This document shows, in pieces, positions 1-39,269 of a stretch of 39,269 bases of DNA (positions within the stretch are counted from its first letter, which is position 1; every line of letters starts with the position of its first letter). Below the pieces are notes generated by a model that saw only the letters and a list, made by a program, of their open reading frames with translations, was not told where the DNA came from and ran no database searches. The translations under genes and the position numbers were made by a program. Where the stretch lies: the IMG/VR virus record IMGVR_UViG_3300036835_000531, positions 1 through 39,269 of that record; one strand, given 5' to 3'. Source of the DNA: a virus.

Positions 1-127
1 GCGCGATGGGCCAGAACGTGGCCTTTCAGCTGAGCCGGGCCCTGGAAGAGCCGCGCGAACTGGCCTATCCGGTGACGTCGTCAGCGCCGACGCCCCGCCC
101 AGATCGGTCGTCGGTCGAAGTGCGAGA
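1..127. repeat. Left copy of 127-bp exact terminal repeat
   Basis: These 127 bases are identical to bases 39143-39269. Exact end overlap of this length is what a de Bruijn assembler using k=127 leaves on a circular contig, so the window is a closed circle of 39,142 bp rather than a linear molecule with biological terminal repeats. The repeat lies inside the repressor gene, which reads through the junction. Confidence 0.95.
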
Positions 128-398
128 GGTCCGTGAGCGGATACGCGAGAAGCGGCTGAGCCGCCTCCTCCGTTCGAACGCCCGGCTGACGGCGGAGCTG
201 GCCGCTCTCGCCGAGGTCGTGCGGATCCTGATCGAGCAGCAGCGGCTCATCCTCGCCGGCGGCGGCCCCTGGAGGGGGACCGCGCAGGGCCTCGAGCCTC
301 CGCACGAGCCCGCTGCCGGGCGCGACGCCCCCTCCAATCCGTCCCGGGGCGCGTCGCGGTCAGACAAACTGGGCGGATATCTCGCGGAAGGGGCGTAA
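1..398 (+). CDS. XRE-family HTH repressor, 3' part
   Basis: Continuation of the repressor that starts near 38971. Bases 1-127 duplicate the end of the window. After the HTH (ISRILSGKRAM, then the helix QNVAFQLSRALEEP) comes a Pro/Ser linker. A long charged helix follows (EVREVRERIREKRL to EVVRILIEQQR), spaced like a coiled coil and probably used for dimerisation. The tail is Gly/Pro-rich and disordered, ending at the TAA at 396-398. There is no S24 peptidase domain of the LexA/CI type, so induction would not work by RecA-stimulated self-cleavage. The integrase starts 96 bases downstream on the same strand. Confidence 0.8.
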   Translation, partial: AMGQNVAFQLSRALEEPRELAYPVTSSAPTPRPDRSSVEVREVRERIREKRLSRLLRSNARLTAELAALAEVVRILIEQQRLILAGGGPWRGTAQGLEPPHEPAAGRDAPSNPSRGASRSDKLGGYLAEGA

Positions 399-494
399 CG
401 CATCTGTCGCGGTCTCGCAGCATCGTCCGGCCCATCCATGACTGGCTGGCCGCGCTGCTGATCGCACTGCCACTGCTAGGAGGCGTCGAGCTCT

Positions 495-1640
495 ATGAGC
501 ATCTATCGCACGACCGTCGGCACGTGGGGTTTCCGATTTCTCTACATGGGCGAGCTCTACAAGCGCCAAGGCTTCGAGAGCAAGCGGGCGGCGCAAGCCG
601 CCGAGTCGACGCGGCGCCTGGAGGTCGACGCGCGCGGTCATCGGGGGACTGGCTGGACTGGGACCCCCGCCCTGGCGGAGTGGGCGGGGCTCTGGTTCCA
701 GCGGATCGCGCCCCATATGGCGCCGAACACGCTGCAGGCCTACCGCCAGAACTTCACCCACCACCTGCTGCCGTATCTCGGGGCCATTCCCCTCGAGCAC
801 CTGACGCGCAGCCGGATCCGCGATCGCCTGCTCGAATGCCGCGTGCGGAGCCAGCTCGCGCCGGGAACGGTGCTGGCGATCCGCACGGCGCTGTCAGCGT
901 GCTTGACGGATGCCGTCGAGGCCGGGCACCTGGCCGTGAATCCCTGCCAGAAGATGGGGCGCGGCCAGCGCCGCCGTGGTGAGGCCACGCCGACCACCAC
1001 GACCGAGGAGGTCGCGCACCCGATGGACGAGGCCGAGCGCGACCGCTTCCTCGCCGCCGCCGACCGCCGCCCGCACTGGACCGCCTACATGTGGATCCAG
1101 GCCAAGGCCGGCGCCCGCCCGGCGGAGACCCTCGCCCTGCGCCTCGAGGATATCGACTGGGCCGCCGGCACCGCCCGCCTCTGGCAGCAGTGGACCGGGC
1201 GGCGGCTACGCCCGCTCAAGACGTACGAGGCGCGCACGGTCGACCTGACGCCCGGGGTGCTCGAACGCCTGGAGGCCTACGTGGCGACCCTGCCGCCACG
1301 GCTGCGCGCGGCCGGGTGGCTCTTTGCCGGCACGAACAACCCGTCCCTGCCACGCAACGGGTCGATGCCGCGCAAGACGTTCATGGCCCTGCAGCGCGAG
1401 GCGGGACTCTCCGGGTTCCGGCTCTATGATCTCCGCCACACGTTTGCCTCGCTGCTCCTGAGCCGCAACACCCCGGCGCTATACGTCAGCAAGCAGCTCG
1501 GCCACAAGAGCCTGCTCACCACGCTCCGCGTCTACGCGCACTGGATCCCGGATACGGACTCGCGGAAATGGGTGGAGCAGGATGGCACGCGAAAAATTGT
1601 ACCGTTGGTCGACCACCGCAATAGTGAGAAAACCGCGTAA
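495..1640 (+). CDS. int: Tyrosine-family site-specific integrase
   Basis: A 381-residue phage integrase that would insert and excise the circular genome at attP/attB. Residues 1-48 resemble the small arm-binding domain. Residues 58-155 form the SAM-like core-binding domain (TLQAYRQNFTHHLLPYLG). Residues 175-360 are the catalytic domain with R208 (GARPAET), K242, R314-H315 (YDLRHTFASLLL), H337 (LGHKS) and the nucleophile Y347 (LRVYAHW). The usual first His of the HxxR box is Tyr (Y311). An AGGAGG lies 11 bases before the ATG. It follows the repressor on the same strand, so the two may be co-transcribed in the lysogen. A strand-exchange role follows from the family; the attachment site is not proven. 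Confidence 0.95.
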   Translation: MSIYRTTVGTWGFRFLYMGELYKRQGFESKRAAQAAESTRRLEVDARGHRGTGWTGTPALAEWAGLWFQRIAPHMAPNTLQAYRQNFTHHLLPYLGAIPLEHLTRSRIRDRLLECRVRSQLAPGTVLAIRTALSACLTDAVEAGHLAVNPCQKMGRGQRRRGEATPTTTTEEVAHPMDEAERDRFLAAADRRPHWTAYMWIQAKAGARPAETLALRLEDIDWAAGTARLWQQWTGRRLRPLKTYEARTVDLTPGVLERLEAYVATLPPRLRAAGWLFAGTNNPSLPRNGSMPRKTFMALQREAGLSGFRLYDLRHTFASLLLSRNTPALYVSKQLGHKSLLTTLRVYAHWIPDTDSRKWVEQDGTRKIVPLVDHRNSEKTA

Positions 1641-1837
1641 GCGATGAAGAACACAGAGGAAGATGGAGTGTGGCGCGCCTTCATGTACAAGGCCCCCACT
1701 GTGAGGGCCACCCCCCTGTTATCAACGAAGTCACGCAGTTATGGCATTACTACCGGACAGATAGCACCTCGTTATTTCCTGGAAATTCCCCATGCGGCGT
1801 GATACATCCCGGAATTTTGTACCACGAGTGTACCACC
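1641..1837. other. Non-coding gap after integrase; possible attP region
   Basis: A 197-base gap, more AT-rich than its surroundings. It holds three GTTAT sequences (near 1719, 1738 and 1772) and a direct repeat TGTACCAC about 1818-1836; a further TTGTACC lies at the 3' end of the integrase. Short direct repeats beside int are typical of integrase arm sites, so this is the best guess for attP. A weak stem (GGCCC/GGGCC around 1690-1708) has no T-run, so it is not called a terminator. No tRNA gene end was recognised here. Confidence 0.3.
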
Positions 1838-2095
1838 ATGGATGACCTGGCGTACTGGGGACGCGTCGCGCTCGCGGTGGGCCAACTCGTCGCCTTCTGG
1901 CTGGGGCTGCGGTGGCTCTGGCCGCGGCTCGTCCGGTGGGCCGACCGCGCCGATCACCACGTCGGCGTCGAGAAGGTGATCCGGCCGGGCGTGCAGGTCC
2001 TGCACCCGAGCGATCCGCGCGTGCACAACGCGCGACCCGTCTCGTCGACGATCCCCCCCGAGCATCGCCCCGCCGGCCCGCAGGCGGGGGATTAG
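1838..2095 (+). CDS. Small single-pass membrane protein
   Basis: An 85-residue protein of unknown function. Residues 5-32 (about YWGRVALAVGQLVAFWLGLR onward) form one hydrophobic, Trp-rich membrane helix with few charges on the N side and many Arg after it, so the C-terminal half should lie in the cytoplasm. That half is polar and Pro-rich. I chose the ATG at 1838 over an in-frame upstream ATG at 1670 because the upstream stretch reads as non-coding. No clear ribosome-binding site is visible. Standing in the lysogeny cluster next to int, it could be a superinfection-exclusion or other prophage-expressed protein (inference only); a holin role is less likely here. Confidence 0.5.
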   Translation: MDDLAYWGRVALAVGQLVAFWLGLRWLWPRLVRWADRADHHVGVEKVIRPGVQVLHPSDPRVHNARPVSSTIPPEHRPAGPQAGD

Positions 2096-2109
2096 ACTGG
2101 GAGGCGGAG

Positions 2110-2304
2110 ATGACCGAGACCGCCACGACCTACGCGCTCGTGATCCTCTTCGACCACGTCACCCCCGGGCGCCTGGGCATCGCCTGCCTGCGCTGCGGCC
2201 AGGTGAGCACGCATCCGCAGGACGTGGCCGAGCGGTACTGCGGCGCCTGCCATCAGTTTCACGACGCCCCACGCCCGACCGGCATGACTGAACGCCATGC
2301 GTGA
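2110..2304 (+). CDS. Small zinc-ribbon protein (CxxC, YCGxCHxFH)
   Basis: A 64-residue protein with two cysteine knuckles, CLRC and YCGACHQFH, separated by an acidic stretch with the conserved STHPQDV. This pattern recurs in small uncharacterised phage and bacterial zinc-binding proteins. GGGAGG stands a few bases before the ATG. It begins 14 bases after the membrane-protein gene, so they probably share a transcript. Its stop is two bases from the convergent end of the late operon, leaving no room for a separate terminator between them. Function unknown. Confidence 0.7.
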   Translation: MTETATTYALVILFDHVTPGRLGIACLRCGQVSTHPQDVAERYCGACHQFHDAPRPTGMTERHA

Positions 2305-2306
2305 AT

Positions 2307-2711
2307 CTAGGCGGCGGCCGCCTTCCGGGCGGCGCGCGTCTCCTCGAGGTAGTCCATCCACTGCCCGGACCACTCGGCCCAGATCGCCGGGAAGGTGACC
2401 TTGTCCTCGGCCTTGGCGCCGAGGAAGGCATCGCAGAGCCACTCGAACTCGGTGCCGTTCAGCTCGATCTCCAGGGTCTCGGCATCGAGCGCCCGCTTGA
2501 TGCCGCGGAAGATCTTCTGCTCCTTGCGCGGCAGTTCCTGGCCGTAGAGCTTCTCGACGGCCGTCAGCAGGAAGCGCTCGCTGAGACTCCGGCGCCACTG
2601 ATCCAGCGACTGGCCGGCCTGGCCGGCGCCGCCCTCGAGGATCAGCCGCTCCTCGGCGGGGCGGAGCGAGTAGTTGAGGTTCAACTTGACGACGACGGTT
2701 TCGACACTCAT
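2307..2711 (-). CDS. Unknown 134-residue protein, last gene of late operon
   Basis: Not recognised. It begins MSVETVVVKLNLNYSL and is mixed beta/alpha with an acidic, Trp-rich middle (FEWLCDAFLG, WAEWSGQWMDYLEE) and an Ala/Arg tail. There is no signal peptide or membrane helix. The start is fixed by GGAGG six bases upstream. It follows the tail fibre gene by about 40 bases and is the last gene of the late transcript, the place where fibre-associated or host-interaction proteins often sit (inference). Confidence 0.6.
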   Translation of the reverse strand: MSVETVVVKLNLNYSLRPAEERLILEGGAGQAGQSLDQWRRSLSERFLLTAVEKLYGQELPRKEQKIFRGIKRALDAETLEIELNGTEFEWLCDAFLGAKAEDKVTFPAIWAEWSGQWMDYLEETRAARKAAAA

Positions 2712-2752
2712 GCGGCGCCTCCGAATCTGCCGGGTGAGGGTACGCAGCCGGC

Positions 2753-5700
2753 TCACGCGATGGCGTGCTCGAGCCGCTGCAGGCGGAGCTCGTGATCGGT
2801 GAGCCGCCGCTCGTGGTCGAAGAGATACAAGTAGGCCTCCTCCAGCGTCGCCAGGATGGCATCACCCCCGTCGAAGAGGCCGCGCGTCGGCCCGAGGGCG
2901 TACAGATGCGGGAACTCCCAGTGCTCGCGCACGAAGGCCTCGACCGCCGGCAGGGGCTGGAGCCCCGGATAGCTGCCGGCGCCCTCGCGGTCGGCGTACC
3001 GCTCGATCGCGCCCGTGAAGGCGTCCTCGAAGACGTAGCCGGGGTTGGTGTAGGCGGTGCCGTTTTTCTGGATGTTGCCCGACACGTTGATGGAGCCGAC
3101 GCCGGGGTCGGTGGCGGGGCTGCCGACCTTGATGCCGCCCGGCCCGGCGCCCCCGATCTGCAGCAGGACGGTGCCGTTGGCCTTCTTGATCAGCAGATCG
3201 GTGCCCGTCTTGATGAAGGCGTCGGTGAAGGCGGTGGCCGTGAGGTCCATGAACACGCGGGGCGCGCCCAGCTGGTAGAACACCGTGCCGTAGCCGACGA
3301 TGAGCATGCCGATGTCGTTGTTGTCGTCGCCGATCGGGAACGGATCGTTGACCAGGTTCATCCCGCGCACGTCCCCGAAGGCCCGCGCGCCGTACCGCGC
3401 GCTGGTGTTGATCTCGATGCCGATGAGGCCGCTGTTGGTGCCGTTGTCCTTGACCTGAAACCACCCGCCCCAGGCGTAGCTGTGGCGGACCATGCAGCTG
3501 CCCATCGCGCGGATCCCGACCACGCCGCCGTCGCTGCCGTCGACGATGCCCTTGCTGTCCTGATTGGTCGTCGTGACCATCTCGGCGAACGCCTCGAGCG
3601 CGCACACGGTGCCCGTCGTGTGCACGTCCTGCAGGCGCGCGTAGGCCAAGATGGCTGCCGGCGCGAGCTCGGTGCCGGTCTCGCCGCCGAGCGTCGAGCG
3701 CGAGATGAGGCTGGCGAAGAGCGCGGGCTTGAGATCGGTGCTCGACGCCGTGGTGTAGCCCTTGTGCACCTGCAGCATGCCGGGCCGCGGATCCTCGATC
3801 GGCATGCTCATGAAGTAGTTGCCGTTCTCGATGAAGAGGCCCGCGGTCGCCCCGGCCGGCCCGGTGGGAAAGATGTAGGACATCCACTGCGAGCGCGCCG
3901 CGGCCCCCAGGCCGAGATGGCCACTGCCGAGCAGCTGCATCGAGGCGACGGTGTTGGGGCCGCCGGCCACGAGGCTCGAGGCCGCCTCGATCAGGGGGCG
4001 CGTGTCGCCGTGCCCGAGCACGCCCTCGGTGAACACGATGCCGCGCGCGTTGGTGGAGTTCATCGACAGCCGCAGGCCCTGCGTCCACGTCGAGCCCGCG
4101 TTGCCGATCTGCGTGTACAGACACGCGGCCTGGCCGCCCTGGCCGTCCCAGTCGCCGAACTCGCCGGCGAAGCCATTGTTGGGATAGGCCGTGCGGCCCG
4201 CGGGGCGCTCGCTGCGGATGATGATGCCGGTGATGGCGTTGCCGCCGCCCGAGTGCGTCGAGCCGATGCCGCCGATGAACCCGCCGTTGTCCGGGGGCGT
4301 GTAGGAGTCGACCTCGATGGAGCTCTTCATGCGGGTGCCGGCGACGGTCTCGCCGAGGCGGGTGACCACGAAGAGCCCGGTCTCGCCGTTCTGGCTGTAG
4401 TCGGAGTTGTCGATCCAGAGGCCCTTGCGCGCCGCGCGGATCTGCAGGTTGTTCGAATTCTCGCCGCCCGTGCCGAGGGTGTCGAGCCAGATCGCGGCGA
4501 CCGAATCGAAGCGCGCCTCGCGGTTGACGCTGAAGTGCCCCGTGGTGGAGACGCTGCCGCCCTGATCGATGTACAGGCGGTCGGCGGCCGAGCCGCCGAC
4601 GTTGGTCTGGATCCCGAAGCGAAACGTCTGATTGTTGCCGACCCGGTAGGTGTAGAGCACGGCGCCCAGGGCGATCGTGCTCGGGTCCTGCACCACCATC
4701 GCGATCGCCGTGCCGTTGCCGTCCTGGGCCGTGCCCGTCGTCTTGCCCCAGACCGTTAGGGCGGCCGGCGAGGTGTTGACCGTGGACTGCACGCGCACGG
4801 CGACCACGCCCTCGTTGCCGGTGCCCGTCGCCGTCAGCGCGCCGAGGTTCGTGTTCGCATACGCGCCGACGATGAGGGCGTGCAGCTGCGGGTCGTAGTG
4901 CAAGTTGCTGACGTCCTGGGTGAGCTTGCCATCGAGGCCGCCGTAGGGCACGGCCTGATAGGTGAACGTGCCGAGGCCGGTGCCGCCGCCCGCTCCCCAG
5001 AACAGATTGGCGCTGCCATCGGTGGTGAGGACCTGGCCGGCGGTGCCGACGGTCGTGGGCAGGATCCAGATCACGGACTGCTCGACGGTCTGCGGCCCGG
5101 TGAGCCCGACAAAGTGGCTGTTGTCCGGCGTCATCCACAGAAGCTCGGTCGTCTGCGTGGGGGCCGCGCCCGGCAACACGATCGCATGCGCCGTGCCCCA
5201 GTCCTGAATCCGCAGGGCCACGCGCATGAGCCCGTGGTTGGTCAGCGCGATGTCGAGGTAGGCGTTGTCGTTCTGCCCCGTGCGCGCCACGTAGATATGG
5301 CCCAGCCAGTTGCGCTGGCCCGTGGCCGTCTCGTGGTTGAAAAAGCCGATGCCCGGCCCGTGGCCGTCGTGCACCGTCGTCGCGCGCGCGAGGAGCACCG
5401 TGTTGATCAGGGGGCTGTTGCCGGCCGCGTTGTCGTAGAAGACCTCGAGCGGGAAGGTCGCGTGCTCGAAGGCCTCGCCGACGATCAGGTTGCCCGCGAA
5501 GCGATGCTCGCCGCCGAGGGTCCAGATGGCGATGTCGTTGACCGGCAGGGGCGCGGCGTGCGCGGGGATCAGCAGGCCGATGCCGTCGGTCAGGCTGCCG
5601 ACGTGGCCCTGGTTGCGGAGCGCCGTGAGGGCGGCCGCGCGGCCGACGGTGCCCGCGATCACGCGGTACATGCCCGTGATGCCGAGGAGCTGCGAGACGG

Positions 5701-7138
5701 TCGAGCCCGCGAGGGCCTGGTCCGCCGTGACGACCAGCCCCTGGACGGCGCCCGAGGAGAAGCCTCCGGCGCCGGTGGCCCCGTCGTGCATGATCCCGAA
5801 CACATGCCCGTAGGCGACGTTGGCGAAGCCGCCGTTGATGCTCGACACGCGCAGGTCGGAGAGATTGAACACCTGCGGGGCATTCGGGCCCGCCGCATCC
5901 ACGTTCAGGCGGCCCGTCCACTGGTTGGGGCCGCCCGCCCCGCCGAGGCCCGGCCCGATGTTCATGTATTGCGAGACCGGGGCGAAGAGCGTGAGCAGCC
6001 GGGGGTTCTCCTCATTCCACGTGAAGTTCACGCTCCCCGTCAGCGAGCTCGTGCCGTTCCAGTACGCCACCTGGCCGGGCACCCCGTTGCCCGTCACGCC
6101 GCCTCCGGTGGCGCCGCTCGGCGTCACCCAGAACAGATGCCCCGTGGCGTCGGTGGCGAGCACCTGGCCGTTGGTGCCGTCGACCGATGGCAGGACGTAG
6201 ATCGTGTCCGTGGCGCGCTGGTCCGGCGCCTTGAAGCCCACGAAGTGCAGCAGGCCCGTGGTCGGGTGCGCGTAGAAGCGAAGCTCGCCGGTCTCCTCGA
6301 CGTTGGGCCCCCAGGGAAAGAGCCGCACGCCGCCCTGGCCATCGGTGGACACCGAGCTCACCGTGACGAAGTCCGTGAAGCCGGGCGCGCCCTCGAAGGT
6401 GAGCACCGGGCGGCGCGGGGCCGTGCCCGGGAGCGTGGCCACGAGCTGGTTGGCGATCGGGCTCCGGTAGACGACGCCGCCCGCGGGCATGGTGCTGCCG
6501 TCGTTATTGGTGCCCCCGCGCGTGAGCGGCAAGAGCCCCTGCCAGGCGACGGTCAGGGCGTTGAGGCCGAGGGTGATGAACAGCCGGATATTGGGGTCGC
6601 CGAGCAGTCCGATGTCGCCCGTCGCCCCGCCGAGCGAGCTCACGCCCGCCGTGCCGCCGCCGCCGCCGGTCCCGCTGACCTCGACCGCCTCGAGCGCCGT
6701 GCCGGCGGTGTTCCAGCGAATGAACTTGCCCGCCCCCGGCATCGGGAAGGCCACGCTGATCCCGGTGAGATCGTCGGTCGGCGTGAACTGCACGGCGCGG
6801 TCGAGCTGTGTCTGCAGCTCCTGGATCAGCATGACCACGCGGTCGAAGCTGTCCTCCTCGACCTCGGCGGCGTGGATGTCGTGCTCGAGATATTCGGTCG
6901 TCTGGGTGCGCGGGCTGTTGCGCTCGGCGACGATCGACGAGCCCGCGCCGGGCGCCAGCGCGAAGACGAACGTGCCGCCCGTCGGCTGCCCGAGCCCCGT
7001 GAGCACCACCGGGGTGATCTTCTCGTCGACCCAGACCACGAGGTCGAGCGGGTGATCGACCCGGAACGGGTAGGTGTACGTCGTGGTGACACCGTCCGCG
7101 AGATAGGCAATGCGCGTCGTGAAGATGTTGACGGTCAT
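2753..7138 (-). CDS. Tail fibre protein with T7 gp17-like N-terminus
   Basis: A 1461-residue fibre that should bind the host receptor. Residues 1-150 match the podovirus tail-fibre anchor seen in T7 gp17 (TTTYTYPFRVDHPLDLVVWV, then VAERNSPRTQTTEYLEHDIH and the helix VMLIQELQTQLDRAV), which attaches the fibre to the tail. The long shaft is Gly/Thr/Asn-rich beta sequence with repeated modules such as NGQVLATDATGHLFWVTP and AGQVLTTDGSANLFWGAG. The C-terminus has an acidic/aromatic segment (GYVFEDAFTGAIERYADREG) and ends in a short coiled coil (HERRLTDHELRLQRLEHAIA). No S74 chaperone motif is seen. GGGAGGTGAG precedes the ATG. T7 gp17 is 553 residues, so this fibre is much longer. Confidence 0.88.
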   Translation of the reverse strand: MTVNIFTTRIAYLADGVTTTYTYPFRVDHPLDLVVWVDEKITPVVLTGLGQPTGGTFVFALAPGAGSSIVAERNSPRTQTTEYLEHDIHAAEVEEDSFDRVVMLIQELQTQLDRAVQFTPTDDLTGISVAFPMPGAGKFIRWNTAGTALEAVEVSGTGGGGGTAGVSSLGGATGDIGLLGDPNIRLFITLGLNALTVAWQGLLPLTRGGTNNDGSTMPAGGVVYRSPIANQLVATLPGTAPRRPVLTFEGAPGFTDFVTVSSVSTDGQGGVRLFPWGPNVEETGELRFYAHPTTGLLHFVGFKAPDQRATDTIYVLPSVDGTNGQVLATDATGHLFWVTPSGATGGGVTGNGVPGQVAYWNGTSSLTGSVNFTWNEENPRLLTLFAPVSQYMNIGPGLGGAGGPNQWTGRLNVDAAGPNAPQVFNLSDLRVSSINGGFANVAYGHVFGIMHDGATGAGGFSSGAVQGLVVTADQALAGSTVSQLLGITGMYRVIAGTVGRAAALTALRNQGHVGSLTDGIGLLIPAHAAPLPVNDIAIWTLGGEHRFAGNLIVGEAFEHATFPLEVFYDNAAGNSPLINTVLLARATTVHDGHGPGIGFFNHETATGQRNWLGHIYVARTGQNDNAYLDIALTNHGLMRVALRIQDWGTAHAIVLPGAAPTQTTELLWMTPDNSHFVGLTGPQTVEQSVIWILPTTVGTAGQVLTTDGSANLFWGAGGGTGLGTFTYQAVPYGGLDGKLTQDVSNLHYDPQLHALIVGAYANTNLGALTATGTGNEGVVAVRVQSTVNTSPAALTVWGKTTGTAQDGNGTAIAMVVQDPSTIALGAVLYTYRVGNNQTFRFGIQTNVGGSAADRLYIDQGGSVSTTGHFSVNREARFDSVAAIWLDTLGTGGENSNNLQIRAARKGLWIDNSDYSQNGETGLFVVTRLGETVAGTRMKSSIEVDSYTPPDNGGFIGGIGSTHSGGGNAITGIIIRSERPAGRTAYPNNGFAGEFGDWDGQGGQAACLYTQIGNAGSTWTQGLRLSMNSTNARGIVFTEGVLGHGDTRPLIEAASSLVAGGPNTVASMQLLGSGHLGLGAAARSQWMSYIFPTGPAGATAGLFIENGNYFMSMPIEDPRPGMLQVHKGYTTASSTDLKPALFASLISRSTLGGETGTELAPAAILAYARLQDVHTTGTVCALEAFAEMVTTTNQDSKGIVDGSDGGVVGIRAMGSCMVRHSYAWGGWFQVKDNGTNSGLIGIEINTSARYGARAFGDVRGMNLVNDPFPIGDDNNDIGMLIVGYGTVFYQLGAPRVFMDLTATAFTDAFIKTGTDLLIKKANGTVLLQIGGAGPGGIKVGSPATDPGVGSINVSGNIQKNGTAYTNPGYVFEDAFTGAIERYADREGAGSYPGLQPLPAVEAFVREHWEFPHLYALGPTRGLFDGGDAILATLEEAYLYLFDHERRLTDHELRLQRLEHAIA

Positions 7139-7142
7139 CCGC

Positions 7143-10100
7143 TCACCTCCCGATCGATTGGAGCACGCGTTCGAACACGCCCCGCACCGTCGACTGCTGG
7201 TTCGGCGGCACCGACTGCGCGATCGCCTCCATGCGCTTTCTGCGGATCGCCGAGTCGAGCAGCGGGTATTCCTTGCGGAGCGCTTCCTCGCCCATCTTGC
7301 GAAACAGCGTCGCCTGCTGCTGGAGCAGACTCGCCTTCATCGGATCCGCCTGCTGGCGATAGAGCGCGGAGCCGATGAGGGCTTGCATGGCGCCGTGGAA
7401 GGTACGGCCCTCGGGATCGCGCACGCCCTGGGTCATGAGCACCGCCCACCGATCCTTTTCAGGCGGCGTGAGCCGCACGAAGGTCGACGGGCGCGCGTAG
7501 TCGACCTGGGGCACCAGCGGCATCTGCTCCTGGGTCGCGCCGGCCCCGATCGCATCGGGGAGTTGCGTGAGGCCCGCGCCGTGCAGGCGCTCGACCTCGG
7601 CCCACACCGGATCGGGCGGCGGCGCCGGTTTGGTGCGGGTGACGAACGGGATGCCCGTGACGAACTGCGGCTGGCCCGTGAAGAAGTCGCGATCGGGCGG
7701 GTAGAGAAAGTTCCCTTCGGCGTCCTTGGCATCGGACAGCCCTGGCGTCGCCGCCTTGTAGGCATCCCAGACGCTCATGATCTGCTGCCACCAGGAGCCC
7801 TCGGGGTAGGCGCCGCTCAGGGGCGCGCGCTGCGCCTCGCGCCGGGCGGGATCGGTGAACAGGCGAATCTCGCGAAAGGCAGCTGGGGCGTAGCTTGTGA
7901 GCTGCGAGCGCAGGTACTGAAACAGCTTCTCGCCGCCGCCGGCCGCCCGCGGGTTGCTGATGGCGTCGATCAGGTGGGAGAAGTTCATGAAGTATTGCCG
8001 CATGTTCAGGTTGTCGCCCTGCATGACCAGCGCCGAGCCGATTAACTGCGGCCAGCTGATCTCCGGGGCGTATTGGAGCATCTGCGCCAGGTCGGCGCCC
8101 GTCGTCAGATAGTTCGACATCGGGCCGAGGCCATCGTGCGACACCCACGTGTCGCCGAGCCGGACGCTGTAGGGCTGATGGTTCTGCAGCCAGAGCTTGC
8201 GGTAGGTCGGATCCGCCGGCGGGCTGCCGGTGACAAAGCCCGTCGAGGCGAGGTAGGTGAACGCGCCGAGGAGCACCGAGCCGGCGACGAGGGCGGCGTT
8301 GGCGTTCTGGGCCTCGAAGGTGCCCAGCGCGAAGTTGCCCCGGGGGCGCACATCGCGCCAGAAGGAGGGCACGAAGGGCGCCAGCGGCGAGCCGAGCAGC
8401 GTCGTCTCCATGATGCGCACCGGCGAGCGCACGAAGGCCACGATTAGGTTGCGGTACATCAGGTTGAGCCAGGGATCCTCGGGCCCGCGCTGGAGCGCCG
8501 AGCCAAGCACGCCCTCGAGATCGCGGGAGAAGGTGCCATCGCGCGCGGCCTTGGTCACCCGGTCGCGGGCGACCTGCGGGAGGAGCTCTGGGTTCTGCTC
8601 GTAGAACGCCGCCGTGCGCGCCAGGTCAGCGTCGACGAAGCCATCGCGCGCGGCGATCCGCTGGGCCTCGATCTTCAGCTGGCCGCGCCCGTTCATCACG
8701 CGAAACGGCGTGTCGGCCATCGAGACGGACTCGAGCGAGGTGCGCACGATCTTACCGTAGAAATCGACGGCCGTGGAGAGCGCGCCAAGCTCGTCCAGCC
8801 CGAGGGCCTCGGCCGTGATCCGGGGCGGCTGGGGCGGGCGATCCCCGTAGCCTTCCAGACCGTAGAGCGAGGAGCGATCGGCCCAATAGCTGCGGAGTTC
8901 TTCCCAGTGCTTGACCATGCGCAGCTGCTCGAGCACGGCCTCCCAGGCGCCCGTCAGATACATGTAGCCGTCGCTGACGCTGGCGCCAGGGAGATGGCCG
9001 CGGCCAAAGACGCCCGCGATCGAGCGCTCGGCGGCCGTCAGCGGCACCATGAGCAGATTGGACGTCAGCGTCTTGAAGGTCGTCGTGCCCCCAAGGATCG
9101 CCCCCATGAAGGACTCGAGCACCGCGCCCGGGAACGCGCGCAGGAAGCGCGCGAAGCGCCCAAGCGTCTCGGGGTTGCGCATGGCCGCATTGCCGAGCGT
9201 CAGCGCCGCCAGGTCCGCGTCCGGCATGTCGCCGGCCAACTGATCGGCGAGATCCGCGACGCGCTTGGGATCAAGCGCGCCTTCCACGGTGATCCGGTGC
9301 GCGCCCGTCGCCCGCGCGGCCTCCGAGGTGAGCGCCAGGCGGCGCGGCACCATCTCGGCGAGGAGGCCCAGACCGGCCCGGAGCTTGCCCTGCGGGATCG
9401 GCGCGCCAGCGTGCATCGCCCTGGCGAGGTCGTAGATGTAGTTGGCGACGCCCACTTCAAGGATCCGCGCCGCGGTCACCTGCTCGGCGTTCCACACATC
9501 GCCCGGCTTGGCCCCGAGGATGTCCTCGATCCGGACGGTGCCGCTCTGGATCAGGGCGCGCGCCTTCTGCTCGGTCGCCTCGAGCGGTTGGACGCCGCGC
9601 CGCTGCTCGATCACCTCGGCCTGCATGCCGGCGTACACCTCGCGCATCACCTGCTTGACGGTCTCCTCGGCCGCGATGCGGTTGTAGTTCGGCTGGTAGG
9701 GCTCGCGCGGATCGGGGACGGGACGCTTGGGCACCTGGCCAAGCGCCGGAAGCTCCTCGCGGATCGCCGTGGCCATCTTCCGCGCCATGTCGGTCGCGGC
9801 CCGGTCGATCCCGGCTCGCAGATCGGGCGGAACGGGCTTGCCCTCGGCCTTCAGCCGTGAGGCTTGGTTCAGCAGGCTCTTCAGCACGCCCACCGGCAGA
9901 AGCGCGCCGCCCAGCATCCCAACGAGGGCGCGCTTCAGACACTCCTCGGCATTGTCAGCGGTCCCGCAGCCGATTGCGGCGCCGACCGCCATGCGGGCGA
10001 GCAGCGCCTGGTTGACGCGCCCGGTCTCGCCGAACAAGGTCGGCCCGACGCGGTTACTGTAATCGACCAGGCGCCCGGCGATGTCGGCATCGCGGGTGGT

Positions 10101-12005
10101 CACATCCTTGCCGTCGGCGATCGCCTCGATGATCTTCATCGCGCGATCCGCCCCCGCGCGCGTCCGGGGCACGCCGAGCTCGCCCATGTAGGCGGGGTAG
10201 CTCGAGGGCTGGGCCAGGCCGCCCACCACCTTGCCCATCTCGTCGGCGATCAGATGGCGCGAGCCGGGCTCGGCGTTTTTCAGGTCGTCGTACATCTGCC
10301 AGAGCATGTTGTAGCCGGCATCGGTCAGCGGCGGCGGGACGGCACCGGGCTCCGTCGCTTTCGGCAGCAAGGCGAGTTCCTCAGCGGTCGGGCCCCCGCC
10401 TGCCACCGGCAGCGCCGGCGGGGGCTCGGCGGCCGTCGCTTCGGCGGGGACGCCACGGACGGCCTGCGGCCGTTCCTCGCCCAGCACCCCCTCGATTTTC
10501 GCGACCGCGCGCTCATAGGCACTCTGCAGCGGCCCGGTGGGGACTGCCGGAGTCGGGGGCGCCGCCTCGGGTTGGCGCGGCAACGCCTCCAGCGGGGTCC
10601 GCTCGAAGGCTCGGAGGCGCGCCCGCTCGATCCCGGCGGCGGGCGGCTCGGGGATCGCATCGACGGGCACGCCCTGCGGCGTCAGCAGAGCGCCGGGCGC
10701 GGCTTCTGGCGGGCCGGGGACCTCGACCGGCGCCCCTGCCTCATAGGGGCGCTTGATCACGGGGCGCGGCTCCATCGGAAGCGCCGCCGCGCGCTCGGCG
10801 CTGACGCCCGCCGCGGTGGGCAGCGCGCCCGTCGGCTCGGTCGTGGGCGGCGGCGCGGGCTCGGGACCGCGCGGCGGGGCTTCCAGCGGGGTTCGCTCGA
10901 ACGCCCGCAGGCGCTCGCGCTCGATACCCGCCGCCATCTCGGCCGCCGGGATGGACACGGGTCGCCCCTGCACGTCGATGATGACATCGGGGGGCCCGGG
11001 TGCGGTCGGCGGAGCGCCCTGCAGGATCGGGGGCGGCTCCTGATACGGGCGGGTCTCGCGCAGCACCTCGGCCGTCGGTGCCGGGGCTGCGAGCGTCGAG
11101 GGAGGCTGCGGAATCCCTCCGCCAGGACCCCGTGCAGGCCCAGGCGCCGGGCTCGCGCGCTCGGGCAAGGCCAGCGGGCCAGGCCCGCCCGCAGGCAGCC
11201 CGCGCAGCCGGTTGACGTACTCGGTCGCCACCTCCTCGGGAGTCACCAGGCCGGGCGCGCCGGGCGCCCCCGGCGGACCGCCGCGCACGCGGGCGTAGCT
11301 ACTCTCCATCCCCTTGAACGCGGCCAGCTGGGCCATCACATTCGCCAGCTCCCCGTAGGTCATGTCGCCGGCGAACATCTTGGACAGCGTCTCGGGCGTC
11401 AGGCTCTGACGGAGCTGGGGATCGAGCAGCAGGGCCGGGACGCCCAGGGCGAAGCGCAGCGCCGTCGCCGGGTTCTTCCGCACGAAGTCGAGGGCGTAGC
11501 TATCCTTGGTGACGGCGCCGCTGCCCCCCATGAACGGCACCATGTCCGGCTGGAACTCGCCGCCCTTGAGCGCCGTCTGCTGCTCGAGGGCCGGCGTGTA
11601 CTGCTGCATCGCGGCCTGTACGGCCGTGCCCACGCCGACGGGGAGTGCGCCGACGATACCCAGCACGCCCAGGAGGCTCTCGCCGGCGGGCGAGAGCCAG
11701 CTGCTCGGAAAGAGCTCGTTGCCTTGGATCTTCCAGCCGCGCTGGATCAGGTCGAACACGCCGCGCGTAAAGTGCGTCATGCCGGCCTTGCCCTGCTCCC
11801 ACGCCGCTTCGGCGCCGGCAGACAGCGCGCCCGGCCGGGGCGGCGGCGAGGGTGGGCCCAGGACCTCGCCCGTGTCGCCACTGGCCGCGCGCGTGCGCAC
11901 CCGCTGCACGGCCTCTTGCATGGCCTGCTCCTGCTCGGCCTCTTGCCGCTGCTGGAAATCTTCCGCGTACGCGCGCAGGAGATCCTGATCGACGGCGCGG
12001 GCCAT
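7143..12005 (-). CDS. Large internal virion / DNA ejection protein (T7 gp16 position)
   Basis: A 1620-residue protein between the gp15-like protein and the tail fibre, the place of T7 gp16. The N-terminus is a charged Gln-rich helix (res 1-40), then Gly/Ala hydrophobic stretches (about 105-130). Residues about 260-540 are a Pro/Ala-rich disordered linker containing a duplicated block AGIERxRLRAFERTPLEA. A long helical part follows, with amphipathic Gly-rich segments (ESFMGAILGGTTTFKTLTSN; ALVAGSVLLGAFTYLAS) suited to insertion in an envelope. Such 'large polyvalent' proteins are carried in the capsid and ejected with DNA. T7 gp16 has a lytic transglycosylase domain at its start; I see none here. 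The ATG lies one base after the stop of the upstream gene. Confidence 0.75.
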   Translation of the reverse strand: MARAVDQDLLRAYAEDFQQRQEAEQEQAMQEAVQRVRTRAASGDTGEVLGPPSPPPRPGALSAGAEAAWEQGKAGMTHFTRGVFDLIQRGWKIQGNELFPSSWLSPAGESLLGVLGIVGALPVGVGTAVQAAMQQYTPALEQQTALKGGEFQPDMVPFMGGSGAVTKDSYALDFVRKNPATALRFALGVPALLLDPQLRQSLTPETLSKMFAGDMTYGELANVMAQLAAFKGMESSYARVRGGPPGAPGAPGLVTPEEVATEYVNRLRGLPAGGPGPLALPERASPAPGPARGPGGGIPQPPSTLAAPAPTAEVLRETRPYQEPPPILQGAPPTAPGPPDVIIDVQGRPVSIPAAEMAAGIERERLRAFERTPLEAPPRGPEPAPPPTTEPTGALPTAAGVSAERAAALPMEPRPVIKRPYEAGAPVEVPGPPEAAPGALLTPQGVPVDAIPEPPAAGIERARLRAFERTPLEALPRQPEAAPPTPAVPTGPLQSAYERAVAKIEGVLGEERPQAVRGVPAEATAAEPPPALPVAGGGPTAEELALLPKATEPGAVPPPLTDAGYNMLWQMYDDLKNAEPGSRHLIADEMGKVVGGLAQPSSYPAYMGELGVPRTRAGADRAMKIIEAIADGKDVTTRDADIAGRLVDYSNRVGPTLFGETGRVNQALLARMAVGAAIGCGTADNAEECLKRALVGMLGGALLPVGVLKSLLNQASRLKAEGKPVPPDLRAGIDRAATDMARKMATAIREELPALGQVPKRPVPDPREPYQPNYNRIAAEETVKQVMREVYAGMQAEVIEQRRGVQPLEATEQKARALIQSGTVRIEDILGAKPGDVWNAEQVTAARILEVGVANYIYDLARAMHAGAPIPQGKLRAGLGLLAEMVPRRLALTSEAARATGAHRITVEGALDPKRVADLADQLAGDMPDADLAALTLGNAAMRNPETLGRFARFLRAFPGAVLESFMGAILGGTTTFKTLTSNLLMVPLTAAERSIAGVFGRGHLPGASVSDGYMYLTGAWEAVLEQLRMVKHWEELRSYWADRSSLYGLEGYGDRPPQPPRITAEALGLDELGALSTAVDFYGKIVRTSLESVSMADTPFRVMNGRGQLKIEAQRIAARDGFVDADLARTAAFYEQNPELLPQVARDRVTKAARDGTFSRDLEGVLGSALQRGPEDPWLNLMYRNLIVAFVRSPVRIMETTLLGSPLAPFVPSFWRDVRPRGNFALGTFEAQNANAALVAGSVLLGAFTYLASTGFVTGSPPADPTYRKLWLQNHQPYSVRLGDTWVSHDGLGPMSNYLTTGADLAQMLQYAPEISWPQLIGSALVMQGDNLNMRQYFMNFSHLIDAISNPRAAGGGEKLFQYLRSQLTSYAPAAFREIRLFTDPARREAQRAPLSGAYPEGSWWQQIMSVWDAYKAATPGLSDAKDAEGNFLYPPDRDFFTGQPQFVTGIPFVTRTKPAPPPDPVWAEVERLHGAGLTQLPDAIGAGATQEQMPLVPQVDYARPSTFVRLTPPEKDRWAVLMTQGVRDPEGRTFHGAMQALIGSALYRQQADPMKASLLQQQATLFRKMGEEALRKEYPLLDSAIRRKRMEAIAQSVPPNQQSTVRGVFERVLQSIGR
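10585..10935 (-). repeat. Duplicated Pro-rich block inside ejection protein
   Basis: Bases 10585-10640 and 10880-10935 are diverged copies, both encoding AGIERxRLRAFERTPLEA in frame. Flanking Pro/Ala-rich sequence also resembles itself. This is a within-gene duplication in a probably disordered linker, not an inserted element. Confidence 0.7.
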
Positions 12006-12006
12006 G

Positions 12007-13758
12007 CTACCGCTGGCCTCGCTTCGGGCCCGTGAGTGACGCGCCCGGGACCGCCGTCGTCGCGTTGGTGGCGCGGCGCCCCATCTCGACGAGGATCTTT
12101 CGCATCTGGAAGAGGTACTGGCGGTTCGTGGTGTACCGCTCCTGACTGAGGCGGCCCTTGTCGCCTGCCAGGCGGGCCATCGCCTCGTCCACGCGCTGTA
12201 GCCCCGTCAGACGCTGCGGGTCCTGGGCGGGGTCCGGCAGCGTCACCTGATACGGGCTCTCGAGTGCGGCATTCAGGCTGACGAGGTACTGGCTCGTCTT
12301 CGCCGCCACGGGCGCAAGGAAGGTCGCCATGTGCTTGTCGAGCCACTCGCGCGCGTCCAGGCCGTTGGGATTCGTGGGCCGCGTCTCGAGCGACAGTCGC
12401 CGCTCGAACTCGGCGGTCATGGTGGATGAGACGAAGTCGATGTCGGCCGACAGCGCGCCCTTGGTCCGTAAGAGCTCGCGCCCAGTTTCGCGCACCTGGC
12501 TCTGGATGCGCGCGGCCTGCTCCATCGCGGGATCCTTCTGTTGCCCCTGCGCCTCGAGCCGACGCATCTCGGTATCGAGGTGGCGCATGTACTCCGCGTG
12601 GCGGACGGCTGTGAGCCGCTCCTCGTCGAGTGCCCGGTTCACCTCGTCGCCAAGGGCCGCGACCTGCGCGGCCGTCCGGGGCGCCACGCCGTAGACGCGC
12701 GGCTGGAGGGATTTCACCGTGCTCGGGTCGTCAACGAGTTTCGGGTTGCTCTGCTTGTTCAGGCGCTCGATCCACGTGAAGGACTCCGCCGGCGTCAACT
12801 CGCGCTTGTCCGGGCTCGCCATCTCCACGAGCTGCGGCGCGGTCAGGGGCGGCCCTGCGTCGGGGAGCCCCAGATAGCGCTGCAGCACGTTCCACTGCGT
12901 CTTGAGGTGCTCGTACGCCTGCTGCGCGTCGAGCTCGGCCTTGACCCGCTGCTCGGCCTTGGCGTCGAGGTTGGCGAAGTGCTCGAACTCGGCGCGGGCG
13001 TGGTTGGCCAGCTGTCCCTGCACGTCGGGGTCGAGCCGATAGACGCTGCCCGCTCGCAGATCGTCGATCACCGTCTCGTCGCGCCCGGCGATTCGGCGCT
13101 GGATCTGGCCGATGTCGACGTCGTGCGTGTAGTCCCGCCAGAGCCGCTGTTGCTCCTCGGGCGTGAACGCTCCTCGCTGCGACTTTATGAGTCCCTCGGC
13201 GATCCGGTCGACGTAGGGCTGCTCCTCAGGCGAGTTGGTGGGGCCCGAGCGCTTCAGGCTTTCGAGCTGATCGAGGACGGCCCCGCGTTGGTCCTGCACC
13301 CGCAGGCGATTGGCGTAGGCGAGTACCTCCTCCTGATGCGTGAGGCGCCAGGTCTCCAGGAGCTTGTTCGCGGCGGCGCTGGCGCGGGGATTCAACCCGG
13401 GCAGCACCTGGCTGCGGCGCGTCGCATACTCGCTGGCCCACTGATCGGCGTAGGTCGCGCCGTCGGCCGGGGGCACCGACTGCCCGTTGTCGTCGGTATA
13501 GCCGAATTTCAACCGTTGGCTGACGCCGGCCATGTAGTCACGAACGTTAGAAAAGGCGCGCGTCGCATCGGTCGCATCCTGGAGGCTTTGCAGGCGCGCG
13601 CGGGCGGCGCCCAGGATGGTGGCCGCCTTGACCCCGAGATCCTCGAGCTGCCCGCCACCCTGCACGAGCGCCGCGCCGACGGGCGAGCCGCTGGGCACCT
13701 GGGCCTCCGGGAAGCCGTAGGGCACCTCCTGGGTCGGCGTGTAGCCCGGCAGTTTCAT
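12007..13758 (-). CDS. Internal virion protein (T7 gp15 position)
   Basis: A 583-residue, mostly alpha-helical and highly charged protein with no signal peptide or membrane helix. Helical stretches include LEDLGVKAATILGAARARLQ near residue 40 and many heptad-like segments up to the C-terminus (FQMRKILVEMG). It lies between the gp14-like and gp16-like genes, so by T7 synteny it is an inner-core protein ejected into the cell envelope with the DNA. The assignment rests on position and helical composition rather than a recognisable domain. Its ATG overlaps the previous stop (ATGA), and its TAG is one base from the next ATG, so the three genes are translationally coupled. Confidence 0.72.
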   Translation of the reverse strand: MKLPGYTPTQEVPYGFPEAQVPSGSPVGAALVQGGGQLEDLGVKAATILGAARARLQSLQDATDATRAFSNVRDYMAGVSQRLKFGYTDDNGQSVPPADGATYADQWASEYATRRSQVLPGLNPRASAAANKLLETWRLTHQEEVLAYANRLRVQDQRGAVLDQLESLKRSGPTNSPEEQPYVDRIAEGLIKSQRGAFTPEEQQRLWRDYTHDVDIGQIQRRIAGRDETVIDDLRAGSVYRLDPDVQGQLANHARAEFEHFANLDAKAEQRVKAELDAQQAYEHLKTQWNVLQRYLGLPDAGPPLTAPQLVEMASPDKRELTPAESFTWIERLNKQSNPKLVDDPSTVKSLQPRVYGVAPRTAAQVAALGDEVNRALDEERLTAVRHAEYMRHLDTEMRRLEAQGQQKDPAMEQAARIQSQVRETGRELLRTKGALSADIDFVSSTMTAEFERRLSLETRPTNPNGLDAREWLDKHMATFLAPVAAKTSQYLVSLNAALESPYQVTLPDPAQDPQRLTGLQRVDEAMARLAGDKGRLSQERYTTNRQYLFQMRKILVEMGRRATNATTAVPGASLTGPKRGQR

Positions 13759-14255
13759 AGACCGGTGTCGTACAGGGCGTAGGGATCGCGAGGCACCGCG
13801 GTCGTCAGCGCGGTCCGGCCGAGCCCCGTCAAGAGCGTGCTGCCGGCGCCGAGGGCCCCCGCCGTCAGGTACTGGCCGGCCCGCTGGCGCAGCAGCGAGG
13901 CCTGCTCGAGCTCGCCGAAGCTGCGCACCTGCCCCGTGTAGCGCGCCCGGAGCGCGTCGAGCTCCGCCTGCGAGGCCGTGTCCAGCAGCGTCAGCAGCGG
14001 CGTGCCCTCGGTCGTGACGCCCGTGCCCCCGAGCAGCGCCCGCTGGGCGGCCATCACCTGCCGGCTGCGCTCGCGGGTCTGCTGCTCGGCCGCGGCGCCG
14101 GCGATCTGGGCCTGCTGGGCCTGCTGCTCGGCGACATCGGCCTGCTGCTGGGCCTGGTGCTGCTGCTGGATGCCGCTGTAGACCGCACCGCCGGCCGACA
14201 CGGCCGCCCCGGCCACGGCGGCGACCGCCGCGGCGATGGCTGCGTACTCGGCCAT
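13755..14255 (-). CDS. Internal virion protein (T7 gp14 position)
   Basis: A 166-residue protein. It has an N-terminal Ala-rich hydrophobic helix (YAAIAAAVAAVAGAAVSAG, residues 4-22), then a Gln/Ala coiled coil (QQQHQAQQQADVAEQQAQQA), then a helical region ending LYDTGL. The size and the hydrophobic N-terminus plus Gln-rich helix are usual for gp14-like core proteins of podoviruses, which form the first outer-membrane part of the ejection channel in T7. GAGG lies about ten bases before the ATG. It overlaps its neighbours by one base (TGATG) upstream and four bases (ATGA) downstream. Confidence 0.72.
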   Translation of the reverse strand: MAEYAAIAAAVAAVAGAAVSAGGAVYSGIQQQHQAQQQADVAEQQAQQAQIAGAAAEQQTRERSRQVMAAQRALLGGTGVTTEGTPLLTLLDTASQAELDALRARYTGQVRSFGELEQASLLRQRAGQYLTAGALGAGSTLLTGLGRTALTTAVPRDPYALYDTGL

Positions 14256-14722
14256 CAGGGAAACCTCACGTAGTTGATGCCGGCCTCGCCCTGGGGGCCC
14301 CAGAGCGGGCGGCGGCTCTCGATCGCGAAGCCGAGCCGCTCGAGCCACCGGCGCGCGCGAGGGTCCTGCTCGATGGCGATCGCCTCGATGCGCCGCAGCT
14401 GATGGGCGGCCGCCAGCGCGTCGAGGAAGCGCCGCACCGTGCGATGCACCATGACCGGATGCCGGCGGCCCTCGGGCGTCAGCACGGCCCACGCGCTCGC
14501 CAGATGCGGCCAGGGCATCATGAGCCCCGCGCAGGCCAGGATGTGGCCGTGCCACCACCCTGTGAACGCCGGCCCGCTCTCGGCGTACTCCTCGGCCCAG
14601 CGGTGCGGGTGGAGATGGCGCGGCGAGGGAAACTGCCCCGCGATCTGGTCCCAGATGGCGAGGTAGTCGGCGGGCTCGAAGTCGCGCACGTCGAGGTAGT
14701 GGCCCTTCGCCGTGGCGACCAT
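14255..14722 (-). CDS. GNAT-like protein of the T7 gp13 type
   Basis: A 155-residue protein that reads as a GNAT-fold acyltransferase. It has the start VRDFEPADYLAIWDQI, a central strand GHILACAGLMM, and the late motif ARRWLERLGFAIESR typical of the acetyl-CoA-binding half. The T7 gp13 family falls in this fold class, and this gene occupies exactly the gp13 position, between tail tubular B and gp14. In T7, gp13 is needed for virion assembly although it is not a major virion component; enzymatic activity here is not shown. One-base TGATG overlaps join it to both neighbours. Confidence 0.72.
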   Translation of the reverse strand: MVATAKGHYLDVRDFEPADYLAIWDQIAGQFPSPRHLHPHRWAEEYAESGPAFTGWWHGHILACAGLMMPWPHLASAWAVLTPEGRRHPVMVHRTVRRFLDALAAAHQLRRIEAIAIEQDPRARRWLERLGFAIESRRPLWGPQGEAGINYVRFP

Positions 14723-17313
14723 CAATCGGCCCCCGCCAGCAGGCCGAACACGCCGAGGATCACGCACGGCAGGGGCTCGGTGGCCTCGAGGTCGAGCACC
14801 GTGTCGTTGTCCCAGCCGAGCTTGTCGAGGGTCCAGTCGCCGGTGTACGGCGGGGTCGCCGCGTTGGTCGGCACGTCCCCGGTGCGAAAGACGATGCGCT
14901 CGCCGTTGACGATCAAGCCGAGCGTCTTGTAGACGCGCACCGCGAGCGGCGACAGCCGCTGCGGCAGCGCCTGGATCGTGCCCACGCCGGAGATCTCCGG
15001 GCGGTTGGCGATGAGCCGCGCCGTGATGCCAAGCCCGATCTCGGCCTTGACGGCGGCGGCTTCGGTCTCGATCTGCCCGCCGATCACCAGACGCGGCAGC
15101 ATCATGGCGCCGTCGCCGTTGATCCACACGATGCGGCGCTCGAGATGCGTCAAGCCGAAGAACTTCTTGCGGGCCACGCCCCAGGTGCTGGCCGCCACCA
15201 CGGGAAAATCGCGCGCGAAGCTGGTGCCGCCGAGCGTGTCGCCGAGGGCGACCGTCGGCCCCTGCACCGCCGTGATGCGCGCGACGCCGCCGCCCTCGGC
15301 CAGCACGCGCACCTCGGCGCCCACGTCCTCGGGTCGGAACGCCGGCAGCAGCGACGAGAAGGTGATGCCGGCTCCCTCGGACGCCGACAGCGTGAGCGGC
15401 CCCGGGTTGGTGCCGTCGTAGGTGACCGCGGCGTCGACCACCAGCCCCGTGGTGAAGTTGTGGCCGATGTCGTCGAGGTACTCGACGTGGCGCCGGATGG
15501 TCGGCGCCTCCTGGGGGCCGCTCACGCGGGCCACCGAGAGCCAGAGCTGATCGCGATCGCCCGAGGGCCCCGGAATGACGGCCACACTCTCGACGGTGCC
15601 CCAGAACGGCTGCGGCACCTGGCGGCCGTCGCTGTCGATGCTGGCCGGGGTGGGCCAGCCGTCGGTGAGGATGTGCCGGTGCCAGGCCACGATGTTCTGA
15701 TCGCGCAGATAGGTGAGGCCGCAGAGCGTGCCATCCTCGCGCGCCATCCACACCGTGGTCTGGGGCTCGCGCTGCCACGTCATGTCGACGATGCGCCGGG
15801 TGATCGAGCGGCCCTGCGCATCGCGCGTCGGCGCCGTCAGGTGATCGGCGATCAGCGTGAGATCCGGCGCCACGAAGCCGTTGGTCTGCGCGAAGTCGAA
15901 GACCATCTCGCGGATCTTCCGCCGCGAGCGCGTGGGAAACAGCGTCACATTGCCGATGCGGAGCGCCGGGCAGGCGCTGGTGGACCCGTAGGAGGTCTCC
16001 GGGCGCGCCAGGGCGACGTTGTGCGGGGTGAGCACGTTGCCGTCGCCCGGATCGATCGCCCACTCTTCCCCGCTCGTGCCCACCAGGAGCTTGCTGCCGC
16101 CGGGCATGACCCAGCGGATGGCGTTCTGCTGATCGCTGTTGAGCGTGAACTCGAGCGCGTCGTCGTCCTGGGCGCCGATGGCGAAGTTGACGTAGTCCCC
16201 GGTCTTGGAGGCCCACAGGGTCTGCGGGCGCGTCGGCGAGGCCCCGTACCAGAGCCGATCCTCGTAGAACGTGACGACCGAGGGGTAGCCGTTCAAGGCC
16301 GAGAAGGCGGGCTCGTTGAGCGTCCAGGCATCCGGCGGCGCCGGGGGCGGCGTGTCCGCGGTGACGTCGAGCACCGAGCGGATGAGCCCGTCGGCGTGCT
16401 GGCTGTCGTCGATCTCGATGATCTCGACCAGGCCCCCCTCGATCGTGATGAACTTGTGCAGATCGTCGGGGCTGCGGAAGGTGTTCAAGTCGGCGACCAG
16501 CGTCGTCACCTGGTTCACCGGCCCCTTGTGGCCGATGGTCAGCGTCGACAGCGGGCTGCCGGCGATCACCCACTCCTCGGGCAGGATCGGCGTCAGCAGG
16601 TGCAGGAGCGCCGTGACGGTGCCCGTCACCGTGCGCCCATCGGCGACGGCCGTGATGGCGAGTTCGCCGCCGGCATTGGCGCCGCCGATCACCCGGATGC
16701 GGCGGCCCACATCGGAGGCGAGGAAGATGTCGACGTCGGTGGTGAGGGTGAGGCCGGCGCCGCTCAGCGCGGGCACCGTGAGCGTGGCGCCGGGGATGCT
16801 GGCCCGGGTGCCCGCCTCGACCGAGGGCGGCGGATCCAGCGGCGTCTCGCGAAAGGTCCAGATGGCGTTGTCCGGGTGGTGGCGCTCGAGCTGCATGGGC
16901 GGATGATTCGGGTGGACCAGGAACAGCACGTCGATGGACTGCACCCACCGGAGCTGGAAGAGCTCGGCCTCGGCGTACGGCGTCCCGACGACGACGTCCT
17001 CGACCGTGGGGAACACGCCGACGTGCACCGGCAGGTTGTTGGCGTAGAACCGGATCTGCCCCGCCGTGAACTCGCAGATGAGCGCGTCGGTCTCCGAGCG
17101 GATGAACGGGATCAGCCGGGCCCGGCCGGTGCCGAGCGCCCACGCCACGAAGTGCGTGCCCGGCCGCCGCATGACGCCGCCGCCCTGCAGGATGAGGTAA
17201 TTTTCGAGGATGCGGCAGCCGCGCCCGTAGCGGTCGAGGTCGACGCGGGCGTCGATTAGCGGGCTCAGCTCGCCGCCCGAGAAGTCCGTGTACCGATAGC
17301 GCGCCTGGGGCAT
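14722..17313 (-). CDS. Tail tubular protein B (T7 gp12-like, tail nozzle)
   Basis: An 863-residue tail protein. The opening is diagnostic: RYRYTDFSGGELSPLIDARV, then YGRGCRILENYLILQGGGVM and RRPGTHFVAWA. This pattern is shared by gp12-like nozzle proteins of podoviruses. The rest is beta-rich with segments such as WYGASPTRPQTLWASKTGDY and QREPQTTVWMAREDGTLCGL, found in the propeller-like part of this family. It would form the lower tail tube through which DNA leaves. It is slightly longer than T7 gp12 (794 residues). The ATG overlaps the stop of tail tubular A by one base. Confidence 0.92.
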   Translation of the reverse strand: MPQARYRYTDFSGGELSPLIDARVDLDRYGRGCRILENYLILQGGGVMRRPGTHFVAWALGTGRARLIPFIRSETDALICEFTAGQIRFYANNLPVHVGVFPTVEDVVVGTPYAEAELFQLRWVQSIDVLFLVHPNHPPMQLERHHPDNAIWTFRETPLDPPPSVEAGTRASIPGATLTVPALSGAGLTLTTDVDIFLASDVGRRIRVIGGANAGGELAITAVADGRTVTGTVTALLHLLTPILPEEWVIAGSPLSTLTIGHKGPVNQVTTLVADLNTFRSPDDLHKFITIEGGLVEIIEIDDSQHADGLIRSVLDVTADTPPPAPPDAWTLNEPAFSALNGYPSVVTFYEDRLWYGASPTRPQTLWASKTGDYVNFAIGAQDDDALEFTLNSDQQNAIRWVMPGGSKLLVGTSGEEWAIDPGDGNVLTPHNVALARPETSYGSTSACPALRIGNVTLFPTRSRRKIREMVFDFAQTNGFVAPDLTLIADHLTAPTRDAQGRSITRRIVDMTWQREPQTTVWMAREDGTLCGLTYLRDQNIVAWHRHILTDGWPTPASIDSDGRQVPQPFWGTVESVAVIPGPSGDRDQLWLSVARVSGPQEAPTIRRHVEYLDDIGHNFTTGLVVDAAVTYDGTNPGPLTLSASEGAGITFSSLLPAFRPEDVGAEVRVLAEGGGVARITAVQGPTVALGDTLGGTSFARDFPVVAASTWGVARKKFFGLTHLERRIVWINGDGAMMLPRLVIGGQIETEAAAVKAEIGLGITARLIANRPEISGVGTIQALPQRLSPLAVRVYKTLGLIVNGERIVFRTGDVPTNAATPPYTGDWTLDKLGWDNDTVLDLEATEPLPCVILGVFGLLAGAD

Positions 17314-18017
17314 CAGGTGAACGCGACGCGGGGCTGCACCAGGGCCGTCGTGATGATCCGCCGCGGGGAGTGCTGCTGGCCGTCCTTGGCGCGGGCGGAG
17401 CGGAGCTTGAGCTCCGCCAGCTGCGCCTGCTGCTGCGCGAGCGCCGGCTTCTGCGTGATCGGATAGGCCAGGCGCGCCGCGAGCTCGTAGGTGACGGCGG
17501 TCACGAAGGACGGCGGCCAGTAGCCCTCGGGAATGCGCGCCGTGTAGCGAATGGCCACGGGGCTGTCATCGGCCACCAGGAGCTTGCCCTCGATCGCCCA
17601 CCGATCCCCGTCGCCGTGCGTCTGCACGTCGAGGCTCGTCTCGCGCACGCGCAGGCAGTCGGCGGGCAGCTCATACCCAAATTTGTAGTCCCAGAGGACG
17701 TGCTCGAGCTCCGTGACCATCGGTAATTGTTGGACGCGGCGGGAGGCGAACCCCCAGTCCTCGCCGATCAGGAGATCCTCGACCACATCGAGATAGAAGC
17801 GCTGGCACACGCGGGCGCGGTCGGTCGCCTCGTCCAGGCTCTGGATGCCCCGATCCCCGAGCAGCATGAGGGCGCTCGAGCAGATCGACACGGGGTCGTG
17901 CGGCGCGACGCGCGCCGGCGGTCCCGGCGCCACGCGCCCCGAGACCGGCGCATTGATGGCGAGCGGAATGAACGGACTGGCGGCGCCGCCACTGGGGGGA
18001 TCGGCCCCGTTACTCAT
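17313..18017 (-). CDS. Tail tubular protein A (T7 gp11-like adaptor)
   Basis: A 234-residue head-to-tail adaptor. After a disordered 40-residue start come the family features: VSICSSALMLLGDRGIQSLD, then helix ARVCQRFYLDVVEDLL, the strand-rich middle (FGYELPADCLRVRETSLDVQ) and the late helices VTAVTYELAARLAYPIT and QQAQLAELKLRSARAKDGQQ. In T7 a ring of gp11 joins the portal to the gp12 nozzle. It is close to the usual length (T7 gp11 is 196 residues). It overlaps by one base with both neighbours. An alternative GTG/ATG further upstream is not needed. Confidence 0.88.
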   Translation of the reverse strand: MSNGADPPSGGAASPFIPLAINAPVSGRVAPGPPARVAPHDPVSICSSALMLLGDRGIQSLDEATDRARVCQRFYLDVVEDLLIGEDWGFASRRVQQLPMVTELEHVLWDYKFGYELPADCLRVRETSLDVQTHGDGDRWAIEGKLLVADDSPVAIRYTARIPEGYWPPSFVTAVTYELAARLAYPITQKPALAQQQAQLAELKLRSARAKDGQQHSPRRIITTALVQPRVAFT

Positions 18018-19831
18018 CAGCCCCTCGATTGCGGCGTGGTCGCGATGATCGGCTGCGCCGCCGCATTGGTTTGCACGGCCGCCACCCAGGCCTCGCGGAT
18101 GTCGTCCTCCTTCGTGACCGTGAGGAGGCCGCCGGCGATGGCCCAGCGGTTGCGGAGAAAGCGGAGCGCGTTCAGCACCGAGCGCGGCGCCTCGCCGCTC
18201 ACCTGCGTCCAGTCGCGCGTGAGCAGCGTGTCGGCGATGTCCACGGCCGAGGGCGAGGGCGAGGTCGCGGCGGCCTGGAGCAGCAGGCCCGCGGTGCCGG
18301 GCTGCAGATGCCCCACGATGTACTCGTCCCACACGGCCTTGGCCACTTCCCCGGCACTCGGCGGCGGCGGGCTCGGCCCCGACGGCACCGCCGCGTTGGC
18401 GAGCAGCAGGCCCGTGGTGCCGGTCGCCTGGTGGTCGCCCGCGACCTCGTCCCAGACGGCATCGGCAATGGCGGCGGGATCGCTGCCCGCCGAGGAGACC
18501 GTCTGCGCCAGGCCCATCGAGCCGGCGGCCTGGTGGTCGGCGGCCGCCTCGTCCCAGACGGCATCGGCGATCTGGGGCGCCGTGGGCGAGCTGGCGCCCG
18601 CGTCAGTGAGCGCCTGGCCGGTCGACCCGGCCGTGGTGTGCGCGGCGGTCGGCTCGTTCCAGACCGCGGCGACAATGTCCGCCGCCGTCGGGGAGGCCGC
18701 CGCGCCGTCGACCAGCGCCTTGCCCGTCGACCCGGCGCCGAGATGGCCCGCGGTGGGCTCGTTCCAGACCCCGGTGACGATCTGCGCCACGGTGGGCGGC
18801 GGGGTGCCCCCGTCAGTCAGGGCCTTGCCCGCGGTGCCAAGCGTCTGATGCCCGCTCGTCGGCTCCTCCCAGACCGCGGCGGCGATCGCGGCCGGCGTGG
18901 CGGCCGAGGCGCCCGCGTCGATCAGGGCCTTGCCGGTGGTGCCCCCGGCGGTATGCGCACTGGTGACTTCGTTCCAGACGCCATTGGTGATCTGCGCCAC
19001 CGTGGGCGCCGCGACGGCCCCGTCGGTGATCGCTCGGCCGGTCGAGCCCGCGGTCTGATGGCTGGCCGTGGGCTCGTTCCACACGCCGGCGACGATGCTC
19101 GCCACGGTGGGGGCCCCGGCGAGATCCGTGAGCGCCTTGCCGGTCGAGCCCGCGCTCTGGTGCCCGCTGGTCGGCTCGTCCCACACGGCATCGGCGATCG
19201 ACAGCGCCGTCGGCGCCGCGATGGCGCCGTCGGTGAGGGCCTTGCCCGCCGAGCCGCCGGCCTGGTGACTGGTGGTGGGCTCGTTCCAGACCGCGGCGGC
19301 GATGGTGACGGCCGTGGGCGCCGTGAAGGCGGCGGCATCGGTGAGCGCCTTGCCAGCACTCCCCGCCGTCTGGTGAGTGTTCGTGGGCTCGTTCCAGACG
19401 GCCCCGGCGATGGCCGAGGCCGCCGGCGGCGCGATGGCCGCCTGCAGCAGCGTGGCGCCCGTGGTGTTCGCCGTCGCGTGGTTGATCGCGAGCTCATCCC
19501 AGACCTGATTCGGGATCGGCGTGTACGGGTCGAAGCCGACGAGCTGATGCACGGCGATGAACGTGCGCACGCCGGCCTTCGTGAAGCGCACCCAGAGAAA
19601 GCCGCCGCCCGAGAGCTCGGCCTGGGTGAACTCGTAGTAGTAGTAGCCGTTGCCCATCTCGGTGACGGGCCCCGCGGCGTTCGCCTCGGTGCTGCCGTTG
19701 GAGGAGACCTTCACGTCGCCCGCGACGAAGGTGATGCCCGCCTTGGGGGTCTTGCCGTCGACGTCGTCGACGAGATACACGGGAAAGCGCCGCCGGGTCG
19801 AGACCGCTTCGTTCTGCTTGAACTGGAGCAT
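18017..19831 (-). CDS. Tandem-repeat structural protein (12 x 35-residue VWxEP repeats)
   Basis: A 604-residue protein. Residues 1-109 are a beta domain (RRFPVYLVDDVDGKTPKAGI; GNGYYYYEFTQAEL) of the type found in phage fibre or appendage proteins. Residues 110-535 are twelve tandem repeats of 34-41 residues with the core VWNEPTxxHQxAGSTGKALTD. Residues 536-604 are a conserved end (RSVLNALRFLRN, then GGLLTVTKEDD). Similar modules occur in uncharacterised phage proteins near tail or head-fibre genes. It lies between the 363-residue protein and tail tubular A, a place T7 leaves empty, so it is probably an added head or tail appendage (inference). TGATG overlaps on both sides. Confidence 0.7.
   Translation of the reverse strand: MLQFKQNEAVSTRRRFPVYLVDDVDGKTPKAGITFVAGDVKVSSNGSTEANAAGPVTEMGNGYYYYEFTQAELSGGGFLWVRFTKAGVRTFIAVHQLVGFDPYTPIPNQVWDELAINHATANTTGATLLQAAIAPPAASAIAGAVWNEPTNTHQTAGSAGKALTDAAAFTAPTAVTIAAAVWNEPTTSHQAGGSAGKALTDGAIAAPTALSIADAVWDEPTSGHQSAGSTGKALTDLAGAPTVASIVAGVWNEPTASHQTAGSTGRAITDGAVAAPTVAQITNGVWNEVTSAHTAGGTTGKALIDAGASAATPAAIAAAVWEEPTSGHQTLGTAGKALTDGGTPPPTVAQIVTGVWNEPTAGHLGAGSTGKALVDGAAASPTAADIVAAVWNEPTAAHTTAGSTGQALTDAGASSPTAPQIADAVWDEAAADHQAAGSMGLAQTVSSAGSDPAAIADAVWDEVAGDHQATGTTGLLLANAAVPSGPSPPPPSAGEVAKAVWDEYIVGHLQPGTAGLLLQAAATSPSPSAVDIADTLLTRDWTQVSGEAPRSVLNALRFLRNRWAIAGGLLTVTKEDDIREAWVAAVQTNAAAQPIIATTPQSRG
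18227..19504 (-). repeat. Twelve tandem ~105-bp coding repeats
   Basis: In-frame repeat array in the structural gene, encoding residues 110-535. Unit lengths in residues run 35, 36, 35, 34, 35, 35, 35, 35, 35, 34, 41, 36. The middle units (2-9) are most alike and the last three most diverged, as expected when unequal recombination expands the centre. It is not a CRISPR array, because units have no unique spacers and keep the frame. Confidence 0.9.
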
Positions 19832-20922
19832 CAGTTGAACCCCCGATTCAACCGCGAGCCGGTGCCCACATCCGCGCCGCTGTCCACAGCCGAGATGTAC
19901 AGCCCCATCAGCGGCAGGAGGTTGGCACTGTCGCTGAACGCGCCGCCATCCGTGCGTGTGGTCAGGGCCATGTTCAGGCCGTTGTCGATGCCGGCGCGCG
20001 AGGCCCCGTCGGCCAGCACGTAGGCGAACAGGTTCGCCGTGGCCGTCCCGGTGGGCGCGAGCGTCGCGCGGTAGGCGACATTCGGCGTGAGGTCCCACGG
20101 CGTGGCGAACAGGTGCAGGTCGTAGAGGTAGGAGCCGCCGATTCGCGGGCCGACCGAGATCGCTTCCTGCAGCCGCATTGTCGTGCCCTCGTAGAGCGTG
20201 AGGTTCGTGACGTCGCCGGTCGCCGCGCCCAGATTCGCGGACATCCAGATTCCCGAGAGGCGCATCGGCGCGGGCACCGAGAAGAGCAGCCCCGCCTCGT
20301 CCGGCGCGCTGCTCACCGTCAGGGTCTGCGGGGCGCTGTACCACCAGGGCAGCAGGGCGCCCGGGGGCTGGATCGGCACGATGGTGCCGTCCTCGTACTG
20401 CAGCGCGCCGATCGGGTAGCGGTCGGTGTAAAAGCTCAGGGTGGCGCCCACGGCCTTGAGCATGTAGGGCACCGCGGTCCAGACGCCGCCCGCGGGCGCC
20501 TGCCAGGCCAGGAGATTGGGCCCGCCCGCGGTGAGGGCCGTGAGGTACCAGTACGCCGCGAGGAGCTGCCCGCGGGTCACCGTGAGGCGGGCGCCGCTCG
20601 GCAGACCGTTGTCGCTGATGGTCGGCGACCAGACCCAGTTGGTCTCGCTGGGGACGCCGACGTCGCAGTAGTAGTTCGCGCCCGCCGCCTGGCCATTGGA
20701 GCTGACGGGGCTGAGCCCGACGCGCACGTTGAAGGCGGGGCTCGTCCCGTTGCTGCCCTGCAGCCAGCCGTACTTGGCGACGGCGCCGGATCTGGGGACC
20801 TGGAAGATGACCTGGATCACCTCGCCGGCCGCGAAGGGCACGCCGAGATAGGTGCCCTGCCCCGGGTGCAGCATGGGGATGGCGGGCAGGTAGAGCCCGC
20901 CGGCCAGGTCGACGAGGGCCAT
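19831..20922 (-). CDS. Beta-rich structural protein of unknown role
   Basis: A 363-residue beta-rich protein full of Gly, Thr, Trp and Tyr (WLQGSNGTSPAFNVRVGLSP; WYLTALTAGGPNLLAWQAPA) with no signal peptide or membrane helix. The end, ALTTRTDGGAFSDS then LLPLMGLYISAVD, resembles endings seen in uncharacterised proteins of virion regions in other soil-type phages. It lies just before the tandem-repeat protein in transcription order, so a fibre, decoration or receptor-binding role is likely but unproven. Its stop codon overlaps the next start by one base; two bases separate it from the upstream gene. Confidence 0.6.
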   Translation of the reverse strand: MALVDLAGGLYLPAIPMLHPGQGTYLGVPFAAGEVIQVIFQVPRSGAVAKYGWLQGSNGTSPAFNVRVGLSPVSSNGQAAGANYYCDVGVPSETNWVWSPTISDNGLPSGARLTVTRGQLLAAYWYLTALTAGGPNLLAWQAPAGGVWTAVPYMLKAVGATLSFYTDRYPIGALQYEDGTIVPIQPPGALLPWWYSAPQTLTVSSAPDEAGLLFSVPAPMRLSGIWMSANLGAATGDVTNLTLYEGTTMRLQEAISVGPRIGGSYLYDLHLFATPWDLTPNVAYRATLAPTGTATANLFAYVLADGASRAGIDNGLNMALTTRTDGGAFSDSANLLPLMGLYISAVDSGADVGTGSRLNRGFN

Positions 20923-20924
20923 GC

Positions 20925-21116
20925 CTACAGCCGCGTGATCGTCACGAGGTACTTGCCGACGTGCCAGAAGCCCGGGTCGGGGGCGCCGCCGGTGGTGATG
21001 ACGATGGTGCCGGTGCCGAAGATGCCGGCCGGCGTGTCGCTCTCGGCGCCGGCCTGCTTGGTGAGCGTCACCGCGGTGGCGCCGACCGCGGCGGTGTACG
21101 CCGTGCGTGCTTCCAT
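20925..21116 (-). CDS. Small beta-rich structural-region protein
   Basis: A 63-residue protein not recognised. It is mainly short beta strands (GATAVTLTKQ, GTGTIVITTGG, FWHVGKYLVTITRL) with no membrane helix. The start is set by a strong GGAGGAG five bases upstream of the ATG; an in-frame ATG 33 bases further upstream lacks one. Such a strand-only protein beside capsid genes may decorate the head or fill a joint (inference). Confidence 0.6.
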   Translation of the reverse strand: MEARTAYTAAVGATAVTLTKQAGAESDTPAGIFGTGTIVITTGGAPDPGFWHVGKYLVTITRL

Positions 21117-21181
21117 GAGGCTCCTCCGTGCCGGCGCGGCCGGGGCCATCGCCCGCGCGGCCGCGCCTGTCGCGGTGCGAA

Positions 21182-21664
21182 TCAGTCGAGGACGAATGGC
21201 ACGTACACCTTGACCGACGAGCCGTCGGCCGCGTACCCGCCGGGACAGGCCATGCCGAGAAAGGCGTCCTCGGCGGTGATCGTGAGGGCGCCCTGGTCGG
21301 GCTGCATCGCCAGGTTCGCGCCGGTGCCGTCGACGGTGAGGGTGCCGAAGGCGTCCTCGTCCACCGCCTCGAATTCGCGGCTCGAGGGGTTGCGGCGATA
21401 GGTGCCGAGCGTCACCGAGCCCGGCCCGGTGCCGTTGACGGCGAAGATGCGGCCGCCGGGCAGGATCAGGGCGCCTTGCGGCAGCGAGGCGAGGATGACG
21501 ACGGTGGCGGCCGCGAGATCGGCCGTCGGGGTCACCGTAGCCACGAGGATGCGTTGCTTGCCCATGAAGCTGGTGGGGTTTAGCCGGCCGCCCTCGGGGA
21601 TCTTGGCCATCTCGTCGCCGAGGGCGACGACGAGCGGCGCGGCCTGGGTCGCTGGCTCTGCCAT
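21182..21664 (-). CDS. Probable head decoration / capsid-associated protein
   Basis: A 160-residue protein directly downstream of the capsid gene. It has a short N-terminal tail (residues 1-35) and then a regular beta pattern (QRILVATVTPTADLAAATVV; GGRIFAVNGTGPGSVTLGTY; FGTLTVDGTG) that looks like a jelly-roll or Ig-like fold, ending KVYVPFVLD. Position and fold type suggest a capsid-stabilising protein; no family was recognised with certainty. GGAGA stands seven bases before the chosen ATG. A longer start with a Pro/Arg-rich extension reads as non-coding. Confidence 0.55.
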   Translation of the reverse strand: MAEPATQAAPLVVALGDEMAKIPEGGRLNPTSFMGKQRILVATVTPTADLAAATVVILASLPQGALILPGGRIFAVNGTGPGSVTLGTYRRNPSSREFEAVDEDAFGTLTVDGTGANLAMQPDQGALTITAEDAFLGMACPGGYAADGSSVKVYVPFVLD

Positions 21665-21758
21665 CTTCAGTCTCCGTGCCGCCGGGCGCGGCGCCGGCGG
21701 CGGGGCCATGCGCCGCGGCGGCGGCGCAGGGGTGGGGGTCGGGGATGGTCGACGCCGG

Positions 21759-22634
21759 CTACTGGGTCTCGTCAATGTCGACCTGCACCACACCGGCGTC
21801 GTCGACGCGCGCGGCGCCGGCGGAGAGCTTCAGGACGACCTGCGTGTTGTTCCACTTGTGCGGCGCCTCGTTGATCTTGACGTCCGTGATGAGCCCGACG
21901 GCGACGCCGAGGGCCATCTTCTGCCAGGCGATGCAGGAGCGGATATTGCCGGCCTTGGCCAGCATCGTCGTCTGCCGCCAGTAAAAGCCCATCCAGGTCT
22001 GATCGAACGGGTAGCCGCCCCGCGCCAGGGCCTGGATCGTGTTGAAGTCCGAGGAGGTGACCTGCGTGTTCTTCAGGAGGTTCGTCATCGCGTGCGGCGA
22101 GTAGAAGAAATACCGGTCGTCGGTGTCGACGTCCTGGGTGTTCATGACCTCGGCGGCGGCCAGCACCTTGTCGACCGTGAGGCCCGTGCCGCCGGCGGCG
22201 ATCTGCTGGCCAGCGGGGATGGCCGTGGTCGACGTGGTCTCCGCCGACTCGTTCACGTTGGTGACGGCGGCCAGCGCCGCCCCGAGGCAGATCTCGTCCA
22301 GCTTGCGGTTGCGCGCGTAGGCCATGATCTGCGCCACCTCGGACTCCGGGTCGGCGAGCATCTTGATCTCGTCGAACTCGTCGATCAGGGCCGCCACCGC
22401 CCAGTCCGTCAGGATCGCGCGCCGCTTGGACTGCGGCGGGTTGACGTAGGTGGTGTCACTGTCGCGCACGGCACTGGCCATCGAGACCGTGCCGATGCGG
22501 TTGAACGGGTAGGTCTTGCCGACGACGCCCTCGCGCACGCGGTAGCTGCCGCGGGTCTTCTGCATCTTCTGCTGCGCGAGCTGCGTGACGTTGTCACTGA
22601 CGGCGTGGATGAACCATGCGTCGTTTTGCAACAT
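21759..22634 (-). CDS. Major capsid protein
   Basis: A 291-residue shell protein. The start MLQNDAWFIHAVSDNVTQLA, a conserved centre DTDDRYFFYSPHAMTNLL plus TQVTSSDFNTIQAL, and the ending with QKMALGVAVGLITDVKINEA match the HK97-fold capsid family of podoviruses that pair with a BPP-1-like portal. Its place is that of T7 gp10, after the scaffold. The ATG at 22634 follows GGAGG by nine bases; a longer in-frame start is unlikely. It has the largest upstream gap in the late operon (135 bases), consistent with separate control of this highly expressed gene. Confidence 0.88.
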   Translation of the reverse strand: MLQNDAWFIHAVSDNVTQLAQQKMQKTRGSYRVREGVVGKTYPFNRIGTVSMASAVRDSDTTYVNPPQSKRRAILTDWAVAALIDEFDEIKMLADPESEVAQIMAYARNRKLDEICLGAALAAVTNVNESAETTSTTAIPAGQQIAAGGTGLTVDKVLAAAEVMNTQDVDTDDRYFFYSPHAMTNLLKNTQVTSSDFNTIQALARGGYPFDQTWMGFYWRQTTMLAKAGNIRSCIAWQKMALGVAVGLITDVKINEAPHKWNNTQVVLKLSAGAARVDDAGVVQVDIDETQ

Positions 22635-22769
22635 GCCCGGGATCCTCCGGCGAAGCTCAGGGTGCAAGCCTCTACGGGAGGTAGCCGGGGCCCATCCCCG
22701 ATCCCCCTCACGCCCGTCACGTGGGCGTTCCGTCCCGGCCGGGCCCTCGCGGGTAACCCGGCAGCTGTC
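22635..22769 (-). promoter_or_regulatory. 135-base leader of the capsid gene with stem-loop
   Basis: The longest untranslated gap in the late operon. On the minus strand it contains a perfect six-base-pair hairpin (arms 22710-22715 and 22723-22728, seven-base loop), a small CGGG/CCCG hairpin, and the GC-rich palindrome CCCGGCCGGG, then the ribosome-binding site of the capsid gene. No T-run follows, so a simple terminator is unlikely. An RNA-processing or stabilising element, or a promoter I cannot recognise, is possible. Confidence 0.4.
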
Positions 22770-22973
22770 CTACGGGGCGCTGGACCCCGGACGGGCCGCC
22801 GCGGGCGCACTGGGCGACGGCGGCGGATACGGCGGCGTCAGCGTGGGATTCGGCAGCGCCTGCCCGAGCAGGGTCGTGTAGGCGATCTGCTGCGGCCCCT
22901 GCTGGATCGGCGTCGCGGGCGGCGGCGCCGGGGGCGGCGGCGGCGTGGGCGGAAACGGCAGCACCTCGGGCAT
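22770..22973 (-). CDS. Small proline-rich protein between scaffold and capsid
   Basis: A 67-residue protein: MPEVLPFPPTPPPPPAPPPA, then a short helical part QQGPQQIAYTTLLGQALPN, then more Pro/Ser/Ala. It should be disordered apart from the middle. The ATG overlaps the scaffold stop (TGATG), so expression is coupled to the scaffold. Function unknown; a peptide acting with scaffold or capsid during assembly would fit the position. Confidence 0.55.
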   Translation of the reverse strand: MPEVLPFPPTPPPPPAPPPATPIQQGPQQIAYTTLLGQALPNPTLTPPYPPPSPSAPAAARPGSSAP

Positions 22974-23827
22974 CACGCGCCCTCCATCGATGGCGGATAG
23001 GCCGTCCGGTAGAGCTCGAGCAGGGCCTCGTGCGCCGGCTTGTGCTGCGGGTCAGCGGGGTTGTTCGCCGGGTGCCGGCGATCGGCGCGGATCTCGCGAA
23101 TGCGCTCGAGCGCCTCGCTCTTGCTGGGCCCGTCGGTGCGGCCGTCGATCAGGCCGTCCTCGGCCGCCGTCTCCCCGAACTGGGCCACGAACTTGATGAA
23201 ATCCGGGTGGTCGCCGAGGCCCGTCGTCTCGAGGACCTCGACCAGCCCCGGCGAGCCGCGGGCCTGGATCACCCGCGAGGCCAGGGTGACGCGCCGGGCG
23301 AAGGTGGCATCGCCCCACTCGCGCTTGAGGGCCTCCGCGCCCTGGCGGTAGCCCTGCTTGGCCTGATCGAGCTGGTGCTGCTGCCAGTCGGCGTAGGCCG
23401 AGACCAGCGCCTTGCCCTGCTCGGCCGTGATGCCGTGGCGATGGAACACGCCGCGGAACGTCTCAAGGGCCTGCGGGTCGAGCGCCAGGTCCTCGGGCAC
23501 GTCGAAGGCGTAGTCGCTGGGCGTCTTGGGCACGCCGAGCTTCTCGCGGAAGGCCGCCTGCTGCTCCGGCGTCGCCTCCGGCCCCGGGATCTGCACGCTG
23601 CGGCCCTGCATCTTCTTGGTCTCGACGAAGGCCTGCGCGAGCGCGCCGACGTCGCGGAAGGTCTCGAGGCTCTTCTCCTTCCGGAGGAGCTCGGGGAGGC
23701 TGGCGCGCCAGTCGGGGGTGTCGGGCGCCGCGGTCGCGGGAACCGGGGCCGTCCTGGCCTCCGGCGGCGCGCTGGCGGGCGCGGGCGGGGCGGCCGCGGG
23801 GGCTTCGGTGGCGACCGGGCCGGCCAT
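22973..23827 (-). CDS. Scaffolding protein (T7 gp9 position)
   Basis: A 284-residue protein. It has an Ala/Pro-rich disordered N-terminus (1-38), then the conserved podovirus scaffold block WRASLPELLRKEKSLETFRD, ALAQAFVETKKMQG, and AAFREKLGVPKTPSDYAFDV. A long helical, charged region follows (EQGKALVSAYADWQQHQLDQ; ALKREWGDATFARRVTLASR), and a basic C-terminal segment. Scaffolds drive prohead assembly and leave before DNA packaging. It lies between the portal-side Bbp19-like gene and the capsid, as T7 gp9 lies between gp8 and gp10. One-base overlaps join both sides. Confidence 0.82.
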   Translation of the reverse strand: MAGPVATEAPAAAPPAPASAPPEARTAPVPATAAPDTPDWRASLPELLRKEKSLETFRDVGALAQAFVETKKMQGRSVQIPGPEATPEQQAAFREKLGVPKTPSDYAFDVPEDLALDPQALETFRGVFHRHGITAEQGKALVSAYADWQQHQLDQAKQGYRQGAEALKREWGDATFARRVTLASRVIQARGSPGLVEVLETTGLGDHPDFIKFVAQFGETAAEDGLIDGRTDGPSKSEALERIREIRADRRHPANNPADPQHKPAHEALLELYRTAYPPSMEGA

Positions 23828-24159
23828 CAGTCGACCAGCTTGACCGCCTCGGCGACCAGGGTGCCGACGGCGTGGGTCTGCTGCGGGGCGCGCGTGCGCT
23901 GGCCCTTGTCCACGCGCTCGAGGATGCCGAGGTACACCGCGCGGGCGCCCTCGCACCAGATCGTGTGGTGCACATCGACGGGCCCGCTGAGATTCGGGCG
24001 CGTCAACGTCGTCCGGTCGACGTAGCAGCGACCGCGCAGATCCTCGAGCACCCGCGCGCCCTGCGGCGTGGTGAACACCTCGACGTAGTCGCGCAGGAGC
24101 TCGCGGTAGTGGCTCGTCGCCTGCAGCTGGCGGAGCTCCTGCTCGCTGTGATCCGGCAT
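23827..24159 (-). CDS. Bbp19-like small structural-region protein
   Basis: A 110-residue protein resembling the Bbp19 family first seen in Bordetella phage BPP-1. The helix RELLRDYVEVFTTPQGARVL is followed by EDLRGRCYVDRTTL, and later the helix GARAVYLGILERVDKGQ. Family function is unknown; in such phages it lies between portal and scaffold, as here. This is one of the features linking the genome to BPP-1-type temperate podoviruses. TGATG overlaps with the portal gene upstream and the scaffold downstream. Confidence 0.7.
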   Translation of the reverse strand: MPDHSEQELRQLQATSHYRELLRDYVEVFTTPQGARVLEDLRGRCYVDRTTLTRPNLSGPVDVHHTIWCEGARAVYLGILERVDKGQRTRAPQQTHAVGTLVAEAVKLVD

Positions 24160-25886
24160 CAGGCGGCCTCCTGGCCGGCCGGCGGCGGCGCGCTCCCGGG
24201 TGCGGCCTGCTGCTGCGCCCGCGCATCGGACAGCGCCTTGACCATCGGCGCGGCCTGGCCCGCGGCCTGGGCGGCGCCCGCGAGCATGTGCAGGCGCGCC
24301 TGGTCGGCCTGCTGCTGGGCTTTCTGCTGGCGCATCGAGGCCACGGTCTGCTGGCCGCGAATGATCGAGGACGGCACCCCGGCGACCTCGGCGACGATGC
24401 GGCCCTCCTCGTCGGTGTCGAACAGATCGGCGGCCTGCGTGTTGCCCATCTGCAGCTGCCCCAGCAGCCACTCGTTCTTCCGCTGGATGGCGATCAGATC
24501 CCGCGAGCGCTGGGCGCGGGCCAGCGGGCCCTCGTAGACGATGTCGATGTCGACGCTGAAGCCGGCGCGCGCGAGCGCCTGGGGCGGCGGCGGCAGCACC
24601 CCGCCGCGGTACTGGATCGCGATCGCGCGCTCGATCGTGTGCGACAGGAGCTCGTTCTGCAGGCGGTTGGCCGCGGGGCCGAGCATCCGCAGGATCTCTT
24701 CCTGCACGAAGGAGGCCTCGGTGGCCGTCATCTCCTTCGTGATTTCCATGATCTGCGGGCCGTAGAAGATCTCGCTGATCTTGCGCTCGAGGCGCTGCTC
24801 CTCGACGGCGTCGACGTCAAAGCGCGCCTTGGACTCGAGCGGGGCGATCTGCGGGGGCCACGCCGTCACCACGTTGATCGCGGTGGGCTCGAGGCTGAGC
24901 GTGCCGAGCACCGCGTCCTCGGCCTGCATCAGCGGCGGATCCAGGGCCTTGGCGAGCGCGCCGAGCTTGATCTCGACCGCGCGGTTGAGCGTGCGCACGT
25001 CGGGATAGGCGATCCACCCGGGGCCCGTGCCGTACGGCGAGCGGCTGTCCTTGGACCAGCGCGCGACCGCGAAGGGGAACTCGTCGTAGCCGGACTCGGC
25101 GAGCAGCACCATCTGCTTCTCGAGCAGGTAGCAGGAGGCCCACGGCTTCTTGAGCGCCGGGGCGCCGTAGTCGCGCACGGCCTTGGGGCGCGGGTAGACG
25201 GCGTGCAGGAGCTTCTGCCGGCGCTCGGGGTTGTTCTCGACCTGCTCGCGCGCCTCCTGGGGCAGCCGGCTCCGCTCGCCCGGCCGCAGGCCCTCGCCGC
25301 CGTCGCCCCACAGGCGCCAGATCTCGCGCCAGCTGAGCTCGAAGTCGCGGATGACGGTGTCGACACGCCCGTCGCTGTCCTCCGCGATGACGTAATGGCC
25401 GATCACCAGCGCGGTGAACTGCAGGCCGCCGAACACATTCGGCCGCGCCGGCGTCTTCTCCTGGCAGTACAGGCCCGCCGTGCAGAACACCGGCAGGTCG
25501 AGGTAGACCTCGCTCATCTCGGTGTAGAAGTTCGAGGCCCCCAGCGCGAGGTAGGTCTCCTCGGCCACGTCCTCGAGCCAGTCGCGGTTGTCCTTGACGT
25601 CGTTCAGGTCGCGCTGGCGCAGGCGGAGGCTGAACCACTTCTGCGCCTGGTTGGTGAGCCCGCCATGGATCATCGCCGCGAGCTTGTTGGCAGCGTGCAC
25701 GCCCGCCGAGTCGAACAAGCGCTGCGTCTTGAGCGTGCCCGGAAAGGTCTCAATCGTGATGTTGGCCTTGTACGGGGCGAAGAACTCCGCCAGCGTCTGC
25801 CAGCGCGTGCGGTAGTTGTCCTGCTGGCCGTGGAGCTCGCGGTAGCGGCGCACGATCGCCGTGGGATCGGCGGCAGGCGCGGCCAT
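24159..25886 (-). CDS. Portal protein (head-to-tail connector, T7 gp8-like)
   Basis: A 575-residue podovirus portal of the head-to-tail connector family. Recognisable parts are the N-terminal RYRELHGQQDNYRTRWQTLA, FDSAGVHAANKLAAMIHGGL then WFSLRLRQRDLND, the middle PYGTGPGWIAYPDVRTLNRA with VEIKLGALAKALDPPLM, and ERKISEIFYGPQI then EMTATEASFVQEEIL near residues 365-395. A Gln/Ala-rich C-terminal helix ends it. Twelve copies should form the ring at one capsid vertex through which DNA is packaged and ejected. The length is near that of T7 gp8 (536). One-base overlaps on both sides. Confidence 0.93.
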   Translation of the reverse strand: MAAPAADPTAIVRRYRELHGQQDNYRTRWQTLAEFFAPYKANITIETFPGTLKTQRLFDSAGVHAANKLAAMIHGGLTNQAQKWFSLRLRQRDLNDVKDNRDWLEDVAEETYLALGASNFYTEMSEVYLDLPVFCTAGLYCQEKTPARPNVFGGLQFTALVIGHYVIAEDSDGRVDTVIRDFELSWREIWRLWGDGGEGLRPGERSRLPQEAREQVENNPERRQKLLHAVYPRPKAVRDYGAPALKKPWASCYLLEKQMVLLAESGYDEFPFAVARWSKDSRSPYGTGPGWIAYPDVRTLNRAVEIKLGALAKALDPPLMQAEDAVLGTLSLEPTAINVVTAWPPQIAPLESKARFDVDAVEEQRLERKISEIFYGPQIMEITKEMTATEASFVQEEILRMLGPAANRLQNELLSHTIERAIAIQYRGGVLPPPPQALARAGFSVDIDIVYEGPLARAQRSRDLIAIQRKNEWLLGQLQMGNTQAADLFDTDEEGRIVAEVAGVPSSIIRGQQTVASMRQQKAQQQADQARLHMLAGAAQAAGQAAPMVKALSDARAQQQAAPGSAPPPAGQEAA

Positions 25887-26110
25887 CAGTAGCCGGCGAC
25901 CCCCGTGTTGCCGCCGAGCGCCGTGCCCGTCGGCTCGTTCAGCAGGCTGCCGCCGAGGCTCCCGGTCAGCTGGGTCGCGGTGCGGCCCCGCCGGGCGCGG
26001 AGCCGCGCGCGCTCGGCCGCCATCTCCTGTTGCACGTCGGTGGCACTGGTGTCCGGCGGCGGCGGCGCCGGCGGCGGAGGCAGCGCGGACCGCCCCCCGC
26101 CTCCGAACAT
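25886..26110 (-). CDS. Small Pro/Arg-rich protein upstream of portal
   Basis: A 74-residue protein: Gly-rich start, Pro run (PPPPAPPPP), one charged helix VQQEMAAERARLRARRGRTA, then TQLTGSLGGSLLNE. The helix followed by a Leu/Gly-rich tail resembles small head proteins that precede portal genes in some phages, but no family is certain. TGATG overlaps with the Pro-rich repeat gene and with the portal support that it is real. Confidence 0.55.
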   Translation of the reverse strand: MFGGGGRSALPPPPAPPPPDTSATDVQQEMAAERARLRARRGRTATQLTGSLGGSLLNEPTGTALGGNTGVAGY

Positions 26111-26634
26111 CAGCGCTTGCCTCCCAGCGGGTTCACCGTCGGGGCTTCAGGCGCGGGCGGCGTCGTCCCACCACTGTCGGGCGGCGTGGGTGGCGCACCG
26201 CCAAGCGGCACCGAGATGTAGCCATAGGTCGGCGACCAGTAGACGACGTAGCCGCCGCCCGAGATCGGCTGGCTCGGGTGCTCGGGCGGCACGATAGGGT
26301 GCGCGGGATGGCCGGGATCCGGCCAGACCCCAGGCGGCAGCACGATGGGGTGCGTCGGCGTGCCCGGAGCCGGCCAGATGCCGGGCGGTGGGCCACCGGG
26401 CGCGATCGGGTGGGCTGGATACCCCGGCCCCGGCCAGACACCCGGGGGTGGACCGCCTGGCGCGATCGGATGCGCAGGGTACCCCGGGCCCGGCCAGATA
26501 CCGGGCGGGTAGTAGATCGGCGGCGTCGGGACGCCCGGCGCGGGCCAGATGCCGGGTGGAGGCAGCACAATTGGGTGGCTGGGGGCGCCGCCCTCCAGCT
26601 CGACCAGGGTGCCGACGATGATCACCTGTTTCAT
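26110..26634 (-). CDS. Pro/Trp repeat protein (PPGIWPxPGxPxHPI)
   Basis: A 174-residue protein with a start MKQVIIVGTLVELEGGAPSH, then five repeats of about 20 residues with the core PPGIWPGPGYPAHPI (residues about 25-120), and an end GYVVYWSPTYGYISVPLGG. Regular Pro/Trp repeats of this type occur in uncharacterised phage proteins coded among virion genes; an extended polyproline rod or a flexible linker is likely. No signal peptide is seen. GAGGAGG stands about ten bases before the ATG. Function unknown. Confidence 0.65.
   Translation of the reverse strand: MKQVIIVGTLVELEGGAPSHPIVLPPPGIWPAPGVPTPPIYYPPGIWPGPGYPAHPIAPGGPPPGVWPGPGYPAHPIAPGGPPPGIWPAPGTPTHPIVLPPGVWPDPGHPAHPIVPPEHPSQPISGGGYVVYWSPTYGYISVPLGGAPPTPPDSGGTTPPAPEAPTVNPLGGKR
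26285..26580 (-). repeat. Five coding repeats of about 60 bp (PPGIWP modules)
   Basis: In-frame repeats in the Pro/Trp-rich protein gene; the two central units (around 26395-26510) are nearly identical at DNA level, so copy number may vary between relatives. Confidence 0.75.
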
Positions 26635-26648
26635 GGGCTGGATCCTCC

Positions 26649-26867
26649 TCAGCGGCGGGTGACGTGGGTGGATTGGTCGATGCCCGGGTAGCGGCGGCGC
26701 ACGGCGCCGCGCACGCGAGCCTTCTCCTCAGGCGTGCCGTAGGCGCTCACGCGGGCCAGCGCGTTGCGGGCGTGGCTCTCGTCGGCAATCGGGTAGCGGC
26801 GCTGCCCGGGGAACACGAAGCTCGAGCTCGGCAGCTTCTTGCGCGCGGCGGCGGTCAGCTCAGCCAT
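26649..26867 (-). CDS. Small DUF6582-like protein
   Basis: A 72-residue protein with the segment LPSSSFVFPGQRRYPIADES followed by HARNALARVSAYG, and a basic end. This pattern (FxFPxxRxYPIxDxxHARNALARV) is common in small phage proteins and in prohead-associated domains, with unknown function. AGGAGG precedes the ATG by seven bases. It lies 14 bases upstream of the Pro/Trp protein gene. Confidence 0.65.
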   Translation of the reverse strand: MAELTAAARKKLPSSSFVFPGQRRYPIADESHARNALARVSAYGTPEEKARVRGAVRRRYPGIDQSTHVTRR

Positions 26868-26879
26868 CAAGGCGCCTCC

Positions 26880-27152
26880 TCACTCGTCCGGGCAGGTGAT
26901 CTGCACCTTGGCGGGCGCCGCATGATGGGCGAAGCTGTCGCGCATGACGTAGCGCTCGCGCTTGGAGCCCTGCAGGCAGTAGGCGCGGGCCAGCTCCCCG
27001 GCGTCCGCCCCGCGCTTGAACCAGACGTAGATGTTCGCGGACTCGCGTTCCTCCGGCATGCCCACGCTGATCGCGCCGGCGCCCGTGGTGGTCGCCGAGA
27101 ACGGGCTGCAGCCGCCGAGCGACAGAGCCAGGAGCCACCACGCGCGCCTCAT
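26880..27152 (-). CDS. Putative lipoprotein
   Basis: A 90-residue protein. Residues 1-15 form a short signal (MRRAWWLLALSLGGC) with two Arg, a hydrophobic core and a Cys in a lipobox-like context (LGGC), so it is likely lipid-anchored and exported. The mature part is polar with two further Cys (YCLQGSK; ITCPDE) that may form a disulphide. Being in the late operon, it could be an outer spanin-like lysis lipoprotein or a virion-independent exclusion protein, but it lacks the Pro-rich sequence of Rz1, so I do not call it a spanin. Its ATG overlaps the upstream TGA by four bases (ATGA). Confidence 0.6.
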   Translation of the reverse strand: MRRAWWLLALSLGGCSPFSATTTGAGAISVGMPEERESANIYVWFKRGADAGELARAYCLQGSKRERYVMRDSFAHHAAPAKVQITCPDE

Positions 27153-27343
27153 CCCCCATAGCGGCCCGTGCTGGCCGTCTTGCGCCGCTTGCGGTCGGCG
27201 GCGAACTCGGCAGGGGTATGCGTGGCGCCGGTCTCGAGGTTCTTGGCCTCGTTCACGGTGCCGCCCTTGGTGAAGTGCAGGCGGACCTTCTTGCCGGTCG
27301 AGGTCGTCATCGTGCGGTAGCGTCCGCCGCCGGGGATCGGCAT
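27149..27343 (-). CDS. Small basic protein of unknown function
   Basis: A 64-residue, Lys/Arg-rich protein (GKKVRLHFTKGGTVNEAKNL; FAADRKRRKTASTGRYGG). It has a short beta part and a basic tail that may bind nucleic acid. No family recognised. It overlaps the next gene by ATGA and the previous one by TGATG, inside the terminase-to-portal gene run. Confidence 0.55.
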   Translation of the reverse strand: MPIPGGGRYRTMTTSTGKKVRLHFTKGGTVNEAKNLETGATHTPAEFAADRKRRKTASTGRYGG

Positions 27344-27543
27344 CAGCGGAGCCCTCGCAGGCAGTCGAACCGCGCCATGCGCTCGAGCACCACGGTGGCC
27401 GCCGCGTCGTGGAGCATGGCGCCCACCGGGCCGCGGTGCGGCTCGAGCCAGATCTGCTCCCACGGCCGGATGCAGAAGCGCTCGGCCATGGTCAGGTCGT
27501 CGACCTTGAGGCGCCGCGCGAGGTCCCAGATCTGCGGGGGCAT
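27343..27543 (-). CDS. Small protein downstream of large terminase
   Basis: A 66-residue alpha/beta protein (MPPQIWDLARRLKVDDLTMA; AAATVVLERMARFDCLRGLR) with no membrane helix, not recognised. TGATG overlaps join it to the large terminase gene upstream and to the basic protein downstream. It may help packaging, judged by position only. Confidence 0.55.
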   Translation of the reverse strand: MPPQIWDLARRLKVDDLTMAERFCIRPWEQIWLEPHRGPVGAMLHDAAATVVLERMARFDCLRGLR

Positions 27544-29087
27544 CAGAACGCCGTCAACGTGCCGCGCGCTTGGCGCTGCGCCGGGCGACCGACGTCCCAG
27601 ACGTTGCGGGTTGGCGTCGCGTACTGGGTCTGCCCTCGAGCCGGGCTGGCCTGCAGCCGCGAGGGCGCCAGGCCGCCGATCAGGTAGCAGAGCGCATCGC
27701 CAAGGTCGGCCCACGGCGGGTTGGGCTTGGCGGGCTGCACCGAGCGGAGCTCGCCGGCGGCGGTCGTCGGGTAGTGCCAGCGGCCATCGAGGGCGCGGCG
27801 CAAGAGATCGGTGTCATGACCCGGGCTGACGCGGAGACCGCGACCGCCCAAGGCGGCGAGCAGGGGATCACGGCGACCGGGCCAGGACACCGAACCGGGG
27901 CGCAGCACGCCACCGAGCAGCCGCTGGATCACGCGCACCGGCGACTGGTTGATGTCCGATTGATCGCCGGTGTCCATCGAGGGGTCGTAGGCGTGGTAGA
28001 GCTTCTCGCCCGGCAGGGGCCCGAGCCCCACGGTCCAGGGCGCGTGCGCCTCGAGCCACGGGAGCACGCGATGGGTGATGTGCTGGCGCGTGCCGCTGTC
28101 CTCGGTGACCAGGCCGGCGTACAGGCGCAGCTGGCCCTCGACGCGCTGGCCCACCACCGTGGACGGGGTATGCCCGGCGTCCCAGCCGATCCAGAGGGGC
28201 GCCCAGGCCACGGGCTCGAGAGGCTCGGCCGAGACGTGGTGCAGCGGGTCCCAGCCCGAGGCGACCGGCTGCCCGAGCAAGATCACGCCCGGCTCGCCCT
28301 GCAGCAGCCGCCGCAGCATGTCCGGCCGCGAGGCAAGCGCCTGCGCCCACTCGGCGCGCTGCGCGACGGTGGCCCGCTCGCCCGGCGGGATGCGCACGTA
28401 CGCGGCGCCGGGCTGGGCGCGGTCGACGAAGCGCTGCCACGTCCAGTGATCGCGGTCCGGGTAGTTGCACGTCAGGATCGCCGGCTGCCGGTACGAGGGC
28501 AGGCGCCGCGAGGTGAGCCCGAGGCCCCATGCGCTCTCGCTCAGGCCCGAGGACTGGACGAGGAGCGACGCCGGCGCCGGCTCCTCGAACCAGAGGCCGT
28601 GGCACTCCGCGCGCAAGCGATCCATGCCGGACTGGTCCTCGACGCCGAACAGGCGCAGGTGCACCAGGTCCTGGCCCTCGAGGCGGAACTTGGCGACGTG
28701 GCCGTCGCCCTCGAGGCGCCAGCAGCCGCCCCACATGGGCGCCTGCAGGGATTCGTGCGTCTTGGCCTTGTGGCTGGTGAACGTGTCGGCGGCGCCGAGC
28801 CACTTGGTGGGGAGCCGGTAGCCGAGCTCCTGGTGGCGCTTGGCGTGGAGCACCATGGCGCCGAAGGCGCCCATGGTCTTGCCGTCGCCGCGCGTGCCGA
28901 ACGCGGCGATCTCAGTCGGAAGACTGCTCGCGCTCTCCTGCTGGCGGAATTCCTGCGGCGTGGCCGTTGCCAGCCAGATGAACCTCGAGACGCCCTCGCG
29001 GAAGCTGAGTTCCAGCGTCCGCCCCGGCGGCACTGACGAGGGTGACCGAGACCGCCGCGACGCGGTCGGGGGTGCTGTCGCGCTCAC
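27543..29087 (-). CDS. terL: Terminase large subunit (packaging ATPase-nuclease)
   Basis: A 514-residue packaging motor. Residues 63-71 (FGTRGDGKT) are the Walker A loop, LWFEEP (165-170) is Walker B with catalytic Glu, and LTCN (205-208) is the coupling motif. The RNase-H-like nuclease half has GWDAGH (D303), HAYDPS (D368) and WADLGDALCYLI (D461/D464). It pumps DNA into the prohead through the portal and cuts it. The start is taken as the GTG at 29087, giving a 176-base overlap with the small-subunit gene in another frame; no later start keeps the Walker A loop, and the ribosome-binding site is weak (GTGGAAG). Confidence 0.9.
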   Translation of the reverse strand: MSATAPPTASRRSRSPSSVPPGRTLELSFREGVSRFIWLATATPQEFRQQESASSLPTEIAAFGTRGDGKTMGAFGAMVLHAKRHQELGYRLPTKWLGAADTFTSHKAKTHESLQAPMWGGCWRLEGDGHVAKFRLEGQDLVHLRLFGVEDQSGMDRLRAECHGLWFEEPAPASLLVQSSGLSESAWGLGLTSRRLPSYRQPAILTCNYPDRDHWTWQRFVDRAQPGAAYVRIPPGERATVAQRAEWAQALASRPDMLRRLLQGEPGVILLGQPVASGWDPLHHVSAEPLEPVAWAPLWIGWDAGHTPSTVVGQRVEGQLRLYAGLVTEDSGTRQHITHRVLPWLEAHAPWTVGLGPLPGEKLYHAYDPSMDTGDQSDINQSPVRVIQRLLGGVLRPGSVSWPGRRDPLLAALGGRGLRVSPGHDTDLLRRALDGRWHYPTTAAGELRSVQPAKPNPPWADLGDALCYLIGGLAPSRLQASPARGQTQYATPTRNVWDVGRPAQRQARGTLTAF

Positions 29088-29370
29088 GCGGCTTCCACCC
29101 GAGCCACTGGCCGAGCAGCTCGGCGGCGCGAAGCTGGACCGAGCGGTCCGCGTCGCTCATCGCGCCCTGCACCACTTCGAACGCCCGCTGCACGTGGGCG
29201 AATGTGAGGCCACCTCGCCGGTACATGTCGTCGAGGCGGGCATCGCCGGTGACGATGATTTCCGCCTGACGCACGCGTAGCATAGGCCTGACTTTTCGAG
29301 GCTTTCGGACACCTGTCTTATGTATATCCTCAATCGGCGCGGCCGAAGCCGCCGGATCTGTGTCAGCCAC
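28912..29370 (-). CDS. Probable terminase small subunit
   Basis: A 152-residue protein directly before terL. The core is helical: LRVRQAEIIVTGDARLDDMY, RRGGLTFAHVQRAFEVV, and SVQLRAAELLGQWLGWKPRE. Position, size and a helical DNA-binding-like core fit a small terminase, which recognises phage DNA and recruits the large subunit; similarity is not strong enough for certainty. The GTG at 29370 is chosen because AGGTGA stands five bases upstream; an ATG at 29415 lacks a good site. The last 58 codons lie inside the terL coding sequence in a different frame, so its C-terminus may be under odd constraint. Confidence 0.65.
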   Translation of the reverse strand: MADTDPAASAAPIEDIHKTGVRKPRKVRPMLRVRQAEIIVTGDARLDDMYRRGGLTFAHVQRAFEVVQGAMSDADRSVQLRAAELLGQWLGWKPRERDSTPDRVAAVSVTLVSAAGADAGTQLPRGRLEVHLAGNGHAAGIPPAGEREQSSD

Positions 29371-29659
29371 GGCCCTCACCTTTTCGCTTGACAACCAGGA
29401 GGGGGAAGAGGTCATACAGCCGGTCCATATCCTGCTCGGTCAGCACGCGCGTGAGGCGCCGCGACGGCCAGTGATGCACGTAGGTGGGCTCGCTGAACCA
29501 CGCGGGGTGCCGGTAGAGGACCTTGCGGATGGTGCCCGGGGCGCGCAGCAGGCGGAGCGAGGCGGCCTGCACCGTGTAGAGGCGGTCGCCCGGGGCGCGC
29601 TCGGGCACCAGCTCGGTGCGCGTGGCGCCCTGCTTGACGCGGCCGCTGAGCTTCGTCAC
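29363..29659 (-). CDS. Small basic protein before terminase (possible DNA-binding)
   Basis: A 98-residue basic protein. Its middle YTVQAASLRLLRAPGTIRKV then LYRHPAWFSEP reads like a helix-turn-helix, and its end has RRLTRVLTEQDMDRLYDLFP. This could be a DNA-binding packaging accessory. It starts at GTG 29659, overlapping the stop of the holin-like gene (GTGA), and its end overlaps the terminase small-subunit start by eight bases. Not recognised as a known family. Confidence 0.55.
   Translation of the reverse strand: MTKLSGRVKQGATRTELVPERAPGDRLYTVQAASLRLLRAPGTIRKVLYRHPAWFSEPTYVHHWPSRRLTRVLTEQDMDRLYDLFPLLVVKRKGEGRG
29381..29394 (+). promoter_or_regulatory. Distant exact copy of the 14-bp switch motif
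   Basis: TTTTCGCTTGACAA lies antisense within the late operon, at the end of the small basic gene just upstream of the terminase small-subunit start. It contains TTGACA, but no good -10 box follows (nearest GTCATA at 17 bases). It could be a repressor-binding site within the late operon or an antisense promoter. Confidence 0.4.
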
Positions 29660-29850
29660 CGCAGAACGCCGATGCCAAAGTGGGCCGACACGGTCCACAG
29701 GACCGCGATCAGGAGGATGATGCCCACCAGCGCCAGGAGCGGCACATGCAGCGGCGCGGGGAAGAACGTGTCGACGAGATACTTGGCGACGTAGGCCACG
29801 ACCAGGATCACCACGAGCACGAGCAGCACGAAGATCAGGGAATTGAGCAT
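29656..29850 (-). CDS. Small two-helix membrane protein (holin-like)
   Basis: A 64-residue protein made almost wholly of two membrane helices: SLIFVLLVLVVILVVAYVAK (4-23) and PLLALVGIILLIAVLWTVSA (about 37-56), joined by a turn with VDTFFPAP. It resembles the short bacterial/phage 'Thivi_2564-like' membrane proteins. Size, topology and a place next to the terminase genes, where T7 gp17.5 holin also lies before gp18, make a holin role plausible. GGAGG is five bases before the ATG. No endolysin is adjacent. Confidence 0.65.
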   Translation of the reverse strand: MLNSLIFVLLVLVVILVVAYVAKYLVDTFFPAPLHVPLLALVGIILLIAVLWTVSAHFGIGVLR

Positions 29851-29887
29851 GGAGGCCTCCAGGGTGACGACTGCTCAGCGCACGTCG

Positions 29888-30307
29888 TCAGCAGCGCGCC
29901 CGCGCTTGGCAGGGTGGGCAGACGCCGCAATCCACCGGCAGCCACAGCAAGGGGTCGCGTGGATCGAGGATTCGCTTGCGCGGGCGGTGGCAGGGCTTCG
30001 TGCTGATCGCGCCTGGCACGTTTTCCCACAACACCTCGACCGGCCCGCCGGCGAGCCCGTTCCAAGGACGTTCGATGAACCATGAGGGCAGCTGTCGGCG
30101 CTCGTCGATGGAGGCCGCGCGATGCAGACAGAGCGTGACGTTCATGCGAAAGAGCCGCTCCTGTGCGGGATCGCCGACGTCCGTCAGCACGCGACGAAGA
30201 TGGCTCGTCGCCTCGGCTTTCAGTGCAGGCGACCAGCGCGGCACCGGACGGATGCAGCCACTCTCACGTCGGCTAATCGATGCCAGCCACACGGGCTGAC
30301 CATTCAT
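29888..30307 (-). CDS. Cys-rich protein of unknown function
   Basis: A 139-residue protein. It has a clear conserved look at its end, DPRDPLLWLPVDCGVCPPCQ, where CxxCxxC may bind metal, plus further Cys at GCIRP, TLCLHRA and KPCHRP. The middle PSWFIERPWNGLAGGPVEVL is Trp/Pro-rich. No signal peptide. No family recognised. The ATG begins nine bases after the stop of the 40-residue gene; no good Shine-Dalgarno sequence is visible, so translation may be coupled. It is early in the late operon, beside the holin-like gene. Confidence 0.55.
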   Translation of the reverse strand: MNGQPVWLASISRRESGCIRPVPRWSPALKAEATSHLRRVLTDVGDPAQERLFRMNVTLCLHRAASIDERRQLPSWFIERPWNGLAGGPVEVLWENVPGAISTKPCHRPRKRILDPRDPLLWLPVDCGVCPPCQARARC

Positions 30308-30316
30308 CGCATCGAG

Positions 30317-30439
30317 TCAGCCGTTGAAACTCAACCCGTACTCCCACGGCGGTTCCGCCCAGCGCAACGGAGCATCGCCCGCGCGCCCGATCAGCGGGTT
30401 CTGAAGCGCAGCGTGCTGCAAGTCGTTCAGCGGATTCAT
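30317..30439 (-). CDS. 40-residue microprotein
   Basis: A very small gene coding MNPLNDLQHAALQNPLIGRA then GDAPLRWAEPPWEYGLSFNG. Support comes from GGAGGTG four to five bases before the ATG and an ATGA overlap with the stop of the 449-residue gene, the same coupling used throughout this operon. It fills what would otherwise be a 128-base gap. The Trp/Pro-rich second half could be a binding peptide. Function unknown. Confidence 0.55.
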   Translation of the reverse strand: MNPLNDLQHAALQNPLIGRAGDAPLRWAEPPWEYGLSFNG

Positions 30440-31785
30440 GGCACCTCCACGAAGCGCCGCGTCGAGCCATCCGGCGCGGTGACGGTCCATGTGGGCTGAC
30501 TCGGCGGCGGCGTCGGCTCACTGCCATTGACTAGGAGCTGCGCAGGCACCTTGACAAGGAGGGCATCGAGGCGGTCGCCGCCGAGATTCGTGGTCCACAG
30601 GAAATACTCGCCGGTCACATCGACGTTGCCCTTGGGCAGCTTGGCGTAGTCGTCGCTGCCGCCGCCCGGCGCGTCGAGATCGGTGAGCACCGGGGCCACC
30701 ACGAGCACCTCGAGGCTGCCGTCGAGACGGAAGGCGATCACCTCGTTGTTGCGCGGCGCCGCCGTGCGACTGGCGCCGGAGCCGAGCACGTACTGCCCGT
30801 CCGGCGCCTCGCCGCGCGCGTTGCAGTGCGAGAGATGCCCCAGCTGCGCGTCCCAGGACGGCGTGTCGTACACGAGCCGACCCTGCGGCGCGGCCGCCGG
30901 ATCGAACATCCACAGGCGAAACGCACTCGGCTGCGCGTTCCAGTTATCGGCCGCGACCATGTAGCCGTAGCCGTTGTCCGAGTGCCCAGCCGCGCCCTCC
31001 TCGTCGAGGATCACGCGCGGCTCGCCGGCGCCGCCCACGGCGTAGATCAGGTTGTCCTCGCCGTTGCGCCCGTCGAGGTTGTCCTTGGTGAGGAGCCACG
31101 CGCCCGCCTGATCGATCTGGCACTCGTCGTAGGCCCCGCGCCGCGGGTATTCGCGCCAGGGCTGCGGATCGCCCTCGAGGACCACGACGCTCGCCTCGGG
31201 CTGGTAGGTCGTCCCATCCTTGAGCGTCGCCGAGTGCACGGCATCGGTGGCGGCGGTGTGCCACTGCCATAGCACCTTGCCCGGGCGGAACGCGGCCACA
31301 TCGACCACGGTCCAGACAGTCGCGGGCCCGAGCCCCTGCACCAGCGGCCCCACGTCGACGCGATACAGGCGCGTGAGATCCGAGGCGTAGAGAATCGTCG
31401 GCCACTGCGCCGACCAGTACCAGCCCTCGCCGGTGCTCCACGACAGCGCGTGCTCGGGCGGGAAGATGGGCCCCAGCGGCGTGACCTGGTCGGTGGCCTT
31501 GTCGACCGTCCAGAGGCTCGGCCCCTGGCCGCCGCGGGTGCGGTCGGCGCAGAGGAACGCGAGCAGCACCGGCTGTCCGACATGGGCGTTGAGCGCGCGC
31601 CAGTACGAGTACCCCGTGGGGTTCAGCGCATCGGCGCCGCCCATGTCGCGGCCGTTGGTGAGGCGGATGCCGGTGGTGCCGTAGGGCGCCGGGAAGCTGA
31701 AGGGGCCGCGATCGGGGAGGGTGAAGCGCACGGGCGACCGGACCTGGGTGGACGAAGCGAGCTCGAGAAAGCCGCCGGGATTCAC
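30436..31785 (-). CDS. Beta-propeller-like protein, first late gene
   Basis: A 449-residue protein with repeated strand-rich blades and Trp/Asp turns (GPSLWTVDKATDQVTPLGP; TILYASDLTRLYRVDVG; EVIAFRLDGSLEVLVVAPVL; GEYFLWTTNLGGDRLDALL), like TolB/WD-type or sugar-lyase-associated propellers. Segments WDAQLGHLSHCNARG and GGGSDDYAKLPKGNVDVTGE look conserved. It has no signal peptide. Residues 425-449 carry a Pro-rich hinge and a short tail. It could be a virion appendage binding or degrading surface glycan, or a cargo gene; neither is proven. The start is GTG 31785 with a weak upstream site. Confidence 0.6.
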   Translation of the reverse strand: MNPGGFLELASSTQVRSPVRFTLPDRGPFSFPAPYGTTGIRLTNGRDMGGADALNPTGYSYWRALNAHVGQPVLLAFLCADRTRGGQGPSLWTVDKATDQVTPLGPIFPPEHALSWSTGEGWYWSAQWPTILYASDLTRLYRVDVGPLVQGLGPATVWTVVDVAAFRPGKVLWQWHTAATDAVHSATLKDGTTYQPEASVVVLEGDPQPWREYPRRGAYDECQIDQAGAWLLTKDNLDGRNGEDNLIYAVGGAGEPRVILDEEGAAGHSDNGYGYMVAADNWNAQPSAFRLWMFDPAAAPQGRLVYDTPSWDAQLGHLSHCNARGEAPDGQYVLGSGASRTAAPRNNEVIAFRLDGSLEVLVVAPVLTDLDAPGGGSDDYAKLPKGNVDVTGEYFLWTTNLGGDRLDALLVKVPAQLLVNGSEPTPPPSQPTWTVTAPDGSTRRFVEVP

Positions 31786-31813
31786 GGGGCGTCACCGGCC
31801 CGGCATTTTGTGC

Positions 31814-31841
31814 TTGACACCTTTTCTATCTTTGCTACCAT
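31814..31841 (+). promoter_or_regulatory. Promoter of the plus-strand zinc/RHH operon
   Basis: TTGACA at 31814-31819, a 16-base spacer rich in T, and TACCAT at 31836-31841 (four of six matches to TATAAT). It lies in the 98-base gap between the divergent propeller and zinc-ribbon genes and reads toward 31884. The -35 box is embedded in GCTTGACA, a core shared with motifs at 29381 and 38956. Confidence 0.6.
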
Positions 31842-31883
31842 TGGCGCCACAGCAACCAGACGGCGCGAGGGAGGCCCGACCCC

Positions 31884-32087
31884 ATGGATGCCTACTACAT
31901 CACGATCGAGGACGCCTGCAGCGAGGGCGACACGCACGAGGTGGCGCGCTACGAGTGCGGCCGCTGCGGCGGGTGGTACTTCGACTGCCCGGCGTGCGGG
32001 CCTCGGCTGCCCTGCCCCGCCTGCGAGGCGGCGGCGGAGGCCTCGCGGGACGACGCGACCGCGATGCTGGCACCGACGGAGGCCTGA
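31884..32087 (+). CDS. Small zinc-ribbon protein, first of plus operon
   Basis: A 67-residue acidic protein with six Cys as CGRC, CPAC and CPAC (residues about 25-47), enough for one or two zinc knuckles. Preceded by GGGAGG nine bases before the ATG. It is the first gene of a four-gene plus-strand operon that opposes both flanking minus-strand operons. Such small zinc proteins often modulate transcription in phages, but the function here is unknown. Confidence 0.65.
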   Translation: MDAYYITIEDACSEGDTHEVARYECGRCGGWYFDCPACGPRLPCPACEAAAEASRDDATAMLAPTEA

Positions 32088-32090
32088 GCG

Positions 32091-32312
32091 ATGGCGACGC
32101 ATCTGGAGCGGCTGATCGATCGCGTGGGCGAGGGCACGCTGACCACGGCGGTGAGTGTGGCGATCGAGCGCATCGCCGAGGAGATCGCCAAGGACGCGCT
32201 CAACGACGAGGAGTTCCGGCAGGACCTGCGGACGATGGTCCGCGCGCGCTCCCGGGCGATCGTGGACCGGCTGCTGCGCGAGCAGGCGTCGAGCGCCTCC
32301 GAGGAGGGCTGA
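32091..32312 (+). CDS. Small all-helical charged protein
   Basis: A 73-residue protein, almost entirely charged helix: HLERLIDRVGEGTLTTAVSV, AIERIAEEIAKDALNDEEF, and RTMVRARSRAIVDRLLREQ. No membrane segment or family recognised. GGAGG about nine bases upstream. It begins three bases after the stop of the zinc-ribbon gene, so it is co-translated with it. Confidence 0.6.
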   Translation: MATHLERLIDRVGEGTLTTAVSVAIERIAEEIAKDALNDEEFRQDLRTMVRARSRAIVDRLLREQASSASEEG

Positions 32313-32315
32313 GCG

Positions 32316-32504
32316 ATGCCCGGCCACCTGCTGGAAGCGCTCCGCCGGCTGCGGACGCCGCCCCGGTGGTGGCGCGCCTGCCGGACGTGTGGGTACCGCT
32401 ACACGGGCGGCCGGTGCCGCCGCTGCCTCACGCCGGTCTGCGAGGCCTGCGCCGGGAAGGCCACGCACCGGATCTGCCCGGCGTGCCGGGCGCAGGAGGG
32501 CTGA
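32316..32504 (+). CDS. Small Cys-rich zinc-finger protein
   Basis: A 62-residue basic protein with four CxxC pairs: CRTC, CRRC, CEAC and CPAC, typical of double zinc ribbons in small rubredoxin- or B-box-like proteins. The N-terminus is Arg-rich (LLEALRRLRTPPRWWR) and could bind nucleic acid. GAGGAGG is placed before the ATG. Third gene of the plus operon. Function unknown. Confidence 0.65.
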   Translation: MPGHLLEALRRLRTPPRWWRACRTCGYRYTGGRCRRCLTPVCEACAGKATHRICPACRAQEG

Positions 32505-32507
32505 GCC

Positions 32508-32687
32508 GTGGCGGTGCTGACCCTCCGCCTCGACGAGGCGCTCCACGCCATCGCGCGCATCGCGGCCGCCGAGCGCGGCCAGTCGCTGCAGGCGTGGCTG
32601 GTGGACGCGGTCAGGCTCGCGCTCGATGATCAGGCCTCCCAGCCCGGCGGCCGGGCCACGCGGGCGGCGATGGAGGGGCAGGCGTGA
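32508..32687 (+). CDS. Ribbon-helix-helix (Arc/CopG-like) DNA-binding protein
   Basis: A 59-residue protein starting at GTG 32508, with GGAGGG nine bases upstream. The fold is clear: strand VLTLRLDEAL, helix HAIARIAAAERGQ, turn SL, helix QAWLVDAVRLALDD. These are the lengths and hydrophobic spacing of Arc/CopG/MetJ repressors, which bind operators as dimers. Being last in the plus operon, it probably regulates that operon or a neighbouring one. Its TGA (32685-32687) abuts the reversed stop of the early operon. Confidence 0.7.
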   Translation: MAVLTLRLDEALHAIARIAAAERGQSLQAWLVDAVRLALDDQASQPGGRATRAAMEGQA

Positions 32688-33428
32688 CTAACCAAGGACG
32701 GAAACAAGGCCTCGTCCCGCACAGGTCGGGCATTGCGCATACCTCCAGGTCATGGCTGGCGCGGTCGTGGCTGGTGGCGCGGAGGGTAAAGCGGGCGGCG
32801 GGGGCGCCACGGCAGTCATCGGCGCTGGGGTTTGGGGCTGGGATTCCAGCGTCTCGATTGGGGCCGGCTGGTCCCGCTCGGTATGCGTGCGGTTGCGCAC
32901 CTCGATCTTCGTGTCGCGCGCCTTTTTGATGCGCGCGGCGAAGCCTTCGTAATCTCCCGCCCGGGCCGCCTGCCAGAGTTCGCGAAAATCCACGCAGGCG
33001 TCCACACGATTCTCGAAATCGGACACGACGAAGTACTGGTAGTGCCCGAGGAGGGCATCGCGGTCGTCGTTCTGCCAGCCGTTACTGCTATGGAGGCGCC
33101 AGAGGGATTGGCCGATCTGGTCAGCGTGGGCGGCGGCCGTGGGCCAGTCGTTGCCCGCAAAGCAGAGCTTGGCGAACTCGGTGACTCTGTACTCCCCGCG
33201 GTCGGCGGGCTCAATCAGCCCGAAGGCAAGCGCACTGGTGCGATACCGCGAGGTGCCTTGGCCGCTGTTCTTCCATCCGTTGGCGAGGGCGGCGTCGTAC
33301 ATCGTGAACGAGCCTTTGTGGCGGCGATAGATCTTCTCCGTTCGCACGAGCGTGGGCCCGAAGTTGTTGTTGGGGCCGCGCTCGAGTTCGATCGTTTCCG
33401 GCCGTTTGGTGTCGAGCTGGGTAGACAT
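32688..33428 (-). CDS. Winged-helix-like protein with C-terminal Cys pair
   Basis: A 246-residue protein, last of the early operon. The N-terminal region (residues 1-130) has KGSFTMYDAALANGWKNSGQ, then RYRTSALAFGLIEPADRGEY RVTEF-like spacing seen in winged-helix domains of phage and DUF5343-like proteins. The middle is helical and acidic, then a Pro-rich linker (about 190-225), then AQCPTCAGRG, a single CxxC that may bind zinc. The ATG at 33428 is preferred over a GTG at 33452. Probably a DNA-binding or regulatory early protein; not assigned to a family with confidence. Confidence 0.55.
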   Translation of the reverse strand: MSTQLDTKRPETIELERGPNNNFGPTLVRTEKIYRRHKGSFTMYDAALANGWKNSGQGTSRYRTSALAFGLIEPADRGEYRVTEFAKLCFAGNDWPTAAAHADQIGQSLWRLHSSNGWQNDDRDALLGHYQYFVVSDFENRVDACVDFRELWQAARAGDYEGFAARIKKARDTKIEVRNRTHTERDQPAPIETLESQPQTPAPMTAVAPPPPALPSAPPATTAPAMTWRYAQCPTCAGRGLVSVLG

Positions 33429-33458
33429 GTGGGGACGTTCCTTTCCTGTCACGTGGGG

Positions 33459-34004
33459 TTAGGGTTGCCCCGACCAAGCGTGCGCCCACTTCAACAGCGC
33501 CGCACGGGCGCGGTTGACACGGGCCATGTCGGCCGCCACGCCGCCTCTGTCAGGGTGGTGCACACGCGCCAGCGCCTTGAAGCCTGACTCCACCAGTTGA
33601 CAGGCCAGTTCACGCAGGCGCGCGCGCTCGGCCCTGGTGACGCCGGGCTCGCGCGTGGCCGGACGCCGCCACGGCTTGGGCCGCGCCTTCGTGGCCTCGC
33701 GCAGACTTGAAAATAGAAACGCGTTGCGATTTTCCGGATCTGCCAGACTCATATAGAGATTTGCCGTCCGGTGAGTGAGCTTGAAGTGCTGCTTGAGCCA
33801 GGGTGTCCACTGGCCGTGGACCATCTTTCCCTTGGCCTCGGTGAGCAGCGCGCCGATGGTCCGGTAGCGCGCCAGGCTCCGGGTCTCCGCCCCGTGGAAG
33901 TCGGTTTGCACCGCCTGCAGCTGCTCCTGAATCAGCGGCACGAGGGCCGACAGCGGCCGGGGCGCGGCCACCAGCACGGGGCCGCTCGTCGACGGTGTGT
34001 TCAT
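33459..34004 (-). CDS. DUF3102-like protein with J-domain-like tail
   Basis: A 181-residue protein in two parts. Residues 40-90 match the DUF3102-like phage pattern: RYRTIGALLTEAKGKMVHGQ, WTPWLKQHF then HRTANLYMSLA, a helical domain in early phage proteins thought to bind DNA. Residues 125-175 look like the second half of a J-domain: FKALARVHHPDRGGVAADM with the HPD triad at 150-152 and a following helix. If real, it could recruit host DnaK, as lambda uses DnaJ/DnaK at its origin (inference). AGGAGG is eight bases before the ATG; ATGA overlap with rusA. Confidence 0.7.
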   Translation of the reverse strand: MNTPSTSGPVLVAAPRPLSALVPLIQEQLQAVQTDFHGAETRSLARYRTIGALLTEAKGKMVHGQWTPWLKQHFKLTHRTANLYMSLADPENRNAFLFSSLREATKARPKPWRRPATREPGVTRAERARLRELACQLVESGFKALARVHHPDRGGVAADMARVNRARAALLKWAHAWSGQP

Positions 34005-34453
34005 ACCAGAGCCTCCTGCACCGCTGGGCGGGCGACCTCCTCGTCGCGGAACACCGGGACAATCACCACCTCCAGTCCGACCCGGCCGTCCCGGGTGAAG
34101 CGCTTGGTGACAAAGAGCTCGACGATCTGCGCGTCATCCCGCCAGAAGACGCCGGTCCACTGATCAGAAAGCTTGTGAATCAAGTTATCGACGTCCGGTC
34201 GCTTGAGCGGCAGCGTGACCTTCTTGGGCGCAGAAGCCGGTCGCCGCAGCCAGAAGTGCAGCGCGAGCGCGATGCCGTGCTCGGGCGGCCTCGGGGGCGC
34301 GTGCTGGCGGCCGATGTGGCCGACCAGCGTCGCCCACGCGGTGCCGGCGCGCTTCTGGTAGCTCCCCTGGCGCGCGCCGTCCGCAGTGCGCCATCGCACC
34401 GTCGCGCTCACCGACATCGAGCTCGGCTCGCCGGCGACAAAGAAGCGGATCAC
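34001..34453 (-). CDS. rusA: RusA-type Holliday junction resolvase
   Basis: A 150-residue endonuclease that cleaves four-way DNA junctions made during replication and recombination, helping to give packageable DNA. Family marks: N-terminal IRFFVAGEP strand, KRPDVDNLIHKLSD (D87, D89, D97) and VFWRDDAQIVELFVTKRF (D106, D107, K118). These Asp residues form the metal site. Slightly longer than E. coli RusA (120). The start is GTG 34453, overlapping the upstream TGA (GTGA). It lies in the early operon downstream of the replication initiator and recombination genes. Confidence 0.9.
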   Translation of the reverse strand: MIRFFVAGEPSSMSVSATVRWRTADGARQGSYQKRAGTAWATLVGHIGRQHAPPRPPEHGIALALHFWLRRPASAPKKVTLPLKRPDVDNLIHKLSDQWTGVFWRDDAQIVELFVTKRFTRDGRVGLEVVIVPVFRDEEVARPAVQEALV

Positions 34454-35103
34454 GGCGTGGGCAGCGGGGGCGCCTCGGGCTCCGCCTGGGCGAGCTCGGG
34501 GGGCGGCAGCTGGCTGATCGTCCAGCCCGCCAGCGGCGTCCCGAGCGGGGGATCGCCGGTGGCGCGGGGCGCCGCAGCCAGGGCCGGCGCCGGGCGGGCG
34601 ACGCCGGCCGGCTGCTCCGGGGAATCGGGCTCGGGCACCCCGGGCGCGGGGCCCGCCCCTGTGAGGGCCGGGGACGGCCGGGACGGCGTCTCGAGAACCT
34701 TGCGAATCGGCATGGTGCGGTCCTCCTGTGTTGACACGGTGCTTGGGGCTGGACGGCCCGCAGGCGAGCTCCTGGCGGGCGGGTCGAGACTCACGGGGCG
34801 CCCGGCGGGCCGGCGCGGGCACGTCGATCCGTGCCAGGCGTAGCCCGTGACGGGCACGGCCGCGGCCGAGCCGGGCTGGGCCAGGCGGCCGGTGACAAGG
34901 GTCGCGGGCTCGGCCAGCAGCGTGACCGCGCGGCCGACGATGCCGGACTCGGGCGTCGAGACCGGGACCAGCCACACCTCCCGGCGCCACGGGTCGACGC
35001 CGATCAGGCGCGAGGACGGCGGCGGGGTCCAGGCCTGGCCGAGCCCCTGGCCGCAGTCCGGGCAGCGCGGCGACGGGTACGGGTACGGGGAGCGCGTGTT
35101 CAT
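34450..35103 (-). CDS. Zinc-finger-start protein with Pro-rich C-terminus
   Basis: A 217-residue protein. The start has CPDCGQG and later HGSTCPRRP, which may bind zinc; residues 30-85 include a beta segment RLIGVDPWRREVWLVPVS, and the second half is Pro/Ala-rich. An internal ATG at 34713 has a strong AGGAGG eight bases upstream and would make an 87-residue Pro-rich product (MPIRKVLETPSRPSP...), so there may be two products or two genes in one frame. ATGA overlap with the upstream gene and GTGA with rusA. No known family. Confidence 0.5.
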   Translation of the reverse strand: MNTRSPYPYPSPRCPDCGQGLGQAWTPPPSSRLIGVDPWRREVWLVPVSTPESGIVGRAVTLLAEPATLVTGRLAQPGSAAAVPVTGYAWHGSTCPRRPAGRPVSLDPPARSSPAGRPAPSTVSTQEDRTMPIRKVLETPSRPSPALTGAGPAPGVPEPDSPEQPAGVARPAPALAAAPRATGDPPLGTPLAGWTISQLPPPELAQAEPEAPPLPTP

Positions 35104-35480
35104 GCCGCGCTCCCCAGCGATCCGCGCGACATCGGTTGCACGGTGAGGGGCTGCGGCCCCGAGGCCACCAGGATCCAGTGATGCCCGTCGCCGAGGGGCC
35201 GGCCCTCGTCGTCGTACTGCTCCCACTGATCCCCCGGGGCCATGGGCGGATCGCTCGGGTGTCGCTGGCCGCGACAGGCCCGACACTGCCCGTCCCAGGC
35301 GAGCGGGCGCCGGCAGAGCGGGCAGGCGAACGGGCAGCGCGTGCCGTACGGGTAGCCGCCGGTCTCCGAGCAGATGCCGCTGGCGAGCAGCGGGGCGCCG
35401 TCGTAGGGGCAGGTCGTCCGGGTGGTCGACGGCGGTGACGGCGGGGGTGCGGGCTCCGTGCGGCGCCTGCGCCAGGTCAT
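35100..35480 (-). CDS. Cys-rich (zinc-ribbon) protein
   Basis: A 126-residue protein. It begins with an Arg/Pro-rich stretch, then a Cys-rich block (CPYDGAPLLASGICSETGGY; TRCPFACPLCRRPLAWDG; CRACRGQRH) with two or more zinc knuckles, then an acidic end with QWEQYDDEGRPLGDGHHWIL. It follows the replication initiator with an ATGA overlap. In lambda this place holds the helicase loader, but there is no Walker ATP-binding loop here, so it is not a DnaC-like loader. Function unknown. Confidence 0.55.
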   Translation of the reverse strand: MTWRRRRTEPAPPPSPPSTTRTTCPYDGAPLLASGICSETGGYPYGTRCPFACPLCRRPLAWDGQCRACRGQRHPSDPPMAPGDQWEQYDDEGRPLGDGHHWILVASGPQPLTVQPMSRGSLGSAA

Positions 35481-36211
35481 GGCTGGAACCTCCGTTCGAG
35501 CTCCCGGTCGGTGAGGCCGGCGTCCTCGGGATGCTCCACCCGCCACCGGGCGACGAGCGCCTCGAAGGTGTCCGGGCCTCGGTGCTCGGTCCTCGGGGTG
35601 GAGAACTTGTGATCTGGGGGGCCCGGGGGGCTGCCCCCGGGGGTGGACGAGTTATCCACACCGGTGGATATTTGCGCACTGCGTTGGTTTTCCCTTCCCT
35701 CGGGCTCCCTTCCCTTTCGTTTCGGTTCTGTTTCGTTTCGGTTCGATCCAGTCTCGTTTCGTTTCGTTTCGTTTCGATCCCACGCGAGCCCTCGCGAATG
35801 TTCGCGAGCCTTCGTGGATGTCTCGCGAGACTTCGAGGATGATTCGCGAGGCTTCGTCGAACGCTCGACGAACGCTCGCGAGGCGGGCAGCTGCGAGGCG
35901 CGCGGATGGTCCAGGCTTTGGTGATCGCGCCAGCTCGGAAACTCCAAATACCGCACGCGGTTGACGGTGTATAGGTGAACCAATCCCTGCGCATCGAGGT
36001 GCCGCAGCGCCTGTTCGATGTCCTTGGCCTTGACGTCAGGGTGGTAGCCGAACCCGAGCGCCCGGAGCTGCTCGGCATCCGCCACTTCACGCCCCTCGTC
36101 GTCTGCCTGCGTCAACGCAGTGAGCCACAACCGGAACTGCCGGTCGGTGAGCTTGCCCACCTTGCGGTGCTGCAAGGCCTCCGGTTTGATCGTCCGGATC
36201 CGCGCGGCCAT
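35477..36211 (-). CDS. Phage replication initiator (winged-helix, O-like)
   Basis: A 244-residue protein. Residues 1-100 are the winged-helix start of many phage replisome organisers: MAARIRTIKPEALQHRKVGK, LWLTALTQADDEGREV, IEQALRHLDAQGLVHLYTVN and RYLEFPSWRDHQ. Residues 117-141 are heptad repeats (PRESSSK, SRETSTK, AREHSRG) and 146-166 are RNETK/RNETG repeats, a basic disordered linker. The end EALVARWRVEHPEDAGLTDR is helical. The linker DNA carries the candidate origin, as lambda O carries ori. It should bind these repeats and recruit host replication proteins (inference). The start at 36211 has only a weak site; overlap ATGA with the next gene. Confidence 0.75.
   Translation of the reverse strand: MAARIRTIKPEALQHRKVGKLTDRQFRLWLTALTQADDEGREVADAEQLRALGFGYHPDVKAKDIEQALRHLDAQGLVHLYTVNRVRYLEFPSWRDHQSLDHPRASQLPASRAFVERSTKPRESSSKSRETSTKAREHSRGLAWDRNETKRNETGSNRNETEPKRKGREPEGRENQRSAQISTGVDNSSTPGGSPPGPPDHKFSTPRTEHRGPDTFEALVARWRVEHPEDAGLTDRELERRFQP
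35652..35905. other. ori: Candidate replication origin inside initiator gene
   Basis: Three elements lie together. A perfect DnaA box TTATCCACA is at 35652-35660, mirrored by an imperfect box to make TATCCAC-ACCG-GTGGATA. A T-rich direct-repeat tract of TTTCG units spans 35715-35779, unusually low in GC for this genome and fit for strand opening. Four tandem repeats of 20-22 bp (starting about 35782, 35801, 35821, 35842) with the core TTCGCGAGNCTTCG form iteron-like initiator sites. Lambda ori has the same design inside gene O. Activity is not shown. Confidence 0.6.
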
Positions 36212-36230
36212 CGCGGCGGCCCTGGCCGGG

Positions 36231-37208
36231 TCATGGGGTGCGCGCCGTGAGGCGCTCGATGGTCGTTCGCCACTGGGTGAGCGTGCGCGCCGGCTGGGCC
36301 TTGTAGTTCACGGTGCTCTCCTTCCCGGTGATGAGCCAGTCGCCGATGAGCAGCCGCTCGCGCCCACGCACCGCGGCCTTGATCTCCTTGTCCAGGGTCT
36401 CGTACTCCTCGGCAGCCTCGTCGAGCTCCGCGCGCCGGGCGAGCTTGGCCTCGAGCTCGGCGTCATCGAGCAGCGGGATCTCGCCCACGCTCAGGCCCGG
36501 CGGCGTGCAGAGCCGGCCAAAGGCCCAGCATCGCCGGCACACGGCCGTGTCCTCGATGTAGTCCGGCAGCGCCTCCTCGCCGCGGCCGCCGGACTGGATC
36601 GCGCGCACGGCCTGGACCGCGGCCTCGCAGTCGGCCACGATGCGCTCCATCTCGGTGTAGTCGAGCGGCACCTCGATGAAGCGCCACTGGCCCTTGAGGT
36701 TCTCCATGAGCAGAAAGCCCGTATCCACGTCCGCCATGTAGCAGTACGCCATGATCTGGCGCACCCACTTACTGAAGAACGGATGCTGCCGGATGGCCTC
36801 GAGCGTCTGGAGCTTGGGGAAGAGGAGCGGGTCCACCGTCTTGATGTCGAAGGGGTAGCGCCGGCCCTGCCACTCGAGCTGCCCGTCGATCCGGCCGCGG
36901 AGCACGATGCCCCCGTTCTTGCCCTTCAGCTCGAACGTCCGCTGCGCCTCCACCACCGTGAAGCCGTACTCGAGCAGCCGCCGGTACACGCTCGGCTCCT
37001 TGTCCGAGCCCGCCTCGAACCGGGCCAGGAGCTTCGTATCGAATCCCGGCCGCTCGGCCCAGTGCAGCACGCCGAGCGCCATCTCGCGGGCGCAGGGGGA
37101 GAGATCCGAGGCCGTCGGCTGCGTCCGCGGCCAGGGCTTGCCGTTCTTCTCGAGCGCCGTCTGCCGGGCGGACTCGATCGCGGTGAACAGCTCGCCGAGG
37201 GCGCTCAT
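36231..37208 (-). CDS. Cas4-like PD-(D/E)XK exonuclease with Fe-S cysteines
   Basis: A 325-residue nuclease of the RecB/Cas4 type. The active site reads LRGRIDGQLEW (D108) then RYPFDIKTVDP (D121, K123), followed by the QxxxY motif RQIMAYCYM (Q151, Y155). Four Cys, C39 (SPCARE) and C224/C227/C234 (VCRRCWAFGRLC), are placed like the 4Fe-4S ligands of Cas4 and AddB. It would resect DNA ends for the annealing recombinase coded just upstream, a RecE/RecT-like pair. The C-terminal 80 residues add a charged helix and a beta end (WLITGKESTVNYKAQPA). GGGAGA precedes the ATG, which overlaps the microprotein stop (ATGA). Confidence 0.85.
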   Translation of the reverse strand: MSALGELFTAIESARQTALEKNGKPWPRTQPTASDLSPCAREMALGVLHWAERPGFDTKLLARFEAGSDKEPSVYRRLLEYGFTVVEAQRTFELKGKNGGIVLRGRIDGQLEWQGRRYPFDIKTVDPLLFPKLQTLEAIRQHPFFSKWVRQIMAYCYMADVDTGFLLMENLKGQWRFIEVPLDYTEMERIVADCEAAVQAVRAIQSGGRGEEALPDYIEDTAVCRRCWAFGRLCTPPGLSVGEIPLLDDAELEAKLARRAELDEAAEEYETLDKEIKAAVRGRERLLIGDWLITGKESTVNYKAQPARTLTQWRTTIERLTARTP

Positions 37209-37288
37209 CGCCGGATCTCCCGCGCGCCCGTCACCAGACAGAACAGCGCCACCGCGACCAGACAGAGCACGTGCACGCAGGTCGTCAT
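37205..37288 (-). CDS. 27-residue membrane microprotein
   Basis: A tiny gene between recombinase and exonuclease, coding MTTCVHVLCLVAVALFCLVT then GAREIRR: one hydrophobic helix with a basic C-terminal end. Support: GGAGG six to seven bases before the ATG, and ATGA overlaps at both ends, so without it the chain of coupled genes would be broken. Possibly a membrane-acting inhibitor or anchor for early proteins; function unknown. Confidence 0.55.
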   Translation of the reverse strand: MTTCVHVLCLVAVALFCLVTGAREIRR

Positions 37289-38085
37289 GCCGCCGCCTCC
37301 TGCCCGTGCCCGTTGCCGTTCTTCTTGGCGGTGGGCGGCTTGGACACGAGCCCGACCAGCTCGTCGTACATCCGGCGCGGGATGTCGGTCGACCGCGTGA
37401 GCTTGAACTCGGCCAGCAGCCCCGCAATGGCGCCCTCGTCCCAGCCCTTGTCGCGGGCGATCGCCCAGAACCGCTTGGCCTGCGCCTCGGAGATCGTGTC
37501 GCTGGCGCCCTGCTCGACGGTGCGCGAGCTCTTGCCGGAGTAATCCGGCGCGACGACGCGCTCGAGGTTCAGGCCGGCGGCGGTGAGCATCTCGGCGGTC
37601 GGATTGCGAATGCCGATGAGCCGCGCCACGCCGTTGACGAGGAAATTCGAGAACGCGGCCTTGCGGATGTCGCCCTCGTCGAACCGGCCGCGCGCCGTGA
37701 AGAACTGATCGCGCGAGGAACAGTTGCCCGTGAACCAGCCCCAGCGCCGGAGCGCGCCGGCCTTGACGATGCCCTCGACCTCGTACTCGTAGTAGGCGCC
37801 GGCGGCATCCTCGCGCGCGTGCTTGGTGACGATCGGGCGATCCCACACGATGCCGAAGGGGTTGCAGAGCTTCTCGGCGCCGGAGGCCTGCAGCGAGAAG
37901 CGCGCCCCCCCGCGCCCCTCGTGCCGGATCCAGTCGCCCTCGTTCGTGAGCCGCAGCGCCAGCGGCAGGTACCGCTTCTGGTAGAGGTCGGCGGCGATCT
38001 CCAGCCGCGTGATGAAGTCCTCGGTGATGACGGTGTCCAGCGGCGCGTCCTCGATCACCTCGTGGCGTTCGAGCTCGGTGCTCAT
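37285..38085 (-). CDS. Putative single-strand annealing recombinase
   Basis: A 266-residue protein. Residues 20-190 form an alpha/beta core with ADLYQKRYLPLALRLTNEGD, SGAEKLCNPFGIVWDRPIV and RKAAFSNFLVNGVARLIGI. The end EAQAKRFWAIARDKGWDEGA and DIPRRMYDELVGLV is the small C-terminal domain found on phage Erf/Rad52/RecT-like annealing proteins. The tail is disordered with KKNGNGHGQEAAA, usual where single-strand-binding partners dock. Paired with the exonuclease next door, it most likely anneals single strands in phage recombination. The exact superfamily is unclear. AGGAGA precedes the ATG; ATGA overlaps at both ends. Confidence 0.7.
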   Translation of the reverse strand: MSTELERHEVIEDAPLDTVITEDFITRLEIAADLYQKRYLPLALRLTNEGDWIRHEGRGGARFSLQASGAEKLCNPFGIVWDRPIVTKHAREDAAGAYYEYEVEGIVKAGALRRWGWFTGNCSSRDQFFTARGRFDEGDIRKAAFSNFLVNGVARLIGIRNPTAEMLTAAGLNLERVVAPDYSGKSSRTVEQGASDTISEAQAKRFWAIARDKGWDEGAIAGLLAEFKLTRSTDIPRRMYDELVGLVSKPPTAKKNGNGHGQEAAA

Positions 38086-38324
38086 CGGCCAGTCTCCTGC
38101 GCCTCGAAGCGGGCGAAGGGATCGCGGGGCGCGAGCGCCACCGGGGCCTTGGCCCGGCTCGGCCGGATGCGCTGCACGGGCACGATCAGGTCGACCTGCG
38201 TGGCCGTGTACTCGAGCAGGAAGCGGAGGGTCGCCATCTGCATCTCGGCCAGGTCCGGGTGCCATGCATCGAGCACCGCGGTGGCACTGCGAAGGGCGTT
38301 CACGGCGTTCTGCTTGGCGTTCAT
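38082..38324 (-). CDS. Small early protein of unknown function
   Basis: An 80-residue protein: helix KQNAVNALRSATAVLDAWHP, then DLAEMQMATLRFLLEYTATQ and a Pro/Arg-rich end. No membrane helix or Cys motif. ATGA overlaps with the upstream Cys-rich gene and the downstream recombinase. Not recognised. Confidence 0.55.
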   Translation of the reverse strand: MNAKQNAVNALRSATAVLDAWHPDLAEMQMATLRFLLEYTATQVDLIVPVQRIRPSRAKAPVALAPRDPFARFEAQETGR

Positions 38325-38479
38325 CGCGTCGGCTCCTTGGGCGGTGGGGATTGGGGGAACATGTGGCACGTGCAGGTGCAGCCGGCGCACTCGGTATGCC
38401 GGCGCGTCTTGCACGCAGTGGACATCGCCAGCAGCTGGACGAGCTGCCACGCCGTGATCTCGAAGCACTTGGCCTTCAC
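38321..38479 (-). CDS. Small Cys-rich early protein
   Basis: A 52-residue protein from GTG 38479, overlapping the upstream stop by four bases (GTGA). It starts VKAKCFEITAWQLVQLLAMS, then has a Cys/His cluster CKTRRHTECAGCTCTCH that could bind one zinc, and ends PPPKEPTR. An internal ATG would leave 34 residues. Unknown function; part of the run of small genes at the start of the early operon. Confidence 0.5.
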   Translation of the reverse strand: MKAKCFEITAWQLVQLLAMSTACKTRRHTECAGCTCTCHMFPQSPPPKEPTR

Positions 38480-38634
38480 GCAGCCTCGCGGGCGCGTACC
38501 TCGGCCTCGGCCACCGCGTGCGCCTCGTAGGCCAGGGCCATCCGCGCCTGCTCGTCCTCTTCGCAGCGCGCGCACAGCTGCTCGAGGGAGCACGCCTCGT
38601 CGTGAGTCCAGATCGGATCGCCGTCGTAGCGCAT
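38476..38634 (-). CDS. Small acidic early protein
   Basis: A 52-residue protein: MRYDGDPIWTHDEACSLEQL then CARCEEDEQARMALAYEAHA and an acidic/Ala helix. A Cys triplet (C15, C21, C24) may bind metal. AAAGGA about six bases upstream of the ATG, TGATG overlap with the HTH gene and GTGA with the next gene make it credible despite its size. Unknown function. Confidence 0.55.
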   Translation of the reverse strand: MRYDGDPIWTHDEACSLEQLCARCEEDEQARMALAYEAHAVAEAEVRAREAA

Positions 38635-38864
38635 CACTTGTCCTTTCGGCCCAGGCGCACGAGGCGCCCATCGGCCTGCAGCTGGGACTGCGCGAGGGCC
38701 TCCGCCACGGCGGTGCGCCGGACAAACCAGCGCTTCATGCCGGGCACCTTGAAGGGGCGGAGAACCTTGAAGGTGGCGGACTTCGTCGCGAAGTGATTGC
38801 GCAGCGTCTTGGGCGAGATCTCGAGCTCGGCCGCCGTCTCTTCCAGGGTCATGTAGTCGTCCAT
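38634..38864 (-). CDS. Excisionase-like small HTH protein
   Basis: A 76-residue DNA-binding protein: MTLEETAAELEISPKTLRNH is the winged-helix-turn-helix start of MerR/excisionase-type proteins, followed by FATKSATFKVLRPFKVPGMK with the wing and RRTAVAEALAQSQ. The start at 38864 follows GGGAGG by seven bases. It is the first gene of the early operon and is divergent to the repressor, the place of Cro or Xis in other temperate phages. It could repress the repressor promoter or aid excision; the sequence does not decide. Confidence 0.75.
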   Translation of the reverse strand: MDDYMTLEETAAELEISPKTLRNHFATKSATFKVLRPFKVPGMKRWFVRRTAVAEALAQSQLQADGRLVRLGRKDK

Positions 38865-38926
38865 GGCCCGCCCTCCCAACTTTTCGCTTGCCAATCTTTG
38901 CCCCGTTGTGCCAATGTGCTTCACGG

Positions 38927-38962
38927 TTGACAACGGTAATACCAGGTACGTACCCTTGTCAA
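38927..38962. promoter_or_regulatory. Overlapping divergent promoters of the lysis/lysogeny switch
   Basis: Two antiparallel promoter candidates share this DNA. Plus strand: TTGACA 38927-38932 and TACCCT 38951-38956 (18-base spacing), toward the repressor. Minus strand: TTGACA 38962-38957 and TACCGT 38938-38933 (18-base spacing), toward the excisionase-like gene. The -35 boxes match fully; the -10 boxes keep only the key T, A and final T. Binding of polymerase to one should exclude the other. Confidence 0.55.
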
Positions 38963-38996
38963 GCGAAAAAGTGCCTCCGCCAATTACCCCAGGTAA
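38935..38996. promoter_or_regulatory. Three GGTA/TACC palindromes: candidate operators
   Basis: GGTAATACC (38935-38943), GGTACGTACC (38945-38954) and TTACCCCAGGTAA (38984-38996) are related palindromes, two inside the promoter spacers and one just within the start of the repressor gene. Repeated half-sites at a divergent repressor/HTH gene pair are what lambda-type operators look like. The binding protein is presumably the XRE repressor or the HTH protein. Confidence 0.5.
38956..38969 (-). promoter_or_regulatory. 14-bp motif TTTTCGCTTGACAA at the switch
   Basis: On the minus strand this 14-mer contains the -35 box of the early promoter. An identical 14-mer occurs on the plus strand at 29381-29394, and a one-mismatch copy (TTTTCGCTTGCCAA) at 38881-38894. 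The repetition suggests a protein-binding site rather than chance. Confidence 0.5.
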
Positions 38997-39269
38997 GTCG
39001 CGCGTTACGCCCGCCACCGCGGCGGCGGGCACACGGGAGTGGCTGCGCGCCTGCATGGCTCAGCGGCAGTGGAGCGTCGCCGAGCTCTCGCGTCGCGCCG
39101 GCGTTCCCGCCGCGACGATTTCCCGCATCCTCAGCGGGAAACGCGCGATGGGCCAGAACGTGGCCTTTCAGCTGAGCCGGGCCCTGGAAGAGCCGCGCGA
39201 ACTGGCCTATCCGGTGACGTCGTCAGCGCCGACGCCCCGCCCAGATCGGTCGTCGGTCGAAGTGCGAGA
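38971..39269 (+). CDS. XRE-family HTH repressor, 5' part (gene crosses the circular junction)
   Basis: This is the N-terminal part of a helix-turn-helix protein whose 3' part is at 1-398; joined, it is 189 residues from the GTG at 38971. The XRE/Cro-CI fold is clear: a first helix TREWLRACMAQRQW (about residues 21-34), then WSVAELSRRAGVPAATISRI with the turn and recognition helix, then LSGKRAM. The ATG at 39055 would remove helix 1, so the upstream GTG is preferred, although it has no Shine-Dalgarno sequence. A promoter placed at 38927-38956 would give a nearly leaderless mRNA, as for lambda cI from PRM. It is transcribed divergently from the excisionase-like gene and sits upstream of the integrase, so it is most likely the lysogeny repressor (inference). 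An in-frame ATG at 38914 is a less likely start. Confidence 0.8.
   Translation, partial: MPPPITPGKSRVTPATAAAGTREWLRACMAQRQWSVAELSRRAGVPAATISRILSGKRAMGQNVAFQLSRALEEPRELAYPVTSSAPTPRPDRSSVEVR
39143..39269. repeat. Right copy of 127-bp exact terminal repeat
   Basis: Identical to bases 1-127. It should be counted once when the genome is closed. The reading frame of the repressor continues from here into base 128 of the window. Confidence 0.95.

Follow-up and report, generated by a model that had tools for sequence, protein, structure and literature searches.

No endolysin recognisable by profile in a GC-rich phage genome with overlapping ends

Gene content and relatives of the genome

The window, by which we mean the whole stretch of DNA analysed, is an IMG/VR virus record of 39,269 bases with a GC content of ~71%. 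Its two ends share 127 identical bases, base 128 being different, which is most simply read as an overlap produced in the assembly of a circular, complete genome of 39,142 bp. The genes for head, tail and packaging form a full set, and the portal, capsid, nozzle, tail tube A, terminase large subunit (TerL) and integrase were identified by profile. As the genome reads as circular and complete, truncation is rejected as the reason for the missing endolysin. The ORF that spans the junction of the circle resembles a helix-turn-helix repressor on inspection by eye and was rejected as a lysin. This repressor-like ORF and the tyrosine integrase suggest that the phage is temperate, and its genes read as those of a podovirus-like phage. 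An 85-aa ORF with a hydrophobic N-terminal stretch (1839-2096, plus strand) lies 3' of the integrase gene and runs against the late operon.

The late operon occupies the minus strand from 31785 to 2307 (Table 1). PHROGs profiles assign to it the portal, capsid, scaffold/protease-like, tail tube A, nozzle, gp14-like, gp16-position and fibre proteins, and the nozzle profile also matches the solved Tail Nozzle 8ck1 (E 7.5e-126). A 604-aa late protein (18017-19831), with no significant profile match, contains ~35-aa repeats that appear in the DNA as 105-base repeats in ~11 copies.

Table 1. Positions of the features of the window considered in the text
Feature	Position	Strand	Basis
Terminal direct repeat	1-127 (copy 1), 39143-39269 (copy 2)	none	Exact identity of the ends
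Tyrosine integrase	495-1640	+	Pfam Phage_integrase, E 1.2e-17
149-aa ORF, last gene of the late operon	2307-2756	-	Overlaps the fibre stop by 4 bases
Tail fibre, T7-fibre-like N-terminus	2753-7138	-	PHROG 1640 tail protein, E 2.1e-20
gp16-position internal virion protein, 1620 aa	7143-12005	-	PHROG 6651 internal virion protein, E 1.2e-14
gp15-position protein, 583 aa	12007-13758	-	Gene order and weak similarity
gp14-like internal virion protein	13755-14255	-	PHROG 418, E 1.4e-24
Tail nozzle (tail tubular protein B)	14722-17313	-	PHROG 376, E 1e-151
Putative lipoprotein, 90 aa	26880-27152	-	Lipobox LGGC by eye
98-aa protein beside the terminase genes	29363-29659	-	51% over 65 aa to a G001 protein
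Two-helix membrane protein, 64 aa, putative holin	29656-29850	-	Hydropathy 3.25, coding score 0.70 per codon
139-aa Cys-rich accessory protein	29888-30307	-	8 viral-contig relatives
449-aa propeller, oligogalacturonate-lyase-like fold	30436-31785	-	Predicted structure

The portal, capsid, nozzle and internal virion genes of the window are homologous to, and in order with, those of podoviruses of the HTVC010P/Carin1 type. The pelagiphages, Carin1 (Cobetia) and YeP4-6 (Yersinia) carry the portal, scaffold/protease-like, capsid and tail tube A genes in similar order, as they do the nozzle, the gp14-like and the gp15- and gp16-position proteins and the fibre. However, protein identity to this type is only ~27-40%, and the GC content of the window is 71%. 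Other relatives are distant as well: a tblastn search with the nozzle matched 178 phage records and the capsid 93, every one below 60% identity. Among viral contigs, alignment-based patterns for the portal retrieved three relatives (the best, L017/G001, at 44%), and scans with single proteins gave five for the portal, six for the nozzle and none for the capsid. A prophage relative was sought in genome contigs with TerL and portal, and none was found.

The closest relative found, G001 (IMGVR_UViG_3300043331_001419), has 39,378 bases, a GC content of 72% and a 97-base end overlap. Its nozzle is 42% and its portal 45% identical to those of the window (44% for the portal in the viral-contig scan), but the two genomes differ in terminase large subunit and accessory genes, which show no match, and G001 has a cluster of holin-like, lipoprotein and TM genes behind the fibre. 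This cluster (L019:7220-8730) encodes a holin-like protein of 67 aa, a lipoprotein of 125 aa and a TM-plus-helical protein of 172 aa, with no recognised endolysin. The 98-aa protein of the window is encoded between the holin-like gene and the terminase genes, and its G001 homologue, which by eye looks DNA-binding, lies upstream of the G001 terminase gene; with a helix-turn-helix seen by eye, the 98-aa protein is probably DNA-binding and not lytic.

Searches for a peptidoglycan hydrolase

Pfam was run on 20 proteins singly and on 58 ORFs pooled, NCBIfam on the same 58 ORFs, and PHROGs on 30 proteins singly, with all matches listed, and on the 58 ORFs pooled, with the best 25 of 40 families listed. 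The GNAT-like gene at 14255-14722, the genes at 17313-18017, 22770-22976 and 22973-23827 and most early genes were covered by the pooled scan alone. No peptidoglycan hydrolase, holin or spanin was found in these scans of the genes, for the pooled PHROGs scan among the matches listed. Pfam was also run on the 150 longest (at least 62 aa) of 179 further ORFs of at least 50 aa, and no family was matched at E<=0.01. Six-frame searches for SLT, Amidase_2, Phage_lysozyme, Peptidase_M15_4, Hydrolase_2 and Glyco_hydro_108 found none of the six in the window. An NCBIfam beta-glucosidase match in an early 254-aa ORF (E 0.0011) scored 16.9 bits against a cut-off of 478.5 and was discarded as chance.

Hydrolases of other phages served as controls. 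The SLT (E 1.4e-22) and Amidase_3 (E 1.1e-19) of Carin1, the lysozyme of YeP5 (E 1.0e-25), the GH108 enzyme of G004 (E 1.3e-22) and the Hydrolase_2 of the L041 phage (E 1.9e-14) were all found; the M15 match in HTVC010P, in a gene annotated as peptidase M15, was weak and below the cut-off. Carin1 has SLT and Amidase_3 domains, YeP5 has a lysozyme as well as an Rz by annotation, and an M15 peptidase is annotated in HTVC010P, whereas no endolysin is recognisable in the window. Since the scans of the window are empty and the same methods detect hydrolases in relatives, we confirm that no hydrolase is recognisable in the window at the profile level. An earlier note on this DNA had reported no recognisable endolysin after reading the sequence, and its observation is borne out by the Pfam, PHROGs, NCBIfam and six-frame searches. 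It had proposed sensitive profile searches of each protein of no evident function as a check, and these gave no peptidoglycan-hydrolase match among the proteins of the window.

The absence extends to the virion. The 1620-aa gp16-position protein matches no Pfam family and carries no transglycosylase domain, just as the earlier note had judged. A six-frame search with PF01464 for a virion transglycosylase of the T7 gp16 or Carin1 gp33 type gave no match in the window and E 1.4e-22 in Carin1. The 583-aa gp15-position protein has no SLT domain, although Carin1 has one at that position.

Motif regexes applied to all six frames gave nothing convincing in the window. When the revised motif set was run as a control, it found known enzymes in G004, HTVC010P (L016), L033 and L037. 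It failed to detect the lysozyme of YeP5, the two enzymes of Carin1 and the Hydrolase_2 of L041, and the negative result from the regexes therefore weighs little.

In G001, a Pfam scan of 55 genes found no hydrolase among 17 families, and all six families searched in six frames were empty. In the Manatee Spring genome MW202572, six-frame searches with five of the hydrolase families found nothing. As G001 and MW202572 are also without a recognised hydrolase, the absence recurs in the neighbourhood of the window and is not peculiar to it. That two genomes with overlapping ends both lack a recognised hydrolase suggests a trait of the lineage rather than one damaged genome. By comparison, one GH108 and one Tlde1_dom member were found when 73 genes of G004 and G005 were scanned.

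Candidate genes for lysis

The earlier note concluded that lysis must use an unrecognised protein. As the genome reads as complete, this is still the likeliest reading, but two of the three candidates that it put forward are disfavoured by our results (see the next section). We would place a different gene first, the 149-aa ORF at the end of the late operon, whose coding score of 0.57 per codon is strong. In G004, the GH108 endolysin gene (43896-44372) starts at the stop of a fibre-type gene (41731-43899), with which it overlaps, and so lies directly behind the tail fibre; the same slot in the window holds just the 149-aa ORF. In Carin1, the amidase lies three genes past the depolymerase tailspike. 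It is this shared position with G004 that puts the 149-aa ORF first, and by position alone it is the best remaining candidate for the endolysin. The argument is a positional one: the 149-aa protein and the G004 endolysin have no sequence similarity, and the 149-aa protein matches none of the GH108, GH24, SLT, amidase, M15 and Hydrolase_2 family profiles. It has no significant profile or PDB relative and no relative among 50,697 phage records or in the viral-contig scan, and the gene that occupies the post-fibre slot of G001 is not similar to it either. Against this candidate, the membrane/lipoprotein cluster behind the G001 fibre has no recognised hydrolase, so that the slot need not carry an endolysin in this lineage, and the lysis genes of HTVC010P and YeP5 are located elsewhere.

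Besides the 64-aa protein, the hydropathy cut was passed by segments of larger virion proteins and by a short ORF on the plus strand, antisense to a late gene. Of the small ORFs above the cut with a positive coding score, only the 64-aa protein is convincing as a membrane protein. To this extent the holin-like two-helix protein described in the earlier note holds up, but it matches no holin profile and has no phage relative. The lipoprotein that was also described is indeed present, with a lipobox that is seen by eye and was not flagged by the automatic filter; it has no family in Pfam or PHROGs and no phage relative. It would at most be outer-membrane-spanin-like. An inner-membrane partner was not found in the hydropathy scan of the late strand; the earlier note had likewise seen no recognisable spanin pair. 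Phages without recognisable spanins are not rare: in a published survey, none was found in 91 of 677 phages (PMC6139136).

We tentatively favour the explanation that this podovirus-like, temperate phage with a complete genome belongs to a rare lineage and would lyse its host by the ordinary holin-plus-endolysin route. Its endolysin would have diverged beyond the reach of present profiles, or would represent an undescribed family, and would lie among the few unassigned late genes, most likely as the 149-aa ORF, the start of which falls within the stop of the fibre gene. The holin would then be the 64-aa membrane protein, while the 90-aa lipoprotein might be a component at the outer membrane. 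We infer the need for a wall hydrolase, as we do these three roles. Other endolysins that sequence comparison fails to recognise are known: the catalytic domain of the Enc34 endolysin is assigned to a family described as without recognizable sequence similarity (PMC8943055).

It is rather unlikely, though conceivable, that the hydrolase is encoded elsewhere in the window, as part of the 583-aa or the 1620-aa virion protein, by a small gene between TerL and the portal, or by a short unscanned ORF. The gp15-position virion protein of Carin1 does carry its SLT domain, and the 1620-aa protein is 25% identical to a 1143-aa G001 protein, its first ~900 residues having no counterpart in the main alignment. 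Yet neither the 583-aa nor the 1620-aa protein has a Pfam, PHROG or significant PDB match other than to an internal-virion-protein family. Six small genes of 64-174 aa sit between TerL and the portal, but they have at most matches to families of unknown function.

That lysis proceeds with no hydrolase at all, a small membrane protein or other protein blocking wall synthesis or triggering host autolysins, is improbable. The two end-overlapping genomes without a recognised hydrolase, as well as the one strong small membrane protein of the window, would fit such a mechanism, which would resemble the single-gene lysis of small phages. On the other hand, no inhibitor is evident in the sequence, single-gene lysis is known from ssDNA and ssRNA phages, and the tailed relatives having a recognisable lysis gene use enzymes.

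It is unusual for a complete phage to lack a recognisable endolysin, although such cases do occur in uncultured phages. When nearly 200,000 uncultured viruses were surveyed, 2,628 putative endolysins were reported (PMC5968864), so that non-detection is the rule in metagenomic records, although most of these records are presumably fragments. A literature search for phages lacking an identifiable endolysin led to PMC11092137, in which several lysis genes are identified. The likeliest case is a divergent lysis gene of a rare lineage, a real but modest finding and not a demonstrated new mechanism. Since non-recognition of endolysins is common in distant metagenomic phages and no new mechanism is shown, we consider the interest of the case moderate to low. 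We regard it as unlikely that the lineage of the window and G001 lyses its hosts through no described endolysin family, be it by a new small hydrolase (the 149-aa protein) or by a hydrolase-free mechanism, which would then operate in a tailed dsDNA phage. If a new hydrolase family were involved, the profile libraries used for phage annotation and for antibacterial enzymes would be missing that family; otherwise, this would be one more phage endolysin that has drifted past sequence recognition. As the genome is compact and complete with few unassigned late genes, the search for the lysis protein is tractable, with about half a dozen genes to consider.

The Cys-rich protein, the propeller and the lipoprotein

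The earlier note named the 139-aa Cys-rich protein, the propeller protein and the lipoprotein as candidates for the lysis protein. The last of these is unlikely to be a hydrolase, since it is just 90 aa long, and what is left of the proposal is at most the spanin-like role described above.

The 139-aa gene adjoins the putative holin gene, a position that would suit an endolysin. Its relatives in other phages argue otherwise. Eight of 15 pattern matches in viral contigs are relatives, with 45-58% identity and conserved Cys and His, and in the six of these eight loci that were listed the surroundings are those of early or accessory genes. In three of the six (L031, L033 and L037), the relative is followed, at no more than a few hundred bases, by a secreted SLT-like gene that is distinct from it; a Pfam SLT scan that covered L033 and L037 placed the former above and the latter below the cut-off. 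As the family travels without lysis genes, and in some phages near a separate hydrolase, the 139-aa protein is unlikely to be a hydrolase, and as a lysis candidate it is disfavoured. Its predicted structure (mean pLDDT 50.6) is too poor for use. Codon use had suggested that the ORF is not a gene, a possibility that was rejected once the relatives were found. The GC3 of the gene is 0.76, against ~0.9 in core genes, and with a family common to unrelated phages it looks recently acquired. A conserved partner ORF of 45-47 aa, seen by eye ahead of the relative in five of the six loci and resembling the 40-aa ORF at 30317-30439 of the window, was not upheld, as phmmer with the 40-aa sequence as query matched none of them.

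The AlphaFold model of the propeller protein (pTM 0.76, mean pLDDT 73.6) best matches oligogalacturonate lyases (Foldseek E 1.8e-9; structural match, VIA: Z 25.7, rmsd 3.8, 343 residues aligned). The best structures, 3pe7 (Z 25.7) and 3c5m (Z 25.3), which we take to be of family PL22, stand apart from the next propellers at Z ~21 and have the same predicted whole-length fold as the 449-aa protein, but identity is 10-14%, and no sequence or profile match to the 3pe7 and 3c5m chains was found. The model thus indicates a polysaccharide-lyase-like propeller with a putative activity of this kind. A literature search found no paper in which oligogalacturonate lyase, bacteriophage and propeller occur together. 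A polysaccharide lyase fold might seem to recommend the protein as a lysis enzyme; however, it matches no wall-hydrolase profile in Pfam or PHROGs, and one of its five viral-contig relatives (38-68% identity), that in L041, adjoins a genuine and separate Hydrolase_2 gene. The fold and this neighbour disfavour the propeller as a lysis candidate. That the endolysin is the 139-aa protein, the propeller or the lipoprotein is, on the whole, highly improbable.

Least probable of all is a host without a conventional peptidoglycan wall, in which an endolysin would not be needed: the genome-contig scans are empty and no host is assigned, but T7-type ejection proteins, which indicate diderm bacteria, are present at the gp14, gp15 and gp16 positions, and the named relatives infect Proteobacteria, which are walled.

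The Hydrolase_2 gene in L041 (9065-9712), a 69-kb phage, lies directly 3' of the propeller relative. Small membrane ORFs are found upstream, and the whole looks like a lysis cluster. In other phages, genes read by eye as terminase large subunits adjoin the propeller relative (L038, L039) or lie near it (L040, L042). L039 also encodes a relative (phmmer E 1e-13) of the 64-aa protein at 27149-27343 of the window, and its possession of both genes suggests a shared gene pool.

Follow-up and report, generated by a model that had tools for sequence, protein, structure and literature searches.

Four closely spaced small genes (g1 to g4, Table 1) lie behind one predicted promoter of host type, between the early block (replication and RusA genes) and the late block (terminase genes) of this phage, in an orientation opposite to that of both. 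All positions refer to the window, i.e., the whole stretch of 39,269 nucleotides that was analysed. The four plus-strand reading frames, the promoter and the boundaries are located as an earlier note on this DNA had described them, and its picture of a cassette encoding two proteins with multiple CxxC motifs, a helical protein and a ribbon-helix-helix (RHH) protein was borne out, as was that of a head-on meeting with the early operon, in which the TGA stop of g4 (32685-32687) directly abuts the opposing TAG (32690-32688). On the other side, the proposed divergence from the late operon stands as regards gene direction, but no good promoter for the neighbouring gene was found in the 98-bp gap, where the best candidate reached 7/12.

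Table 1. Features of the cassette, of its flanks and of the lysogeny control region (positions in the window).
Feature	Position	Strand	Remark
Tyrosine integrase	495..1640	+	PF00589, 64.6 bits
Divergent gene opening the late side, 449 aa, no family match	30436..31785	-	
Predicted promoter, TTGACA-N16-TACCAT, TG before -10 (extended -10)	31814..31841	+	
Tandem 9-mers TTTTCTATC/TTTGCTACC, possible RHH operator, not significant	31822..31839	+	in promoter spacer
g1, acidic 67-aa protein (pI 4.1) with three CxxC motifs, resembling a zinc ribbon	31884..32087	+	
g2, 73 aa, three helices predicted, no family match	32091..32312	+	
g3, basic 62-aa protein (pI 10.0) with four CxxC motifs, of the two-zinc finger type	32316..32504	+	
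g4, 59 aa, ribbon-helix-helix (HicB C-terminal / Arc type)	32508..32687	+	PF05534, 25.5 bits (cut-off 21)
Junction unit, GGAGG with stop and start	32078..32093 (g1/g2), 32303-32318, 32495-32510	+	
Last early-operon gene, converging on g4, stop codons abutting	32688..33452	-	
CI/early control region, divergent promoters and operator-like repeats	38865..39054		sequence context
14-mer TTTTCGCTTGACAA, operator-like	38881-38894, 38920-38933, 38956-38969, remote 29381-29394 (+)		CI/early region and one remote copy
CI-type HTH repressor, 161 aa	39055..39269, across the contig ends to 398	+	PF01381, 30.4 bits (cut-off 23)

Abutting convergent stops are a style of this phage, in whose other convergent junction (2304/2307) the genes are 2 nt apart; there, the genes of 1838-2304 meet the late block head-on. 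The latter are two more small plus-strand genes that follow the integrase, and one of them encodes a CxxC protein (CLRCGQVSTHPQDVAERYCGACHQFH).

By their codon usage, the four reading frames of the cassette are genuine genes. GC content at the three codon positions is about 0.65-0.83, 0.46-0.73 and 0.94-0.95, and the synonymous-codon scores of g1 to g4 stand 4.1, 5.4, 3.9 and 3.9 standard units (z) above those of dinucleotide shuffles, none of which (0/1000) reached the true score. In all four genes the true frame is the top of six by this score, with a small margin over one antisense frame in g1 (11.8 vs 11.6, the rival frame containing stops) and in g4 (14.6 vs 13.0). Gene calling with a simple program trained on this phage found g1, g2 and g4 and left out g3, which passes the synonymous-codon test and was probably missed owing to its unusual Cys and Arg content. 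Two long frames overlapping the cassette, at 31721-32629 on the plus strand and 31782-32546 on the minus strand, were discarded, being outscored on codons by the four genes. Rfam and tRNA searches gave no matches.

Every start codon of the cassette is preceded, 8-9 nt upstream, by GGAGG. Furthermore, the three internal junctions have in common a 16-nt unit, GGAGGNCTGAGCNRTG, which overlaps the stop and the start; its 12-nt core has no further exact match in the window and the unit was found in none of the related phage loci searched. As ribosome site, stop and next start are brought together in each unit, this arrangement points to a translationally coupled operon. The GC content of the cassette is 75% vs 70.7% for the genome, with a GC3 of 94-95%, and its codon use is atypical, its KL value (0.283) being higher than in 26 of 28 phage segments and lower than in the other two. 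Nevertheless, some late genes also reach this GC3 (95%), and composition alone is therefore no proof of foreign origin.

As for the products, g4 matches PF05534 above the Pfam cut-off, by which it is an RHH protein; it also comes close to PHROG 9151, annotated as “HicB-like antitoxin”. Matches of g1 and g3 to zinc-ribbon models are weak and below cut-off; the two proteins have no convincing mutual similarity, so that a duplication was not retained, nor does g3 convincingly resemble the CxxC protein encoded at 2110-2304. Comparison of g1, g3 and g4 with PDB sequences gave weak or chance matches only, the best being that of g3 to a DNA ligase zinc region (E 0.013). The structure model of g3 is of modest confidence (pLDDT 68) and found no structural match in a fold comparison, while g2, devoid of Cys, is predicted to be all-helical, with three helices (pLDDT 76), its model giving no significant structural match (E above 2 only). 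No PADLOC defence family matched any of the four proteins, and neither HicA nor another toxin family was found in g1-g3 with Pfam, PHROGs or NCBIfam.

Within 29.5-39.3 kb, no sigma70-type match was found other than the predicted cassette promoter, 0.4 being expected. Moreover, the form TTGACA-N16-18-TACCNT, a motif chosen after the fact, is present at exactly three places in the window, namely at the cassette and at the two opposed CI/early promoters; given this common form, the polymerase that serves the control genes of the phage most likely transcribes the cassette too. The score of the tandem 9-mers in the promoter spacer was equalled by 60 of 400 shuffles, which is chance level, and the motif has no exact match elsewhere in the phage; indeed, the search for RHH operators yielded candidate repeats at chance level only. 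The -35 region (31807) matches the operator-like 14-mer of the early region in 11/14 positions, six of which are the -35 hexamer itself. No intrinsic terminator was found after g4 (near 32687), in a search to which Rho-dependent termination is invisible, and transcripts reading through past g4 would thus be antisense to the early genes of 32688-34004.

Regarding the genomic context, the first 127 bases of the contig exactly equal the last 127 (positions 1-127 and 39143-39269), so that the contig is a complete phage genome of about 39.1 kb, either terminally redundant or assembled from a circle. The gene for the CI-type repressor spans the contig junction and reads rightward towards the integrase, divergent from the leftward early block (38864 to 32688), which encodes a replication initiator, a Cas4-type exonuclease and the RusA resolvase; the late block (terminase, head-tail adaptor, tail) likewise runs leftward. 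The CI/early region carries two opposed and overlapping promoter-like sites plus operator-like repeats, among which the 14-mer has six matches at up to three mismatches vs 0.49 expected, a number reached by none of 100 shuffles. Since an integrase is accompanied by a CI-type repressor with a conventional control region, the phage is, on its gene content, temperate. The cassette itself was rejected as the lysogeny switch, the repressor and the integrase being encoded elsewhere and the CI/early control region lying 7 kb away. The remote exact copy of the 14-mer falls within the 3' end of a small gene (29363-29659) just upstream of the terminase genes.

About 45 related loci were gathered by terminase, adaptor and exonuclease searches, many of them being fragments that do not cover the cassette site. 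The nearest complete relative, G001, is a 40.2-kb contig that has a 123-bp terminal repeat and whose terminase shares 67% identity with that of this phage; its genes all point one way from the early block to the terminase genes, RusA and directly after it a ParB-like gene lying between, with no opposed cassette. The cassette proteins had no match in these loci, only chance matches in phage records and none in plasmid records; a search of viral and cellular genome contigs, which required an exact eight-residue stretch and misses distant relatives, returned nothing, as did a terminase-based scan of cellular genomes for the host. With respect to presence or absence in relatives, a point raised in the earlier note, the cassette is thus missing from G001 and from other related loci. 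In G001, however, the entire RusA-terminase interval differs, so that the site is a variable region and a clean insertion is at best presumptive.

Altogether, the cassette is probably a moron-type accessory operon carried by a temperate phage, as its own promoter, opposed orientation, temperate carrier, accessory distribution and orphan genes match described moron loci. In this respect, the suggestion that it is a moron cassette acting in the lysogen gains support from its anatomy, namely the sigma70-type promoter of its own, the orientation, the temperate phage and the absence in relatives. In morons such an orientation is usual and a terminator of their own common, neither being obligatory; the failure to find an intrinsic terminator after g4 and the wholly different interval in G001 count against this reading. 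The accompanying suggestion that it controls the early-to-late transition is not supported. A lytic switch, in which the RHH and zinc proteins, or an antisense transcript running into the early operon, lower the early genes and permit late transcription, would account for a position exactly between the early and late blocks, for the convergence with the early operon with no terminator found between them, and for the presence of a member of a DNA-binding protein family. Nevertheless, no sign of RHH operators was seen at the other promoters of the phage and the sole tandem repeat at the cassette promoter is at chance level; the nearest complete relative manages without the cassette, and operator repeats occur in a CI-type control region apart from it. 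We thus regard such a switch as quite improbable. An even more elaborate possibility, a four-component module for control or host takeover in which an RHH repressor would work jointly with a helical adaptor and two proteins of zinc type, the antisense transcript also silencing the early operon, is very improbable.

A toxin-antitoxin or exclusion module, with g4 as antitoxin and autorepressor and either g3 (basic, of two-zinc type) or g2 as the toxic or exclusion partner, is rather unlikely. Indeed, g4 comes closest to HicB/Arc-type RHH domains, and a tight succession of small genes, each with a strong ribosome site, would suit such a system, but the defence and toxin searches described above were negative, the genes number four instead of a pair, and g4, with only 59 aa, lacks the N-terminal HicB domain. 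A HicAB pair in particular was rejected, as no HicA was found beside g4: the likeness is confined to the RHH part of HicB, whereas the cassette is a four-gene operon with two CxxC proteins. It is also unlikely that g1-g4 are ordinary early or delayed-early genes, inverted by chance and aiding lytic growth, with no lysogeny cassette involved. The promoter shares its form with the CI/early promoters, and the resemblance of its -35 region to the 14-mer makes control by CI/Cro conceivable; yet the genes are oriented against the other lytic genes and are missing from relatives.

Several described systems resemble the cassette or parts of it. The pid gene of Salmonella phage P22 is a moron gene opposite to its neighbours, in place of which relatives have nothing or another insert; it is a single gene of 86 aa that lies within the late region and has a Rho-independent terminator at its 3' end (PMC3573128). 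The likeness is drawn from anatomy (opposed orientation, absence or another insert in relatives), and the cassette differs in having four genes, no terminator found and a location at the early/late boundary. In ST64B, the accessory locus STMMW_20121 has its own promoter and is antisense to lytic prophage genes, its expression having been established by RNA-seq (PMC7067206); the anatomy is again alike, while expression of the cassette is predicted only. With the Arc-type phage RHH repressors (PHROG 228 and 582), g4 has in common that it is a small single-domain RHH protein of a temperate phage, but its matches to these families are weak (E 0.07-0.2) and it stands last in a four-gene operon.

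If the cassette is such an accessory operon, host RNA polymerase would transcribe it from the prophage with no dependence on lytic genes, as the strong match of the promoter to the host sigma70 type suggests. The RHH product of g4 would probably bind at or beside its own promoter and keep expression down; such autoregulation of the own operon is likely from RHH biology in general. The effectors would then be the zinc-type g1 and g3 together with the helical g2, most likely acting on proteins or nucleic acids of the host or of superinfecting phages. Accessory loci of prophages alter phage immunity and the behaviour of the host, and DNA alone does not easily reveal them. The present one looks like a known kind of locus, a prophage accessory cassette, holding genes without known relatives; otherwise nothing out of the ordinary (an uncultured phage with accessory orphan genes), it constitutes a well-delimited unit with a clear predicted promoter and four orphan proteins that could be easily cloned and tested.

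Two genes near the cassette also deserve mention. The 449-aa protein encoded at 30436-31785 matched no family and no phage homologue, and its gene is also missing at the equivalent place in G001; by eye, it could possibly be a beta-propeller. On the early side, the protein encoded at 33459-34004 on the minus strand carries a DUF3102 domain and a C-terminal stretch with HPDRGG that, by eye, resembles the J-domain motif. In a related contig (L026:1-1820) the homologue of this early gene is divergent and right beside the terminase gene, an arrangement which appears as another sign of a reshuffled early/late boundary.
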